Source: Verrucomicrobiota bacterium (GTDB taxonomy: Bacteria > Verrucomicrobiota > Verrucomicrobiia > Limisphaerales > J093). Taken from it: DNA of 64,000 bases. The DNA is taken from positions 1 to 64,000 of the forward strand of contig JAKLFY010000025.1 in NCBI GenBank assembly GCA_022710935.1, in the 5' to 3' direction. The number at the start of each line of letters is the position of its first letter. The stretch's first letter is position 1. The position numbers and the translations under genes were made by a program. Below are positions 1-64,000 of the stretch, piece by piece. The notes beneath the pieces are model-generated. The model saw only the letters and a program-made list of their open reading frames with translations, had not been told where the DNA came from and did not search any database.

Positions 1-787
1 TCAACTTGGGGATGCCCTTGGTGGTGTCCACCGTGGCGATCATCTGGTTGGCCTCGTGATCGTAGAAGATGTCGACATGGATCATGGGTGCGTTGGTGTC
101 CAGACCGCCGCCGCGCGCCGGTCGCACCAAAACATCCGGAATCGCGACGGCGTCCACGGTCCAGGTCAAGGCCACGGTGGCGTCGTCGTAGCCGGCGTAG
201 GCATCGCGGGCACCGGTTTGGGCGTCGCCGAAGTAGACCCGGTATTCGGCTGACAGCACGTTGGTGGTGGACTGGCGAATTGCGTAGGCGTTGTGCGCCA
301 TGCGTCCGTACCAGGCCCATTTGGTTGGGGAACCCGCCGTGCCCAGGATGGGGGTGTAGGGCCGGGCCGGGTTTTCGTTTTTGTTACCAGGGCCGTCGTA
401 ATTCTCCAACCCTGGCGAAGCGTTCAGGCACTCGATCCAGACGGCGGCCCCTTCCGGCGGGGTGAAGATGCCTCCCGGATTCCAGGCGTATTGCAGGCTG
501 TAGGCCTTATCGGTGAGGACGTAGTAGTTGGACCGGGAATCGAACGCGTAGCCTGGCGGCAGAGGCGTCAACTTGGGGATGCCCTTGGTGGTGTCCACCG
601 TGGCGATCATCTGGTTGGCCTCGTGATCGTAGAAGATGTCGACATGGATCATGGGTGCGTTGGTGTCCAGACCGCCGCCGCGCGCCGGTCGCACGAGGAT
701 ATCCTGCGCAGCGGTGTTGGTGGTGGCGTAGGCTGCCGCTGCCAGGAGGCAGAGCAGGTACCGGGCAAAGGTCGGGTTCTTGGTCAT
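1..787 (-). CDS. secreted protein with internal repeat (3' end off window)
   Basis: This minus-strand frame opens at ATG 787 and runs off the left edge without a stop, so about 262 residues are visible. The N-terminus is a plausible signal peptide (hydrophobic run LLCLLAAAAYA, then an AAQ-type cleavage region). The mature part starts with ILVRPARGGGLDTNAP, and the same segment returns about 189 residues later; the two DNA copies (568-694 and 1-127) are identical over 127 bases. Aromatic and Gly/Asn-rich stretches suggest a beta-rich extracellular protein. I recognise no family. It is last in the minus-strand surface-protein series and follows the prepilin-type gene by about 55 bases. Function unknown. 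Confidence 0.72.
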   Translation of the reverse strand, partial: MTKNPTFARYLLCLLAAAAYATTNTAAQDILVRPARGGGLDTNAPMIHVDIFYDHEANQMIATVDTTKGIPKLTPLPPGYAFDSRSNYYVLTDKAYSLQYAWNPGGIFTPPEGAAVWIECLNASPGLENYDGPGNKNENPARPYTPILGTAGSPTKWAWYGRMAHNAYAIRQSTTNVLSAEYRVYFGDAQTGARDAYAGYDDATVALTWTVDAVAIPDVLVRPARGGGLDTNAPMIHVDIFYDHEANQMIATVDTTKGIPKL

Positions 788-841
788 GGCTTGAACTTTC
801 GTTGAACTGCGAGTTGATCAGGGGTGAAAAGGTTTCTGCGG

Positions 842-1534
842 TCAGCGGGCCGTCTCGGGGTTCCATCTGTCGATGCTCTGTTGAGGGTCGTAAGTGGTTT
901 TGAACAAGGCAGCGGCGGCATGGCCGTCGCCGAAGATGTAATTGGATCGGGTTTCGTGTCGCTTCCGGTCGACCTCGGGTTCTCCACCGTCCGCCCAGAA
1001 ATGCGCCATGAAATGGTCCGCCATGGACCCGCCGGCCTTTTCCGCGAAGAGGACGGTGGCTGACGCGTTTGGCAGATCGCCCAGGCGGGGCCAGGTGGGG
1101 CCGCCGGTTTCCTGGGCGGAGAGTTCGGGATAAACGCTCTTGCCGTAACTCCAGTCGGAGTTGCGCCGCTTGTCCACCGGGCAGCGATAGAGGCCATTGA
1201 ACACGTTGGTCCAGAGGGGGGCGGTGGGCTTGCAGTCCGGGCACGCCAGATAGGGCAAGAGGGCGTAACCCCAGGGCCGTTCCCCGTGGGCCGTGGCGGA
1301 ATGGGTGCTACGGGGCAGACGTCCACCGTGGTCGTCGGCGTACATCAGCGTGGCCAGGCCGATCTGTCTGAGCTGGCCCAGGCAGCAGACCGACCTGGCT
1401 TTGCCATGGGCTTTGGCGAGCGCGGGCACCAGCAGCCCGGCCAGGATGGCGATCATGGCGATGACCACCAACAGTTCGATCAACGTGAACGCTCGCCAGC
1501 GTCCATTCACTGTTCTCTCAGATACGAAGTTCAT
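842..1534 (-). CDS. prepilin-type N-terminal methylation domain protein (DUF1559-like)
   Basis: 230 residues from ATG 1534. The N-terminus carries the type IV prepilin signature [18 protein letters not shown] about 15 residues in, followed by one hydrophobic helix; the Glu five residues after the cleavage Phe is present. The rest fits the G/H-X9-DG secreted family common in Verrucomicrobiota and Planctomycetota: two Cys pairs ([18 protein letters not shown]), a CPVDKR motif and a C-terminal [11 protein letters not shown] that resembles the H-X9-DG element. A longer frame opens at 1621, but the prepilin leader favours 1534. Such proteins are processed by a prepilin peptidase and exported; their role is generally unknown. 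Confidence 0.85.
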
Positions 1535-1701
1535 AAGGTTTTTGCCTGCTCCCGGGGTTTCTAGCCCGGGGCGCATGACGTTTCGTTTGGGATTCGGCCC
1601 GGAGACCGGAGTCCGTTCCATCCTGACCGGTGCCGGGCCACGACGCCGGTGTCAGACCTTCAGAACGGAGGTGACGATGGGGGAACGCGACCTGATCGCG
1701 T

Positions 1702-2082
1702 TCAGACGTGGCGTGGAGGGGGCGAGGGGGGTCTTTCGAAGCGCTCGAGCCCGTTCTCAGCACGAAGCTCGAAGGAAGCGAAGGCCATCTGGCGGAACAT
1801 GAACGCGCGGGGAGTCTCGCAGATCAGATCGAGTTTGAGGAGGGGCCGTTGCGGCTGTGGTTCGCGCGGGCCGTTCTCTTCCGATTTCTGGCCCTCGGTC
1901 ACGATGTGGCAGAGGACACAGGGGTGGCGGCCGTCGAAGGTCTGATCGATCGCCTCGCGGAACGTCGTGTTCTGTGAGTACCTGACGAACATCGAAACCC
2001 AGGCCACGGACTGCAAGGCCGCCCAGTGCAGGCCCAGAGTCAGGGCCACGATCAACGCCGTGATGACGTGTTTGCCTCTCAT
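1702..2082 (-). CDS. small membrane protein with HPCVLC motif
   Basis: 126 residues from ATG 2082; the frame extends to a TTG at 2100, but ATG gives a better N-terminus (MRGKHVI). One transmembrane or signal helix (VITALIVALTLGLHWAALQSVAW) is followed by an extracytoplasmic segment with FDGRHPCVLCHIVTEGQKS, a CxxC pair beside His residues that could bind a metal. The tail is Glu/Pro/Arg-rich. I recall similar short proteins near copper genes in Verrucomicrobiota and Planctomycetota (recollection, not searched). The neighbours are copper-type, so a small copper-binding membrane protein is the best guess. Confidence 0.65.
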   Translation of the reverse strand: MRGKHVITALIVALTLGLHWAALQSVAWVSMFVRYSQNTTFREAIDQTFDGRHPCVLCHIVTEGQKSEENGPREPQPQRPLLKLDLICETPRAFMFRQMAFASFELRAENGLERFERPPSPPPRHV

Positions 2083-2475
2083 CTGCCTGGCGCGTGACAA
2101 CGATCGTCCCAGGCTCGATCAATGAAGCCGCTGTCTTGGCCTGTGAGGCTGGCGATCAAGGGCGGTGTTCGATGCCTGTTCATACTCGATGCAGGATCAT
2201 TAGCACACCCGCGCCTCATCCGGCTATCGGTGCCGAACCATTCCTTTCATAGGGGGACGTCCGAGGTTCGAGTGTTGTGGACCCGCCAACCTGGCCGTGC
2301 CCGCCGCACAGCACGCCGCGCGGCGTCTTGCCTCCCGACCGTTGCGGGTATGCTCCCTGCGTCGCGCCTCGCCATCCAGCCCTTCCTGCGAAAACAGCAC
2401 CCCTCGGAGTTTCCAGACAGACTCTCAGGCCCGACGCCGATGTCCCCGCTGCCCAGGCTGGATGAGCCCGATGAC
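2083..2475. other. intergenic gap, no gene seen
   Basis: About 390 bases between two minus-strand genes. Six-frame translations here are Arg/Pro-rich and look non-coding, and I see no clear RNA gene, repeat or strong terminator. It must hold the promoter for the gene at 1702-2082, but I cannot point to a convincing -10/-35 pair. Confidence 0.5.
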
Positions 2476-4431
2476 CTACGGATAGACCGAGCGATAGAAC
2501 CGCGCGTGCGCGGCGGGTGGTGGCGTATTGGTGTACTGGAAGACGCCGAGGTCGTCGGCAGCATTGCTGCCCAACTCAGTCCAGACGGCCGAGTCCAAGT
2601 GTTCCGTGAACTCGATCCGGTAGGTCTTGCCTGCGATGCCAAGGAAACTCAGCAGAAAGGAACCGTTGCCGAGGTCAGTGAGCAGGAGGTTGGGAGACGG
2701 GACGGTGTTGGTGGAAGCGCGGACGGTGACGGTGGCGGTAGCCTGGGCGCTGTAGCTGTCTTCGATGGTGTAAGTGAACGAATCGTCGTCCGTGAATCCG
2801 GCAGCGGGGGTGTAGTGAATCCAATCGCCGTCGAGAAGGAGAGAGCCGCCGTGGGCGCTGGTGGGACTCACCAGGACCAACTCGATGGGGTCGCCGTCGG
2901 CATCGGCATCGTTGCTGAGCAACGTGCTGATGAGGACCTTGGTTCCATCGGTCGGGTCCCGTTGAATCGTATCCGCGCCGGCTGTCGGCGGGGTGTTGAT
3001 AAGCTGGGCCGAAGCGAGGGTGGCCGTGGACCCGGTGAAGTTGTCGTCACCCGCATAGCTTGCGCTGACCGCGTGAAGGCCGGGACTGATGGTGGTCAAG
3101 CTGAGCGTGGCGTTGCCCGCGCTGAGGGACGCGGGTGCGCCGGTGTCGGCGCCGTCGAGCATGAACTGCACCATGCCGGTCGGGATGCCTGCGCCTGGGG
3201 CCACAGCGGTCACCTCCATGGTGAACGTCACCGGTTGCCCGGGTGCGGCGGGGTTTGCTGAAGAGCTGAGCCGACTGGAGGTGCTGGCTTTGGTGATGGT
3301 AAGCTGCGCGATCGAGCTCGTGACCGCCACGCCGTTGTCGACCACAACCGAGTAGCCGCCGACGCTGGCATCCTGAACGTTGGTGACCGTGAGGCTGGCG
3401 CCGGTTCCCCAAGAAATGACCTGGGTCTGATTAAAGTACCATTGGTAGGCGAGCGGGGTGCTGCCGGCAGCCACGACGCTGAAGTTGGCGTTGGCGCCCC
3501 GGGCCACCGCTTGACTCTGAGGCTGGGTCGTGATCTTCGGAGGGCCGAAGACGCCGTAATCGGCGATCTCGAGGCCGGCCACCCAGCCGATGCTTGGGCC
3601 GGCGAAACTGCCGCGAGACTGGCCGGCCTGGTCGAAGCGCTGCACGCCGCCATCAGCGGCCTTGATGCCCACGGCGATGATGCCGTCGGCGTCGATGTCG
3701 ATCCCCCACGGGCTGCCCAGGAGGTTGGCGAGGACCGTGGCGGTGCCACCGGAGACTTCGAGGAGCCACTTGGAATCGTACGCGCCGGTAAACAGCTTGC
3801 CGCCATGGACGGCGACGTCGTAGGGGCTGTCGACCTGGCCCCCGGAGATCAGCGTGGTTTGGGAGTGGTCGACGAGGGATACGGAGACGAGGCGGTTCGC
3901 GAGGGCGGACGTCACGACCAGATGCGTACTATCGAGGGTGGCGAGGCCCGCGACGCCGGAGAGCAGGTTGCCCTGGGTCATGATGGTGGAGACGCCGGTG
4001 TCGAGATTGACCTCGAAAAGGGAGTCGACGTCGTCGAGGTTCTTGCCGGTCACATAGAGCCGGCCGTTGGGACCCAACGCGAGGCCCCAGATCTCGCTCG
4101 GGAGGTCGCCGGACAGCGCCAGGGGAGCGACCACTTCCGTGGCGACATCGAGTGCCTGGATGTCGCCGTAGAACTCGCCGATGTAGAGCGTTCCGGACGG
4201 ATGGAGCGCCAGGTCCATCGGGTGGAGGAAATCGCCCCAGACAACCTGTTCGCCGGTGTTGGGATCGAGCCGGACGACCTGCCAGTTGTCATAGTTGGCG
4301 ATGATGATGTCGCCGACGTTGACAAAGAAAGCCCGGGCTGGAAGGGCGGAATTGGCGAGCACGCTGGCGGCGACGAGAGCCAGGACGAGGATCCGCGTGC
4401 GATGAGGTGGTTGTTCCGCTGTTGTTTTCAT
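2476..4431 (-). CDS. secreted beta-propeller / Ig-like multidomain protein
   Basis: 651 residues with a signal peptide (LVLALVAASVLANSALPARA). Residues about 35-295 form an NHL/SMP-30-like beta-propeller, with repeated LDPNTG, MDLALHPSGTLYIG and LALGPNGRLYVTG strands. Then come an immunoglobulin-like domain starting PPKITTQPQSQAVARG (about 297-380), a bacterial Ig-like domain (about 385-480, ending SASYAGDDNFTGS), a cadherin-like domain with NDADADGDPIELVLVSP (about 483-570) and a C-terminal module ending ARFYRSVYP. That last module resembles the one in the adjacent C25 peptidase. It is probably an extracellular adhesin or binding protein. The peptidase gene lies just upstream (21 bases), so the two are likely co-transcribed. 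Confidence 0.88.
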   Translation of the reverse strand: MKTTAEQPPHRTRILVLALVAASVLANSALPARAFFVNVGDIIIANYDNWQVVRLDPNTGEQVVWGDFLHPMDLALHPSGTLYIGEFYGDIQALDVATEVVAPLALSGDLPSEIWGLALGPNGRLYVTGKNLDDVDSLFEVNLDTGVSTIMTQGNLLSGVAGLATLDSTHLVVTSALANRLVSVSLVDHSQTTLISGGQVDSPYDVAVHGGKLFTGAYDSKWLLEVSGGTATVLANLLGSPWGIDIDADGIIAVGIKAADGGVQRFDQAGQSRGSFAGPSIGWVAGLEIADYGVFGPPKITTQPQSQAVARGANANFSVVAAGSTPLAYQWYFNQTQVISWGTGASLTVTNVQDASVGGYSVVVDNGVAVTSSIAQLTITKASTSSRLSSSANPAAPGQPVTFTMEVTAVAPGAGIPTGMVQFMLDGADTGAPASLSAGNATLSLTTISPGLHAVSASYAGDDNFTGSTATLASAQLINTPPTAGADTIQRDPTDGTKVLISTLLSNDADADGDPIELVLVSPTSAHGGSLLLDGDWIHYTPAAGFTDDDSFTYTIEDSYSAQATATVTVRASTNTVPSPNLLLTDLGNGSFLLSFLGIAGKTYRIEFTEHLDSAVWTELGSNAADDLGVFQYTNTPPPAAHARFYRSVYP

Positions 4432-4452
4432 GGTGGATGAGAGGCAGTTGCT

Positions 4453-6726
4453 TCACGGCGTGGTCTGGACTTCGATCCGGTAGAACCGTGGTTGGTTGTC
4501 CGGCCCAGTGTCCTCGTAGACGTTGAGCGGCGGAGTCGCAGCCAGGCCCTGGGCCAGTCGCGCATAGGGACCTGCCGGGTCAGGCGCGTGAAATATCGAA
4601 TACTGCCGGCCCTGAACGCTCGGCCACTCGAGGCGGACGCCGGTCTCCAAACCGCTCCCTCGCGCCGCCCGGAGGCTGAGAACCGAGGCGGGGTCAGTGG
4701 GGCTGGTGCCGGCAACCTGTTCGGCCAAGTCGGTCATGCCATCGCCGTCGGTGTCCTGATCCGGAGACGGGATGGGCTGGTGCCAGGCCAGGTGGGGGTC
4801 GCCGAGCAGGGTGATCTCGTAGTAGCACCAGCGATAGGGCATCAGCCCCGAGGACTCGATCTGACCGACCAGATCGTGCTTCGAGAACTGGTTGGCCACG
4901 CCGAAGTTGGTCTGTCCGTGGGCGAGCAGATGGGCAAAGAAGCGGGTTTGGAACTCACCGCTGTATTTGGACTCGTCCACCGGATCGTACCAGCCGAGGC
5001 GTGAGTTGAAGACAGCGGCGAACGCACCGTGGGCGTTGCGCTTGACCAGCTCCTCGCCGATGGCGTCCGGCGACCACCGGTCGTTGTCGAACTGGCCGAC
5101 GTTGCAGCCCACGCTGTAGGCGAGGAAGGGGAAGGCATTAGTCAGAGCGTCCAGTTCATCGGTGCGAATGCCGCGGCTGGGGATGAGGTGGGAACTCATG
5201 AGAACCTCGTCGTCGCCATGGCCGTTGAAGAGTGCCAGGTGGGGAGAACCGTTCAGCGCGGCCTGGAGGTCGGACTTCGTCCACTGGGGCGTGGTGAAGG
5301 GCCGATCGTCCAGCCACGTCACCTGGCGGCCGGCGAGATAAGGGAGCAAGGGTTCGAACATGTCGCCGCCATGGGCCGGGCCATTCGGGGTGCTCTTGAG
5401 AAACTCGGCCACCAGCAGAAAATGGTTCGCTTGCGGGTGTCCAAACGTTTCATAGCGGAGGCATTTGTCAACAAAGGTGGCCACCTCCTCGGGGGTATCC
5501 ACCGGGGCGCGACCGACAAAGACCTCGGCCAGGAGGTCTACGTCGCCGCTCCCGGAACCGTCGGTGGGTTCCCCCCAGCGGTCGTCGCCATCGGCATTCC
5601 AAGGGCCGTCCAGGCAGGCATAGTACAGATCGCAAGGGATGCGTGAATCGATCTCCGGGAGGTTCATGAACGCGTGCGCGTAACGGCAGGGGACAACCGT
5701 GGCGTCGCCGCCGAGCAGAACATAGGTGATGCCCCAGTCGGCGTAAGCCGTGCGGATATAGTTGCGGATCCTCTCGGGGATATCGGCACCCGGCTGGGTG
5801 CTCACAATCGTCTCGACCGTTTCGACTTTCACGGCCAGCCCACTTTGGGCTTTGCGATCGACCAAGGGCTGAAAGGCGGAGACGAGGTTGCTGCGGGTGA
5901 CCAGCAAATAGTCGAGAGTTCCCCCGGCCCTGCCCATGAGAGACGGTGCCGCATAGGTCTGGAGCAGGGCCGGGTTGTCCACCCAGGCCGCCACGCGGTC
6001 CCGGGCGCGGAGCTGGGCGCGTCGCGGGGCGATCGGCGGCTGCGGCTGAGCCGACTCGGCCTTGGGCGTCAGGACGACCTGAAGACTCGGTGTGAACTGT
6101 AACTCGCCTCGCGCTGGCCGGTATCGCACCGGGTAGACCCGGATGACCGCGAGGTCGTAGCCCGCCAGACGCTGGACCGCCACGAGCTCCGCCCCCACCG
6201 CCGGATAGAGCCCGTCGGAACCGTAAATCGTGGGGTCAGGTTGGTCGGCCCTCGCCAGGTCCAGCATCCGCACACTCGGTGTGGTGACCGGTAATCGGCC
6301 GTAGTCAACCTGCCAGGTGCCGGGGATGGTCGTCGCAGGCTGGGGAGCGAGAGCCTCGACCTTCTCGACCCTTCCGCCGGGCGGGAGAAGCAGACGGATG
6401 GTTCGGAAGGGCAACACCGGAGCGCCGACACGCTGGGCCACGTCGCAGCCGTCCATGCGCACCTGAATGTACGCGCTGTGCTCGCCTGCGGATTGTTGCA
6501 GCCGAGGGAACTCGAAGTCGCATCTCGTGGTGATCGACGGGGCGGTGGTTTCGGCCTGGGCAACGGTCGGGCACAGCCAAGCGGCCGCCAACACCAGCCA
6601 AAGGCCAGAGGTCCGTCGATCGGCGGAAGGCGCTGGTGGCAGTGCGTTGGCGTTGACCTGAGTCGGATCGCGCGCGTCCGCGATCTCCGCTTGCGTCTGC
6701 CGCTCCGCGTTAAGAGGTTGGATCAT
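4453..6726 (-). CDS. gingipain-type C25 family cysteine peptidase
   Basis: 757 residues. A hydrophobic leader (GLWLVLAAAWLCPTVAQA) lies about 40 residues in, so the true start may be later than ATG 6726. A propeptide-like N-terminal region precedes the peptidase domain (about residues 265-640), which has YVLLGGDATVVPCRYAHAF, a catalytic-His segment LFNGHGDDE (near 504) and a catalytic-Cys segment YSVGCNVGQFDND (near 539). These are the C25 His/Cys pair. The C-terminus has a calcium-type DTDGDGMTDLAEQ strip followed by a beta module ending PRFYRIEVQTTP, like the next gene. It is probably secreted and may process or degrade surface proteins. No Bacteroidetes-type sorting domain is recognisable. 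Confidence 0.9.
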   Translation of the reverse strand: MIQPLNAERQTQAEIADARDPTQVNANALPPAPSADRRTSGLWLVLAAAWLCPTVAQAETTAPSITTRCDFEFPRLQQSAGEHSAYIQVRMDGCDVAQRVGAPVLPFRTIRLLLPPGGRVEKVEALAPQPATTIPGTWQVDYGRLPVTTPSVRMLDLARADQPDPTIYGSDGLYPAVGAELVAVQRLAGYDLAVIRVYPVRYRPARGELQFTPSLQVVLTPKAESAQPQPPIAPRRAQLRARDRVAAWVDNPALLQTYAAPSLMGRAGGTLDYLLVTRSNLVSAFQPLVDRKAQSGLAVKVETVETIVSTQPGADIPERIRNYIRTAYADWGITYVLLGGDATVVPCRYAHAFMNLPEIDSRIPCDLYYACLDGPWNADGDDRWGEPTDGSGSGDVDLLAEVFVGRAPVDTPEEVATFVDKCLRYETFGHPQANHFLLVAEFLKSTPNGPAHGGDMFEPLLPYLAGRQVTWLDDRPFTTPQWTKSDLQAALNGSPHLALFNGHGDDEVLMSSHLIPSRGIRTDELDALTNAFPFLAYSVGCNVGQFDNDRWSPDAIGEELVKRNAHGAFAAVFNSRLGWYDPVDESKYSGEFQTRFFAHLLAHGQTNFGVANQFSKHDLVGQIESSGLMPYRWCYYEITLLGDPHLAWHQPIPSPDQDTDGDGMTDLAEQVAGTSPTDPASVLSLRAARGSGLETGVRLEWPSVQGRQYSIFHAPDPAGPYARLAQGLAATPPLNVYEDTGPDNQPRFYRIEVQTTP

Positions 6727-6812
6727 AGGTCAGGCAATTCCGATCACCCCATCCAACCGACGACCCGCCTGGGACGGATGAGCCTGCGCGTCTTCCCGAG
6801 CGAGTCCGGCCA

Positions 6813-7355
6813 CTATCCAATGGTCACGTTTTCGATGCGGCAATCCCCAATCACCACGGTGACTTTCGCGCCTGGTTTGACGATCCCTCGGGAGTTGCCG
6901 AAGAAGATGTAATAGATGCGGCCGGCCGCCAGTCTCTGCGCGGTTTGGCGCAACGGGCCGAGCTTCGGCGTGGTGGGCACCCCGAGCTTGTTGCCGCTCG
7001 CCTCATCGATCAGGTAGGGCTTCGCCTCGGCCTTGAGCAGCGGGGCTGCCTTCTCCGGGTCGATCACCTTGTATCGAAAGTCGACAAAGTAGCCCTCGGC
7101 CGACAGGCGCAGGCTGGTGATTTCGATCCCCCAGGTCTTGGCCAACCGCGCGACGGGGTCGGCCGTTGTCGACGGGGGTGCCACGGGCGTCTCGTCTGCG
7201 GCCGCAGAATGAGTCTGACAGCAGGAGGCCGCGGCAACGGGCACGCTGGCCTGCTTCTCACCTGCATCTGCTGCGGCTGACATAACTGCCACACCCAGAA
7301 GGATGGCAGCGATCGCACTGGTGGCGAGGGAGTGGAGTTGATTTGCGGTGTTCAT
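6813..7355 (-). CDS. secreted protein with DFRYKV domain (copper-locus paralogue 1)
   Basis: 180 residues from ATG 7355; an alternative ATG is at 7379, and the longer frame to 7526 overlaps the upstream oxidase gene. A signal peptide (ATSAIAAILLGVAVMSAAADA) is followed by a short SCCQTH segment that could bind metal. The conserved C-terminal domain contains WGIEITSLRLSAEG, VDFRYKVIDPEKAAPLL and VTVVIGDCRIENVTI. The same domain ends the protein at 23234-24181, so the pair brackets the efflux/oxidase genes. The family has no function known to me. Its context suggests a periplasmic or surface accessory of copper handling. Confidence 0.8.
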   Translation of the reverse strand: MNTANQLHSLATSAIAAILLGVAVMSAAADAGEKQASVPVAAASCCQTHSAAADETPVAPPSTTADPVARLAKTWGIEITSLRLSAEGYFVDFRYKVIDPEKAAPLLKAEAKPYLIDEASGNKLGVPTTPKLGPLRQTAQRLAAGRIYYIFFGNSRGIVKPGAKVTVVIGDCRIENVTIG

Positions 7356-7458
7356 CGGGTTCGGTTGAGGAACGGGCATGGTGATTGTTGGGTAAAGGCC
7401 ACGGGCGGGAGCGCTGATGCGCCCACCCGCCCGCGGCGTGAGGGCTCGGAGGTTCTGT

Positions 7459-8400
7459 TTAAGGCAACGAGAGTGTGCGTCGGTCGTAGAACGACGCACC
7501 GGTCGCGAGCGGCCCCAGGCGCGCATCGCGGGTCTTGAGAGACGGTAGGTTGACCGCGTTTTCGACCCGGGGATACGGATAGGGGCGTCCGTCTTCGGCG
7601 ATCAACTCGAGGTGATGGCCACTCACCACCGGAATGCGTTCGTCGTAGCAGGCATTCAACATGCGCACCAGCGTGGGTGCAGTCAGCCCGCCGGGGATGG
7701 TGCCCAGCGTGAGGGGTTCACCGTTCAGCAGGTAGACCTCGGGAACCGAATGGATCATGCTCTTGATGGTCGTGCCATAGGTGCCAGCCTCGACCGCCGC
7801 GTGAACGTCGAAGTCGATTTCACCGAAGATCCAGGCGACCTCCGAGCCATAGGAAACGCCTGGATAGGCCTCCTGGCCGGCAAGGGCGGGCGCGTCCTTC
7901 TTGAGCAGGCCATAAAGGCCCATCTGGACCTGCAGCGCAGAATGGGTGCCGCTGAAGTAGAGGTAGGTGCCGGGGGTGACGTTGTTCCACGTGTAAGTGA
8001 CCGAGGCGCCGGGCTCCGTCTGTTTGACGAAGGACCGCGCCCGGGTGCGGCCTTGTGGATCGGTGAACGTGACATGTTCTGCAGGTCCGCCCCGCAGGTA
8101 CCCGTTTTGGTTGGGGATGACCAACGAGATGGGCACAGAGAGGTCGTTCTGCAGCGTGATGTTCAAGACCGTGTCAGTGGGAGGGACGACCAGCGCCGGC
8201 CCCGGTGAGGTCACCGGGCCGCCGTCGAGGGCGAATCCCCACATGTGGACGTTGGCGGTGGCTCCGCCGGGCAGGGGGACTTCCTTGGTGAAGGCCGCGG
8301 CGCGAAGGGTGAAGTCCGCCGACCAACCGGAGGTGGCCGCCAGCAGGCAGCCGCCGCCGATCAGGGCGGGAATCATGGATTTGAGTATCGAACGATTCAT
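7459..8400 (-). CDS. multicopper-oxidase-like cupredoxin protein, short form
   Basis: 313 residues from ATG 8400 (MNRSILKSMIPALIGG signal peptide). The first cupredoxin domain has PGPALVVPPTDTVLNITLQN and GTYLYFSGTHSALQVQMGL. That is where classical enzymes carry HCH-x3-H-x3-GM, but here the Cys and most His ligands are absent. The second domain begins VPEVYLLNGEPLTLG and reaches GHHLELIAEDGRPYPYP, then ends early. It therefore looks like an oxidase fold with a degenerate type 1 copper site, possibly structural or copper-binding only. It sits between another oxidase-like gene (56 bases upstream) and the DFRYKV-domain gene downstream. Confidence 0.82.
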   Translation of the reverse strand: MNRSILKSMIPALIGGGCLLAATSGWSADFTLRAAAFTKEVPLPGGATANVHMWGFALDGGPVTSPGPALVVPPTDTVLNITLQNDLSVPISLVIPNQNGYLRGGPAEHVTFTDPQGRTRARSFVKQTEPGASVTYTWNNVTPGTYLYFSGTHSALQVQMGLYGLLKKDAPALAGQEAYPGVSYGSEVAWIFGEIDFDVHAAVEAGTYGTTIKSMIHSVPEVYLLNGEPLTLGTIPGGLTAPTLVRMLNACYDERIPVVSGHHLELIAEDGRPYPYPRVENAVNLPSLKTRDARLGPLATGASFYDRRTLSLP

Positions 8401-8456
8401 AGGGTTTGTCCTGTGTCTGAGTCTTTGGATTCTCGTGAGCACTCCGGGATAGGCGG

Positions 8457-9782
8457 CTAGGGTGTCGGATGAGCCGCGATGAGCAGGAACGTCATCATGC
8501 CCCCGCCAAAGATGTCGTTGTTGCAGAGTTCCTTCTCGTTATGCGAATGCCACATATACATGAAGCCCGCGACGGGGTTGAATCCGCCCTGGCCGGGGGG
8601 CAGGGTGCCGAGCACACCCAGGAATGGGCTGCCCGAATACATCTGGCCGAAGGTCAGGTCCTGGTCGGTCGGCAACTTGACTGGGAAGGGTTTGCCGTGG
8701 TCTGGGGCGTATTCGCCCGGCGCCAGGGGATCCCCGGGTGCATGGCCGTAGATGTCCCAGCCCAGCTTTTCGCCCGTCCAGGTGAACAGGGCGTCGTAGG
8801 TGCTGCCTGGGCTCGACGGGACGGTGAAGACCTCGTAGCTAAGGTCGGCGCCCACTGTGCCGCCGGTCTGACCGGCGGTGGAAAGGAACCGACCGTCGCG
8901 CGCGAGGACTCTGGCATGGTTGCCGTGGTGGTGGAATGGATGCGAATCCCGACCGGCACCGATGACGCGCATGAGGACCCTGTCGGTCGCGTGGATCTTG
9001 ACCAGCGCGTCATAAGGCTGATGGGGCAGCCAGGGCGCGTTGACCGGCAGCACCGTGTCCGGTCCGGTTCGTCCGTTGATGAACCAGTAGACAGGGAACC
9101 GTTTGGTCATGTCCACCTGGACGGGCAGGCCATCCCGCACCTGCGCCTCGACCTGGTCGTGGATGCGTTCATCCACCTCGGTGAGGAAGAACAGGAACTC
9201 GTGTTCGTACACGCTGTCGGCATGGGCGTAGGCCTTCCGGTTGGCGCTTCCTTCGGCGGCGACGAATCCGCTGGGCCGCACGATCAGTGCGCCGACCAGG
9301 CCCATCTCAGTCTGGAGGTCAGACCTCGTGCCGCTCTCGTAGAGATAGGTGCCCGGCTCGGCGGCGGTGAACTCATAGGTCACAGGCCCGCCCGGAACGT
9401 CGGGAGTGCCTGCCGGGGCCTCCTGGGTCAGTGCGCCGCCGCTCCCGCCCGAGGCCGTCACCCCGGCCTGGCCCGGGAAGAGGATCGACACCGGGACGGG
9501 CAGTTCGTTGCGGAGGGTGACGGTGACCGTATCACCCTGGTTCACGATGAGGGTCGGGCCTGGGTATTGGGCCCGCCCGGCGCCACTGGCGTAGCCCCAG
9601 AAGTAAACGCTGTTTCCTTCTGCGGTGCTGAGGTGGCCCGCGCGCGCGGTGAGTTCGAAGGCGGGGCCCGTGATCCCGTCGATGTCGTGGACGAGATGGG
9701 CAGCCTGGAGGGTTCCGGTCAGGGCGGCCAGCAGGATGGCGCCAGCAGCCAGACTCCCTTTGAGTATATTGTAGTTTTTCAT
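8457..9782 (-). CDS. multicopper oxidase domain protein
   Basis: 441 residues from ATG 9782 (MKNYNILKG), with a signal peptide ending near TLQAAH. The cupredoxin signature PGPTLIVNQGDTVTVTLRNE is near residue 75. The position of the first HCH motif reads YLYESGTRSDLQTEMGL, so no type 1 site is there. The second half keeps a His cluster SHPFHHHGNHARVLA (near 285), and the C-terminus has MWHSHNEKELCNNDIFGGG, where Ser replaces the usual Cys of HCH. Type 2/3-like His ligands thus appear kept while the type 1 Cys is missing or moved to the nearby C of ELCNN. It is secreted, and the giant oxidase fusion lies directly upstream. Confidence 0.87.
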   Translation of the reverse strand: MKNYNILKGSLAAGAILLAALTGTLQAAHLVHDIDGITGPAFELTARAGHLSTAEGNSVYFWGYASGAGRAQYPGPTLIVNQGDTVTVTLRNELPVPVSILFPGQAGVTASGGSGGALTQEAPAGTPDVPGGPVTYEFTAAEPGTYLYESGTRSDLQTEMGLVGALIVRPSGFVAAEGSANRKAYAHADSVYEHEFLFFLTEVDERIHDQVEAQVRDGLPVQVDMTKRFPVYWFINGRTGPDTVLPVNAPWLPHQPYDALVKIHATDRVLMRVIGAGRDSHPFHHHGNHARVLARDGRFLSTAGQTGGTVGADLSYEVFTVPSSPGSTYDALFTWTGEKLGWDIYGHAPGDPLAPGEYAPDHGKPFPVKLPTDQDLTFGQMYSGSPFLGVLGTLPPGQGGFNPVAGFMYMWHSHNEKELCNNDIFGGGMMTFLLIAAHPTP

Positions 9783-9832
9783 GTTCACAGTGTTCTTTCT
9801 TGGATCGAGATGTCTGTTGAGCGCTGGTTGCA

Positions 9833-12800
9833 CTACTGGATGATGATCTCGGTCATCATCCCGCCAAAGTCCTCCTGATCATTGGTCAGATGGTTGAGGC
9901 GCGAGTCGTACAGGAAGTACGTTCCCGGCGTCACCCCCGTCGTGTCGAGGATCACGTCGGCTGTTTCCCCGCCACCGAAGGTGAACGAGGTGGTCTCGTA
10001 GGACAGGTCCTTGCCCACGAGCGATCCCGCACCGTCCGGATCGGGGCCGCGGAGGAGTTTCGCGTCCTTGGCGATCACCCGCATCGGGATGCCCAGCACC
10101 GTGACGGTGTGGAAGTCCGACAGGGAGACGTTGGAGAGACGCAGCAAGACCCGTTGTCCGGCTGTCGCCACGATCCGCGAGGTGATCTTCTGGGACGGAT
10201 ACTCCGCGCCGATCCCCAGAATGTCTCCGACCGTGGCGTTGGTGATATCGTCCGGGTTGACCGTGTCTGGATACCCGCGGCCGTTGATCATCGGGTAGCT
10301 TTCGTCCAGGGCGGCGAACGGGAGCGGCTGCACCAGGATGTGCTGCTCGTGGAAGTTCCGGTCAAAGGCGGAGAACTGCAGCTCCTTCTCGACGTCGTAG
10401 TAGCTCGAGCCATCGCCGTCGTTGTAGGCATACTTGTAACCGGCCTGGTGGGTCGTGCCTTTGCCAGGAGGCAGGCTGGCGAGCGCGGTGCCGACGGGCA
10501 GATAATTCTGCTTCGGCGTCACGTAGAGGGTGCCGAGCATGCCCATCTCCATGTGCTCGGTCGCTTCCATGTGGCAGTGGTAGATGTAGGTGCCGGGCTC
10601 GACGATGTTGTAGAAGTAGCGGAGTGTGGCTCCGACGTTGATCGCGACCGAGGCGAAGGGCTCGCCGTCGAAGATCGAGGCCGCCTGCGGGAAGCCGTGG
10701 AAGTGCACCGTGTGCGGGTCGAACAGGTCCGGCCGCATCACCATGCCCACGTTCGAGAGGTCCAGATAGAACTTCTGGCCTTCTTTGACGGTGAGCGTCG
10801 GGGCGGGGATCTCAGCCTTCAACATGCCCGCCGACATCACCAGGGCGGGATCCACCGCGGTAAGGTCAGAGAAGCCGAACTGGTAGAGTTCGTTGCCGTC
10901 GGCCATCTTCCCGAACCCGTCGCCGCCACTGACGCGCTTGAAGACGTGATCATTGTCGACGATGCCGTCGCCGTCGGTGTCAACACCGTCGGTATCGGCC
11001 GGGATCGGCTCGAACACCGGGAGCACGCCCGGACCGACCGGCGGCGTGGGGGTGGCCACCGGGGCCGGACCGGTCGAAGGCGGACCGTTGAGCGGCACGG
11101 TCGGCCAGGCCGGGTTCACAAACGGCGTCGAGTTGAACTCATCCGCGCCGATGTCACGCTGTGCCGGACGGGTCTCACGGTCGAAGTCGTAGGCGAGCCC
11201 GGCAGGAGCCTGCGGGATGTTGCCGCCGTTGTTCACCGGCGAAGTGGCTGCCGCCCCCGTTCCGATCAGGTGATAGTCACCCCGGAGCGTGGCGCCATTG
11301 GGCGGGTAGAGACCCGTCTCGGGGAAGCGAACGGCGATGTTGTTGCCCGCCTCGTCAATCACGGCCGCGGCCTGCAGTGAATTCAGGTAGGACGCGACAA
11401 ACGGATCGATGTCCGTGGTGATGTTGCCGCTGCCCGCGAAGAACGAGCCCGGTGAGACCAGGCAGTTGCGCAAGGTCAGCCGCAGGGCGTTCGGCTCGAT
11501 CGCTGGCGGCACGGCGACGCGGACGTCCTTGTACGGCCCGTAGGGGGCGGCGTCCGCCGGGACCAGGGTCTGGGTGGTGCCGTTCCACGAGAAGGCCTTG
11601 TTGTGCCAGATAATGTTGTTGTAGAGGTCCGGATCGGAGTACGACTTGTTCCCTTGGCCTCCCGGGAGCACCTGGGTCAGCGCGAGCGTGTGGAGGTGCG
11701 ATACGATGCCTGCACCCTGCGGGGTCGAATCGAGTGCGCCAGGTGCGAACGCGGCGCGCGCCGTCGCGGTGCTCTGGTTGTTGGCGACCGTGTTGTGCAT
11801 GATCCGGACCCGGATGGCGTCCTGGAGGGAGATGCCCCCGCCGGCGTAACCGGCCACGTTGTTCACGATCATGTTGTTGAGGATGTTCACCGCGTACCAA
11901 TTGTTGTCGTTGCCGCTCGCGAACACATCGTCGCCGTTGACACCGGCGAGACGGATACCACCGCCGTTGCCGGAGCCGGCCAGGTTGCCCTGGATCAGGT
12001 TGTTGAGGATGGTGACGGAGCCGGACCCGGAGCTGCGACCTCCCGCCGCGAGCTGGCCGCCGATATAGATGCCGCCGCCATCGCCGCCCACGGCGAGGCC
12101 GTAGAAGACCTCGTTGTTGACGATTTGGTTGTTGGCGATCAGGCCGCCGCGGGACACACCCTCATGGCCGATGCCGCCGCCGTTGCCGCGGGAGAAGTTG
12201 CCGGCGATGATGTTATCCAAGATTTTGTAGTTCTCGGAGCCGTTGAACACGGCGATACCGCCCGCGGCGTTAATCGAGCCGTTCTTGAGAATCTGATTGG
12301 ACTGGATGGTGACATTTGAGTTGTCGTAGAGCGTTCCCAAGGCGTCGGACATGCCGAGCGTGATCCCGCCGCCGAAGGCGCCCTGGTTGCCGATGATGCG
12401 GTTGTTCGAGATGCGAAGGTTGGTGGCCAGGTGATAAACCTCGATGCCACCGCCGGTAGTCGAACCGCTGATGGTGAATCCGTCGATCCGGCTGGGCGTG
12501 GCGGCGAAGCTGCCGCTGTTCGGGAGCAGGGAATTGCCGATCACGATAATGCCCGGGGTGCTGTTGGCCTCGAAGGGATTGCCGCCCAGCACGGTCTCGA
12601 TCTTATCGATCCACTGCTGCGCGCGCTCGGTGGGCACCGGGTTCGCATGGATGACTGACCCTGCGCCGGTGGCGTAGGTGCCGGCCCCGGCGCCCTGCAA
12701 ACGCAGCGGCTTCCAGAGCACGACGTTCTCGTAATAGTTGCCCGGGGCGACAAGGACGAGATCACCCGGGTTCGCGGCGTCGACGGCCTCCTGGATGGAG

Positions 12801-15800
12801 GTGAACGTCGTGACGTTGTCCGGGATGACACCCGAGTCCCGCGGATACACCTGACGCACGGTGCCCGGACCGGCGTGGGTGAGGGTGACCCCGATGGGGG
12901 TGAGGAGGCCGTTGTCCGCGCGGCGCACGGTGAGCTGACCGGTTTGGCCGGCTGCCAGAGAAGCGCCGACGGTGATGGTGACGGTCCCATCGCCGTTCAG
13001 GGTGACCTGCCCTTCAGGGAGGGCAACGCCGTTGATGTAAACGGTCGGCTCCGTCGCGCCGAAACCGTAGTCGCGATCGATGGTGTTGTCCGAGCCGTAG
13101 CCGAGTGAGGTCGGATCGGGCACCGAGACCGTGCCTGCCGCGGTGATGGTGATCGACTGACTGGGACTGGTGATATAGGGACCGGTCTGGCCGTCGGCCT
13201 GGACCGACTTGATGACCGGGGTGTGGTCAAGCGGTTCGACGTCGACCTGGTTGTTCGGGTGGCCCACGAAGCTGGCCACCGGGACGATCGGGGTGTCCAG
13301 GTAGGAGACCGACCCGGCCCAGAACATCCATGTGCTCGGCGAGACCGAGTAGTTCGGGTTGTGGTTCGGGTCCGGAACCCGATCGCCGCTGGTCGGATTG
13401 GCCGGGTCCGGCATGGTGGGGTCGTTGAGGATCACCGTCAGCATGTTGGGCACGATCCCGGACGGGGCGGCGGCGTTGACCGTGTAGCTGCTCGGGAGCA
13501 TGGCGTTGTAGGTGCCGTATTCGTCGCAATAAGTGCGGGCAACCTCATTGCCCTTCCAGTCGCGGAACGAGATTGGCAGCCAGCCCGGTGACCCCTTCTC
13601 GCCAAAGACCGGGCTGAAGGCGTTGAATTCGGCGGTCAGGTCGTTGAGGACGAAGCCGACGACGCGAGCGGCCTTGGGCACATCGGTGTAGACGTGGAAG
13701 TCCGCCGCCGTGTTCTTGCCATCGCGCACCTCGACCAGTTTGCGGTCCGCGAGCGGGCGCCATTTGCCGGCGAAGGTCGGCGCCACCCCGGCGATTCCGT
13801 CGCCATCGGCGTCGTTCTCGGGGAACAAGGTGAGGACGTCCCCCACCTGATGGTAATCCCCCACGATCGGGGGCGGCAGGACCAGGGCGCTGGGTTTGTA
13901 GGCGTCGCCGAAGAACACGTTCACGCTCTCTTCGGTCTGGATTTGGTAGCCTGGAGGCGGGACGGCTTGGACAATGTAAGTGCCCGGCTCGACGTCACCG
14001 AAGGCGTAGCCGCCGTCAAACACGCCGGGGCGGACCTGGTTCCAGGTCGAGTAGAAGTCGGACCCGACAATCGCCTTGGCGCCCGGGGGTATCGTGCCGT
14101 CCGGATTGGTAGGCACGTAGGGCGGGTTGAGCTGGATGGCGCCGAGCGTGCCGCCGCTTTCGTCCACCGTATCGTCCCAGCTATCGCTCCAGACGACCTG
14201 AATCGCATCGTTGAGATCAAACACTCCCGCGGCGCCACCGTTGTCGATGTCCTCGGGGCCCATCGCGCCACCGTCCGCCCAACCGAGCGGTGGATTGTCG
14301 ACATCGGCAAACGTGATCAGGCCGTCGCCGCTCTGATCCTTGATGAGGCTGCGCGTGATCGTGGCTCCTCCCTCGGGCGCCGCCTCGAGCGTGTCGGCGG
14401 GAACCGCCGGATCGGGCACCGTCGCGTAGAGGGCGACTTGAACGCGCGGAACGCCCGGCTCCCAAGGATCGCCCACAGCCAAGCGGGGATCATCCTCCGC
14501 CCGGGTGGTGCTGTAGAAGACGACGCCGGAGATGCCGCCGTTTTCGCCGGCGGGATAGTTTTGCTTGCCCCAGTCGACGCGGTTGTTCTGGTTGAGGAAG
14601 AGGTGCATGGCCTCGGTGAGAGAGGGCCCCTGCTCGGTCCGCCAGAGGCTCGGCGTGCCCGCGGGGTTGCCGAAGGCGTCGACCGGCTGGGTGATGTCGG
14701 CCACGCCGGTGACGGGGTCGACGGCATACTGTGGCTGCGGGTTGCGTTTGCCATCCCACGGATAGATCGTCATGTAGTTTCCGCTCGCCAATCCGTTGTC
14801 AGTGATGTGACCACCTTCATCGGTGACGGCCGTCAGGCCGGTGGCCTTGAACCGCGCGAAATCAACTTCGGCGACCAGCCACTTGAAGAACGGGAACACC
14901 TCGGCGAACTCGTAGCTCCCGTCGGCGTCGGTGACGGTGGCCAGGTAGATGCGTCCATCGCGGAATCGGAGGTTGACAGCCATGTTCGGGATGCCGGCCT
15001 CGAGGGTACCGGTCTCGACGGAAGAACCGAGAACATCGATGCCATCGCGGAAACCGTCGCCGTCATCGTCGTAGAAGACGCTCCCTTCGAGGGCGCCGAA
15101 CCAGTTGTAGATCAGCACGCTGCCCAGATCGTTCACATTGGCCGCGTTGTTGGTCACCACGATGGTGTTGAAGCCGAAGATCGAGTCCAGGGGCTTGTCC
15201 CAGCTCACGAGTTGGTAGGTTCCAACGGGAACGTTGCTGATGGTAAAGCTGCCGTCGGGGTTGGTGGGGGCGGCATAGAGGCCGGGGCCAACGCCGCCGA
15301 TCGGGCCAATGCCAGCCTGAGGAATGGGCGGAACCTCGTTGAGACCGATCCAGGCCTGGGGAACTTCGGGGCCCACGGCGAACATTTGGTTCTGGGGCGG
15401 ACGCCCGAAATGGTTGTAGCGAAGCTGGCCGGTGACAGTGACGCTGCTGGGATGGGCCGGCGGCGGGTTGACAACCCACGGCAACTTGGACTGATCCACG
15501 AACCCAAAGAAGACATGGTAGAACCCGATGCCGAAACCTTCGACCCAGACGGCGGGTTCATTGGCTTTGACCCAGGCGTCGATGGTGAGTGTGCCCTCGA
15601 TGGTCGACGTCTGAATCCACTGGCCACCGACTTTGACGCTGCCGTGGCCGCCGTTCCAGTCGGTGCCGGTAGGCGGGATGACTTGGACACCGAATTTGCC
15701 GGGCGTGATGTTCTTGATCAGCAGCCGGCCATTGGCGTCGGTGTAGAGCTTGCTGTCGCCCAGGACGGCCACGCTGCCATCGGCGTTGTACGTCGTGCCG

Positions 15801-16426
15801 AGGGGATTGCCAAAGGCATCGAAGAGGATCGGACCGCCGCCCAGCGGATCGAGAATGATGACGCGGAAGCCCGGCAGACCCGGCTCCGCGGCGTCAGGAA
15901 CGTTATTGATCGAGTTATGGTCCTCGAAAACCAGGACGGAGATCTGCGCGGTGGGGATTTCGTGCCGGTTCAACAGGACGGTCACCGGCTGGCCGGAGAC
16001 TGAGTGGGCAGCCGCGTCCTCGACCAGTGCAACGCCCCCCATCGAATAACCGTCCGCCATCACCGACAGGTAGTAACGCTGTTCGGGATCGGCGGGGTCG
16101 TCAGGAACGCTCACCGGGAAATTCCCCGACGCGGCGCTGACTCCCGTCCGCGTCACCGGTGCGTGGCTCTTGTGAATGACCAGCGAAATGGAGTCATTGA
16201 CCGGAGTGCCCGGCAGTTTCTGGACCGTGTTGTCTTCCTCGACCAACCACCGGAACCCGGGCGCGGGCGGTAACGTCGTGATCGGGGCGCGGTCACCATC
16301 GAGGACGGTGACGTTCCAAGTGAGGTTCTGTCCTTGCACGACAAACGCGGAGCAGAGGACTGCCAGCAGGGCAGCCCACTTCGAGTTACGCCGTCGTGGT
16401 GTGAGGGGTTGGTTTTTCATAGTCAT
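9833..16426 (-). CDS. giant SdrD-like / beta-helix / multicopper oxidase fusion
   Basis: 2197 residues, with signal peptide AALLAVLCSAFVVQG. The visible order is: several Ig or SdrD-B-like domains, including VLVFEDHNSINNVPDAAEPG (about 175), SVFYDDDGDGFRDGIDVLG (about 440) and GVVFYSTTRAEDDPR (about 630); a right-handed beta-helix at about 1190-1710 starting TFTSIQEAVDAANPGDLVLV with many NNxIxGN-type turns; a calcium-type DTDGVDTDGDGIVDND strip; then a multicopper oxidase at about 1845-2197 with HTVHFHGF and YHCHMEATEHMEMGM, a full type 1/type 3 copper motif. ATG 16420 is an alternative start. It is probably exported to the cell surface as an adhesive scaffold carrying an oxidase. Substrate unknown: copper, iron, manganese or phenolics are all possible. 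Confidence 0.9.
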   Translation of the reverse strand: MTMKNQPLTPRRRNSKWAALLAVLCSAFVVQGQNLTWNVTVLDGDRAPITTLPPAPGFRWLVEEDNTVQKLPGTPVNDSISLVIHKSHAPVTRTGVSAASGNFPVSVPDDPADPEQRYYLSVMADGYSMGGVALVEDAAAHSVSGQPVTVLLNRHEIPTAQISVLVFEDHNSINNVPDAAEPGLPGFRVIILDPLGGGPILFDAFGNPLGTTYNADGSVAVLGDSKLYTDANGRLLIKNITPGKFGVQVIPPTGTDWNGGHGSVKVGGQWIQTSTIEGTLTIDAWVKANEPAVWVEGFGIGFYHVFFGFVDQSKLPWVVNPPPAHPSSVTVTGQLRYNHFGRPPQNQMFAVGPEVPQAWIGLNEVPPIPQAGIGPIGGVGPGLYAAPTNPDGSFTISNVPVGTYQLVSWDKPLDSIFGFNTIVVTNNAANVNDLGSVLIYNWFGALEGSVFYDDDGDGFRDGIDVLGSSVETGTLEAGIPNMAVNLRFRDGRIYLATVTDADGSYEFAEVFPFFKWLVAEVDFARFKATGLTAVTDEGGHITDNGLASGNYMTIYPWDGKRNPQPQYAVDPVTGVADITQPVDAFGNPAGTPSLWRTEQGPSLTEAMHLFLNQNNRVDWGKQNYPAGENGGISGVVFYSTTRAEDDPRLAVGDPWEPGVPRVQVALYATVPDPAVPADTLEAAPEGGATITRSLIKDQSGDGLITFADVDNPPLGWADGGAMGPEDIDNGGAAGVFDLNDAIQVVWSDSWDDTVDESGGTLGAIQLNPPYVPTNPDGTIPPGAKAIVGSDFYSTWNQVRPGVFDGGYAFGDVEPGTYIVQAVPPPGYQIQTEESVNVFFGDAYKPSALVLPPPIVGDYHQVGDVLTLFPENDADGDGIAGVAPTFAGKWRPLADRKLVEVRDGKNTAADFHVYTDVPKAARVVGFVLNDLTAEFNAFSPVFGEKGSPGWLPISFRDWKGNEVARTYCDEYGTYNAMLPSSYTVNAAAPSGIVPNMLTVILNDPTMPDPANPTSGDRVPDPNHNPNYSVSPSTWMFWAGSVSYLDTPIVPVASFVGHPNNQVDVEPLDHTPVIKSVQADGQTGPYITSPSQSITITAAGTVSVPDPTSLGYGSDNTIDRDYGFGATEPTVYINGVALPEGQVTLNGDGTVTITVGASLAAGQTGQLTVRRADNGLLTPIGVTLTHAGPGTVRQVYPRDSGVIPDNVTTFTSIQEAVDAANPGDLVLVAPGNYYENVVLWKPLRLQGAGAGTYATGAGSVIHANPVPTERAQQWIDKIETVLGGNPFEANSTPGIIVIGNSLLPNSGSFAATPSRIDGFTISGSTTGGGIEVYHLATNLRISNNRIIGNQGAFGGGITLGMSDALGTLYDNSNVTIQSNQILKNGSINAAGGIAVFNGSENYKILDNIIAGNFSRGNGGGIGHEGVSRGGLIANNQIVNNEVFYGLAVGGDGGGIYIGGQLAAGGRSSGSGSVTILNNLIQGNLAGSGNGGGIRLAGVNGDDVFASGNDNNWYAVNILNNMIVNNVAGYAGGGISLQDAIRVRIMHNTVANNQSTATARAAFAPGALDSTPQGAGIVSHLHTLALTQVLPGGQGNKSYSDPDLYNNIIWHNKAFSWNGTTQTLVPADAAPYGPYKDVRVAVPPAIEPNALRLTLRNCLVSPGSFFAGSGNITTDIDPFVASYLNSLQAAAVIDEAGNNIAVRFPETGLYPPNGATLRGDYHLIGTGAAATSPVNNGGNIPQAPAGLAYDFDRETRPAQRDIGADEFNSTPFVNPAWPTVPLNGPPSTGPAPVATPTPPVGPGVLPVFEPIPADTDGVDTDGDGIVDNDHVFKRVSGGDGFGKMADGNELYQFGFSDLTAVDPALVMSAGMLKAEIPAPTLTVKEGQKFYLDLSNVGMVMRPDLFDPHTVHFHGFPQAASIFDGEPFASVAINVGATLRYFYNIVEPGTYIYHCHMEATEHMEMGMLGTLYVTPKQNYLPVGTALASLPPGKGTTHQAGYKYAYNDGDGSSYYDVEKELQFSAFDRNFHEQHILVQPLPFAALDESYPMINGRGYPDTVNPDDITNATVGDILGIGAEYPSQKITSRIVATAGQRVLLRLSNVSLSDFHTVTVLGIPMRVIAKDAKLLRGPDPDGAGSLVGKDLSYETTSFTFGGGETADVILDTTGVTPGTYFLYDSRLNHLTNDQEDFGGMMTEIIIQ

Positions 16427-17070
16427 CCTGTTTCGAAGTCAAGGAGTTGCGTCTATTGGGAGCGTGTTATGGGGTTGCAGGGAAAGGTGGCCCCCCGAGA
16501 GGGCCGAGGTGTGAGGCCTGGCGGACCGATGCGGGTCGAGACGTGAGGACGCCTCGACCGGCGCACCATCCGGGTCCCGAGGTTTCAGGTGGTTGTTGAG
16601 TTGGCATACAGAGTGTCATGACCATGGTGCCACAGTACATAGTGCGGAGCTGGAGCCGCAATCGGAGGGGCTCTGAACGTGCCATCGGGCGGGACCGTAG
16701 GGTGCCCTGGGAGAACTCGGCTTTGCTGGCGCGCATGAGTGCACCTCTCGATGACATCGGTTCCGCGTCCTTCAAAAGTTGGCGAGAAGTGCGCGCTAGG
16801 GCACTGGTGAGGTCGCGCGAGGACTGGCGGCGGAAGACTCCTTCCCACGCCGCGGAGGAGTACGACAGGGGGACCTGCTTGCTCCGGGGAGTCTCCTGGG
16901 TGAAGGCGTCGGCGCTGCGGCGCGCGCAGGGCAGAATGAGAGTGTAGGAGGCACCGCCGCTGAGCAAGCGGTTCAGGAAGATATGGGTCATATTCCGCAT
17001 AACGCCATGAACTACCGGCTCTCCGCCTCGCGGACAATCGGGGGGGGGCCTCAAGTTATCGTCAGGCTGG
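16427..17070. other. intergenic region with one palindromic repeat
   Basis: About 640 bases between the pump gene and the giant oxidase fusion. Frames here are Arg/Pro/Ser-rich without recognisable domains. It contains one repeat copy (16727-16798) and a run of nine G near 17041. It presumably carries the promoter for the oxidase genes, but I cannot define one. Confidence 0.5.
16727..16798 (-). repeat. palindromic-end repeat, GCGCGCAT type
   Basis: On the minus strand this reads as a diverged copy of the element at 31910-31981: both have AGCGCGCA at one end, CTC(A/G)CCAACTT, GACGCGGA(A/G)CCGATG and GGTGCACTCATGCGCGC at the other. The terminal inverted repeat is imperfect here. It is intergenic, between the cusA-like gene and the oxidase fusion. 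Confidence 0.7.
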
Positions 17071-17146
17071 CGCCTAACCCGCATAGCAGTCGTCTTGCGA
17101 AGTCTGACCGCCCTGTGCACTGACGGAGGGTGAAGAAACATGCGGG

Positions 17147-17153
<7 letters not shown>
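17071..17153. repeat. palindromic-end repeat overlapping cusA stop
   Basis: A perfect 14-base inverted repeat, CGCCTAACCCGCAT at 17071-17084 and its complement at 17140-17153, encloses about 55 bases of unrelated interior. The right arm contains the TAA stop codon of the minus-strand cusA-like gene. The terminus is a variant (AACCCGCAT) of the AGCCCGCAT ends seen elsewhere in the window. In the transcript the arms could pair into a long stem after the stop. Confidence 0.75.
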
Positions 17154-20437
<3,284 letters not shown>

Positions 20438-20472
20438 AGAGCATCTCCCAATTCACCCCTCACGCCTCACCC

Positions 20473-23031
20473 TCACGGCTCAACTTCCTCGCCGCAGGTC
20501 AACATCTTGGAGCCGTAGAACGGGTTCCGCAGGGGACCTTTGGCCTGGAGCCAAACGCCGGGGCGAGGGGCCATCGGACAGTGATAGAGCTTGAATCCTC
20601 CGACGGCTGACGCCTCGGTTTTCAGGAGCTTCGCCAACTCGGCCGCGTTGGAGCTCAAGGCGAGGAACCGAGTCCGAGCATCCTCGAGGTCGTGGGGCGG
20701 CGGGCTTTGCGCCAGGGTAGTCAGTTTGCGGGTGAGCGCTTTGACGCGGTCGCGAGCCGGGTAGGCGTTTCCTAGGGTCGCCAGTGCGCCAGGCAGTTTG
20801 CCCAGATGCGCGCGGTATTGTTCGACGCTGTCGGCGACCAGACCCTGACTCATGCCGTCGACGACGAAGAGGAAGCCTTTGATCGCCTGCTGCCGTTGGG
20901 CGGCCAGCTCGGGGTTGCCGGCCGGAGGGGGCGATGACGGCACCGCCGACGCATTGACCAGACTGGCCGAGAGCTCGGCCAGCCGGGTACCGAACGCCAT
21001 TGCCGCCTGGTCGTAATGGGCTATCCCACGGCGCCTTGCCGCCGCGTTTGGGGCCGCGCTCGCGCTGGTGGGCGCGGGCGCCAACTCGCCGCCGGCCGGC
21101 GGGAGTTGCGGATGCATGTCAGCGTTGATGGGCGCGACCGCGGGGTCGAGGCCAGCCGGCGCGAGCTGCGAATGTTCGGTGGCGGCGCGGGGGGGCTTCG
21201 CCGCCAACGCCGGTGTCGCTTTGGCGGCGCGGGGGGGCGCGGATACTTCCTCGCCGCAGGTCAACATCTTGGAGCCGTAGAACGGGTTCCGCAGGGGACC
21301 TTCGGCCTGAAACCACAGGCCCGGCTTGGGGGCCATGGGACAGAAGAACACTTTGGCGGAGGCAAACGTCGTTTCCTGGCTGCGTAGCCGTTGCACCAGA
21401 TCGACGGTGTTCGTGCTGAACGGCAGGAACATTCTGCGCGCGACCTCGAGGTTGGTCAGCTCCGCCCAACGTGAGGTCGCCGGCAGGCTTTGGATCACCT
21501 CGTGCCAAGGATGGTCTTCCGGAAATGCCTCGGTGAGCGCTTGGGCGAGAGCGGGGAGGCTGGCGACGTGGGGCTTGAGCCGATCCAGGTCATCCGCTGC
21601 GAGGGTTGAGCTGATCCCATGGGCGACAGCGAGGAAGGCAGCCAGGGCTCGGTGCTGGACGTCCGTCAGCTCCGGCGCAGGTGAGTCTGGTGACTCGGTG
21701 CAGCAATGACCGGTTCCGTTCGACGAGGCGTGGTCGGCGTGGGCCATCGCGGCGTTGACGCCGCCGGGCTGCGGGTCTGGGGTTCCCGGCACGGTGCTGC
21801 GGTTGAACTGCGCCTGCGCGTCGATCAGAACGTTGCCAGAAATGACGACGCGGTCGTTCTCCTCGAGGCCGTCGAGGACCTCCCAGTGGTCATCACCTGG
21901 CCGGCCGAGGGTGACGCGCCGCATTTCGTAGGCCCCGCCCCCTTTGTCGAGATAGGCATAGGCGTGTTCGCCCGGGAACAGCAGGGCCCCACGCGGGATG
22001 GTGAGCACGTCCGGGATCTGCGCGCGGAGTCGGCCCTCGGCATACATCCCGAGGTGCAAGCTCCGACGCGGCTGCCCGGGGTTGCCGACCAGCGGGTTGG
22101 CGACGTCGGCGCGCACCTTCACGGTGCGGGTGGTTTCATTGAGCGTTGGCTCGATGACGGAGATGGTGGCGTGAAACACCTGGCCGGGGAGGGAGGGAAC
22201 AGTGACATCGACAGGTTGGCCTGGTTCGAGCCACGCGAGCTGATGTTCGTACACGTCGAAGCGGAACCAGAGCACGGAACAGTCGACGATCGTGAACAGG
22301 CGGTCGCCCTCGGCCACGTACTGACCGTCGAACACGTTGCGTTCGGTCACGGTGCCCGTGTGGGTCGAGAGCAGGTCATTGAAGTAGGGATCCGCCTCGA
22401 CCCGCTCGCGCGCGGCGAAAGGCAGGTCTCGTGCCCCGACGCCCGGGACCGGCGTGTGTCGGCTGCTTCCCCCCGGTGTCGAGGCCATCATCGCAGCCTG
22501 TGTAGCCTTGTCGGTGATGCGGTCCCGGAAGATGTAACGCCGCGTCTGGAAGACGAGGTCGGGGCTGTAGATCGTGGCCAGGACCTGGCCAGCCTGAACG
22601 CCCACACCAGCCGAGGCCACCGCGACGGCGTCGATCCGGCCCGCGGCAGGTGCGGCGAGGATGGTTTTGCGGGTGGTGTCCGCTTCGAGCACACCCGCGA
22701 CGCGTACGGCCCGATGGAGTGACCGCCGCTTCACCTCATCGGTCTGCACGTTCATGACCGTGACGCTGCTCGCGCTGAGCGTCACCAGGTCGTCCGTATG
22801 GCCAAGGCCCGACTCGCCTTCATAGATGGGCGTGAGGTCCATGGCGCAGATGGTGCATTGGCCCGGTTGGTCAGACTTGATCCAGGGATGCATCGAGTCC
22901 TGGTAGTACAAGACCTTTCGTTCTGCCCGGGAGTGGGAGGGGAGAGTCAGTTGCTGCCAGAGCGCGTAGCCGCCGGCGCCCAGCGCCACCAGCAACAGGC
23001 TCCCCGCCAGGTTCTTCAATGGGTTTTTCAT
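20473..23031 (-). CDS. cusB: CusB-type RND adaptor with duplicated C-terminal metal module
   Basis: 852 residues from ATG 23031 (another in-frame ATG at 23043), about twice the usual adaptor length. An N-terminal anchor (LAGSLLLVALGAGGYALW) is followed by a heavy-metal-binding segment with MHP and CTICAMDLTPIYEGE. Then comes the membrane-fusion part: lipoyl-like AAPAAGRIDAVAV, a hairpin and beta-barrel up to about residue 430. The C-terminal half holds two DUF3347-like helical modules, each ending in F/H-CPMAP and GPLRNPFYGSKMLTCGEEV, at about 600 and 850. Their last part is encoded by 58 identical bases. Each CPMAP/TCGEEV pair could bind copper. It should link the RND pump to an outer-membrane channel and deliver metal. 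Confidence 0.93.
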   Translation of the reverse strand: MKNPLKNLAGSLLLVALGAGGYALWQQLTLPSHSRAERKVLYYQDSMHPWIKSDQPGQCTICAMDLTPIYEGESGLGHTDDLVTLSASSVTVMNVQTDEVKRRSLHRAVRVAGVLEADTTRKTILAAPAAGRIDAVAVASAGVGVQAGQVLATIYSPDLVFQTRRYIFRDRITDKATQAAMMASTPGGSSRHTPVPGVGARDLPFAARERVEADPYFNDLLSTHTGTVTERNVFDGQYVAEGDRLFTIVDCSVLWFRFDVYEHQLAWLEPGQPVDVTVPSLPGQVFHATISVIEPTLNETTRTVKVRADVANPLVGNPGQPRRSLHLGMYAEGRLRAQIPDVLTIPRGALLFPGEHAYAYLDKGGGAYEMRRVTLGRPGDDHWEVLDGLEENDRVVISGNVLIDAQAQFNRSTVPGTPDPQPGGVNAAMAHADHASSNGTGHCCTESPDSPAPELTDVQHRALAAFLAVAHGISSTLAADDLDRLKPHVASLPALAQALTEAFPEDHPWHEVIQSLPATSRWAELTNLEVARRMFLPFSTNTVDLVQRLRSQETTFASAKVFFCPMAPKPGLWFQAEGPLRNPFYGSKMLTCGEEVSAPPRAAKATPALAAKPPRAATEHSQLAPAGLDPAVAPINADMHPQLPPAGGELAPAPTSASAAPNAAARRRGIAHYDQAAMAFGTRLAELSASLVNASAVPSSPPPAGNPELAAQRQQAIKGFLFVVDGMSQGLVADSVEQYRAHLGKLPGALATLGNAYPARDRVKALTRKLTTLAQSPPPHDLEDARTRFLALSSNAAELAKLLKTEASAVGGFKLYHCPMAPRPGVWLQAKGPLRNPFYGSKMLTCGEEVEP

Positions 23032-23191
23032 GAGCTTCGACACACGTGCATGCCCCTCAGGGCCGAGAATGCGCAGTCAGCGACTTTGCCCCCGTACGGC
23101 CTCATGGGTCGCCGGCCTGCTTCATTCGTCGTGTGTGGTTCTTTAGATCGCCCACCGCTCATTGGGAATCGGGGGGGGGCTGAACGTGTCA

Positions 23192-23216
23192 TCGGGGCAG
23201 GTCCTAATCGCCCCGA
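23192..23216. terminator. hairpin after the 23234-24181 gene
   Basis: TCGGGGC and GCCCCGA form a 7-base GC stem with an 11-base loop, 18 bases past the minus-strand stop. No U-tract follows, so intrinsic termination is doubtful; it may only pause or stabilise the transcript. A run of nine G lies next to it near 23171. Confidence 0.3.
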
Positions 23217-23233
23217 CGGTGGCCAGGGGGCGG

Positions 23234-24181
23234 TTACTCCACACGGATGTTCGCGATGTGGAGATCGCCGATCACCACACTGACCAAGTCGCCGGTTTGC
23301 AGTGCCCCACCCTGGTTGGCGAACCAGGTGGAGTAAGTGCGGCCCGCCTGGTCGAGGTGCCGGGCAAAGTAATAGTCACCAATCTGCTGGACGTTCCGCG
23401 GAGAGATTCTTCGGCCATCCTGGGTCAGGAGGTACGAAGGTCCTCCTTCGCGCCCGACCACCGCCGCCTTGTCCGGGTCCACGACTTTGTAACGGAAATC
23501 CAGCGCGGTGCCGCCCGCGGTCAAGCGCAAACTCGCGACCTCGACGCCGTATTCCACTCCCGGATTGCTGGAAGTGGGCGGGACGGGCGGTGCCGACGTG
23601 TCTGTCACGCCTGAGCCAGCACCTTGATTCTCCTCTATCCCCTCACGCGCTGAGCGGTTCGGCACCGCCTGCATCCCCGCCGCCAAGGCCTCTTCCGCCT
23701 GGTCTTGCGGTTGCGCGTGCGCGGAGAGGGCATCCGGTGTCGCCTGCCTGCGGGGATCGAGTCTGCCCGCCGGTTGCTGCCCCAGCGCGGCAGGGGCGTT
23801 ACCCGTCGTGGCTGCGCGAGGGGTGCCCGGCACGGTCGTTTCCCGCGTGCTCCGCCCGGCTGCTGCCTTCGTCGGAAAGACTCTCCCCTGTGCCTGCCCC
23901 GCGCGTGGCGCTGCGGGCGCAAAGTCCCCTCGCCCTTCTGGCACTGGGTCGACCTGGGAATAGCCCCCGATCGGGACTTCCTCTGGCAGTGGGTCCGATT
24001 GGCTGAAAATGAGCACGCCGAACACGATGGCGCCTACTGGCATCATCCGCAGGGCAAGCCCGATCGTCGAAAAGGGGCTGCCCCGCGCTGGCGGCGGAAT
24101 GGCGGGCGGAAAGGTGGAACGGGCGCGAGTCATGGAATGTGACGGTTTCTGAGCATTCATTTGCGAACTGACGCAACCCAT
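23234..24181 (-). CDS. membrane-anchored Pro-rich protein with DFRYKV domain (paralogue 2)
   Basis: 315 residues from ATG 24181, chosen because GGGAGGA lies six bases upstream; the frame runs further but looks non-coding there. One transmembrane helix (MMPVGAIVFGVLIF, about residues 45-60) follows a Pro-rich cytoplasmic tail. A long Pro/Ala/Arg-rich linker comes next, then a C-terminal domain with VEYGVEVASLRLTAGG, LDFRYKVVDPDKAAVV and VSVVIGDLHIANIRVE. This domain matches the secreted protein at 6813-7355. It is first in the copper gene series. Possible role: anchored partner or sensor for the same unknown ligand as its paralogue. Confidence 0.8.
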   Translation of the reverse strand: MGCVSSQMNAQKPSHSMTRARSTFPPAIPPPARGSPFSTIGLALRMMPVGAIVFGVLIFSQSDPLPEEVPIGGYSQVDPVPEGRGDFAPAAPRAGQAQGRVFPTKAAAGRSTRETTVPGTPRAATTGNAPAALGQQPAGRLDPRRQATPDALSAHAQPQDQAEEALAAGMQAVPNRSAREGIEENQGAGSGVTDTSAPPVPPTSSNPGVEYGVEVASLRLTAGGTALDFRYKVVDPDKAAVVGREGGPSYLLTQDGRRISPRNVQQIGDYYFARHLDQAGRTYSTWFANQGGALQTGDLVSVVIGDLHIANIRVE

Positions 24182-24243
24182 AGAGTCCTCCCGTTGTCTG
24201 AGCAATCGGACCGTTGCTGAGATCGGCCTAGGAGGGCGACCGA

Positions 24244-24693
24244 TTAGAGGAGCACGGGGCCGCGCACCGCTTCGAGGATGTTGACTTCCGCCGTCGTCGG
24301 CAGCACGCGATTCAACTCGAGCCCCGCCGCTCCGAACAGAAGCCGGTACTCCGCCTCCGTACGTTCCCGGCCCGCGACCAACAGCATCATCAGATCGAGC
24401 CACTTGCCGAACCCAGGTGTATTCCCCGGTGGCAGGACCATTTCGACCACCAGCACCCGCCCCTGCGGAGGCATTGCCTCTCGGCAGTTGCGCAGAATCG
24501 CAACAGCATCGGGATCTTCCCAATCATGAAGGATGTGGCGCAACAGGTAGGCATCCGCCCCCGCAGGAACGGACGCGAAGAAATCGCCGCCCACGGTGCG
24601 ACATCGGTCGGCCAAGCCCGCACGGGCGATCAGGGCCTGTGCACGGCTCGTCACCTCCGGCAGGTCGAAGAGGATACCCTGAATGGAGTGTCG
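24244..24693 (-). pseudogene. N-terminally truncated O-methyltransferase
   Basis: The C-terminal half of a family-2 SAM-dependent O-methyltransferase. The readable part begins ILFDLPEV and continues with a GGDFFASVPAGADAYLL-type strand, HILHDWEDPDAVAILRN, RVLVVEMVLPPGN and a normal C-terminus. The dimerisation and N-terminal SAM-binding parts are missing: a TAG stop lies in frame at 24694-24696, directly before the homologous segment. A start at 24654 could express 136 residues, but without the glycine-rich SAM loop. I read it as a remnant. Confidence 0.75.
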
Positions 24694-24707
24694 CTATACC
24701 ACCATGG

Positions 24708-24726
24708 TTGTACGACCTTCGTACAA
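24708..24726. promoter_or_regulatory. 19-base palindrome, operator candidate
   Basis: TTGTACGA, three bases, then TCGTACAA is a perfect inverted repeat. The size suits a dimeric helix-turn-helix repressor. It lies between the methyltransferase remnant (minus) and the hemerythrin-like gene (plus, start 24948). I match it to no known operator; no function is shown by the sequence alone. Confidence 0.4.
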
Positions 24727-24947
24727 TGGACTGGCGGCCGGTTCGCGGCCACGCTTACAGCCAGAACGATTGACTATGCCCATGCACGAGACAAAGACAA
24801 TGCTGGCCTGCGTCCCTGCAGGCACGCTGGTACTTACCTTTCAAACACTCCAGACGCACCGCGACGTGAGCGACGGTTTGGCAGTCGCTGCTGCCAGGGC
24901 CGCCCTCGAGACGAAGTCGAGAGGAAGATCCGCACATCAGTCCTGAT

Positions 24948-25538
24948 ATGACGCCAACGCAAGTCATGGCGGCCGAGCACCGGCTCATCGAGAATGTGGT
25001 CAAGGCTTTGGGCCGGGTCGCCATTGACGTCGGAAAAGGGCGACCCGTTGATGCCAGCATGCTATCCACGGCGGTGGAGTTTCTGCGCCTCTATGCGGAC
25101 ACGCTCCATCACGGCAAGGAGGAGACGTTCTTCTTCCCCGTGCTGGTCAAGCGCGGCGTGCCAGCCAAAGGGTGCCCAATCGAAGGGCTGAATCACGAGC
25201 ACGAGAAAGGCCGGGTGCTGGTCCAGGCCCTGGCCGAGCACACATCGGCGTACCAACGAGGTCAGCCTGAAGCACCGGAAGCCCTACGACAGACACTGCG
25301 CGGGCTGCTGGATCTGTATCAGAGCCACATATGGAAAGAGGACGCGATGGTCTTTCCGATGGCAGACAGGATTCTGACCGCGGACGACCAGCAGGAGCTG
25401 AGCGCGCAGTTCGTGGTCGTGGACCGCGCCGTCGGCCTCGACACCATCGCCCGGTTGGAGGGCTTCGCCCGCAGTCTTAGCTCGACGGCGCTGGCTCCCC
25501 GGCCGAGTCAGCCGGCCGCTTGCCATTGCGGCGGCTGA
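24948..25538 (+). CDS. hemerythrin-like HHE domain protein
   Basis: 196 residues. The di-iron ligands fit the HHE family: H11 (AAEHRLIE), H54 or H55 with E58 (LHHGKEETFF), H83 and H85 (NHEHEKGR), and H127 with E131/D132 (YQSHIWKEDAMVFP). The C-terminus ends CHCGG. Hemerythrin-like proteins bind oxygen or NO, or repair iron-sulfur centres (YtfE/RIC). An NsrR-type regulator gene follows at 26008, which favours an NO-stress role. The gene is intact although flanked by decayed genes. Confidence 0.88.
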   Translation: MTPTQVMAAEHRLIENVVKALGRVAIDVGKGRPVDASMLSTAVEFLRLYADTLHHGKEETFFFPVLVKRGVPAKGCPIEGLNHEHEKGRVLVQALAEHTSAYQRGQPEAPEALRQTLRGLLDLYQSHIWKEDAMVFPMADRILTADDQQELSAQFVVVDRAVGLDTIARLEGFARSLSSTALAPRPSQPAACHCGG

Positions 25539-25654
25539 AGCTGAGGCGCCGGACCATACCCCGCCACCACCACACGGTAAGCGGCTGCAAAACCTGACCT
25601 GGACGGCTGACCGAGAGGCGTGGCGCTGTTCGTTCGGGGAAACCATCGGCAATC

Positions 25655-26000
25655 ATGGTTCGACATCCGCCACCAATGCCTGCTTCGCAGGGCAGAGTGC
25701 ACGTCCGCGTCGTCGTGCTAGGCGCCGGCTTTGGCGGGCTCACGTTTTGTCAGACCTTCCGCTTTCCGGGCGCTGAGGTGACCGTCGTGGACCGGTGTAA
25801 CTACCATTTGTTCACGCCGTTGCTGTATCAAGTGGCCACCGCGGGATTGTCAGCGCCAGAAATCGCCCAACCCATCCGCTCCATTCTGTCGCGACACCAG
25901 CACGTCACCGTTCTGATGGATGAAGCATGGCGGGTTGACTTGGTTGCAATGGGCCTTTGCCTACTGCACCTACAAACGCGGCGCCCGTCTCATCGTCTGA
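25655..26000 (+). pseudogene. type II NADH dehydrogenase with middle deleted
   Basis: The first about 75 codons are the FAD-binding start of a type II NADH dehydrogenase: VVVLGAGFGGL, TVVDRCNYHLFTPLLYQVATAGLS, PIRSILSR. At about 25935 the frame jumps by +1 straight to the family's last residues, read at 25941-26000 as WLQWAFAYCTYKRGARLIV and a TGA stop. Some 300 codons with the NADH-binding domain are gone. The unshifted frame reads on to about 26011 as nonsense. The product cannot be active. Confidence 0.85.
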
Positions 26001-26007
26001 CGCACCT

Positions 26008-26469
26008 ATGAAACTGAGCGCCTATTCCGATGACTTGTTCCGCGTGCTCATGCACGCCGCGTTGCGCAGCCCGGAACGGGTCACCGTGGCGGAAGTGGCT
26101 GGCACGTTTGGCCTTCCATGCCATCATGTGGCCAAGGTGGTGCGTGACCTGAGCCACAACGGTCTGATCGCGACACATCGTGGGGACGGCGGCGGCTTCA
26201 CGCTGGGCCGACCCGCGGAGAGGATCCGGCTGGGCGATATCGTGCGGCTACGGGAAGAAGGTGAGGAGTTGCTGACCTGCACCAACCGGGAGGAACGTCA
26301 GTGTCGCCTCTTCCCAGCCTGCCGCTTGAAAGTCGTGCTGGCTGAAGCCGTCGCCGCCTTCTTTGCGGTGCTGGATCACTACTCATTGGCCGACCTCCTG
26401 AAGCCGCCGTCCCGATTGCGCAGCGTGCTGGGGCTCTGCCGAAATAGACCCCAGAACACTCTGGATTAG
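26008..26469 (+). CDS. nsrR: NsrR-type Rrf2 family regulator
   Basis: 153 residues from ATG 26008, eight bases after the stop of the dehydrogenase remnant. The N-terminal winged helix has MKLSAYSDDLFRVLMHAAL and HHVAKVVRDLSHNGLI with GGGFTLGRPAERI. Three cysteines, C91, C99 and C105 (TCTNREERQC, FPACRL), match the cluster-binding Cys of NsrR in order and near position, followed by the usual LxxxLxEAVAAFFAVLD helix. NsrR uses an iron-sulfur cluster to sense nitric oxide and derepress detoxification genes. The hemerythrin-like gene upstream is a natural target. Confidence 0.88.
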   Translation: MKLSAYSDDLFRVLMHAALRSPERVTVAEVAGTFGLPCHHVAKVVRDLSHNGLIATHRGDGGGFTLGRPAERIRLGDIVRLREEGEELLTCTNREERQCRLFPACRLKVVLAEAVAAFFAVLDHYSLADLLKPPSRLRSVLGLCRNRPQNTLD

Positions 26470-26516
26470 TCTGACGGCTGGAGACTACTGGGCGAACTCT
26501 CGAAAGCACCCGGGCG

Positions 26517-27117
26517 TCAAGCTGGCGATCCGGAGACGAACAACACCGCCGTTCCTTCCCGCTGCCAATTCTCCTGGAACGAGCGAACGTCAGCATGAGC
26601 ACTCAGGAACACTTCCTCGACACCACGGTCATTGGGTCCGTCGTTGGAAGGACGCGAGGACCACACCGCCGGTCCGGAAAAATCGCCCACCGGACCCGAC
26701 CCGGGTCGTGCCCTCCCCCGGCAATCCCGACCTCCTCTGGTTGCAGGAACGGGCCACCCGGCGGGAGAAGCAGGCGGCACCCCGAGGCGGATGATAGAGG
26801 AACAACCGAAGCAACGACGCGGTCTCTTCCCGGTAGCCGCAATAAAGGTCCCAGGAAGGAGCGGCCAGGTTGTGCTTGGCCGCGAATTCGACGCTGCCCA
26901 GCAGCCGTCCCTGATGCACCGCCTCCGCCAGGTACAGGCGTTCCGCCGGCGAGAGCCTGGCCACGATCTCGGGCAGGTGCGCCACGGCGTGGTGCTCGAG
27001 GGCCTGCACGAACTGCTCCTTGCGTGTCAGACCGGACGCGGGCAGCTCCAGCGTGCGGAGGAGCTTGCGCAAGATATCTCCGTTCAATTCCTGCAACGCG
27101 GCGTTCAAGCTTTCCAT
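26517..27117 (-). pseudogene. SAP-like domain protein fragment, probably frameshifted
   Basis: From ATG 27117 about 110 residues look genuinely coding: MESLNAALQELNGDILRKLL, then LPASGLTRKEQFVQALEHH (SAP-like helix pair), LSPAERLYLAEAVHQGRLL and YREETASLLRLFLYHPP. After about 26785 the open frame (to 26629) becomes Arg/Ser/Gly-rich, while neighbouring frames briefly look more protein-like, which suggests frameshifts. I cannot name the family. It faces the ATPase remnant at 27240 head to head across about 120 bases. Confidence 0.5.
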
Positions 27118-27239
27118 GCCTCGGACGCAGACAGGTTCGGCGCCCCCTGGCAAGGGCGGAGGTGGGTCGAACGGGGTCGGGGACGGCAAGTCTGCAACGA
27201 CAATAATTCGTCGTGAGGCAACGGGGTGGTGAATTCTAA

Positions 27240-27540
27240 TTGTCGTTTGGCAGCGTGCGCCGCGTGCTGGAATTGGAGCACACGTTTCTTTACCTGTGCA
27301 TGCACGACGGCGGTCTGCTGGACATGCCGGACCTCTGCAAGAACCTGGAAGTGAAGAAACCGACCGCCAACAACTTCATTGCCTTGTTGGAGTCAACGCA
27401 CTTGATCCACCGGCTGCCGCCGTTTGGCTATGGCAAGGAAGTGTTGCGCGCCCGGTTCAAGGTTTATCACGCCGGGCCGCATCGAGGGACGCGGTCGGCG
27501 CGCTGATCCGAATGGCGTCTATCGGACCGCTGGCGTTATG
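27240..27540 (+). pseudogene. fragment of AAA ATPase / DUF4143 protein
   Basis: The TTG-initiated frame encodes LELEHTFLYLCMHDGGLLDM, LEVKKPTANNFIALLEST and HLIHRLPPFGYGKEVLRARF, which are characteristic of the C-terminal winged-helix/DUF4143 part of prokaryotic ATP-binding proteins. The N-terminal ATPase domain is absent. After KVY the frame is lost: the expected continuation appears in another frame (RRAASRDAVGAL) and the original stops at 27506. It is a remnant of a gene type often linked to toxin-antitoxin or mobile regions. Confidence 0.72.
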
Positions 27541-28670
27541 CCGGATCGTGTCGGGGCGCCCGGCGCCAGCGGCGCGCGAGCCGGTTCGTTTCGGAACGGG
27601 CCTGTGAGGTAGTCGAGCAACGACTCGGTTTGGCGGCCGGTCAAGGGCCCTCCTTCATCGATCGCCCAGGCAGGCATGAGCCCGCCCGGCTTCCCCTTCG
27701 CAATCCAGCCCGACCAGTAAGCCCGATCCACAGGCTTGTTCAGGGCCCGCAAGTCAGGGACCGCCGCGGCCCGGCGCTCGGCCTCGTGGCAAATGCCGCA
27801 GGCGCTCTTGAACAGCGCCTGCCCATGCTGCGCGATCACGGGCTGCAAATGGCACGCGGCACAGTCACCTTTGAAGACCGCCTGGCGATCCGCCAACGCG
27901 ACCTGCAGGTTCCGCGCGCGATCCGCCGCGGCCATTGGCGACGCCGACTCGGGCATGGCGACGCGCACCGTCAGGTAGCGGTAACCGGCGGTGCTGTCGA
28001 TCGTCACAGTCTTCGTGGCCACGCCCCGCGAACCGCGCACGTCCACCACCACATCGAACGCGCCGCTCGCCTGCGGCTCGATTCGCCAAGGGACGGACGG
28101 CAACTTCGCGACGGCGCACCCGCAGGATGTGCGCACGGCGTTGATGGTGACCGCCTCGGGCGAAGTATTCGTCAGGTGAAACGTGAAGTAGGCCGATGTC
28201 TCGCCCGCCTTGAGCGTGGTTTCCTTGATCAACGCGTCATAGGCGAACACCGTCTCCTGGACGCGCGCGGGCCGTGGCGCCGAGTAAGGGAACGGCGTCC
28301 CGGGCTGCTGGGGCGCCAGAGGGACAGGCGGCCCGACTACGATCGGCGGGGCCAAGCCCGGGATGTAGGAGGGATCGGACAGCGGAATGCTGACGGCCCC
28401 GGGCGAGAACCGCTGATTCACGGTCCCAGCGCGCGAAGGCGTCGCGCGGACCGGCGCCACGCTGTTCGACGATACAGGGGCCGCGGACGCCGGCGGTCGA
28501 GCCGAAACCGGGCTGGCGGGTGTGGCGCGGGCCGGCGGTGCCGGCGGTGCCGGTGGCAGTGGCGGTGGTGTTGGGGACGGCCGGCCCGCCGGATCCGCTG
28601 GAAAGGCGAGTGACGCCAGACAGAGACATCCGACAAGGGCGCCTCGCAGAAAGATCCACGTTCTGCACAT
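27519..28670 (-). CDS. secreted DUF1573 - cytochrome c fusion
   Basis: 383 residues. A signal peptide (GALVGCLCLASLAFPA) is followed by a Pro/Ala-rich linker to about 125. A DUF1573-type beta-sandwich spans about 140-245, with FHLTNTSPEAVTINAVRTSCGCAVAKLP. The C-terminal cytochrome c domain has two haem motifs, CAACH and CGICH, and a possible distal Met in GGLMPAWAIDEG. The first CxxCH is in KGDCAACHLQPVIAQHG, so one or two haems are possible. It is likely periplasmic electron transfer; substrate unknown. Its 3' end overlaps the ATPase remnant region by about 20 bases. Confidence 0.85.
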   Translation of the reverse strand: MCRTWIFLRGALVGCLCLASLAFPADPAGRPSPTPPPLPPAPPAPPARATPASPVSARPPASAAPVSSNSVAPVRATPSRAGTVNQRFSPGAVSIPLSDPSYIPGLAPPIVVGPPVPLAPQQPGTPFPYSAPRPARVQETVFAYDALIKETTLKAGETSAYFTFHLTNTSPEAVTINAVRTSCGCAVAKLPSVPWRIEPQASGAFDVVVDVRGSRGVATKTVTIDSTAGYRYLTVRVAMPESASPMAAADRARNLQVALADRQAVFKGDCAACHLQPVIAQHGQALFKSACGICHEAERRAAAVPDLRALNKPVDRAYWSGWIAKGKPGGLMPAWAIDEGGPLTGRQTESLLDYLTGPFRNEPARAPLAPGAPTRSGITPAVR

Positions 28671-28684
28671 AAACGCCGGAAAAG

Positions 28685-28726
28685 TAGCCCCATGGGTCCG
28701 GTTTGACGAGCGCGAAGTGCGGGCTA
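28685..28726. repeat. short degenerate palindromic-end repeat
   Basis: TAGCCCCAT and GTGCGGGCTA flank a 23-base core, and the left arm continues CATGGGTCC as in the element at 56438-56508. It sits between the divergently transcribed cytochrome (minus) and cellulase (plus) genes. It is a shortened or eroded member of the family. Confidence 0.5.
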
Positions 28727-28771
28727 AAACGCAGTCTTTACTCGATCCGCCACGAAGGCAGATTAGCGGCG

Positions 28772-31255
28772 ATGAAACGCCCCGCTGTCATTCCAGTTCG
28801 AGCCCGTCTGGTTCAGAGAGTCTCGGCCGCCGCGAAGCCGAAGACTGCCCAGCGCCGCAGGGCGGCGGCCAAAGCGACGAGGCGCCGGCGCACCCGCGGT
28901 GCGGAGGAACGCCCGGGTCCGCGGGCTCGAACGGGTGGCCTCTGGCTGGCCCTCTGCGTGCTTGGGTCCGGCGCGGCGGGGCCCGCGGCCATGACGACGC
29001 TCGCCGGGGCCGGATGGACGCCGCCCGTGCCCGATCAGAGCCGGTCGACAATCGCGAGGCATCTCGCCAAACCGGTCCTTGCCTCGCGCACGCTGGCCGA
29101 TATGGAGAGCACCAACGGCTGGGTTTTCTTCGGCCCGGGCACGGTGACGCTCAGCGCCGAGCACGCGCACGAGGGCAAACACGCCCTCCGGTTGCGATCG
29201 CCAACCCGCACCGAGAAGCCGGGGCCGGTTGCGGGCCGTCCGTTTGCCGAAACGGGTCTGCGCCTCGATGTGGCCGAGGAAGACTGGAGCGGGTTCAACC
29301 GGCTGTCGGTCCGGGTGCGTCCGCAGTTGGAGGGCTTCAATGTGGTCTCGCTGCTGATCAAGCTCCGCGGCGAAGGCACTGAAGGCCAGAGTTACACGGA
29401 TGGCGGACTGCACTTTGTGCTGCTGCGCAACCACGAATGGAACCGCGTGGTTTGGGAAATCGCGCATCTCGATCGCCGCCAGGTGCGCGGCGTCGAGTTG
29501 ATCTACCGCCTCCAGGGCAACGAACCCGGGGCCGCCGACGAAGTCCAGTATGACTTCGACCAACTCGAACTCGAACGGGTCGATCCGGATCATTTCTTGG
29601 GCTGGACCGTTGCCCCGGGGCGGTTCTCCTACAACCAACTCGGCTACGCCCCGGGCGCGGTCAAGCGGGCCTTCGCGAGCGGTCTCGACACGAACGCGTT
29701 TTCCCTTGTCGACGGCGTTTCGGGACAAGCGGTCTGGCGGGGCGCGGTCGTCCCCGGCCGAGACCCTGAGCCGGGGGTGCAGGTGCTGGACTTCACCGCG
29801 TGGAGGCAACCCGGCGAGTACAGACTCCAGGCTGGCGATCGGGTGTCGGAGCCGTTTCGCATCGGGCCCGGCCTCTGGCGCCACACCGTCGAGGCGATGC
29901 TCGACTTTTTCCATGCGGAACGGTGCGGATGGGCGGTGCCGGGCATCCACGAGATTTGTCACCGCGACTGGCTGGGGGTGAACGGCGACCTGCGGATGGT
30001 GATCAACGGCGGCTGGCACGACGCGGGCGATCTCTCTCAAGGGCTGGTGAACACGGCTGAGGCCACCTATGCCATGTTCCGTCTCGCCGAACGGCTGCGC
30101 GCCCGATCCGCGGACGACCCATCACTGCTCCCTTTGGCCTCGCGCCTGATGGACGAGGGGCGCTGGGGTTTGGACTGGATCCTGAAGACCCGATTCCCTG
30201 ACGGGCGGCGCATCACATGGGCGACGATGGATTTCTGGACCGACGGCATTCTCGGGACGGTGGATGACGTGACGGCTCAGGCGAGCGACGCGCCGTTCGA
30301 CACACTCCAGGCCGCGGCCGCATGCGCCGCGGCCGGCCGGCTCCTGCAAGCCGAAGACCCGCTCCTGGCCGCACGCTGTCTGCGGACGGCCGAGCAGGAC
30401 TGGCGGGAGGCGCTCGGGAGGCTGGGCGAGCCGCGACTCGAATTGGCGAGCGCCGCGGGGCACGCCGCCCTCGAACTGTTTCGCGGCACGAAGCGGCCCG
30501 AGTTTGCAGAGAAGGCGATCGAGTTTGCGGGCGTCGTCATCGAGTGTCAGGAGACTCGACCGCAACCATGGAGTCTGCCGCTTGCCGGCTTTTTCTACAC
30601 ATCGCCGAAGCGGGATCGCCTCCTGCACTACAATCATCGCAGCCACGAGCAGGCGCCGGTCATGCTCCTGACCGGTCTGCGCGAGACATTCCCCGAGGAC
30701 TCGAAACGCGCGGAGTGGGACGCGGCGATACGCCGGTATGCCGATTACCTCAAGGCGGCGGCGACGGTGACGGCGCCCTACGGGATGTTGCCGGCGGGAG
30801 TCTACCGTGCGGACGAACCGCGCAGGCCGGAGGAGCGGGCGCAGGTCCGCCAAGGGGTGCCCCTGGACGACCGGCATTTCCTGCGCCGCTTTCCGGTCTG
30901 GGGCGATTTCCGCGGGAACCTCGGGGTGCAGCTTTCCCAGGCGCTGGCGTTGGCGGCGGCGGCGCGATTGCTCGACGATGTCGAGGCGCGAACCCTGGTC
31001 GAGGCGCAACTCGATTGGACGCTCGGGCGCAACCCCTTTGCTCAAAGCCTGATGTACGGCGTCGGCCACGAGTACGCGCCGCAGTACACCGCGATGAGCG
31101 GCGACATGGTGGGATCGCTTCCGGTGGGGATCCAATCCCGGCGCGCGGGCGATGAGCCCTACTGGCCGCCATCCAATTGCTACAACTACGCCGAGGTCTG
31201 GGTGCATCCGGCGATTCGCTGGCTTGGCATCATGGCCGAACTCGAGCCGGATTGA
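28772..31255 (+). CDS. glycoside hydrolase family 9 (cellulase-like)
   Basis: 827 residues from ATG 28772; the start is uncertain because the first 60 codons are Arg/Lys-rich and partly resemble an intergenic repeat. A hydrophobic signal (LWLALCVLGSG) follows. An N-terminal carbohydrate-binding-like beta domain spans about 90-270, then a CelD_N Ig domain begins FSYNQLGYAPGAVKRAF. The (alpha/alpha)6 catalytic domain has GGWHDAGDLSQG (catalytic Asp) and near the end GHEYAPQYTAMSGD, YWPPSNCYNYAEVWVHP (acid Glu in AEVW). GH9 enzymes hydrolyse beta-1,4-glucans with inversion. It is secreted and probably used for plant or algal polysaccharides. Confidence 0.9.
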   Translation: MKRPAVIPVRARLVQRVSAAAKPKTAQRRRAAAKATRRRRTRGAEERPGPRARTGGLWLALCVLGSGAAGPAAMTTLAGAGWTPPVPDQSRSTIARHLAKPVLASRTLADMESTNGWVFFGPGTVTLSAEHAHEGKHALRLRSPTRTEKPGPVAGRPFAETGLRLDVAEEDWSGFNRLSVRVRPQLEGFNVVSLLIKLRGEGTEGQSYTDGGLHFVLLRNHEWNRVVWEIAHLDRRQVRGVELIYRLQGNEPGAADEVQYDFDQLELERVDPDHFLGWTVAPGRFSYNQLGYAPGAVKRAFASGLDTNAFSLVDGVSGQAVWRGAVVPGRDPEPGVQVLDFTAWRQPGEYRLQAGDRVSEPFRIGPGLWRHTVEAMLDFFHAERCGWAVPGIHEICHRDWLGVNGDLRMVINGGWHDAGDLSQGLVNTAEATYAMFRLAERLRARSADDPSLLPLASRLMDEGRWGLDWILKTRFPDGRRITWATMDFWTDGILGTVDDVTAQASDAPFDTLQAAAACAAAGRLLQAEDPLLAARCLRTAEQDWREALGRLGEPRLELASAAGHAALELFRGTKRPEFAEKAIEFAGVVIECQETRPQPWSLPLAGFFYTSPKRDRLLHYNHRSHEQAPVMLLTGLRETFPEDSKRAEWDAAIRRYADYLKAAATVTAPYGMLPAGVYRADEPRRPEERAQVRQGVPLDDRHFLRRFPVWGDFRGNLGVQLSQALALAAAARLLDDVEARTLVEAQLDWTLGRNPFAQSLMYGVGHEYAPQYTAMSGDMVGSLPVGIQSRRAGDEPYWPPSNCYNYAEVWVHPAIRWLGIMAELEPD

Positions 31256-31276
31256 GCCGGGGCGGGTCCGGAGCAT

Positions 31277-31365
31277 CTGGTTGGTGTTGGTCTTCTGTCG
31301 CCCGGTGGGGGCACCGGGCCAACCAATGGAGACTCCCGCTGTAGGCCGCGTGCCCCCACGCGGCG
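31277..31365 (-). repeat. double-hairpin GTAGGCC repeat, copy 1
   Basis: Two tight hairpins: GCCCGGTG-gggg-CACCGGGC and GCCGCGTG-cccc-CACGCGGC, each an 8-base stem with a 4-base loop, are joined by a linker containing AATGGAGACTCCCGC. The reverse complement recurs at 42052-42145 with altered loops. It lies just after the cellulase stop and could act as a terminator or RNA-stability element. The 31256-31456 gap holds nothing else I recognise. Confidence 0.8.
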
Positions 31366-31456
31366 CAAACTCGATTCCCACCGACGCTCTCCAGATACAC
31401 TGGCGCAGGTGCTCGCACAGGCTTGTCTTTTGCTCCCCTTCTCTTACATTCATCCC

Positions 31457-31912
31457 ATGAAGCAGGACGTGGCGGCTGTCGAGATTCGCGGCATCTTGCC
31501 GGCCAACAACGGCGTCGCCGTGTTTGTCGGCAACGACGAGAAGGTTTTTGTCATCCAGGTCGAGGCCAACATGGGGGCGGTGATCGGAATGTTCCTGCGC
31601 GACACCGTGAAAGAGCGGCCGCTGACGCACGATCTGTTCGTTCATCTCCTGACCGCGTTCGGCATCAGCGTCGAGCGCGTGGTGATCACCGAACTGAAGA
31701 ACTCGACCTACTACGCCCGCCTGATCCTGCAGCAGCAGAACGAACTGGGCCGCAAGATCGTGGAACTCGATGCGCGCCCCAGCGATTGCCTGGCCCTGGC
31801 CACCGCCCAGAAACGCCCCATCTACGTCACGCGCAGCCTCCTCGACCAGGTCGAAGACATGTCCGAATACCTCGCCCGCATGAGCGAATCCGGGGGCGAG
31901 AGCGCCGCCTAG
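31457..31912 (+). CDS. bifunctional nuclease (DUF151) family protein
   Basis: 151 residues from ATG 31457 (MKQDVAAVEIRGILPANNG). It has the DUF151/BFN fold markers: an AVFVGNDEKVFVIQVE strand, the EANMGAVIGMFLRD segment, LTHDLFVHLLTAFGI, VVITELKNSTYYARL and the ending DARPSDCLALA. A short Glu/Ser-rich tail follows. The plant homologue has RNase and DNase activity; the bacterial role is unclear. The TAG stop is the first codon of a palindromic repeat that separates it from holA. Confidence 0.9.
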   Translation: MKQDVAAVEIRGILPANNGVAVFVGNDEKVFVIQVEANMGAVIGMFLRDTVKERPLTHDLFVHLLTAFGISVERVVITELKNSTYYARLILQQQNELGRKIVELDARPSDCLALATAQKRPIYVTRSLLDQVEDMSEYLARMSESGGESAA

Positions 31913-31981
31913 CGCGCATTTCTCACCAACTTCTGACGAACGCGGAGCCGATGCCATCGAAAGGTGCACTCATGCGCGCTA
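31910..31981 (+). repeat. palindromic-end repeat bridging two genes
   Basis: TAGCGCGCAT at 31910-31919 and ATGCGCGCTA at 31972-31981 are perfect 10-base inverted arms. The left arm supplies the TAG stop of the nuclease gene. The interior contains ATG 31951 and the right arm contains ATG 31972, both in frame with holA. It shares CATTTCTCACCAACTT with the 34467, 44093 and 59495 copies, and its other half with 16727-16798. Confidence 0.8.
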
Positions 31982-33147
31982 GAAAAGCAGTCCCGACCAA
32001 ACCCGCCGCCCCCCTGGTGCTCGTGTGCGGCGAGGACGATTTCGCCGTGCAGCAGCGGGGCCGGCAATTGTATGCGGACTGGTGCAAGGAGATTGGCGGG
32101 ATGGACCATGAGACCATCGACGCCACCGTCTCGAACAGTCACGAGGCGCTCCGGTCCCTGGCCAAACTCCGCGAGGCGCTCCAGACCCTCCCCTTCTTCG
32201 GCAGCGGCAAAGTCATCTGGTTGCGTCAATGCAATTTCCTGGGAGACGAACGTGTTGCCGGCGCCCAGGCCGTCACCGCGTCCCTGAACGACCTGGCCCA
32301 GGAACTCAAGCGCTTCCCGTGGGACAACGTGCGCCTGCTCATCACCGCCGGAAAGGTCGACCGCCGGAAAACCTTCTCGAAAACCATCGAGAAGCTGGGG
32401 GCCGTCGAGTCCCTCGCCGGACTGTCGGCCGACGACAAGGATTGGGCGGACCAGGCGGAGCGATTCGTCCGAGGCGAATTGCGGACGCGCCGGCAGGAGA
32501 TGTCGGATGAGGCCCTGGGCGAACTGGTGTCGGCGGTGGGCCCCAACCTGCGCCAGTTGTCGCAGGAAATCGAGAAGCTCTCGCTCTACGCCGCCGAACG
32601 CCCCGAAATCACCGTGGCCGACGTGCATGCGGTCGTGAGCCGCAACAAACAGGCGCGCGCCTTCGCCCTGGGCGAAGCCCTCGGAGACCGCGATCTGCCC
32701 CGCGCGCTCCGTTGCCTTGACGAGGAATTGTGGGAGATGCAGTTCGATCGCCAGAAGAGCGCGATCGGGCTCCTCTACGGGCTCATCTCGAAGGTGCGCA
32801 CGCTGCTCCTCCTCAAGGAGATGTTCCGAGTCGGGCTGCTCGCGCCGGACGTCGACTACACCCGCTTCAAGTCTCAGTTGGAACGGCTGCCGTCCGAAGC
32901 CATGCCGGAGGACAAACGCTACAACCCGTCTGCCATGCACCCGTACGTCCTCTTCAAGGCCCTGCCCCAGGCCGGACAGTACACCGCCGAGGAGCTGGTG
33001 CGGGCGATGGACGTGCTGCTCGTCTCCAACCGCCGCCTCGTGTCCAGTCAACTCGAAGAAGCCCTGGTCCTCCAACAGGCCCTGGTCCAGATCGTCGGAC
33101 GCCCCCCCGGCCGGCGCCCTGGCCGCATGGCCGCCCGCGCCTCGTGA
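31951..33147 (+). CDS. holA: DNA polymerase III delta subunit
   Basis: 398 residues from ATG 31951, or 391 from the in-frame ATG 31972; both start codons lie inside a palindromic repeat. The N-terminus PLVLVCGEDDFAVQQRGRQL is the usual delta opening, followed by LQTLPFFGSGKVIWLRQCNF and DNVRLLITAGKVDRRKTFSK in the AAA-like domain I. NLRQLSQEIEKLSLYA and AVVSRNKQARAFALGEALGD mark domain II. The C-terminal collar domain ends at GRRPGRMAARAS. Delta opens the sliding clamp in the clamp loader. Its stop overlaps the recombinase start (GTGA). Confidence 0.9.
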   Translation: MPSKGALMRARKAVPTKPAAPLVLVCGEDDFAVQQRGRQLYADWCKEIGGMDHETIDATVSNSHEALRSLAKLREALQTLPFFGSGKVIWLRQCNFLGDERVAGAQAVTASLNDLAQELKRFPWDNVRLLITAGKVDRRKTFSKTIEKLGAVESLAGLSADDKDWADQAERFVRGELRTRRQEMSDEALGELVSAVGPNLRQLSQEIEKLSLYAAERPEITVADVHAVVSRNKQARAFALGEALGDRDLPRALRCLDEELWEMQFDRQKSAIGLLYGLISKVRTLLLLKEMFRVGLLAPDVDYTRFKSQLERLPSEAMPEDKRYNPSAMHPYVLFKALPQAGQYTAEELVRAMDVLLVSNRRLVSSQLEEALVLQQALVQIVGRPPGRRPGRMAARAS

Positions 33148-34136
33148 GCGCACAGACCGCCACCACTCCCCCCGCCCCCGCCCCGCCGCGCGAACCGGAC
33201 GAATCGCCCGACCCGCATGTTGCCCAGTTCCTCGAGCATCTGGCGGTGGATCGGGCGGCCTCGCCGTACACGCGCCGAAACTACCAGCACGCGCTGCGCG
33301 AGTTCAGCCAGTGGCATCGCCAGGAACGGGGCGCCCCGCCACCCTGGCCCAGCCTCGAACGGGATGACTTTCGCGGTTTCCTGCGCTTTCTCGGACGCGG
33401 CCAACTGAGCCGGGCAGCCGTTGCGCTGCGCTTCAGCGCCCTGCGTTCGTTCTATCGATTCCTCGTCAGGCGCGGCGTGGTCATCACTACGCCCATTCGC
33501 AGTCTCTCTCTGCCGAAATTGCCGCGGCGACTGCCGCGGTTCCTGACCACCGGCCAGGCCGCGGCTCTGCTCCGAGCGCCCCTCGACGAGCTGGCCCAAC
33601 TCGAACAAACAGGCGATCCGCCGGCGGGACCCGACGAGTTCCATCGCGATGCCGCCATCCTCGAGACGATCTATTCATGCGGGCTGCGCATCAGCGAGGC
33701 GTGCGGCTTGCGGGCTGAGGACGTCGCCTGGGACGATCAGCTCATCCGCGTCCGCGGCAAAGGGCGCAAAGAGCGGCAGATTCCGATCGGCGCACCGGCC
33801 CTCGAAGCGATCCGCGCCTATTGGCACCTGCTCCCCGCGCCGCCCGCCGGATCCCTGCCTGTCTTTCTCGCTCAAGCGAACAGCACGCGTCCGGTCTCGG
33901 CGCGGGTCGTTCAGATGCGCCTCAAGCGCTATCTTGCCCGGGCCGGGCTGGACCCGCACCTCACGCCGCACAAGCTGCGGCACAGTTTCGCCACCCATCT
34001 GCTCGATGCCGGGGCGGATCTGCGCAGCGTTCAGGAACTGCTCGGTCACGCCCATCTTGCCACGACGCAGATCTACACCCACCTCACAACGGAACGGCTG
34101 AAGCGAGTGTACGATCAGGCCCACCCGCGGGCGTGA
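33144..34136 (+). CDS. XerC/XerD-type tyrosine recombinase
   Basis: 330 residues from GTG 33144, which overlaps the holA stop (GTGA). The N-terminal SAM-like domain has VAQFLEHLAVDRAASPYTRR. Catalytic residues are visible: Arg in YSCGLRISEACGL, Lys in RVRGKGRKERQIPIG, HKLRHSFATHL, GHAHLATTQIYTH with the Tyr nucleophile. Length and context (after holA) fit a housekeeping Xer protein for chromosome-dimer resolution, not an element integrase. There is an insertion of about 20 residues around QLEQTGDPPAGPDEFH. XerC or XerD cannot be told from this sequence alone. Confidence 0.9.
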   Translation: MSAQTATTPPAPAPPREPDESPDPHVAQFLEHLAVDRAASPYTRRNYQHALREFSQWHRQERGAPPPWPSLERDDFRGFLRFLGRGQLSRAAVALRFSALRSFYRFLVRRGVVITTPIRSLSLPKLPRRLPRFLTTGQAAALLRAPLDELAQLEQTGDPPAGPDEFHRDAAILETIYSCGLRISEACGLRAEDVAWDDQLIRVRGKGRKERQIPIGAPALEAIRAYWHLLPAPPAGSLPVFLAQANSTRPVSARVVQMRLKRYLARAGLDPHLTPHKLRHSFATHLLDAGADLRSVQELLGHAHLATTQIYTHLTTERLKRVYDQAHPRA

Positions 34137-34466
34137 TGTGATGGTTGATGGTTGATGGGTTGAACGTTTCCGGTTCTGGGTCTCCGTCCACATTTCACCA
34201 TTGCATGTCATCGCTGTCTGTGCCCCCTCCTTGGAGGGGGCGATCCTGCGGCTGCGTGAGAGTGCGTGTGCTTCAGCACCGCTCTGGAATGGGAACGCAC
34301 GGAGAACCGTCCGCGGAAAGCGGCGGTGAACCGAGGCACTCTCCCGCAATGCGGGACTTCGCGACCTCGGAGCCGAACCGAGCAGAGGGGACTGCCACAA
34401 CGAACACCGGCCCAAGGACTTGGACAACAACAGCTCTGCTCCCGGGAACAACTCGGAAGAACACCT

Positions 34467-34538
34467 TAGCCCGCATTTCTCACCAACTTTTGATGTCATC
34501 TGACCGGTCACCGTCACATTTCGCCTGAAATGCGGGCT
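34467..34538 (+). repeat. palindromic-end repeat, AGCCCGCATTTC type
   Basis: TAGCCCGCATTTC opens the element and AAATGCGGGCT closes it. The interior (CTCACCAACTTTTGATGTC, GACCGGTCACCGTCACATTTC) matches the copies at 44093-44165 and 59495-59565 with a few substitutions. One change (TTTCGCC for TTTCACC) distinguishes it from the 59495 copy. Confidence 0.85.
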
Positions 34539-34543
34539 CATCA

Positions 34544-34677
34544 GAAACCCGCGCCCCAAACCGATGGACCCAATCTCGACCACACTGTGTCCGCGTGCCC
34601 GCGTCACCCAAGCGGCTGGGGCGCGTCCAGGGGTTGCTGAACCGATGAGTCGATTCTCCTTGCTGGGCGCGGGTTTC
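34544..34677. repeat. 134-bp inverted-repeat insertion (MITE-like)
   Basis: GAAACCCGCGCCC at 34544-34556 and GGGCGCGGGTTTC at 34665-34677 are perfect 13-base inverted arms. The element sits exactly between two other repeats that are only about 11 bases apart at 59566-59576, so it looks inserted. The interior has no open frame of note. Confidence 0.65.
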
Positions 34678-34681
34678 ACAG

Positions 34682-34747
34682 ACCCGGAAATCTCACCCAC
34701 CGACCGTCAGGAATGCCGCGACCGCCCCACTGGTGAGGTTTCCGGGT
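34682..34747. repeat. palindromic-end repeat, CCCGGAAATCTCACC type, copy 1
   Basis: ACCCGGAAATCTCACC and GGTGAGGTTTCCGGGT are 16-base arms with one mismatch; the interior (CGTCAGGAATGCCGCGACCG) is the same as at 59577-59642. It lies about 70 bases after the convergent esterase stop. Confidence 0.8.
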
Positions 34748-34817
34748 TAGGTCAACGCGCGTGCGCGGCTGCTGGGGGAGGCCCTGATCGATAACGGTGA
34801 TCTTCTCAGGCGCGGAA

Positions 34818-36077
34818 TCAAAGCCCCAGTTGCCGGTCGAGCCAGGCGTAGGCCTGCCGTCGCACCTCGGGCGGAAAGTCGTGCTCCGCATCGGGGTAGA
34901 CGGCCGCCAGCGCCTCGGCGGCGCCGAGGAGGCGGTAGACGGGAGCGGCGGCCTGGACGCAATCCTTGACTCCCGACACTTCGAAATTGTCATCATGCAG
35001 CGGCGCGTTGATGAAGACGGGCCGGGGGGCGATGGCGGCGAGGACCTCGGTGAAATCAAAGGGCATCTTTCGGGGATTGCAGCCGTATACCGAACGAATC
35101 CGCGGCATGTAACCGTCGTGGCTCCAACCGGATAGGTTGCCGCCATAGTACTTGGAGAACGCGTTGAAGCCGCAACTGGTCACCACCACCCGGACGCGCT
35201 CGTCGAACACGGCCAGAAACAGCGCGTTATGCCCCCCCAAGGAATGGCCGAGCACGCCGATGCGGCGGGCGTCCACTTCGGGCATCGACGCCAGCAGGTC
35301 GAGGGCGCGCCGGTGATTGACGATGCCCTGCATGGTTGCGCTGGCGTAACCGGCCGCATAGGCGTCGCGCCGGTAATCGCCGAAGTTCGGATAGTCCGGC
35401 ACCAGCGTCACGTAGCCCCGCTGCGCCACCTCGAGACCAAACTGCCGATTCGTCCGGCCGCGCAATCCGGCCATCTCGGCTTTGCCCTCCGGCGTTGTCT
35501 GGTGCAGACACAGCATGGCGGGACGTTTGGCGCCGCCGCTCTTCGGGATGAAGAGATAGGCCGGCACCCGGTTCGCGGGCGATTCCACGGTGTAGAGGAT
35601 CTTCCGGCGCACGCCGTTGCCAGTCCGGATTTCCTCGAGCACCTCGACCGGGGGCGGACCTTCGAATTCGAGCGGCGGTCGAGTCCCCATCACCTGCTCC
35701 ATCGCGGCAAGAATATGGCCGCGTCGCTTCATCCAATCCGCCGCCCCACGCACAGGATGATCGAGCCCCGCCTCATCCCGAAAGCACAACAGATTCAGCT
35801 TGTCCGAATAAAATGGCGGATCTTTCGAGGGCGCGGCCGCCTCTCCCCGGGAGGACTCGGGGGTGGATGCGGCTTGGCCTTCCCCTCCCGAACTCGTTCG
35901 ACTGAAGAGCAACCCAGCCACAAGCGCACACAGCGCCGCCAGACAGAGCCTTCGCAGCCTGCACAGGGAAAACACGACGGCGAAGAAGGCGCCTGCGCCG
36001 CGCCCGTTCCGCACGTTCGGGACAAGATCCGCGCTTCGAACCGGTCCATTCCTCATCGCTGTTTCATTCGTGGTCAT
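34818..36077 (-). CDS. secreted alpha/beta-hydrolase (acetyl-xylan esterase / dienelactone hydrolase-like)
   Basis: 419 residues. A basic N-terminus is followed by a hydrophobic signal (LCLAALCALVAGLLF). The hydrolase fold shows a PAMLCLHQTTPEGK strand, RRIGVLGHSLGGHNALF with the nucleophile Ser in GHSLGGH, APRPVFINAPLHDDNFE with a candidate acidic residue, and YPDAEHDFPPEVR with the catalytic His. The sequence type is that of Verrucomicrobial sugar-ester hydrolases; the substrate is unknown. With the GH9 gene 3.5 kb away it fits polysaccharide breakdown. ATG 36056 is an alternative start. Confidence 0.85.
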   Translation of the reverse strand: MTTNETAMRNGPVRSADLVPNVRNGRGAGAFFAVVFSLCRLRRLCLAALCALVAGLLFSRTSSGGEGQAASTPESSRGEAAAPSKDPPFYSDKLNLLCFRDEAGLDHPVRGAADWMKRRGHILAAMEQVMGTRPPLEFEGPPPVEVLEEIRTGNGVRRKILYTVESPANRVPAYLFIPKSGGAKRPAMLCLHQTTPEGKAEMAGLRGRTNRQFGLEVAQRGYVTLVPDYPNFGDYRRDAYAAGYASATMQGIVNHRRALDLLASMPEVDARRIGVLGHSLGGHNALFLAVFDERVRVVVTSCGFNAFSKYYGGNLSGWSHDGYMPRIRSVYGCNPRKMPFDFTEVLAAIAPRPVFINAPLHDDNFEVSGVKDCVQAAAPVYRLLGAAEALAAVYPDAEHDFPPEVRRQAYAWLDRQLGL

Positions 36078-36300
36078 TTGCGCGCTCGTTTCTTGGGCTG
36101 TTGTGTATCCTGTGCCGCGCGTCCTGTCATCCCCATTGCGTGGAGCAGGTCCGCAGCGACCAGATCGCTTCCCGCGACTCCTGGCGGTTCGATGCCCGCC
36201 TCGCGCTACAAATGCCGGGTCAGGTTATAGCTGACGAACCGGACGCATTCGGAGATTGTCGCCGACGCCAAATGCAGTACACTTTCAGCGTTTTGCCGTT

Positions 36301-37095
36301 ATGAACGACCGTGCTCCCCTCAGTCCGCCGGACGACGCACCCCCGGTCCCCGACTCGACCTCGTTGGGCGCGCGGATGCTCAACGTCTTTGCCACGCCCG
36401 CCGACGTGTTCGACGAGGTGAAAGTCAGTCCGCCACGGACGGCGCATTGGCTGGTGCCGACGCTGTTGGCGACGCTGGTCGGCTGGGTGGGGGTGTGGCT
36501 GGTGCTTCACCAGGAATCGATCAAGCAGCAGATCAGCGACCTGCAGGAGGCGCAACTCGAGAAGAGTATCGAACAAGGCCGGATGACCCGCGAACAACTC
36601 GAGGCCCAGAGACCGACGATCGAGAAGATCGGCAGAATCATCCGCAATGCGACGATGTTCGCCGCGCCGCCCCTGATGGCCTTCGGGCTCGTTTTCTGGT
36701 GGGCGCTTATCACGTTCCTGGTGGGCAGGTACGCGCTGGGCGGACACTTCACGTACATGAAGGCCGTCGAGGTGTCGGGGCTGATCGGCATGTTGGCGAC
36801 ACTCGAATCGGTGATCAAGACGCTCATGATGGTGGCTTTGGGGAGCCTGTACGCCGGGGCCAACCTGGCGACGCTGCTGGTCAAGGATTTCGATCCGGCG
36901 AACCTCTCGCACGGTTTGATGGCCGCCGTGGACGTCGTGGCGTTCTGGGTGCTCGCCGTGCGCGCGATCGGCCTGTCGCGATTGAGCGGCGCGACGTTCG
37001 CCAAGAGCGCCGCGTGGCTGTTCGGGCTGTGGCTGCTCTGGACCGGCCTTTGGATTGTGGCCGGGCACTTCCTGCCGAAGCTCTTCGGCGGCTAA
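36301..37095 (+). CDS. YIP1 family membrane protein
   Basis: 264 residues from ATG 36301. The N-terminal LNVFATPADVFDEVKVSPPR is the YIP1-type opening. Five or so transmembrane helices follow (WLVPTLLATLVGWVGVWLVL, AAPPLMAFGLVFWWALITFLV, VSGLIGMLATLESVIKTLMMV, AAVDVVAFWVLAVRAIGL, AAWLFGLWLLWTGLWIVAG), with a coiled segment (about 65-105) between the first two. The role is unknown, probably inner-membrane. It precedes the exporter operon by 283 bases of repeat DNA, and its TAA stop begins a degenerate repeat copy. Confidence 0.88.
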   Translation: MNDRAPLSPPDDAPPVPDSTSLGARMLNVFATPADVFDEVKVSPPRTAHWLVPTLLATLVGWVGVWLVLHQESIKQQISDLQEAQLEKSIEQGRMTREQLEAQRPTIEKIGRIIRNATMFAAPPLMAFGLVFWWALITFLVGRYALGGHFTYMKAVEVSGLIGMLATLESVIKTLMMVALGSLYAGANLATLLVKDFDPANLSHGLMAAVDVVAFWVLAVRAIGLSRLSGATFAKSAAWLFGLWLLWTGLWIVAGHFLPKLFGG

Positions 37096-37161
37096 CCTGC
37101 ATGTTTTTTGAATTTGTGATCACCGCGAAGCCGAAGACTCCGGGATGTGGACCTATGCGAT
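37093..37161 (-). repeat. degenerate palindromic-end repeat at YIP1 stop
   Basis: It starts TAACCTGCATGTTT at the YIP1 stop and continues TTTGTGATCACCGCGAAGCCGAAGACT, which matches the reverse complement of the 56438-56508 element. The far arm is eroded (TATGCGATCC). It is the first of three inverted-repeat units that fill the gap to the next gene. Confidence 0.65.
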
Positions 37162-37168
37162 CCGGAAA

Positions 37169-37280
37169 GCAAAACCGCCCCCGAGTCGAGGGATAGAACC
37201 GGGCAACAGAGTGTCACCGCACTCGCGAGCTTTCGGAAACGCTCCGAACCTCTTTTCCCCCTGTGCGGGCGCGGTTTTGC
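37169..37280. repeat. 112-bp inverted-repeat element
   Basis: GCAAAACCGCCCCC and GGGCGCGGTTTTGC form 14-base arms with two mismatches, enclosing about 84 bases without a coding frame. It is similar in design to the 134-bp element at 34544-34677 but differs in sequence. Confidence 0.5.
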
Positions 37281-37282
37281 CG

Positions 37283-37329
37283 CAGCCCGGACATCCGATC
37301 ACGCGCAGCCTCGTGAAATGTCCGGGCTG
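37283..37329. repeat. 47-bp palindromic repeat, AGCCCGGACAT type
   Basis: CAGCCCGGACAT and ATGTCCGGGCTG are perfect 12-base arms. The reverse complement of its core (GGCTGCGCGTGATC) recurs at 54967-55007, where the second arm is altered. It ends 50 bases before the adaptor start. Confidence 0.75.
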
Positions 37330-37378
37330 GACGGACCGAAACAAACTGACGGTTGTTGTGTCTTAACGATATACCGAG

Positions 37379-38818
37379 ATGGCGAACATAAAGGCGAAGA
37401 AGAGGCGGAAGCTGGTTGTCCTGCTCCTGATTGTCGCGGTCCTGGGCGGCTTGGGCGCCCTGGCGATTTTCAAGAAACGCGAGGCCGCGATCACCGTGCA
37501 GACCGAGAAGGTCGAGAGGCGGACGCTCACGGAGTTAGTGGTGGCGAACGGGCGGATTCAACCGGTGTTCCAGGTCAAGATCAGCCCGGAAGTGAGCGGT
37601 GAGATCATCGAACTGCCGGTGAAGGAGGGGGACCAGGTCAAGAAGGGCGATCTGCTGCTCAAGATCAAGCCGGACCTGTACGTTGCGCAGCGCAATTCGT
37701 CCGAGGCAAACTACAAGGGCGCCCTGGCGGGAAGGGTCACAGCCGAGGCGAACGTGAAGAAGGCGGAGATCGATCTGCATCGGGCCGAGGCGCTGCATGA
37801 GAGCAAACTGCTGCCGGATGCCGAATTCCTCGCCGTTCAGACCACGTGCGAGATCAACAAGGCCCAACTGCAGCATGCGATCCACCAGGTCGAGATGGCC
37901 AAGGCCGCGCTCGAGAAGGCGGAGGAAGACCTGTCCAAGACAACGATCGCGTCGCCGCTGGATGGGACCGTGAGCCGGCTCAACTCGCAACTGGGCGAAC
38001 GGGTGGTCGGCACCGCGATGATGGCCGGGACCGAGGTCATGGTGATCGCCGACCTCAACGAGATGGAGGCGCGCGTCGACATCGGCGAGATCGATGTGGT
38101 CCTGATTCAGTTGGGCCAAAACGCGCGGCTCGAGGTGGACGCCTACAAGGACCGCAAGTTCAACGGGACAGTGACCGAGATCGCCAACTCGTCGAAGGGG
38201 CTGGTGTTCGGAAGCGGCGGCGGCAGCCAATCGACCGACGCCACCAAGTTCGAGGTCAAGATCCGCATCAGGGAGAAGGAGCCGTTCCGGCCCGGGATGA
38301 CGGTGACGGCGGAGGTCGAGACGCGCTCGCGCACCAATGTGCTGAGCGTCCCGATCGCCAGCGTGACAACGCGCATCCCGAAACCTCCAGGCCAGGGCAA
38401 GACGCCCGCCAAGGGTGCGCAAGCGGCAACCGCCGCCAAGGACGCCGGAGCGACCACCAACAGCACCGCCCAGACCGGAACCAACACACCCGCCCCGGAG
38501 ACCGCCCAGGCAACAAATGCCGCCCCCGGAACAAACGACACCGCCGCGACCGCGTCCAAGAAGCCCGGGGACACGCCCAAGCACGTCGAGGTCGTCTTTC
38601 TGAAGGAGAGCGACCGGGCGCGAATGGTCCCGGTCAAGATTGGGATCAGCGACGATGCTTATACGGAGATCCTCGAGGGTGTTGCGGAAGGCCAGGAGGT
38701 CATCTCCGGCAGCTACAAGGCCCTCCGCTCGGAACTCGATGACGGCAAGAAGGTCCGCATCGGCGCTCTCACGCCGGACAAGGACAAGGACAAGGACAAG
38801 GCGACGGAGACGAGATGA
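37379..38818 (+). CDS. MacA/HlyD-type periplasmic adaptor
   Basis: 479 residues. One N-terminal anchor helix ([20 protein letters not shown]) follows a basic start. The membrane-fusion domains are clear: the lipoyl half [21 protein letters not shown], a long coiled hairpin at about 100-190, the second lipoyl half [20 protein letters not shown], and a barrel with [14 protein letters not shown]. An Ala/Thr/Asn/Pro-rich insert (about 335-400) interrupts the membrane-proximal domain. It should join the ABC pump below to an outer-membrane channel. Its stop overlaps the ATPase start by ATGA. Confidence 0.92.
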
Positions 38819-39516
38819 GCTTGATTCGTCTCAGCCGGGTTTCCCGGCGTTATCAGATGGGGACGGAGACGATTCACGCGCTCCGCGAGGTTTCCATCGA
38901 GGTGGGCCGGGCCGAGTATGTGGCCATCATGGGACCATCGGGCTCGGGAAAATCCACGCTGATGAACCTGATCGGGTGTCTCGACACGCCGAGCTCGGGC
39001 ACATACGAACTCAACGGGACGAATGTCAGCGACATGGACGACAACGCGTTGGCGGAGGTCCGGAACAAGGAAATCGGGTTTGTGTTCCAGACGTTCAACC
39101 TGTTGCCGCGCGCCAACGCGCTGCACAACGTCGAGCTGCCTCTGGTGTACGCGGGCATTCCCTCCGAAGAGCGCCGGCAACTGGCGCTCGAAGCCCTGTC
39201 GAACGTCGGTCTGGCCGACAGGGTCAATCACAAGCCCACGGAGATGTCGGGAGGCCAGCGGCAGCGCGTGGCCGTGGCCCGCGCCCTGGTCAATCGCCCG
39301 TCCATCCTGCTGGCGGATGAGCCGACGGGCAACCTCGACTCGAAGACGGGCGCCGAGATCATGAGCCTGTTCGAGGCCCTCGCCGATCAGGGCCACACCA
39401 TCATCGTGGTCACCCACGAGGAGGAGATCGCGCGGCACGCCCGCCGCATCCTGCGGATTCGCGACGGTCTCATCGCCAGCGACGAAAGGGTGGATTCGCA
39501 TGCACTGGTGGATTGA
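38815..39516 (+). CDS. MacB/LolD-type ABC transporter ATPase
   Basis: 233 residues. Walker [11 protein letters not shown]-loop [13 protein letters not shown], signature [15 protein letters not shown], Walker [13 protein letters not shown] and H-loop VVTHEEEIA are all intact. The sequence is closest in type to MacB/LolD ATPases. It overlaps the adaptor by four bases and the first permease by 17 bases, so the four genes form one operon. Confidence 0.95.
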
Positions 39517-40729
39517 GCTGCGTGAGGGGCTGCGGATCGCCTGGGACGCCACGCGGGCCAACAAGATGCGGGCGGGTCTGACCACGCTGGGCATCGTGAT
39601 TGGCATTGTGACCGTCACGCTGATGGGGACGGCGATCCAGGGGCTCAAGCGGGGATTCAACCAGAGCATCTCGGCTCTCGGCAGCGACGTGCTCTATCTC
39701 GAACGCCGCGACTGGTTCATCAATTCCCACGAGGAGTGGATCCGCCAGAATCGCCGACGCGAAATCACCTGGGACCAGGTCCGCGGACTCCAGCGGCAGA
39801 TCACATCGGCGCGCGCCATCGCTCCCACGGTGAACACCGCGCGCCCGGTGAAATACAAGAACCGCAGCTCATCGTCGGTCATGGTCATCGGAACGACCGA
39901 TCAGGCCCTCTACACGGGGGGAACGACCGTTGCCAGGGGACGGTTCTTGACGGCAGGCGAGGCGGAGGGGGGGCGTCCGGTGTGCGTGCTCGGGGCGCAG
40001 ACCGCCACGAACCTGTTTCGGGGCGAATCGCCTGTCGGGGCGCGGGTTCATGTGGGGGGTTACCCCTTCGAAGTGGTCGGAGTGCTCGAACCGCAGGGGG
40101 AATTCCTGGGCGCGTTCAGTCTGGACAACCAGGTGATCGTCCCCATCGGGCAATTCACATCGCTCTTCACCCAGCGGCCCGACTACTCGATCCAGATCAA
40201 GGCCCGCGACATGGACAGTCTCGAAGACACGCGCGAGGAGGCCCGCGGGATCATGCGCAAGCTGCGGCGCCTGGCGCCGGGCCAGGACGACGATTTTGCG
40301 ATCAACCAGCAGGACCAGTTCATCAAGACGTTCGACAAGATCACGGGCACGATCGCCACGGTCGGCATGTTCATCACCGGACTATCGCTCTTCGTCGGAG
40401 GCATCGGCATCATGAACATCATGTTCGTGTCCGTCGCCGAGCGGACCAAGGAGATCGGGGTGCGCAAGGCGATCGGGGCCAAGCGCCGGGCGATTCTGGT
40501 GCAGTTCCTCCTCGAAGCGGCGATGATCTGTCTCTTGGGAGGGCTCCTGGGCCTGGCCATCGCCGCGCCCGGGACGCTGCTTCTGCGCAAAGTGATGCCC
40601 GCAACCATCTCCTTGTCCATCGTCGGCCTCGCCCTGCTGGTCGCACTGCTCACCGGCGTGCTGGCCGGTTTCCTGCCCGCATGGCGCGCGGCGCGGATGA
40701 ATCCGGTGGACGCGCTGCGCAACGAGTGA
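39500..40729 (+). CDS. MacB-type ABC transporter permease 1
   Basis: 409 residues. MacB-like topology: a first helix ([21 protein letters not shown]), a large periplasmic domain to about 270, then three FtsX-type helices ([64 protein letters not shown]). The conserved [19 protein letters not shown] coupling segment and the ending [13 protein letters not shown] are present. It pairs with the second permease, possibly as a heterodimer. The export substrate is unknown (antibiotic, peptide or lipoprotein). Confidence 0.93.
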
Positions 40730-40730
40730 C

Positions 40731-42014
40731 ATGACCGTTCTCCCGACACGCCCTCGACACGCCGGCCGCAACCTGATCTGGGCTGAGGTCAAGGAGAGCT
40801 TTCTGATGGGGATCGGGGCGCTGACGACGCACAAGCTGCGTTCGAGCCTGACCGTTTTGGGGGTGCTGGTGGGCGTGTTCTCGATCATCGTGGTGATGAC
40901 AGCCATGCGGGTGTTGCAGAGCACCATCGAGAAAGACCTCAGCCAGTTGGGCAGCCACACCTTCCAGATCCGCAAATGGCCGGCTGTGCACTTCGGCGGG
41001 CCGGAGGGGTTCGAAAAGTATCTGCGCCGCAAGGACATCACCTTCGCCCACGGCAAGGCGGTGATGGACAAGGCCAGCCTGGCCCAGTCCGTCGGCATCC
41101 AGAGCGGGTTCTGGTCCGGCGAGGCGATCTCGCGCTACGACAAGACGCCGCCCAATGTCAGCCTGATCGGCGCCACCGTGGGCGGATTCCCCGCGCGCAA
41201 CTGGATCGTCGGCGAAGGCCGCGGGCTGATTGAATCGGATATCGACAGTGCGAAGGATGTGTGCGTGCTGGGAGGGAGTCTGGCCAACATCCTCTTCCCC
41301 TACGGATCGGCTTTGGGCGAGAAGGCCAAATTCGACGGCATCGGCTACACAGTGGTCGGCGTGCTCGAATCCAAAGGGGCCTCGCTGGGCGGCGACCAGG
41401 ACAACTTCGCCATCATTCCGATCACGACGGGTCTCAACCGCTACGGGCGGATGTGGCGGAGCCTGTCCATTCTCGTGCAAGCCCAGAATCAGGCGATGTA
41501 CGAGGATACCGTCGAGCAGGTGCGCGGCATCCTGCGCACGGCGCGCAAGGTGAAGCCGGGGGTGGAGGATGACTTCGAGGTGTTCTCGAACGACTCCCTG
41601 ATCTCGCAGTTCAAGAGCTTCACTCTGACCGTCCGGATCGGCGTCGCGGTGGTCAGCTCGATCGCCCTGGTGGCGGCGGGCATCGGCATTATGAACATCA
41701 TGCTGGTGTCGGTGACCGAGCGCACGCGCGAGATCGGCATCCGCCGCGCGATCGGGGCCAAGAAGCGGAATATCATGACCCAGTTCATCATGGAAGCGAT
41801 CGTGCTCTGCGAGGTGGGCGGAGTGATCGGAGTCGTCTTGGGCATTCTCGGCGGCAATTCGGCCGCTTACTTCCTCAAGCTCCCGCCCGTGATCCCTGTG
41901 GATTGGGTTGTGATCGGGCTCACAATCTGTTCGATCGTCGGCGTCCTGTTCGGCACCTACCCGGCTTACAAAGCCGCCAATCTCGACCCCATCGAGTCGC
42001 TCCGCTACGAGTGA
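40731..42014 (+). CDS. MacB-type ABC transporter permease 2
   Basis: 427 residues, one base after the first permease stop. Same layout: helix SSLTVLGVLVGVFSIIVVMTA, periplasmic domain, then [40 protein letters not shown] and VIGLTICSIVGVLFGTYPAY. The coupling segment is VTERTREIGIRRAIGAKKR and the end is AANLDPIESLRYE. Two distinct permeases beside one ATPase suggest a heterodimeric MacB-like pump. Confidence 0.93.
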   Translation: MTVLPTRPRHAGRNLIWAEVKESFLMGIGALTTHKLRSSLTVLGVLVGVFSIIVVMTAMRVLQSTIEKDLSQLGSHTFQIRKWPAVHFGGPEGFEKYLRRKDITFAHGKAVMDKASLAQSVGIQSGFWSGEAISRYDKTPPNVSLIGATVGGFPARNWIVGEGRGLIESDIDSAKDVCVLGGSLANILFPYGSALGEKAKFDGIGYTVVGVLESKGASLGGDQDNFAIIPITTGLNRYGRMWRSLSILVQAQNQAMYEDTVEQVRGILRTARKVKPGVEDDFEVFSNDSLISQFKSFTLTVRIGVAVVSSIALVAAGIGIMNIMLVSVTERTREIGIRRAIGAKKRNIMTQFIMEAIVLCEVGGVIGVVLGILGGNSAAYFLKLPPVIPVDWVVIGLTICSIVGVLFGTYPAYKAANLDPIESLRYE

Positions 42015-42051
42015 GTTCCCCTGACCCGGCGTCCGCACCGATGGCTGCCCT

Positions 42052-42145
42052 CGCCCCGCGTGAGGGCACGCGGCCTACAGCGGGAGTCTCCATTCGTTGT
42101 AGGCCCGGTGCCCTCACCGGGCGACAGGACACCGACAACAACCAG
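42052..42145 (+). repeat. double-hairpin GTAGGCC repeat, copy 2
   Basis: Inverted copy of 31277-31365. Hairpins CCGCGTG-aggg-CACGCGG and GCCCGGTG-ccct-CACCGGGC are joined by CCTACAGCGGGAGTCTCCATT. Loop bases differ between copies while the stems are kept. It lies 37 bases after the permease stop. The rest of 42015-42217 shows no gene. Confidence 0.8.
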
Positions 42146-42217
42146 AGGCACGGACCGCGCGCCATCACGCAACTTTTCCGTGGCAGCCGCGGGTGTGCCA
42201 GCTTAACCTCCGGCCCC

Positions 42218-44095
42218 ATGACGGACCGCACCACTCGCGTGAACCTGGGCGCAAAGCTCTTTCTGCCCTTTGTTGTCGGCGACCTCCTCCTGGTGGCAGC
42301 CGCCCTGGTGATCTGGCAGCAGGCGCACCGGCCCATGACAGCCATCGAGGTGTGCGCTTTTGCCGCCTGCGTGGCCCTGGGCGCCATGCTGGCCGTGTGG
42401 CCCTTTCGGCTCCGGCACCAGGCCGAACTCAAGCTTGTCGAGATGGCGGGCCTGACTGACACCCTCCGGCAGATCGAGCAGGTCCAGGATGTCGCCGACC
42501 GCATCGAGACCGCCACCGGCCAGTGGCAAACGGCGCACGAACACGCCGGCAAAACGGTCGCCGCGGCGCGCGAGGTCATGGATCGTATGACCGAGGAGCA
42601 ACGCGCCTTCCAGGCCTTCATGCAGAGAGCGGAGGACTCCGAGCGCCATCACCTGCGCCTCGAGGCCACGAAACTCCGCCGCGCCGAGGGCGACTGGCTC
42701 CAGGTCCTCGTCCGCATCCTGGACAATGTCTACGCCCTTTACCTGGCCGGCGTGCGATCCGGCCAGTCCGGGCTCATCCACGAGTTCACCCAGTTTCAGA
42801 ACGCCTGCCGCGATGCCGCGCGCCGCGTCGGCATGGTGCCCATCGTGGCCGCCCCGGGCACGCCCTTCGACCCCGAGCGGCACCAATTGCCCGATGCGAA
42901 GGCGACGGTCCCCGAGGGCGCCACGGTGCTCGAGACCGTGGCCGTCGGACATGTGTTTCAGGGTCAGTTGCTCCGGCGCGCCCTCGTGACCGTTCAAACT
43001 CGTGCCGCGGCATCGGCCTCAACGTCATCGATCGAGGCCTTGCCCCAGCCATCGCCGCCTCCAAACGCGGGCGACTCCCCGGATCAGCCCGCCGCCCCGG
43101 AAGACAGCGTCTCGTCCGGCTCGGCGCAGGCAATCGACAGCCCGCAGGAAACGCACCCGATCGAGCCGAACGCGACCCCCGAGGCCGCAGCGGGAGACCT
43201 CGAGATGGCGGAAACAGGGCCCGAGCCCGAAGCCGCAACACCCCCAGAACGGGTGGCGGGCGGGTCTTTTCACGGTTTGGTCGAATTCGCGCCCTCGTTC
43301 GCGCCGCGCCCCGGCATCAGCCATGTGCTGTTCGACTTCGACGGCACGCTGTCGCTGATCCGGCAGGGCTGGCCGGATGTGATGGTGCCGATGTTCGTCG
43401 AGATGCTGCCGGCCCAACCGGGCGAGACGCCCGAGGCGCTGCGCCAGTTGGCGTTCGAGGACATCATGCGGCTCAACGGCAAGCAGACGATCTACCAGAT
43501 GATTCAACTGGCCGAGCGCATCCGCGAGCGCGGGGGCGAGCCGCGCGAACCGCTCTGGTACAAACACGAGTACCTGCGCCGGCTTGATGCCCGCATCCGC
43601 CATCGGCTCGACGCCCTCGCCAGCCGAACGCTTGAACCGGACGATCTGCTCGTCTTCGAAGCCCGCCCGTTTCTTGACGAACTGCGGCGGCGCGGTTTCT
43701 CCCTCTACCTGGCCAGCGGGACGGACGAGGTGTTCGTGAAACAGGAGGCCGCGGCCCTCGGGCTCACCCAGTACTTCGGCCCCCGGATCTACGGCGCCCT
43801 CGACGACTACAAACAGTTCTCGAAGAAGATGGTGATCGACCGCATCCTGCGGGAGAACCGGATCGACGGCGCTCAGTTGCTCTCGTTCGGCGACGGCTAC
43901 GTCGAGATCCAGAACACGAAGGAGGTCGGCGGCTTGGCCGTCGCCGTGGCCAGCGACGAGGCCAACAACGGCTCGGGACAGTTCGACCCGTGGAAGCGGC
44001 AGCGCTTGCTGGGTGTGGGTGCGGACGTGGTCATCCCGGACTTCCGGGACGCCCTGAAACTGCTTCCGATTCTACTCGGGGAGTCCGGATCTTAG
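42218..44095 (+). CDS. membrane GrpE-like domain fused to HAD hydrolase
   Basis: 625 residues from ATG 42218. Two N-terminal helices (FLPFVVGDLLLVAAALVIW, VCAFAACVALGAMLAVWPF) precede a coiled coil (about 75-155). A GrpE-like region follows: ILDNVYALYLAGVRSG, then MVPIVAAPGTPFDPERHQ and VGHVFQGQLLRRALVTV, the GrpE beta-domain pattern. A Pro/Glu/Ala linker (about 265-355) joins a HAD phosphatase with FDFDGTLSLIRQGW (catalytic Asp pair), YLASGTDEVF, Lys in SKKMVIDRI and SFGDGYVEI. The fusion is unusual. The HAD part probably works with the two sugar-type genes downstream; the GrpE part may recruit a DnaK. The TAG stop is in a repeat. Confidence 0.88.
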   Translation: MTDRTTRVNLGAKLFLPFVVGDLLLVAAALVIWQQAHRPMTAIEVCAFAACVALGAMLAVWPFRLRHQAELKLVEMAGLTDTLRQIEQVQDVADRIETATGQWQTAHEHAGKTVAAAREVMDRMTEEQRAFQAFMQRAEDSERHHLRLEATKLRRAEGDWLQVLVRILDNVYALYLAGVRSGQSGLIHEFTQFQNACRDAARRVGMVPIVAAPGTPFDPERHQLPDAKATVPEGATVLETVAVGHVFQGQLLRRALVTVQTRAAASASTSSIEALPQPSPPPNAGDSPDQPAAPEDSVSSGSAQAIDSPQETHPIEPNATPEAAAGDLEMAETGPEPEAATPPERVAGGSFHGLVEFAPSFAPRPGISHVLFDFDGTLSLIRQGWPDVMVPMFVEMLPAQPGETPEALRQLAFEDIMRLNGKQTIYQMIQLAERIRERGGEPREPLWYKHEYLRRLDARIRHRLDALASRTLEPDDLLVFEARPFLDELRRRGFSLYLASGTDEVFVKQEAAALGLTQYFGPRIYGALDDYKQFSKKMVIDRILRENRIDGAQLLSFGDGYVEIQNTKEVGGLAVAVASDEANNGSGQFDPWKRQRLLGVGADVVIPDFRDALKLLPILLGESGS

Positions 44096-44165
44096 CCCGC
44101 ATTTCTCACCAAGTTCTGATGTCATCTGACTGGTCACCGTCACATCTCACCTGAAATGCGGGCTA
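44093..44165 (+). repeat. palindromic-end repeat at HAD fusion stop
   Basis: TAGCCCGCATTTC and GAAATGCGGGCTA form perfect 13-base arms over 73 bases. The first codon is the stop of the GrpE-HAD gene, and the next gene starts 30 bases beyond. The interior matches the 34467 and 59495 copies. Confidence 0.9.
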
Positions 44166-44195
44166 ATCACGCTCAGCCTTCTGAAATGGGCTACC

Positions 44196-45320
44196 ATGAA
44201 TGGCGAAACCCTTGACCTGCGCCGCGTGCGCGTGCTCCCCCTCGAGCAGCGGGAAAGCCTGAGCCGGCTCGATGAGATCCTCGTTGAACCCTCGAACGAT
44301 CCGCCGCCCGTTTCGGACGCCAATGCGCGGCTGGTGCGGGAATGCGCCGCGCGCATCCGCGAGGCCCGGCAACGCGGGGCGAGCGTGATGCTCATCTACG
44401 GCGCCCACCTCATCAAGAATGGCGGGCAGTTGCTCCTGGTCCAGTTGCTCGATCATGGCCATCTCACCCACCTGGCCACCAACGGCGCAGGCACCATCCA
44501 CGACTGGGAATTCTCGTTCCTCGGACGTTCCACCGAGAGCGTCCGCGCCAATGTCGCCACCGGCACGTTCGGCACGTGGGACGAGACAGGCCGCTGCATC
44601 CATCTGGCGCTGCTGCTGGGCGGGCTCAGGGGCGAAGGGTATGGACAGGCGCTGGGCCGCTTCATTTACCAGGATGGCGACCAGGTGCCCAAAGCCGACG
44701 ATCTCGAGGCGCAGGTGCGCGCCGACCCACACCATCCGCTCACCCCAGCCCGAGTGGAATTGCTGCACGCCATCCGGCAATTCGGGATTGCGTCGGGTCC
44801 CCTGATGGTTCTGCATCGGTGGCGAAACGCCTCGGTGCTGGCCAATGCCTTCCGGCATGAGGTTCCGCTGACCGTCCATCCCGGAATCGGCTACGACATC
44901 GTCGCGACTCATCCCATGTTCAATGGGGCGGCGATCGGGCGGGCGGGCGGCGTCGATTTTGCCCGGTTCGCAACGGCGGTCGAGGGACTCGATGGCGGCG
45001 TGGTGATGTCGATCGGGTCGGCGATCATGGGGCCGCAAGTTTTCGAGAAGACACTGAGCTGCGTGAACAATCTTCGAATCCAGGCCGGACGCCCGATTGT
45101 CCAGGGACACACGCTTTACGTGGTCGATCTGCAGGATGGCGGGCGCTGGGATTGGACCCGGGGCGAGCCCCCGCGCGACAACCCGGCCTACTACCTCCGC
45201 TTCTGCAAGAGCTACGCGCGCATGGGCGGCACGATGCATTACGCCCAGTGCGACAACGTCGCCTTCCTGCATCATCTCCACCACGCGCTCGCCGACAAAC
45301 CGAAGACGAAAACACCATGA
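44196..45320 (+). CDS. conserved protein of unknown function (GSU2085/deoxyhypusine-synthase-like)
   Basis: 374 residues. Strongly patterned sequence: VMLIYGAHLIKNGGQLLLVQL, THLATNGAGTIHDWEFSFLG, TGTFGTWDETGR, VHPGIGYDIVATHPMFNGAA, VVMSIGSAIMGPQVFEK and FCKSYARMGGTMHY. The Gly-rich strands suggest a Rossmann-like fold. I associate it with a family sometimes labelled deoxyhypusine-synthase-like, but no catalytic Lys segment of that enzyme is recognisable. It sits between a HAD phosphatase and a PfkB kinase and overlaps the latter by ATGA, so a sugar-phosphate step is likely. Exact reaction unknown. Confidence 0.75.
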   Translation: MNGETLDLRRVRVLPLEQRESLSRLDEILVEPSNDPPPVSDANARLVRECAARIREARQRGASVMLIYGAHLIKNGGQLLLVQLLDHGHLTHLATNGAGTIHDWEFSFLGRSTESVRANVATGTFGTWDETGRCIHLALLLGGLRGEGYGQALGRFIYQDGDQVPKADDLEAQVRADPHHPLTPARVELLHAIRQFGIASGPLMVLHRWRNASVLANAFRHEVPLTVHPGIGYDIVATHPMFNGAAIGRAGGVDFARFATAVEGLDGGVVMSIGSAIMGPQVFEKTLSCVNNLRIQAGRPIVQGHTLYVVDLQDGGRWDWTRGEPPRDNPAYYLRFCKSYARMGGTMHYAQCDNVAFLHHLHHALADKPKTKTP

Positions 45321-46348
45321 CCCCCGAACGGTTCTCCGCTCTCACCGGGCGCTACTCCGGACTCCGCGTCGCGGTCGCCGGGGATTTCTGTCTGGACCGC
45401 TATCTCGAGATTGACCCGGCGCGCGCGGAGACATCGCTCGAAACGAGCCTACCGGTCCACAACGTCATCCGCGTGCGCGGCCAGCCGGGGGCCGCCGGCA
45501 CCATCCTCAACAACCTCGTCGCCCTCGGCCTCGGAACGCTCTATCCGATCGGGTTCTGCGGAGACGACGGCGAAGGATTCGAACTGAGGCGCGCCCTGGC
45601 CGGGATGGCCGGGGTGCGGATGGATTTCTTCATGACGACAGGCGCGCGGCGCACGTTCACTTACTGCAAACCCATCGTGTTCAAGCCCGGACGCCCGCCG
45701 GTCGAACTCAACCGCCTCGACAGCAAGAACTGGACGCCGACCCCGCGCGACGTCGAAGCACGGCTGGCCGAGAGTGTCGAGAACCTGGCCTCACAAATCG
45801 ATGCGTTGATCCTGCTCGACCAGGTGGACGTAGCCGACACCGGAGTCGTCACGCGCGGCGTGCTGGCGTCCGTGAGCCGCGTGGTTGTGGGCCGCCCCCG
45901 GTTGCCCATCCTGGCCGACAGCAGGCGCGGGCTGCGGGGTTTCCCACCCGTCATCTTGAAGATGAATGCGCGCGAGCTTGCCGCCCTCACCGGCGGAACC
46001 GCGGATGCGGCGGTAGCAAACGTCGCGGCCGTCCGCCGGACGGCGATGGCCCTGGCCCAAGTCCATCGACGCGAGGTGTTCGTCACGCTGGCGGAGCACG
46101 GGATGATCGGCGCCTGCCCGGACGGCGCGTCCGAGCATGTGCCCGCGCTGCCGGTGCGGGGCGACATCGACATTGTCGGCGCGGGGGACGCGGTCACGGC
46201 GAATCTCGCGTCGGCGCTTGCGGCGGGGGCGTCGGTGCGCGAGGCGCTCGAGTTGGCCAGCCTCGCCGCGTCGATTGTCATTCACCAACTGGGCACCACC
46301 GGCACCGCCTCCGTGGCCCAGCTCCGCGCCCTGCACGCACAGGCCTGA
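45317..46348 (+). CDS. PfkB/RfaE-like carbohydrate kinase
   Basis: 343 residues from ATG 45317 (ATGA overlap with the previous gene). The ribokinase fold has LRVAVAGDFCLDRYLEIDP, RGQPGAAGTILNNLVALG and YPIGFCGDDGEGFELRRAL. The anion-hole/ATP motif is IDIVGAGDAVTANLASAL, with the catalytic Asp in GAGD. The opening resembles heptose-phosphate kinase HldE/RfaE. With the adjacent HAD phosphatase domain this suggests a kinase/phosphatase pair making an activated sugar for the cell surface. Confidence 0.88.
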   Translation: MTPERFSALTGRYSGLRVAVAGDFCLDRYLEIDPARAETSLETSLPVHNVIRVRGQPGAAGTILNNLVALGLGTLYPIGFCGDDGEGFELRRALAGMAGVRMDFFMTTGARRTFTYCKPIVFKPGRPPVELNRLDSKNWTPTPRDVEARLAESVENLASQIDALILLDQVDVADTGVVTRGVLASVSRVVVGRPRLPILADSRRGLRGFPPVILKMNARELAALTGGTADAAVANVAAVRRTAMALAQVHRREVFVTLAEHGMIGACPDGASEHVPALPVRGDIDIVGAGDAVTANLASALAAGASVREALELASLAASIVIHQLGTTGTASVAQLRALHAQA

Positions 46349-46402
46349 CCCATGGGGTCACATCTTCACAATTGACATTTGGAGGGGAAACCGAGGTCGA
46401 CT

Positions 46403-46572
46403 CTCTGCGCGGTGAAGACAAACCACCACGAAGAGCACGAAGAACACGAAGGAGAGTGGAATGGTCCCATTCACCCTTCACGTTCCCGGTCGCCCGGAAG
46501 CGAGCGAATCGCTTCGCATGCCACGCTGCTTCCCTTCTTCGTGCCCTTCATGTCCTTCGCGGTGAAAAGAAA
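46403..46572. repeat. inverted GAAGA(G/A)CACGAAG-rich element
   Basis: The left arm (46411-46452) contains CACGAAGAGCACGAAGAACA; the right arm (46530-46570), read on the minus strand, contains GCGAAGGACATGAAGGGCACG. The arms are imperfect inverted repeats of tandem CACGAAG-like nonamers, around a core with GCGAATCGCTTCGC. It fills the gap between convergent genes (kinase plus, gyrA minus) and may form a large cruciform or act as a two-way terminator. Confidence 0.65.
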
Positions 46573-46615
46573 GACGGACCCGGTCAACATCGAGAGCCGC
46601 AACCTGACTTGGGAA

Positions 46616-49288
46616 TCAGTCCGTCGGGGGCGCTGAGGCCGGGGCCGAGTTGTCCTCGGCGGAGTCTTCCTTCTCCTCGCTGATGACGGGCGCGATGCCC
46701 TGCAGGCGATCACTTTCGTCGAGGTTGATCAGCTTCACCCCCTGCGCATTCCGTCCGGTCTCGCGGATGTCCCTGACAGCGATCCGCACCATCTGGCCGC
46801 CGGCGGTGATCAGCATGACCTCGTCGGCTTCCCGGACGGTGAGGGCGCCCAGGACGCCGCCGGTGCGCTCGGTGGTCTTCATGGTGATGATGCCTTTGCC
46901 CCCACGGGACTGGATGCGGTACTCCTCGAAGCGGGTGCGCTTGCCGAGGCCGTTCTCGCCCGCCACGAGCAGGGTCGCTTCCGGGTCCACCACGGCGGCC
47001 GCCACGACGCGGTCCTCGGGATCGAGGGAGATGCCGCGGACGCCGGTCGCGGGCCGGCCCATCGACCGGACGTCCTCCTCGGAGAAGCGGATGCTCATGC
47101 CGCCCCGGGTGATCAGCACGACCTGGTCGGTGCCGAGGGTGTAGCGGACATCGATGAGGGTGTCGCCGGGCTCGATGCCGATGGCGATGATGCCGCCGCG
47201 GCGCACGTTGGCGAACTCGGCCAGGGCGGTCTTCTTGACGGTGCCCGACTGGGTGGCGAAGAAGATGAACCCGGGCTGTTGCCACGTGACATCCTCCTTG
47301 GCCGGCCCGGTCTTGCTCTCGATGCGGATGAGCGCGGTCACCTTCTCGCCCGCCTGGAGTTCGAGGAGGTTGGCGATGCTGCGTCCTTTGGCTGCGCGGC
47401 CCATGTCGGGGATTTCGTGCACGCGCTCGACGTAGACCCGCCCCGTATTGGTGAAGAACATGAGGTAATCGTGCGTGCTGGCGGTGAAGAGCCGCTCGAT
47501 GAAATCGGGCGCGTCGCCCTCGACGGCCGAGGTTTCGCGCGCGGTCATGCCGATCACCCCCTTGCCTCCGCGACGCTGGGCGCGGTAGGAGGAGATATTG
47601 GTGCGTTTGATGAGGCTGTTGTGGGTCATCGTGATGATGACGCCCTCGTTGGCAATGAGATCCTCGATGGCGATCTCGCCCTCGTCGGGCACCAGATCCG
47701 TCAGGCGTGGCGTGGCGTTCTTCGCCCTCACGGCCTGCAACTCGGCCTTGATGATGGCGAACACGCGCGCTTCCTTGGCCAGGATGTCGAGGAGATCGTG
47801 GATGGTTTCGAGCAACGCCTTGTACTCGGCCGCGACCTTGTCGATCTCGAGTCCGGTCAGTTGGTAGAGGCGCAGGTTGAGGATCTCGTCCACCTGCCGC
47901 TCCGTGAGGCTGTATCGGCCGTTGACGAGCCGGGCTTGCTGGCGGATGCGGATTCCCCAGCTTTCGACCTGGAGGCGGGTCCACTCGAAGGCGAGCAGTT
48001 TGACCTTGGCCTCGTCGCGGGTTCTCGAGGTGCGGATGATCCGGATGAACTCGTCGAGGTTGGCGATCGCGGCCAGGTAGCCTTCGAGCACCTCGGCCCG
48101 CTCCTCGGCCTTGCCGAGGAGGTATCGAGTCCGGCGCAAAATCACCTCGCGACGATGCTCGATGTAGCAATTGATGAGTTCCTTGAGATTGAGCGTTTTG
48201 GGCCGGCCATGGTCGATGGCGAGGGCATTGACCGCGAAACTCGTTTCGAGCGCCGTGTGGCGATAGAGGTTATTGATGACCACCTTCGCCACGGCATCCC
48301 GCTTGAGCTCGATCACCACCCGCGTGTTCTCGTCCGACTCGTCGCGGACGGCCGTGATGTCTTTGAACTCCTTGAGTTCGCCCTCGTTGACGAGCGTCGC
48401 GATCCGCTCGACCAGTTGCGCCCGATTGACGTTGTAGGGGATCTCCGTGACGATGATCTGCTCGCGTCCGCCCTTGAGCTGCTCGACCCCGACCCGCCCG
48501 CGAATCTTGACGCTGCCCCGGCCGGTGGCGAAGTACTGGCGGATGCCTTCGAGCCCGCACACCATGCAGCCGGTCGGGAAGTCCGGGCCCTTGATGTGCT
48601 TCATCAACTGGGGAATGGTCATGCCCGGGTCGTCGATCTGGGCGCAGATCGCATCGACGACTTCGCCCAGGTTGTGCGGCGCCATGTTGGTCGCCATGCC
48701 CACGGCGATGCCGGTGCCGCCGTTGACCAGCAGGTTCGGGAACGCCGCGGGCAGCACGACCGGCTCCTCGTGTTCCTCGTCGTACGTCGGCGCGAAATCG
48801 ACCGTCTGCTTGTCCAGATCCTCCATCAACACCGCGCCGAGGTGCGTCATGCGGGCCTCGGTATACCGCATCGCCGCCGGCGGATCGTTCTCGACGGATC
48901 CGAAGTTGCCCTGTCCATCGACCAGCGTGTCCCGCATCGCCCACGGCTGCGCCATGTGCACGAGCGTCGGGTAGATGGCCTGGTCGCCGTGCGGGTGGTA
49001 TTTGCCCATCGTCTCGCCGACGATGCGGGCGCATTTGAGGTGTCGGCGCGTCGGCAGCAGGCCCAGGTCGTGGAACATCGCGTAGAGGATGCGGCGCTGG
49101 GACGGCTTGAGCCCGTCGCGCACGTCGGGCAGGGCGCGCGAGATGATCACCGACATCGAGTAATCGAGGAACGAGTTCTTGATCTCCTCGGCGACGTTGA
49201 TCTTCTCGACCTTTTCGTTCGCGGCGTAGAGCGGCGTGGGACTCTCGGGCGGAGGGGGCGGGGGCGGCGTTTGGCTCTCTTCGGGCAT
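46616..49288 (-). CDS. gyrA: DNA gyrase subunit A
   Basis: 890 residues. A Pro-rich N-terminal extension (about 25 residues) precedes INVAEEIKNSFLDYSMSVI. The catalytic Tyr is in AAMRYTEARM. The quinolone region reads KYHPHGDQAIYPT, with Gln and Pro where E. coli has Ser83 and Asp87. The coiled-coil gate follows, then six beta-pinwheel blades including the GyrA-box-like QRRGGKGVIGM. The C-terminal tail is acidic (EEKEDSAEDNSAPASAP). It acts with GyrB to supercoil DNA; gyrB lies 24 bases upstream in the same operon. Confidence 0.97.
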   Translation of the reverse strand: MPEESQTPPPPPPPESPTPLYAANEKVEKINVAEEIKNSFLDYSMSVIISRALPDVRDGLKPSQRRILYAMFHDLGLLPTRRHLKCARIVGETMGKYHPHGDQAIYPTLVHMAQPWAMRDTLVDGQGNFGSVENDPPAAMRYTEARMTHLGAVLMEDLDKQTVDFAPTYDEEHEEPVVLPAAFPNLLVNGGTGIAVGMATNMAPHNLGEVVDAICAQIDDPGMTIPQLMKHIKGPDFPTGCMVCGLEGIRQYFATGRGSVKIRGRVGVEQLKGGREQIIVTEIPYNVNRAQLVERIATLVNEGELKEFKDITAVRDESDENTRVVIELKRDAVAKVVINNLYRHTALETSFAVNALAIDHGRPKTLNLKELINCYIEHRREVILRRTRYLLGKAEERAEVLEGYLAAIANLDEFIRIIRTSRTRDEAKVKLLAFEWTRLQVESWGIRIRQQARLVNGRYSLTERQVDEILNLRLYQLTGLEIDKVAAEYKALLETIHDLLDILAKEARVFAIIKAELQAVRAKNATPRLTDLVPDEGEIAIEDLIANEGVIITMTHNSLIKRTNISSYRAQRRGGKGVIGMTARETSAVEGDAPDFIERLFTASTHDYLMFFTNTGRVYVERVHEIPDMGRAAKGRSIANLLELQAGEKVTALIRIESKTGPAKEDVTWQQPGFIFFATQSGTVKKTALAEFANVRRGGIIAIGIEPGDTLIDVRYTLGTDQVVLITRGGMSIRFSEEDVRSMGRPATGVRGISLDPEDRVVAAAVVDPEATLLVAGENGLGKRTRFEEYRIQSRGGKGIITMKTTERTGGVLGALTVREADEVMLITAGGQMVRIAVRDIRETGRNAQGVKLINLDESDRLQGIAPVISEEKEDSAEDNSAPASAPPTD

Positions 49289-49312
49289 AGGGGGCGGGGG
49301 GGATAGAACGCT

Positions 49313-51988
<2,676 letters not shown>

Positions 51989-52014
51989 CTAATTAGTTGT
52001 GGTCCTCGATCCCA

Positions 52015-52863
52015 TCATGATCGTTCCGCATCCGCGCCCGACGGCCTCAGATGCCGGGCCAGAGCCTCGAACCTCGCCAGATCCAGAGATTCGGCCCGGC
52101 ATGTCTCGCTGAGGCCGAGAGTCTCGAAGGCACCGCGCAGCGCGTCTTCGTCCCAGGTGGATTTGAGCAGCTTGAACATCATCTTCCTGCGCTGCGAAAA
52201 AGCGCTTCGGACCAACCTCGCGAACGTGCGCCGCTCGGACACGGAGAAACCAGGTCCCGATCTCCGGTCCAGGGCCAGGCAGGTGGATGTGATCTTGGGG
52301 GGAGGGAAGAAACAACTGGCCGGAATGCTGAAGGCAGCGGCGGGCGCATACCTGTGCCGGACGATCAAGGTCAGGATGCCATACTCCGGCGATCCCGGTC
52401 CGGCAGACAGGCGCCGGGCGACCTCCTGCTGCAGGGTGATGACGAGCCGCTCGGGACACGTCGGTGCCAGGGCCAGGGCCATCAGGATCTCCGACGCGGC
52501 CGAGTACGGAAGGGCAGCCACAAGTTTCCACGAGGCCCAGTCGGCCGGATGCCCGGCGAGGAAATCGACGGCGTCCGCGTGCACCAGGCGGAGTCTCTCG
52601 TCTCCGGCGAACCGTTCCTCGAGACAACCGACCAGTCGCGCGTCCTTCTCGATGGCCAGCACCTCACGCGCCCCGGCCAGAAGGAGCTCGGTCAACGGCC
52701 CGAGACCCGGGCCGATCTCGATCACCTGGTCGCTCGGGCGAAGGGCGGCCAGGTCCACCATCCGGCGGAGCTGGTTGCCGTCGTGCAGGAAGTTCTGACC
52801 GAGCGATTTGGTGAGGCGGATCCGCCGGGCGCTCAGGATCCGGCGCATTTCGGAGAGAGTCAT
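52015..52863 (-). CDS. rsmA: 16S rRNA dimethyladenosine transferase (KsgA)
   Basis: 282 residues. The N-terminal RLTKSLGQNFLHDGNQLRR, SAM motif I VIEIGPGLGPLTELLL, motif II AIEKDARLVGCLEE and YGILTLIVRHRYAP with IPASCFFPPPKITS mark the family. Motif IV reads AALPYSAASEIL: the usual Asn of NLPY is Ala. The enzyme dimethylates two adenines near the 3' end of 16S rRNA. Its ATG overlaps the upstream aminotransferase stop (ATGA). Confidence 0.93.
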   Translation of the reverse strand: MTLSEMRRILSARRIRLTKSLGQNFLHDGNQLRRMVDLAALRPSDQVIEIGPGLGPLTELLLAGAREVLAIEKDARLVGCLEERFAGDERLRLVHADAVDFLAGHPADWASWKLVAALPYSAASEILMALALAPTCPERLVITLQQEVARRLSAGPGSPEYGILTLIVRHRYAPAAAFSIPASCFFPPPKITSTCLALDRRSGPGFSVSERRTFARLVRSAFSQRRKMMFKLLKSTWDEDALRGAFETLGLSETCRAESLDLARFEALARHLRPSGADAERS

Positions 52864-54224
52864 GCCGGCCCGAGTTGCGCCAGAGCGTCCGCCAGGGCTT
52901 CGACGGCCCGTTCGAGATCGTTTTGGCTGATAATGAGCGGCGGCGTGAATGCGAGGACATTCCCATGCTCGCCTTCGGGCAAAACGAGAAAACCCCGGTC
53001 GAGCATGATCCTGACGATCTCCGCCACAACGTCGCAGGCCGGACGACCGTCGCGATGGGACAGCTCGAATCCGACCATCAGGCCGAGCCCGCGGACATCG
53101 GCGACCAGGCCGGCGGGCACCGCCATCCGACTCAACCGGGCGCGCAGGACCGCCCCCAGACGCTCACTTCGCTGCGGAAGGCGTCTGGATCGGATCTCGC
53201 GGATCTGGCTCAGGGCCATGGCGCATCCGACCGGGTGTCCCAGGAACGTGCTTGTGTGGATGGCTTCGCCCGTCGCCTCCGGCCATGCGCGGTCCATCAC
53301 ATCAGCCCGACCGACACACGCCGACAGGGGAAAACCGCCGGTCAAGGCCTTCCCCAGACAGATCAGGTCCGGGACAACGCCGCCCCGCTCGCAGGCAAAC
53401 CAACGCCCGGTGCGTCCGAATCCTGTATAGATCTCGTCCGCGACCAGGAGCGCACCGAACTGGTCGCACAACCCTCGCACGCGGGACAGGAAGTCCGGCG
53501 GCGGCACGCGGATGCCCGACCGCCCCTGCACAGGTTCAATCAGGACGGCACCAACCCGTCCGGAATCGAGGTGATCGCGCACGACAGCACAGGCCCGCCC
53601 GACGGCGGCGTCGGAGACAGGGAAGGGCGCGAATCGCACAAACGGCTTGAGCTGGGACCGAAACGGCAGCCGGAAATGCGCACGCTCGGTGGCCGTGAGC
53701 GCGCCGTACCCGAGACCATGGTAAGCGCCTTGAAAGGCGAGGACGCCCGCCTTGCCAGTGGCGAGCAGCGCTGTTTTCAGTGCGGCCTCGACAGCCTCGA
53801 AACCGGAGTTCCCAAAGATCACTTTGCCGGTCCGGGGCGTATGGCGAGTCGAGCCGATCATCTTGCGTCCGCGATCCGAAATCCGCGATCCCCCCGCCCC
53901 GCCCGTCCAGCGCTCGAACGTGATGCGGCTCAACTCTCGAGCCAGCGCGGCCTTGAGGCGATGCGGATACACATCGCCCATCGCGTGGAGGAGACGGGGC
54001 ATTTGGCGCCGGGCGGTCGCAACGACCCGCGGGTTGGCGTGGCCGGCGGCCGCCACGCCGAACGCTGCGGTCAGATCGAGGTACCGGCGGCCTTCCAGGT
54101 CCCAGACGTGCACCGCACGGGCGCGCTCCCAGACGATCGGCCCGGAGAGATCCGGGGCGATGAACGTCACGTTGCGCGATTCGTAGGCGCGCAACAGATC
54201 GAGAACGCGACGGGTGGCCTTCAC
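52860..54224 (-). CDS. class III aminotransferase
   Basis: 454 residues from GTG 54224, directly after the queE stop. PLP-fold markers: VWDLEGRRYLDLTAAFGVAA, KVIFGNSGFEAVEAALKTAL, FQGAYHGLGYGALTATE, LIEPVQGRSGIRVPPPDFL, LLVADEIYTGFGRTG and the PLP Lys in LICLGKALTGGFPLSA. The C-terminus GFLVLPEGEHGNVLAFTPPL is normal for omega-aminotransferases (acetylornithine, GABA or diaminobutyrate types). An unusual insert (SRISDRGRKMIGSTRHTPRTG) lies near 125. The substrate cannot be read from the sequence; the neighbours give no hint. Confidence 0.92.
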   Translation of the reverse strand: MKATRRVLDLLRAYESRNVTFIAPDLSGPIVWERARAVHVWDLEGRRYLDLTAAFGVAAAGHANPRVVATARRQMPRLLHAMGDVYPHRLKAALARELSRITFERWTGGAGGSRISDRGRKMIGSTRHTPRTGKVIFGNSGFEAVEAALKTALLATGKAGVLAFQGAYHGLGYGALTATERAHFRLPFRSQLKPFVRFAPFPVSDAAVGRACAVVRDHLDSGRVGAVLIEPVQGRSGIRVPPPDFLSRVRGLCDQFGALLVADEIYTGFGRTGRWFACERGGVVPDLICLGKALTGGFPLSACVGRADVMDRAWPEATGEAIHTSTFLGHPVGCAMALSQIREIRSRRLPQRSERLGAVLRARLSRMAVPAGLVADVRGLGLMVGFELSHRDGRPACDVVAEIVRIMLDRGFLVLPEGEHGNVLAFTPPLIISQNDLERAVEALADALAQLGPA

Positions 54225-54959
54225 TCAAACGCCTCGCTGGTCTGCCGGCCAGATGACCTTGTGCAATTGCACCTGGAAACGGACCGGCAGGGCATCCGCA
54301 ATGATCCGCTCGGCCAGGGCGCGCCGCGAGACCGGGGTCTGGTTCGGGGGGCTGGACTTGAGGGACGGATCGCGCTGGCGGGGTTCGAGCGGCGATACCC
54401 AGGAGAACAGGAGCGGGCAGACCTCATCGAGGCGGCGCTCGGAGACGACCTGCCGCGCCCAGCGATAGTCTTCTTCGGTGCCGATCACGAACTTCACTTC
54501 GTCGGTCGCCCGCAGGTGCGCCAGGTTCTCCCATCGGTTTTGGGCGCTCTCGCCGCTGCTCGGGCACTTGAGGTCCATGATGCGCCGCACGCGGCGGTCG
54601 ACCGGCGCGATGTCGAGTGCCCCGCTGGTTTCCAGCAGCACGTTGAATCCGTCGTCGCACAACGCTTCGAGCAGGGGCAGCGATCCCGGCTGCAGGAGCG
54701 GTTCGCCGCCCGTCAACTCGACCACAGGGATCGAGACCGGCCCCCGAACAGCGCGATAGGGCGCCGCTAGCCGGCGGACCTCCGCCCGGACGTCCTCGAT
54801 CGTCTGCCGGCGACCTTGCCTGAACGCATAGGCGGTGTCGCAATACGAGCAGCGCAGATTGCAGCCCGTGAGCCGGATCAGGACGCACGGGAGACCGGCG
54901 AATGTGCTTTCGCCCTGCACGCTCAGGTAGATTTCGTTGACGGTCAGATGATCGGACAT
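54225..54959 (-). CDS. queE: 7-carboxy-7-deazaguanine synthase
   Basis: 244 residues from ATG 54959 (MSDHLTVNEIYLSVQGES); upstream codons of the longer frame come from a repeat. The radical-SAM cluster motif is CNLRCSYCDT, preceded by STFAGLPCVLIRLTG, and VELTGGEPLLQP is the SAM-binding GGE motif. The C-terminal QVQLHKVIWP is the usual QueE ending. An insert, DPSLKSSPPNQTPVSR, is present. QueE makes 7-carboxy-7-deazaguanine for queuosine; other queuosine genes are not nearby. Confidence 0.93.
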   Translation of the reverse strand: MSDHLTVNEIYLSVQGESTFAGLPCVLIRLTGCNLRCSYCDTAYAFRQGRRQTIEDVRAEVRRLAAPYRAVRGPVSIPVVELTGGEPLLQPGSLPLLEALCDDGFNVLLETSGALDIAPVDRRVRRIMDLKCPSSGESAQNRWENLAHLRATDEVKFVIGTEEDYRWARQVVSERRLDEVCPLLFSWVSPLEPRQRDPSLKSSPPNQTPVSRRALAERIIADALPVRFQVQLHKVIWPADQRGV

Positions 54960-54964
54960 GAGGG

Positions 54965-55063
54965 CTAGCCCGGACATATCACAAGGCTGCGCGTGATCTG
55001 ATGTCCGCATTTTGGAGTTCTCAGCTTCGCCGTGGTCACACATCCATGAAACATGCGGGCTAG
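54965..55063. repeat. composite palindromic repeat at histidine kinase stop
   Basis: The left part (from AGCCCGGACAT) matches the inverted 37283-37329 element as far as GATGTCCG; it then continues as the CTTCGCCGTGGTCACA-containing element of 56438-56508 and ends CATGCGGGCTAG. The TAG on the minus strand is the kinase stop (55060-55062). It looks like two element types joined, and it fills the gap to queE. Confidence 0.7.
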
Positions 55064-56346
55064 GCTGTTGGAGCCGGTTCCTGATCGTCCGCGGCGCCCG
55101 CTTCGAGGAGGCGCGGGCCGCGTTCGCGCAGTGGAAACCAGAGGCGAAACACGGTCCCCTTGCCCGGATGGCTTTCGACGTCGATGCGCCCGCCGTGCTC
55201 GCGCACGATGCGGTAGACGATCATCAGACCGAGGCCGGTGCCCTTCTTCTTCGTCGTGAAGAACGGCTCGAACAGCCGGCTGAGCCGCTCCTGGGAAATG
55301 CCCGTCCCGGTATCGCCCACGCTGATCCAGACGCCCTCGGCCGCAGTGCCTGTCCGGATCGTGAGAACGCCGCCCCGAGTCATGGCGTGCATCGAGTTCT
55401 TGATGAGGTTCACCAGGGCTTGCTTGATTTGCGCGGCATCAAAACGCGCCTCGGGCAGGTCGCGCGCCAGGTGCGCCTCGATGGCAAGACCGCGGTTGTC
55501 GAGTTCCGGGCGGAGCAAGTCGAGTGTCGCCTTGGCCACCGCGTTCAGCAGCGCGGGCCGCATCTGGGGAATCGTCGGGCGAATCGCATCGAGAAACTGC
55601 GTGACGATGTAGTCCAGGCGCACGATCTCGCCCTTGGCCACCGTGAGGTACTTGTGCATCCGGCCGGCAATCTCCGCCGTCTCGCCCCCGGAGGGTGAGG
55701 CGGACGATGATGTGGCGCGTCGCCGCCCCGGGCGCGAGGGGGCCGAGGCGTCGGTCACCACCCCCCACTTCTTCAGCTCGCGCTCCATCAACTGAAGGTG
55801 GATGTGGAGGGCGTTGAGCGGGTTGCCGATCTCGTGGGCGACGCCGGCGGCCAGGAGGGTCAGGGCCTGCAGCCGTTCGCTCTCGATCGCCTCGAAGGTC
55901 TGTTGGCGAGCCTCGGTCGCGTCGTGCAGGACGAGGGCCACGCCGGCGCCGCCCTGCGCACCCGCATCGAGCGGAGCCGCCAACACCCGCAGGAAGCGCG
56001 GACGCGGAAAGCTGACTTCGAGCTCGTGCCGGGTGGCGTGCGGGCCGCCGCGGCGGTCGAGCGCGGCAATCTTCTCCCAATCGAGCTCGGGGAAAAACCG
56101 CGCGATGGGCTGTCCTTCGGCGCTCTCAGGGACCAGGCCGAGCAGGCGGGTGACCGCCTGATTGCAGTAGGCCACCCGCCCCTCGGCGTCGACGACCAGC
56201 ACGCCGTCCTCGATGGTGTTGAAAAGCGTCTCGAGGAAGTTGCGCTCCCGCGCCAATCGCTCGACCACCTTCTGCAAGTCCGCCGTGTCGAGGCGTCCGA
56301 GGCGCCCGAGAACCTTGTCGAGAAAACTGGATTTGGGGGACGGCAT
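55060..56346 (-). CDS. PAS-domain sensor histidine kinase, soluble
   Basis: 428 residues from ATG 56346; upstream codons of the longer frame read through a repeat. An N-terminal coiled segment, a PAS domain (ETLFNTIEDGVLVVDAEGRV to about 175) and a HisKA box AAGVAHEIGNPLNALHIHL with the phospho-His follow. An Arg/Ser/Pro insert lies near 245. The HATPase domain has N-box NLIKNSMHAMT, G1 VGDTGTGIS and G2 GTGLGLMIVYRIVREHGG. There is no transmembrane helix, so it senses an internal cue. No response-regulator gene is adjacent. Its TAG stop is in a repeat arm. Confidence 0.92.
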   Translation of the reverse strand: MPSPKSSFLDKVLGRLGRLDTADLQKVVERLARERNFLETLFNTIEDGVLVVDAEGRVAYCNQAVTRLLGLVPESAEGQPIARFFPELDWEKIAALDRRGGPHATRHELEVSFPRPRFLRVLAAPLDAGAQGGAGVALVLHDATEARQQTFEAIESERLQALTLLAAGVAHEIGNPLNALHIHLQLMERELKKWGVVTDASAPSRPGRRRATSSSASPSGGETAEIAGRMHKYLTVAKGEIVRLDYIVTQFLDAIRPTIPQMRPALLNAVAKATLDLLRPELDNRGLAIEAHLARDLPEARFDAAQIKQALVNLIKNSMHAMTRGGVLTIRTGTAAEGVWISVGDTGTGISQERLSRLFEPFFTTKKKGTGLGLMIVYRIVREHGGRIDVESHPGKGTVFRLWFPLRERGPRLLEAGAADDQEPAPTA

Positions 56347-56437
56347 GGTCGGCGGGACGCCTCTAGAATCCTTGACCGGCCCTACTCGTTGTGGACAAGT
56401 CAACTCTCTGAGCTGCGTTGAAGGGGTCAAGGATTCC

Positions 56438-56508
56438 AGCCCGCATGGGTCCACTTTGCGCAGTCTTTGGCTTCGCCGTGGTCACAGATTCATGAAACAT
56501 GCGGGCTA
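56438..56508. repeat. palindromic-end repeat at corA stop
   Basis: AGCCCGCATG at 56438-56447 and CATGCGGGCT at 56498-56507 are perfect 10-base arms. The interior has CTTTGCGCAGTCTTTGGCTT. The minus-strand TAG stop of corA (56506-56508) is in the right arm. The left arm lies about 90 bases before the kinase start. Confidence 0.85.
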
Positions 56509-57498
56509 GAACCATTTGCGCTTCTTGAAATACCAGTAGGTGGCGACGGTGCTTGCGAGCGCGACACCCAGGACGATCCAATAACCGCCCTCGAGCTCGG
56601 GCATGTTCTTGAAATTCATCCCGTACCACGTGCCGATCATCATGAGGGGCGTGGTCACGATCGTGAACAGGGTGAGCAGTTTGATGACCTCGCCGGTTTG
56701 GTTGGATGAGATGTTCAAGTAGACTTGCAGAATGCCGGTGACGGAGTCGGTGTAGCTCTGGGCCAGCTCGGAGATGTGGTGGAGGGCGTCGTAGACGTTG
56801 CGGTAATAGGGCACCAGATGGGCGCGGATCAGTTTGAACTCGCCGCTGGCGAAGCGGGCCAGCACTTCGCGCTGCGGGCCGATGATCTGGCGAAGATGAA
56901 GCACCTCCTTCTTGATCTGGATAATATGGTCGAGCGTTTCCGCGTCGGGGCGATGCAGCACCTGGTCCTCGAGGTCCCCGATCTCGATCGAGAGTTCTTC
57001 GAGGGCCGGCCTGTAGTTGTCCACCAGCGTGTCCAGGAGCGTGTGCGCCACCCGGTCGGGTGCGCGGGCGATGTGGACGTTGCTGCGCAGGCAGCGTTCG
57101 GAGGTGACGGAGACGCTCTTGAGCGGAACGACGTGGTAGGTGACCAGGAAATTCTTGCCGAGGAAGAAGTTGAGCTCGCTGGTGGCGAACACGCCGTCCT
57201 TCCGGCTGTAGTCGACCGCGTGAATCACCATGAACAGATAGGGCGTGAAGCGGTCGCCCTCCTTGGGCAGGTACTCCTCGACCTTGGGCGACGGGCTCTC
57301 GGTGACACAGTCCTCGACCGAGAGCGGATGGAAATGAAACACCCCATCCAGATAGAACGCGCTCTCCTCGGGCGTCGGATCCTCGAGATCCACCCACAAG
57401 AACAGGTTCGTGTCGGCAAGCAGCGTCGGCATCAGGAAGGCGTCGATGTCCTTCGTGTGCAGGCGCCCCTGCGTGGTGAATGCAAATGACCGGACCAT
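56506..57498 (-). CDS. corA: CorA-family magnesium/cobalt channel
   Basis: 330 residues. The cytoplasmic N-terminal domain includes LFLWVDLEDPTPEE, FHFHPLSVEDCVTE and YSRKDGVFATSELNFFLGKN, with a long stalk helix (DHIIQIKKEVLHLRQIIGPQ). Two C-terminal helices flank the signature GMNFKNMPELEGG (YGMNF pore loop), and the protein ends YWYFKKRKWF. It forms a pentameric Mg2+ channel in the inner membrane. The stop codon is inside a palindromic repeat. Confidence 0.95.
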   Translation of the reverse strand: MVRSFAFTTQGRLHTKDIDAFLMPTLLADTNLFLWVDLEDPTPEESAFYLDGVFHFHPLSVEDCVTESPSPKVEEYLPKEGDRFTPYLFMVIHAVDYSRKDGVFATSELNFFLGKNFLVTYHVVPLKSVSVTSERCLRSNVHIARAPDRVAHTLLDTLVDNYRPALEELSIEIGDLEDQVLHRPDAETLDHIIQIKKEVLHLRQIIGPQREVLARFASGEFKLIRAHLVPYYRNVYDALHHISELAQSYTDSVTGILQVYLNISSNQTGEVIKLLTLFTIVTTPLMMIGTWYGMNFKNMPELEGGYWIVLGVALASTVATYWYFKKRKWF

Positions 57499-57547
57499 GC
57501 GCGCAACCTCGTCGATGCGCCCGCGCGAGCCGCTCGAGCCGATTCCA

Positions 57548-58216
57548 TCAGATCGTCCCGCCCGGGCTGTCGTCGGCGGATGTTAAGTCCGCCGGCGACG
57601 CTGGCAAGCGTTTGCTGGACCGTCGTCCGGAGCGCCGGGCCTTGAAAAGTTCCATTTGAGCCTCCCGGAACAGGTCGTACTGCTTGAGAACCCGAATGGT
57701 CTGGAGCAAGTCCGACTTCTGATAGTTCCGGTTCGGCTCGGTATGGACGATCAAATCCGCCAGCATCGTTCGAAAGGGAATCACGGCGTCCACCCCCTTG
57801 GATTTGAGCAGCGCCAGACTCCGCGCGCGTGCCCCCTCGTCCTGCGGCAGGGCGGGCAAGACCAGCACCTTGTCGATGTCCCCCGCATCGCCGAAAAACG
57901 CGCGCGCCTGCGCCTCGACGTCCGGATCCGCGAATCGGAAAAGACCCGACGTCCGTTCGAGCCGCCCGGCGCCGAACGTCTCCGTATGCCACCCTTTGAC
58001 GACGACGATCGCGCGCGCGACGCGCCTCAGATGGTCCGGTTCCAGAACCGCCGGCAGCGGGCCCGGGGCCTTCACAGGCCGGGGATTCAGGATCAGAAAA
58101 TCGATCTCTTCTTCGTCGCGCAGGGACGATGTCACGAACTTGCGCCGCTGATGCACCAGAAACCCGTGCAACTCGAAGAACTCACGGACTATGGTTTCGC
58201 TGACAGACACAGGCAA
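57548..58216 (-). CDS. unknown protein, possible nuclease-like fold
   Basis: 222 residues from TTG 58216; GTG 58210 is an alternative. I recognise no named family. The N-terminal part, IVREFFELHGFLVHQRRKF then EEEIDFLILNP and RAIVVVKGWHTETFG, has the E-xD-xVK spacing of PD-(D/E)XK nucleases, but this is weak. A coupled Rossmann-like strand (DKVLVLPALPQDEGAR) and a helical tail with YQKSDLLQTIRVLKQYDLF follow; the last 25 residues are Ser/Arg-rich. It lies between corA and aroB, same strand. Confidence 0.65.
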   Translation of the reverse strand: MPVSVSETIVREFFELHGFLVHQRRKFVTSSLRDEEEIDFLILNPRPVKAPGPLPAVLEPDHLRRVARAIVVVKGWHTETFGAGRLERTSGLFRFADPDVEAQARAFFGDAGDIDKVLVLPALPQDEGARARSLALLKSKGVDAVIPFRTMLADLIVHTEPNRNYQKSDLLQTIRVLKQYDLFREAQMELFKARRSGRRSSKRLPASPADLTSADDSPGGTI

Positions 58217-58316
58217 GATAGACAGTCGCTACTTCATTCATTCACCGCGTCTCTCTCGCAACGATCAACTCGATGCGACAGGACAATCCCCCCCGGGAGC
58301 CATCGCCATCCCACCC

Positions 58317-59426
58317 TCACCCGCCTCCCGACGGTTTGCGGAGCAGCAGGTCAAAAACCTCGCGAATCACAGATGCCGCCACCGCGCGCCCCCAAACCAC
58401 CTGTCCAATGCGCTCGGCCAGGACGAACCGGATCTCCCCGGCGCTCGTCTTCTTGTCGAGCCGCATCGCCCTGGACACATTCTCCCGCTGATGCGGGCTC
58501 AGGCAGACGCTCGTCGGCAGACCTGCGCGTTCGAACAGGGATCGGATGCGATCGACATCGCCTTCGGGCAAACCGAGGAGTCGGGCTGAGAGGCGGGCGG
58601 CAAACACCTGTCCAACCGCGATGGCCTCGCCGTGCAGGTACTTGCCGTACCCGAAGACGGCTTCGAGCGCGTGGCCCACGGTGTGCCCAAAGTTGAGAAC
58701 GGCCCGCCGCCCCTGCTCGGTCTCGTCGTGGCCGACAACAGCCGCCTTGATGGCGCAGCAGCGAGCCACCACCGCGGCGAGCGCGCCCCCATCTCTTCGC
58801 AGGAGAGGATCGAGATCCCGCTCGAGCCGCCGAAACAACCGCGCGTCAGCGATGATCCCGTATTTGATGACCTCCGCAAAACCGGCCCGCAACTCGCGCG
58901 GGGGCAGCGTTTCGAGCGTCGCCAAATCGCAGACCACCAGACGCGGCTGGTGAAAGGCGCCCACGAGATTCTTGCCCGCCTTGAGGTTCACCCCCACCTT
59001 GCCCCCCACCGAGCTGTCCACCTGGGCGAGCAGAGTGGTTGGGACCTGCACCAGGGCCAAACCGCGCAGGTAGGTTGCGGCAACAAAGCCCGCCAAATCG
59101 CCCACGACTCCCCCGCCCAGCGCGACAATGAACGAATCGCGCCCTGCCCGATGCCGCGCCAACTCGTGGTAGCAATCCGACACGCGGGCGAGGCACTTGG
59201 CGGTTTCACCGGCGGGGATTGTGATTTCGCGCGGCTCGAAGCCCGCCCTCTCGAGACTCTGGGCAGCCCGTCGGGCATACAGGGGCGCCACGTTGCTGTC
59301 GGAAATGATGGTGCAGTGCCTGCCCAGCCCCAGGCGCTCACAGTCTTGACCCAGACCGGAGAGCAAGCCCTCTCCGATGCGGATCGAGTAGGCTCGTTCG
59401 CCCAGCGGCACTCGCACAACTCGCAT
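58317..59426 (-). CDS. aroB: 3-dehydroquinate synthase
   Basis: 369 residues. NAD-binding and active-site segments: VALGGGVVGDLAGFVAATYL, RGLALVQVPTTLLAQVDSSV, GGKVGVNLKAGKNLVGAFHQP, RELRAGFAEVIKYGII, NFGHTVGHALEAVFGYGKYL and HGEAIAVGQVFAARLS. These include the zinc ligands Glu (in AEVIKYG) and the two His. It catalyses the second step of the shikimate pathway. No other aro gene is nearby. The upstream region holds a repeat pair (59495-59642). Confidence 0.96.
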   Translation of the reverse strand: MRVVRVPLGERAYSIRIGEGLLSGLGQDCERLGLGRHCTIISDSNVAPLYARRAAQSLERAGFEPREITIPAGETAKCLARVSDCYHELARHRAGRDSFIVALGGGVVGDLAGFVAATYLRGLALVQVPTTLLAQVDSSVGGKVGVNLKAGKNLVGAFHQPRLVVCDLATLETLPPRELRAGFAEVIKYGIIADARLFRRLERDLDPLLRRDGGALAAVVARCCAIKAAVVGHDETEQGRRAVLNFGHTVGHALEAVFGYGKYLHGEAIAVGQVFAARLSARLLGLPEGDVDRIRSLFERAGLPTSVCLSPHQRENVSRAMRLDKKTSAGEIRFVLAERIGQVVWGRAVAASVIREVFDLLLRKPSGGG

Positions 59427-59494
59427 GCGATTCAGTGTAGGGCCTCACCCGGTGATGTCAAAGGTTTGCCCGGCCCAGCCCGGACTCTCGCCCC

Positions 59495-59565
59495 AGCCCG
59501 CATTTCTCACCAGCTTTTGATGTCATCTGACCGGTCACCGTCACATTTCACCTGAAATGCGGGCT
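59495..59565 (+). repeat. palindromic-end repeat, AGCCCGCATTTC type
   Basis: AGCCCGCATTTC and GAAATGCGGGCT are perfect 12-base arms. The interior matches 34467-34538 at nearly every base. It is followed by CATCAGAATAG and then the next element, so the two units are almost contiguous here. Confidence 0.9.
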
Positions 59566-59576
59566 CATCAGAATAG

Positions 59577-59642
59577 ACCCGGAAATCTCACCCGCGGACC
59601 GTCAGGAATGCCGCGACCGCCCCACTGGTGAGATTTCCGGGC
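59577..59642. repeat. palindromic-end repeat, CCCGGAAATCTCACC type, copy 2
   Basis: CCCGGAAATCTCACC at 59578-59592 and GGTGAGATTTCCGGG at 59627-59641 are perfect 15-base arms; the interior matches 34682-34747. It lies about 80 bases before the epimerase start. Confidence 0.9.
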
Positions 59643-59723
59643 CAGGACGAGCCCCGCGACACGCTCTTCTGGGGTGCTCTTCTGGAGTTGCATCGACGCC
59701 CCATTTCGGCTTCTGTACCCGGC

Positions 59724-60794
59724 ATGAAGTTGCGGATCTGGCGTTACGACCTGCAGTTGGCACATCGTTGGACGATCGCCCGCGGGCTCGAACCGGGAGG
59801 CGCGGGCGGCAAGACGACCAGCCAGGTGGTCCTCGCCGAGTTGACGGACAACGACGGGATTGTCGGCCTCGGCGAGGCGGCCCCTTCATCCCGGTACGGC
59901 GAGACAACCGATACCGCCGTCGCTTTCCTCGAACGGGTGGACGCCAATCGCCTCTCCTTCGCCGACCCTGCATCGAGCCTCGAATACGCGCGAAGTCTCG
60001 CGCCCGGTCAGTTCGCCGCAAAAGGCGCGCTGGACGTCGCTTTGTCTGATGGGGCCGCGCGGCGCGCCGGCAAACCACTGCACACCTATCTCGGCCTCGG
60101 CTTCGCCGAGAACAAGCATGTCACTTCATTCAGCATCGGCATCGCCACGCCCGAGATCATCACCCAGAAAACCCGCGCGGCGGAATCCTATCCGGTGTTG
60201 AAGCTCAAACTGGGAAGCCCGCACGATCGCGACAACCTGGGGGCCTTGCGCGCGGCCGCCCCGCGCAAGCCTGTCCGTGTCGATGCCAACGAAGCCTGGA
60301 AAACCAAGGAGATTGCCCTGCAGAATCTGGAATGGCTGGCCCAGGACGGGGCCATCCAGTTTGTCGAACAGCCCATGCCCGCCAACGCCACTCTCGAGGA
60401 CATGGTCTGGTTGAAGGCACGCTCGCCTCTGCCCCTCATGGGGGACGAGTCGTATGTCTCGATCAAGGACGTCGAGCGCTGCGCCGCGGCGTTTCACTCC
60501 GTGAACGTGAAACTCGTCAAGGTCGGAGGTGTGTCCCCGGGTTTTGAGGCCTTGCGCGCGGCCCGGCAAGCCGGCCTGCAGACCATGCTCGGCTGCATGA
60601 TCGAGTCGAGTGTCCTGATCTCGGCGGCCGCGCACCTTGCCGACCTGACCGACTACCTCGATCTGGATGGCAATCTGCTGGTCACCAACGACCCGTTCTG
60701 CGGGGTGAAGGCTGACCGCGGTCTCCTCTCGTTTGCCGGTGCGCCGGACCACCTTGGCCTATGTGTCAGGCCTCGCGAAATGAAGCGGCTCTAA
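59724..60794 (+). CDS. enolase-superfamily dipeptide epimerase
   Basis: 356 residues from ATG 59724 (MKLRIWRYDLQLAHRWTI). Features of the muconate-lactonising subgroup: capping domain GIVGLGEAAPSSRYGET, KLKLG with the catalytic Lys pair, VDANEAWKTKEIAL (metal Asp), IQFVEQPMPAN (metal Glu), LMGDESY (metal Asp) and VNVKLVKVGGVSPG with the opposite Lys. The C-terminus MLGCMIESSVLISAAAHLA is typical of L-Ala-D/L-Glu epimerases that act on murein peptides. The exact dipeptide is not determined. Confidence 0.88.
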   Translation: MKLRIWRYDLQLAHRWTIARGLEPGGAGGKTTSQVVLAELTDNDGIVGLGEAAPSSRYGETTDTAVAFLERVDANRLSFADPASSLEYARSLAPGQFAAKGALDVALSDGAARRAGKPLHTYLGLGFAENKHVTSFSIGIATPEIITQKTRAAESYPVLKLKLGSPHDRDNLGALRAAAPRKPVRVDANEAWKTKEIALQNLEWLAQDGAIQFVEQPMPANATLEDMVWLKARSPLPLMGDESYVSIKDVERCAAAFHSVNVKLVKVGGVSPGFEALRAARQAGLQTMLGCMIESSVLISAAAHLADLTDYLDLDGNLLVTNDPFCGVKADRGLLSFAGAPDHLGLCVRPREMKRL

Positions 60795-61044
60795 CTGCGC
60801 GGCTCGGGGCGGTTTTTTTGGTACTAAACCTGCTATCATTAACGGGATGGCGCATGACGGCGTCTCGAGACGAGGAGCCCCTCAGAGCATTGGGAATCCG
60901 GATGCGGACGAACAGCCGCGGGGCCCAGACGACTGCGCGCCGTGCACGGATCGTGGTGCGTAAAATGGTCGACGAGAGAAACCAGCGGAGCAGAGAACGA
61001 GGTGATCCGATCGCGGTGAGTTTCGGCCGCCGCGGAGGCCAGCC
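60795..61044. other. gap before the VTC gene, tiny frame only
   Basis: 250 bases. It begins with a GGTTTTTTTGGTACTAAACC stretch and TATCATTAA, AT-rich for this genome and possibly a promoter, but no well-spaced -35 is visible. A 38-codon frame at 60847-60963 (MAHDGVSRRG...) is too weak to call a gene. Confidence 0.35.
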
Positions 61045-61863
61045 ATGAAACAAGACCGGCTGCAACAGCAACGGCTGGAATTGAAGTACATCATCAGCGA
61101 GCACAAGGCCCTCGCGATCCGGGATTACGTCCGCTCCTATCTGGACCTGGACGAGTACTCGCAGGACCAACCGGATTACTCGTACCGCATTCACAGCCTC
61201 TACCTCGACTCGGACTGGCTCAAGACCTACTGGGACACGATCAACGGGTTGAAGAACCGCTACAAGCTGCGATTGCGGTACTACGACGAACAGCCCTCCT
61301 CTCCGGTCTTCTTCGAAATCAAGAGGCGCATGAACGACGCCATTTCCAAACAGCGCGGCGGCGTGCACCGCAACGCGGTGGATTGGCTCCTCGCGGGTCA
61401 TTTGCCCGAACCCCGGCATCTGCTCTCCGAGAATCCCAAGGAACTGGTCGCGCTCCAGAGGTTCAGCCACCTCATGCTGGGCATCCGGGCAGGCCCGAAA
61501 ATGCACGTCACCTATTCCCGCGAGGCCTGGATGAGCACGCACGGCAACTCGATCCGAGTGACCATGGACCGGGACGTCTATTGTTCGCCCGAGTTCAGCG
61601 CCCAACTGAGCACCCACCTGCGCAATCCAGTCAAGCCGTTCGGCGACAAGGTGATTCTCGAACTCAAGTTCACCGACCGCTTTCCAAACTGGTTCCGCGA
61701 ACTGGTCGAGACGTTCGATCTCATGCGCGGAGCAGCGGCCAAGTATGCCGATGGCGTCACACTCGTCGGTGAACCCTTCTTCTACGACCAGGCATCCCGA
61801 TGGGCCTCCTCCCGGTCCTCGATGTTGCATCCGGCCACGCTCCAACCCGGGCTCGAAGATTGA
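61045..61863 (+). CDS. VTC-domain (polyphosphate polymerase-like) protein
   Basis: 272 residues. The VTC tunnel-domain pattern is clear: RLELKYIISEHKALAIRDYV, YRIHSLYLDSDWLKTYWD, RYKLRLRYYDEQPSSPVFFE, IKRRMNDAISKQRGGV, HGNSIRVTMDRDVYCS, GDKVILELKFTDRFPNWF and FDLMRGAAAKYADGV. The alternating Lys/Arg/Glu residues line the triphosphate-tunnel fold. In yeast such domains make polyphosphate from ATP. Bacterial homologues often accompany a CotH or DUF4956 protein, absent here. Confidence 0.9.
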   Translation: MKQDRLQQQRLELKYIISEHKALAIRDYVRSYLDLDEYSQDQPDYSYRIHSLYLDSDWLKTYWDTINGLKNRYKLRLRYYDEQPSSPVFFEIKRRMNDAISKQRGGVHRNAVDWLLAGHLPEPRHLLSENPKELVALQRFSHLMLGIRAGPKMHVTYSREAWMSTHGNSIRVTMDRDVYCSPEFSAQLSTHLRNPVKPFGDKVILELKFTDRFPNWFRELVETFDLMRGAAAKYADGVTLVGEPFFYDQASRWASSRSSMLHPATLQPGLED

Positions 61864-62253
61864 GAGCTGCGCGGCCGGTCTCGGCCGGTCCCCCCTCAGA
61901 AAAAAAAGAACCCCGCCACAATGCCGTGCGTAACAGTTCCTTTGAACTTGTAAGAAACAGGTGGAGCCCTCGCCGCGGTCTTCGACTTCCAGTCAAGGCC
62001 TGTCGGCAACCAAGCGGCATCCGGACTCCGTGTCTAGGTCAGACTACGGTTCAAGGACTTAGTTTCTAATCACGAGCAGTGGCAGGGTAAAGCCAGTGTC
62101 GAGTCCATAGTTTTCCAAAGATCCGCGGTCTCTTCACACAACCGCCTGACGCAGATTCTTATCGCCCAATCGAGCCGATCTCTCAAGCAAAAAAAAAGAA
62201 AAAGTCTCCACCAAGGCATCGAGTTTGGCTCCATTTACGCTAAAGAGAGGCTG
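61864..62253. other. AT-richer convergent intergenic region
   Basis: 390 bases between convergent VTC (plus) and accD (minus) genes. Local base composition is visibly lower in GC than the flanks. It has A-runs at about 61900 and 62190 that could serve as U-tracts for minus-strand termination, and a small hairpin GGCCG-gtct-CGGCC at about 61872-61885. I find no gene or RNA family. Confidence 0.45.
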
Positions 62254-63201
62254 TCACGATGCTGCGACGCCGTGGCGCTGACTGTGGAGCAGAAAGCCGA
62301 GGTACTGAATCAGCCGTTCCTTCATCTCCTTGCGCGAGACGATCGAATCGATCAAGCCGTGTTCCTGGAGGAACTCCGCCGTCTGAAATCCTGGCGGGAG
62401 TTCGGCCTGCGTGGTGTCCTTGATCACCCGCGGACCGGCAAAGCCGATCATGGCGCCCGGCTCGGCAATGATGAGATCCCCGAGGGTGGCGAAGCTGGCC
62501 ATGACTCCGGCTGTCGTGGGGTGAGTCAGGACGCTGATGTAGGGCAGGCGGCTTTGGGCATGGTAGGCCAGTGCGGCCGCGGTCTTGGCCATCTGCATGA
62601 GGCTGAACATCCCTTCGTACATCCGCGCGCCGCCGCTGGTCGAAACGATCACCAGGCCGAGCCCCTTGTCGGTGGCGGATTCGATCAGATGGGTCAGTTT
62701 CTCGCCCACCACCGATCCCATCGATCCGCCCAGGAAGGAGAAATCCATGACGCCGAGCGCGACACGGTAGGGGCCGATCCGGCCGATGCCCGTCAACACG
62801 GCGTCCTTCAATCCGGTGCTTCTCTGGTAACTGTCGAGTTTGTCCGCATAGGCCGCCACGCCGGTGAACCCGAGGATATCGACGCTGATCAACCGCGGAT
62901 CCATTTCCTCGAATGAACAGGTCTCGACAAGGGCATGGATGCGTTCCCGGGCCCCGATCGGAAAGTGGTGCGAGCACCGGGGGCAGACCTTGAGGTTGTC
63001 GTCCAGTTCCTTGTCGTAGATCATCGTGGAACACTTGGGGCACTTGGTCCACAATCCTTCCGGGATTTCCCTCTTGCGTGCGCGCCCGGACCCGAGTTTC
63101 GGTTTCTTGATGAAACCGCTCGCGCTCTTGGGCTCAGGGGGTGGCGCCGGTTCCTTGCCTCCGAGTCCGATCGATCGCTTGGGAATAAATGATGTCGCCA
63201 T
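62254..63201 (-). CDS. accD: acetyl-CoA carboxylase carboxyltransferase beta subunit
   Basis: 315 residues from ATG 63201 (MATSFIPKRSIGLGG); the longer frame to 63249 lacks conserved sequence. The zinc finger has CPKCSTMIYDKEL and CPRCSHHFPIGARER. The crotonase-type core has ALGVMDFSFLGGSMGSVVGE, IVSTSGGARMYEGMFSLMQM, LTHPTTAGVMASFATLGD, IIAEPGAMIGFAGPRVIKDT and the ending LIDSIVSRKEMKERL. It transfers CO2 from biotin to acetyl-CoA with AccA, which is not encoded here. The N-terminal Pro/Lys-rich lead (about 45 residues) is longer than in E. coli. Confidence 0.96.
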   Translation of the reverse strand: MATSFIPKRSIGLGGKEPAPPPEPKSASGFIKKPKLGSGRARKREIPEGLWTKCPKCSTMIYDKELDDNLKVCPRCSHHFPIGARERIHALVETCSFEEMDPRLISVDILGFTGVAAYADKLDSYQRSTGLKDAVLTGIGRIGPYRVALGVMDFSFLGGSMGSVVGEKLTHLIESATDKGLGLVIVSTSGGARMYEGMFSLMQMAKTAAALAYHAQSRLPYISVLTHPTTAGVMASFATLGDLIIAEPGAMIGFAGPRVIKDTTQAELPPGFQTAEFLQEHGLIDSIVSRKEMKERLIQYLGFLLHSQRHGVAAS

Positions 63202-63218
63202 AGAAGCATCAGGAACAC

Positions 63219-63986
63219 TCAGACGCCGCGCGCCACGGTCCATACGCAAACATCGCCCGCCCCTCCGGCCCGAAGGACCTGAGCGCAGGCGCTTGCCGTG
63301 GCGCCGGTTGTAAGCACGTCATCAATCAACACAATCCGCTGTCCGCACACCGACACCCCGGATCTCAATGCGAAAGCCCGCCGCATGTTCGCCGCCCGCT
63401 CCCGGCGGGTCAACCGGGTTTGCGTCTCCGTTGGTTCGACCCGGCGAAGCATCCGGACGTTCAACGGAATCCCGGACGCCGCGCTGAGGCGTTTGGCCAA
63501 CCGCTCCGCCTGGTTGAACTCGCGCTCCCGCTCGCGCACGGGGTGAAGCGGAATCGGCACCAGCCAGTCCCAACGCTCGCAAAGAAGCTCCGGAACCGCC
63601 TGGGCCGCGAGCAAACCGGCGAGGAAAGGCTCGTGCCAGAGCGCACGCTGGTACTTATAGCGGTGTATCGCATCCCGCACAACCCCCGTCGCCAGGACCG
63701 CCGCCCGGGCCTTCGAGAAATGCAGGCCCAGACCCCGACAGTTGGCGCATTCGAACCGCGTCGTAACCGCCCCATCGAACGGGAGCCCGCAATGCTCGCA
63801 GAACGGTCGTCGAATCCAACGCACACCGCCGCGTCCCGAGCGGCACCGTGCACAGACAAAGCCCTCGGCGACCGTGGCCCTCTCGACATCACAGATCCGA
63901 CAGCGCTCCGGATACAGGAGGGCGGCTGCGGCAGCAAGAAAGCGTCCGAGGCCTTTCAGCGAAAGGGTTTGCGGCATCGATCCCAT
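63219..63986 (-). CDS. ComF-family phosphoribosyltransferase-like protein
   Basis: 255 residues from ATG 63986; ATG 63977 is equally possible. The N-terminal zinc-finger part has CRICDVERATVAEGFVCARC, FCEHCGLPF and CANCRGLGLHF. The phosphoribosyltransferase fold follows: YKYQRALWHEPFLAGLL, DWLVPIPLHPVREREREFNQ, RRVEPTETQTRLTRRERAAN and the PRPP loop IVLIDDVLTTGAT. ComF proteins aid DNA uptake in competent bacteria; a single comF-like gene does not show competence. It precedes accD by 17 bases on the same strand. Confidence 0.92.
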   Translation of the reverse strand: MGSMPQTLSLKGLGRFLAAAAALLYPERCRICDVERATVAEGFVCARCRSGRGGVRWIRRPFCEHCGLPFDGAVTTRFECANCRGLGLHFSKARAAVLATGVVRDAIHRYKYQRALWHEPFLAGLLAAQAVPELLCERWDWLVPIPLHPVREREREFNQAERLAKRLSAASGIPLNVRMLRRVEPTETQTRLTRRERAANMRRAFALRSGVSVCGQRIVLIDDVLTTGATASACAQVLRAGGAGDVCVWTVARGV

Positions 63987-64000
63987 TCTCCCTGGGTTCA

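What the first reader, a model, noticed from the sequence alone, without database searches (positions are those of the whole stretch)
1702..24181. Candidate undescribed copper / surface-oxidase system
One minus-strand series joins a CusA/CusB pump, three multicopper-oxidase-like proteins (one fused to a giant surface scaffold), two DFRYKV-domain proteins, a CxxC membrane protein, a C25 peptidase and a beta-propeller/Ig protein. I know copper pumps and oxidases together, but not with these partners. Inference: metal is exported and oxidised or bound at the surface, and the peptidase may process the surface proteins. The operon structure is not proven.
Basis: partly seen in the sequence, partly recalled or inferred. 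Interest (0 to 1): 0.85.

Follow-up and report, generated by a model that had tools for sequence, protein, structure and literature searches.

The report
A copper oxidase split in three
The three 'copper oxidases' in this cluster look like three different parts of one surface enzyme whose oxygen-reducing copper site is shared between two proteins, and the same gene block, almost undescribed, recurs in at least nine bacterial phyla, including iron oxidisers.

Summary
The core is scaffold > P6C > P5 > P4 > DFRYKV protein. A scan with P5 gave 80 loci in at least nine phyla, and this order recurs wherever the contig is long enough, with few exceptions. P6C, P5 and P4 are three paralogous two-domain cupredoxin chains related to type C two-domain multicopper oxidases, which are homotrimers with the trinuclear copper site between neighbouring subunits. 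Here the ligands are divided. All type 1 ligands and four trinuclear histidines are invariant in P6C. The other four are invariant in P5. P4 has none. So neither P6C nor P5 can be a complete oxidase alone. In 388 genomes of the phylum the three occur in exactly the same three genomes. The scaffold is fused to P6C here and to P4 in Cupriavidus and Paraburkholderia. AlphaFold places all three in one body (pTM 0.84). I read this as a heterotrimeric, surface-displayed oxidase with a two-gene trinuclear site. Substrate is unproven; a cluster with the same layout in Sideroxydans rises on magnetite (PMC12016527). A subtilase or C25 peptidase usually follows. CusBA is a local add-on.

The parts
9833..16426 (-). 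Giant secreted scaffold (residues 1 to ~1780: SdrD_B, carboxypeptidase-regulatory, beta-helix) fused to two-domain cupredoxin subunit P6C (~residues 1790-2197)
   Evidence: separate genes in most other loci, fused in the window, L024-L026, L028, L037, L040, L046, L053, L054, L076
10694..10720 (-). P6C domain 1 motif 1, DPHTVHFHG: predicted type 1 His1905 and trinuclear His1908, His1910
   Evidence: The three His are 76/76 invariant across loci
10538..10582 (-). P6C domain 1 motif 2, YHCHMEATEHMEMGM: trinuclear His1950, His1952; type 1 Cys1951, His1958, Met1963
   Evidence: 77/77 and 78/78 invariant
8457..9782 (-). P5, second two-domain cupredoxin subunit
8922..8942 (-). P5 domain 2 motif 3, HPFHHHG: predicted trinuclear His301, His303 (and His298)
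   Evidence: 81/81 invariant
8529..8555 (-). P5 domain 2 motif 4, MWHSHNEKE: predicted trinuclear His429, His431; no type 1 Cys
   Evidence: 71/71 invariant, Ser between the two His also 71/71
7459..8400 (-). P4, third two-domain cupredoxin subunit without conserved copper ligands
   Evidence: adjacent to P5 in all 80 loci
6813..7355 (-). P3, small secreted DFRYKV-domain protein (Ig-like beta sandwich predicted)
   Evidence: Found in 70 of 80 loci; AF2 pLDDT 92.8; no confident PDB match
4453..6726 (-). C25 (gingipain-like) peptidase
   Evidence: PF01364 E 2.1e-53; replaced by a subtilase in most other phyla
2476..4431 (-). NHL/Ig-domain secreted protein
   Evidence: ~32-34% identical homologue directly after C25 in G009
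1702..2100 (-). Small membrane protein with CxxC motif; membership uncertain
   Evidence: Homologue in G202, 42%, E 1e-16
17147..20437 (-). CusA-type RND metal pump; lineage-specific add-on
   Evidence: TIGR00914 1102.8 bits; beside the block only in window, L025/G202, L040
20473..23043 (-). CusB-type adaptor with HMBD and two C-terminal metal-site-like repeats
23234..24160 (-). Second DFRYKV protein; sits before CusB-CusA also in L025/G202 and L040 (start codon uncertain)

Best explanation
The core is one secreted, surface-displayed multicopper oxidase made of three different subunits. P6C, P5 and P4 descend from the chain of a type C two-domain multicopper oxidase, a homotrimer in which each trinuclear copper site lies between domain 1 of one subunit and domain 2 of its neighbour. 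After triplication only one of the three interfaces kept its copper: P6C domain 1 supplies the type 1 copper and four trinuclear histidines, P5 domain 2 supplies the other four, and P4 completes the ring without copper. Shown here: the division of ligands, its invariance, obligatory co-occurrence, fixed gene order, and scaffold fusions to P6C and to P4. Supported by prediction only: one assembled body. Inferred: the giant scaffold holds the enzyme at the cell surface; the DFRYKV protein is a structural adaptor, since it has no conserved His or Cys; the subtilase or C25 peptidase matures or releases these secreted proteins; SCO1 or NosL, where present, loads copper. Reaction, inferred: one-electron oxidation of a metal or mineral substrate (Fe(II) most likely, then Cu(I) or Mn(II)) with O2 reduced to water. 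In this lineage CusBA adds copper export.
For: Ligand tallies: P6C H/H/H 76/76, HCH 77/77, H and M 78/78; P5 HxxHxH 81/81 and HSH 71/71; P4 none. They persist in Cupriavidus and Paraburkholderia at 39% P5 identity. Single-gene type C oxidases of G081/G093, in the same class, carry all four motifs in one chain. Same order in 80 loci of at least nine phyla. Strong P5, P4 and P6C hits in exactly the same 3 of 388 genomes. Scaffold fused to P6C in some lineages and to P4 in others. P6C, P5 and P4 form three separate clades, P5 and P4 sisters. AF2 of a readthrough fusion: pTM 0.84 over 1199 residues although two linkers are below pLDDT 50. Nearest solved relatives are two-domain oxidases 3g5w, 3gdc, 7rab, 2zwn; the P5 part matches 2zwn at Z 29.6, 2.5 A over 271 residues. 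Whole-chain Foldseek hits include ceruloplasmin and MnxG. Trinuclear site from two protomers in 2dMCO trimers: PMC13151041. Magnetite response of Slit_1812-1818: PMC12016527; L041 and L056 show a matching layout.
Against: No biochemical data; copper binding and assembly are not shown. Coordinates of the model could not be inspected, and the AF2 chain joined the genes by reading stop codons through. Global TM-scores to ceruloplasmin and MnxG are only about 0.2, so the ring order is inferred from ligands, not seen. A covariation test of the interfaces was inconclusive. Substrate evidence is one proteomics study in another phylum. Homologues in anaerobe-rich groups (Geobacter, Desulfobulbaceae) sit oddly with an O2-dependent enzyme.
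Confidence: 0.68

Rival explanations
1. Three independent proteins, not one enzyme: P6C is a secreted type 1 copper electron carrier, P5 a copper-binding protein, P4 structural. They are co-expressed but do not share a trinuclear site.
For: The type 1 site in P6C is complete on its own, and orphan histidine pairs can bind copper.
Against: P5 keeps exactly the four histidines that P6C lacks and the reverse, invariant over at least nine phyla; an electron carrier would not need to keep HFH and HCH pairs. Obligatory adjacency and pTM 0.84.
Confidence: 0.17
2. A periplasmic or surface copper-detoxification system: the oxidase is a Cu(I) oxidase working with CusBA export.
For: CusB-CusA with a DFRYKV protein beside the block in the window, L025/G202 and L040; SCO1 or NosL genes elsewhere; presence in C. 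metallidurans CH34.
Against: CusBA is directly beside the block only in a few loci of one group; SCO1 and NosL also fit mere copper loading; giant scaffold and peptidase are not typical of CueO/CopA systems.
Confidence: 0.25
3. A metal or mineral oxidase (Fe(II), possibly Mn(II)) in extracellular electron transfer or lithotrophy.
For: Slit_1812-1818 in S. lithotrophicus ES-1 rise on magnetite against Fe(II)-citrate (PMC12016527); hits in Gallionellaceae, Sideroxydans, Nitrospira, Thiobacillus and Geobacter; cytochrome genes downstream in about 20 loci.
Against: Also in myxobacteria, Methylocaldum, Paraburkholderia and Verrucomicrobiota not known as iron oxidisers; no enzyme assay; identity of the ES-1 genes with this family is inferred from layout and description, not aligned.
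Confidence: 0.45
4. A laccase-like oxidase that cross-links or modifies surface matrix polymers, held on a giant adhesin.
For: Scaffold with SdrD_B, polysaccharide-lyase-like and beta-helix parts; Ig/cadherin extensions on P4.
Against: No substrate evidence; SCO1/cytochrome neighbours point to redox metabolism.
Confidence: 0.15

Closest known systems
Type C two-domain multicopper oxidases (3g5w N. europaea, 2zwn metagenomic laccase)
   Same: Two cupredoxin domains per chain; type 1 site in domain 1; domain 2 carries HxH and a Cys-less H-x-H motif; nearest solved structures.
   Different: Known ones are homotrimers with all motifs in one chain and three active sites; here the motifs are divided over two genes and a third paralogue has none.
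Six-domain multicopper proteins (ceruloplasmin, MnxG, MofA/OmpB)
   Same: Six cupredoxin domains with one trinuclear site in total; prokaryotic six-domain proteins exist (PMC3600357); ceruloplasmin and MnxG among top Foldseek hits.
   Different: Those are single chains; here three genes, never fused to each other in 80 loci. In bacterial six-domain oxidases type 1 is reported in domain 2 (PMC3600357).
Sideroxydans lithotrophicus ES-1 Slit_1812-1818 (PMC12016527; 'three tandem MCO genes', PMC5566968)
   Same: Three tandem cupredoxin genes, the third without MCO motifs and enlarged, with small proteins, SCO1 and a cytochrome: the layout of L041.
   Different: Described as separate uncharacterised cupredoxins; no subunit model, no scaffold or DFRYKV link, and distribution given mainly for Burkholderiales, Anaeromyxobacter and Steroidobacteraceae.
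MnxEFG manganese oxidase complex
   Same: A multi-protein multicopper oxidase.
   Different: From general knowledge: MnxG alone holds the six-domain oxidase core; MnxE and MnxF are small accessory subunits.
CusBA copper/silver efflux
   Same: CusA and CusB in the window are clear members.
   Different: Only a local neighbour of the oxidase block.

Membership tests
Type C two-domain multicopper oxidase | Two cupredoxin domains per chain, type 1 copper in domain 1 | tested here: met
   P6C: full type 1 set in domain 1
Type C two-domain multicopper oxidase | All four trinuclear motifs in one polypeptide | tested here: not met
   Two motifs only in P6C, two only in P5, none in P4, in 81 loci; contrast the G081/G093 chain
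Type C two-domain multicopper oxidase | Homotrimer with three equivalent copper interfaces | not testable with these tools
   Ligand division argues against it; no biochemistry
Six-domain multicopper oxidase (ceruloplasmin/MnxG) | Six cupredoxin domains in one chain | tested here: not met
   Three separate genes in every locus
Six-domain multicopper oxidase (ceruloplasmin/MnxG) | Same overall ring arrangement | tested here: inconclusive
   Top Foldseek hits by E-value, but TM about 0.2 and rmsd about 34 A
MofA/OmpB | Sequence homology to MofA or OmpB | not tested
   Reference sequences not available; [quoted passage not shown]
CusA/CusB | Curated family score | tested here: met
   CusA TIGR00914 1102.8 over 701.45; CusB TIGR01730 112.3 over 94.9
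Peptidase C25 | Pfam domain over cut-off | tested here: met
   PF01364 182.3 bits over 23
T9SS sortase PorU | NCBIfam equivalog score | tested here: not met
   46.9 bits against a cut-off of 420
DFRYKV protein as copper chaperone | Conserved His or Cys ligands | tested here: not met
   No invariant or nearly invariant His or Cys in 47 sequences

The most novel reading that the evidence does not exclude
A widespread, previously unrecognised class of heterotrimeric multicopper oxidase, encoded with its own giant surface scaffold, in which the oxygen-reducing trinuclear copper cluster is assembled from two different gene products and a third, copper-free paralogue closes the ring: a 'ceruloplasmin in three pieces' used for extracellular metal or mineral oxidation.
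Probability: 0.6. Interest if true: 0.85.

Novelty: new variant of a known kind. Interest (0 to 1): 0.74.

Why it matters
Known multicopper oxidases build their trinuclear site within one chain or between identical chains; I found no report of one built from two different proteins (paper searches). It would be a living intermediate between two-domain homotrimers and single-chain six-domain proteins such as ceruloplasmin and the clotting factors. It gives a subunit model to genes that respond to solid magnetite in an iron oxidiser, and predicts that single-gene tests of any one of the three 'oxidases' will fail. It also flags an obligatory set of five proteins, two of them without assigned function, across at least nine phyla and in tractable bacteria such as Cupriavidus metallidurans CH34.

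Tried and rejected
2. ORF 16467-17141: no family hit and flat codon-position GC, rejected as a gene. 3. P4 of the window as a truncated pseudogene: rejected, the G009 orthologue ends at the same place. 4. Single-chain fusions of P6C, P5 and P4: none found in 80 loci; only scaffold fusions. 5. Covariation between the three subunits: P6C-D2/P4-D1 slightly enriched, but controls were as high; inconclusive. 6. Structural identity of DFRYKV: confident model, but Foldseek gave only weak Ig-like matches, none with E <= 0.001, and a profile search of PDB sequences gave none. 7. VIA-align listed only matches to the P5 part of the fused model; this says nothing against the other parts. 8. Annotated region of C. 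metallidurans: the plasmid collection holds no gene table there, so ORFs were called by script. 9. Promoter and terminator scan of the CusA to giant-gene gap: nothing found.
Full report
WHAT WAS CLAIMED.

The genes are there and the family assignments stand. Corrections: the beta-propeller claim for 2476-4431 rests on a weak NHL hit, and 16467-17141 is probably not a gene. The genome has only two DFRYKV copies, both in this cluster.

THE CORE IS A FIVE-PART BLOCK. The oxidase P5 (8457-9782) is rare in the phylum: at E <= 1e-20 it occurs in 3 of 388 sampled genomes, plus one genome of the same family in another sample. In all four, its neighbours are the scaffold and P6C before it and P4 and the DFRYKV protein after it, with a C25 peptidase next in three of the four (in G249 the contig begins inside the P6C gene, so the scaffold cannot be seen). 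A named-genome scan with five P5 orthologues found 153 relatives and kept 80. Profile searches of these loci show the order scaffold, P6C, P5, P4, DFRYKV in Verrucomicrobiota/Lentisphaerae, Planctomycetota, Acidobacteriota, Myxococcota, Bdellovibrionota, Pseudomonadota, Nitrospirota, Hydrogenedentes and Desulfobacterota-type genomes. P4 follows P5 in all 80. The DFRYKV protein is found in 70; eight of the ten misses are at contig ends, L053 and L081 are real. In L081 the scaffold lies after P4 instead. Usually scaffold and P6C are separate genes; in the window they are fused.

THE THREE 'OXIDASES' SHARE ONE SET OF COPPER LIGANDS. P6C domain 1 has H..H.H and HCH....H....M: a complete type 1 site plus four trinuclear histidines, invariant in every sequence that covers them (76 to 78). 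P5 domain 2 has HPxHxH and HSH, invariant (81/81, 71/71). P4 has neither. P6C domain 2 has lost its two motifs (HTV and YDS in the window at the homologous places) and P5 domain 1 has lost its two. A single-gene type C two-domain oxidase found in the same class (G081, G093) shows what an undivided chain looks like: HTIHWHG, YHCHVNVNEH, HSLHIHG and VHDH in one protein. In such enzymes the trinuclear site lies between two protomers of a trimer, and 'type C' means type 1 copper in domain 1 (PMC13151041; PMC3192119). So P6C domain 1 with P5 domain 2 would make exactly one such site, and neither protein can make one alone.

INDEPENDENT SUPPORT FOR ONE COMPLEX. (a) Strong P6C, P5 and P4 hits fall in exactly the same three of 388 genomes, always adjacent; the next-best hits are 62-77 bits against more than 340. 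(b) The scaffold is fused to P6C in the window and ten of the 80 loci, but to P4 in Cupriavidus metallidurans CH34 and Paraburkholderia, where P5 is only 39% identical and all ligands persist. (c) The three are separate clades, P5 and P4 sisters with support 0.97; the support for the P5 clade itself is moderate, 0.74. (d) In L026 the three genes lie in one frame, so they were folded as one chain by reading the stop codons as glycine, with 39 similarly joined rows: mean pLDDT 80.4, pTM 0.84, with the two joining stretches disordered. If the subunits had no defined relative placement, a pTM this high over 1199 residues would not be expected; that is my inference. (e) Foldseek of that model ranks six-domain proteins (factor V, ceruloplasmin, factor VIII, MnxG) first by E-value, but the global superposition is poor (TM about 0.2). 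That is expected if P5, not P4, supplies the partner of P6C domain 1, because the order round the ring then differs from the gene order; it was not verified, as coordinates are not released.

PARTNERS. Immediately after the DFRYKV gene there is a subtilase in 38 of 57 loci with enough sequence, a C25 peptidase in 5, never both, neither in 14 (PF00082 E 8.6e-47 for the representative). Exchange between two unrelated protease families suggests that proteolysis of the secreted parts matters. SCO1/SenC and a cytochrome follow in about 20 loci, mostly Pseudomonadota; NosL occurs in about seven. In L033 P6C carries an N-terminal PAP2/vanadium-haloperoxidase-like domain; G411 looks alike by eye. CusB-CusA preceded by a second DFRYKV protein sits beside the block only in the window, L025/G202 and L040. 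The DFRYKV protein is predicted as a well-ordered beta sandwich (pLDDT 92.8) without conserved His or Cys and without a confident fold match.

FUNCTION. Shown by others: in S. lithotrophicus ES-1 a cluster of three cupredoxin proteins, SCO1, a cytochrome and small proteins (Slit_1812-1818) is more abundant on solid magnetite than on Fe(II)-citrate (PMC12016527); [quoted passage not shown] The layout equals that of the Sideroxydans locus L041, with P4 the enlarged member lacking motifs, but I could not align the ES-1 proteins themselves. I therefore rank metal or mineral oxidation first, Cu(I) oxidation/detoxification second, and matrix cross-linking third.

NOVELTY. The gene cluster has been glimpsed; the divided active site, the three-subunit reading, the scaffold and DFRYKV links and the breadth have not, as far as the papers held here show. 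Subscription literature could not be searched. I rate it a new variant of a known kind: a multicopper oxidase with a new quaternary logic.

Noticed in passing
L118 (C. metallidurans CH34 NC_007974.2, 1331452-1356945) and L119 (Paraburkholderia): The plasmid-collection gene table is empty for the CH34 stretch; by ORF calling P4 and the scaffold form one ~2700-residue protein.
   Followed up: yes
L033:1644-4094 and G411:C3 49142-51583: P6C is preceded by a PAP2/vanadium-haloperoxidase-like domain (PF01569 E 1.9e-5, below cut-off, in L033).
   Followed up: partly
window 20473-23043: CusB carries two C-terminal repeats ending FYGSKMLTCGEEV, resembling LIC13259/LIC11441-family domains; possible extra metal sites.
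   Followed up: no
window 8529-8555 (P5 Glu433 and Glu435): Two glutamates beside the HSH motif are invariant in 71/71 loci; candidate metal-substrate or proton-relay residues.
   Followed up: no
L102, L103, L074, L080 (Desulfobulbaceae and relatives): Neighbours include NosL and, in some loci, LolD-type ABC transporter genes; an oxygen-dependent oxidase in anaerobe-rich groups is puzzling.
   Followed up: no
window 24948-25538: A hemerythrin-like ORF on the plus strand just upstream of the series (judged by eye, not searched).
   Followed up: no
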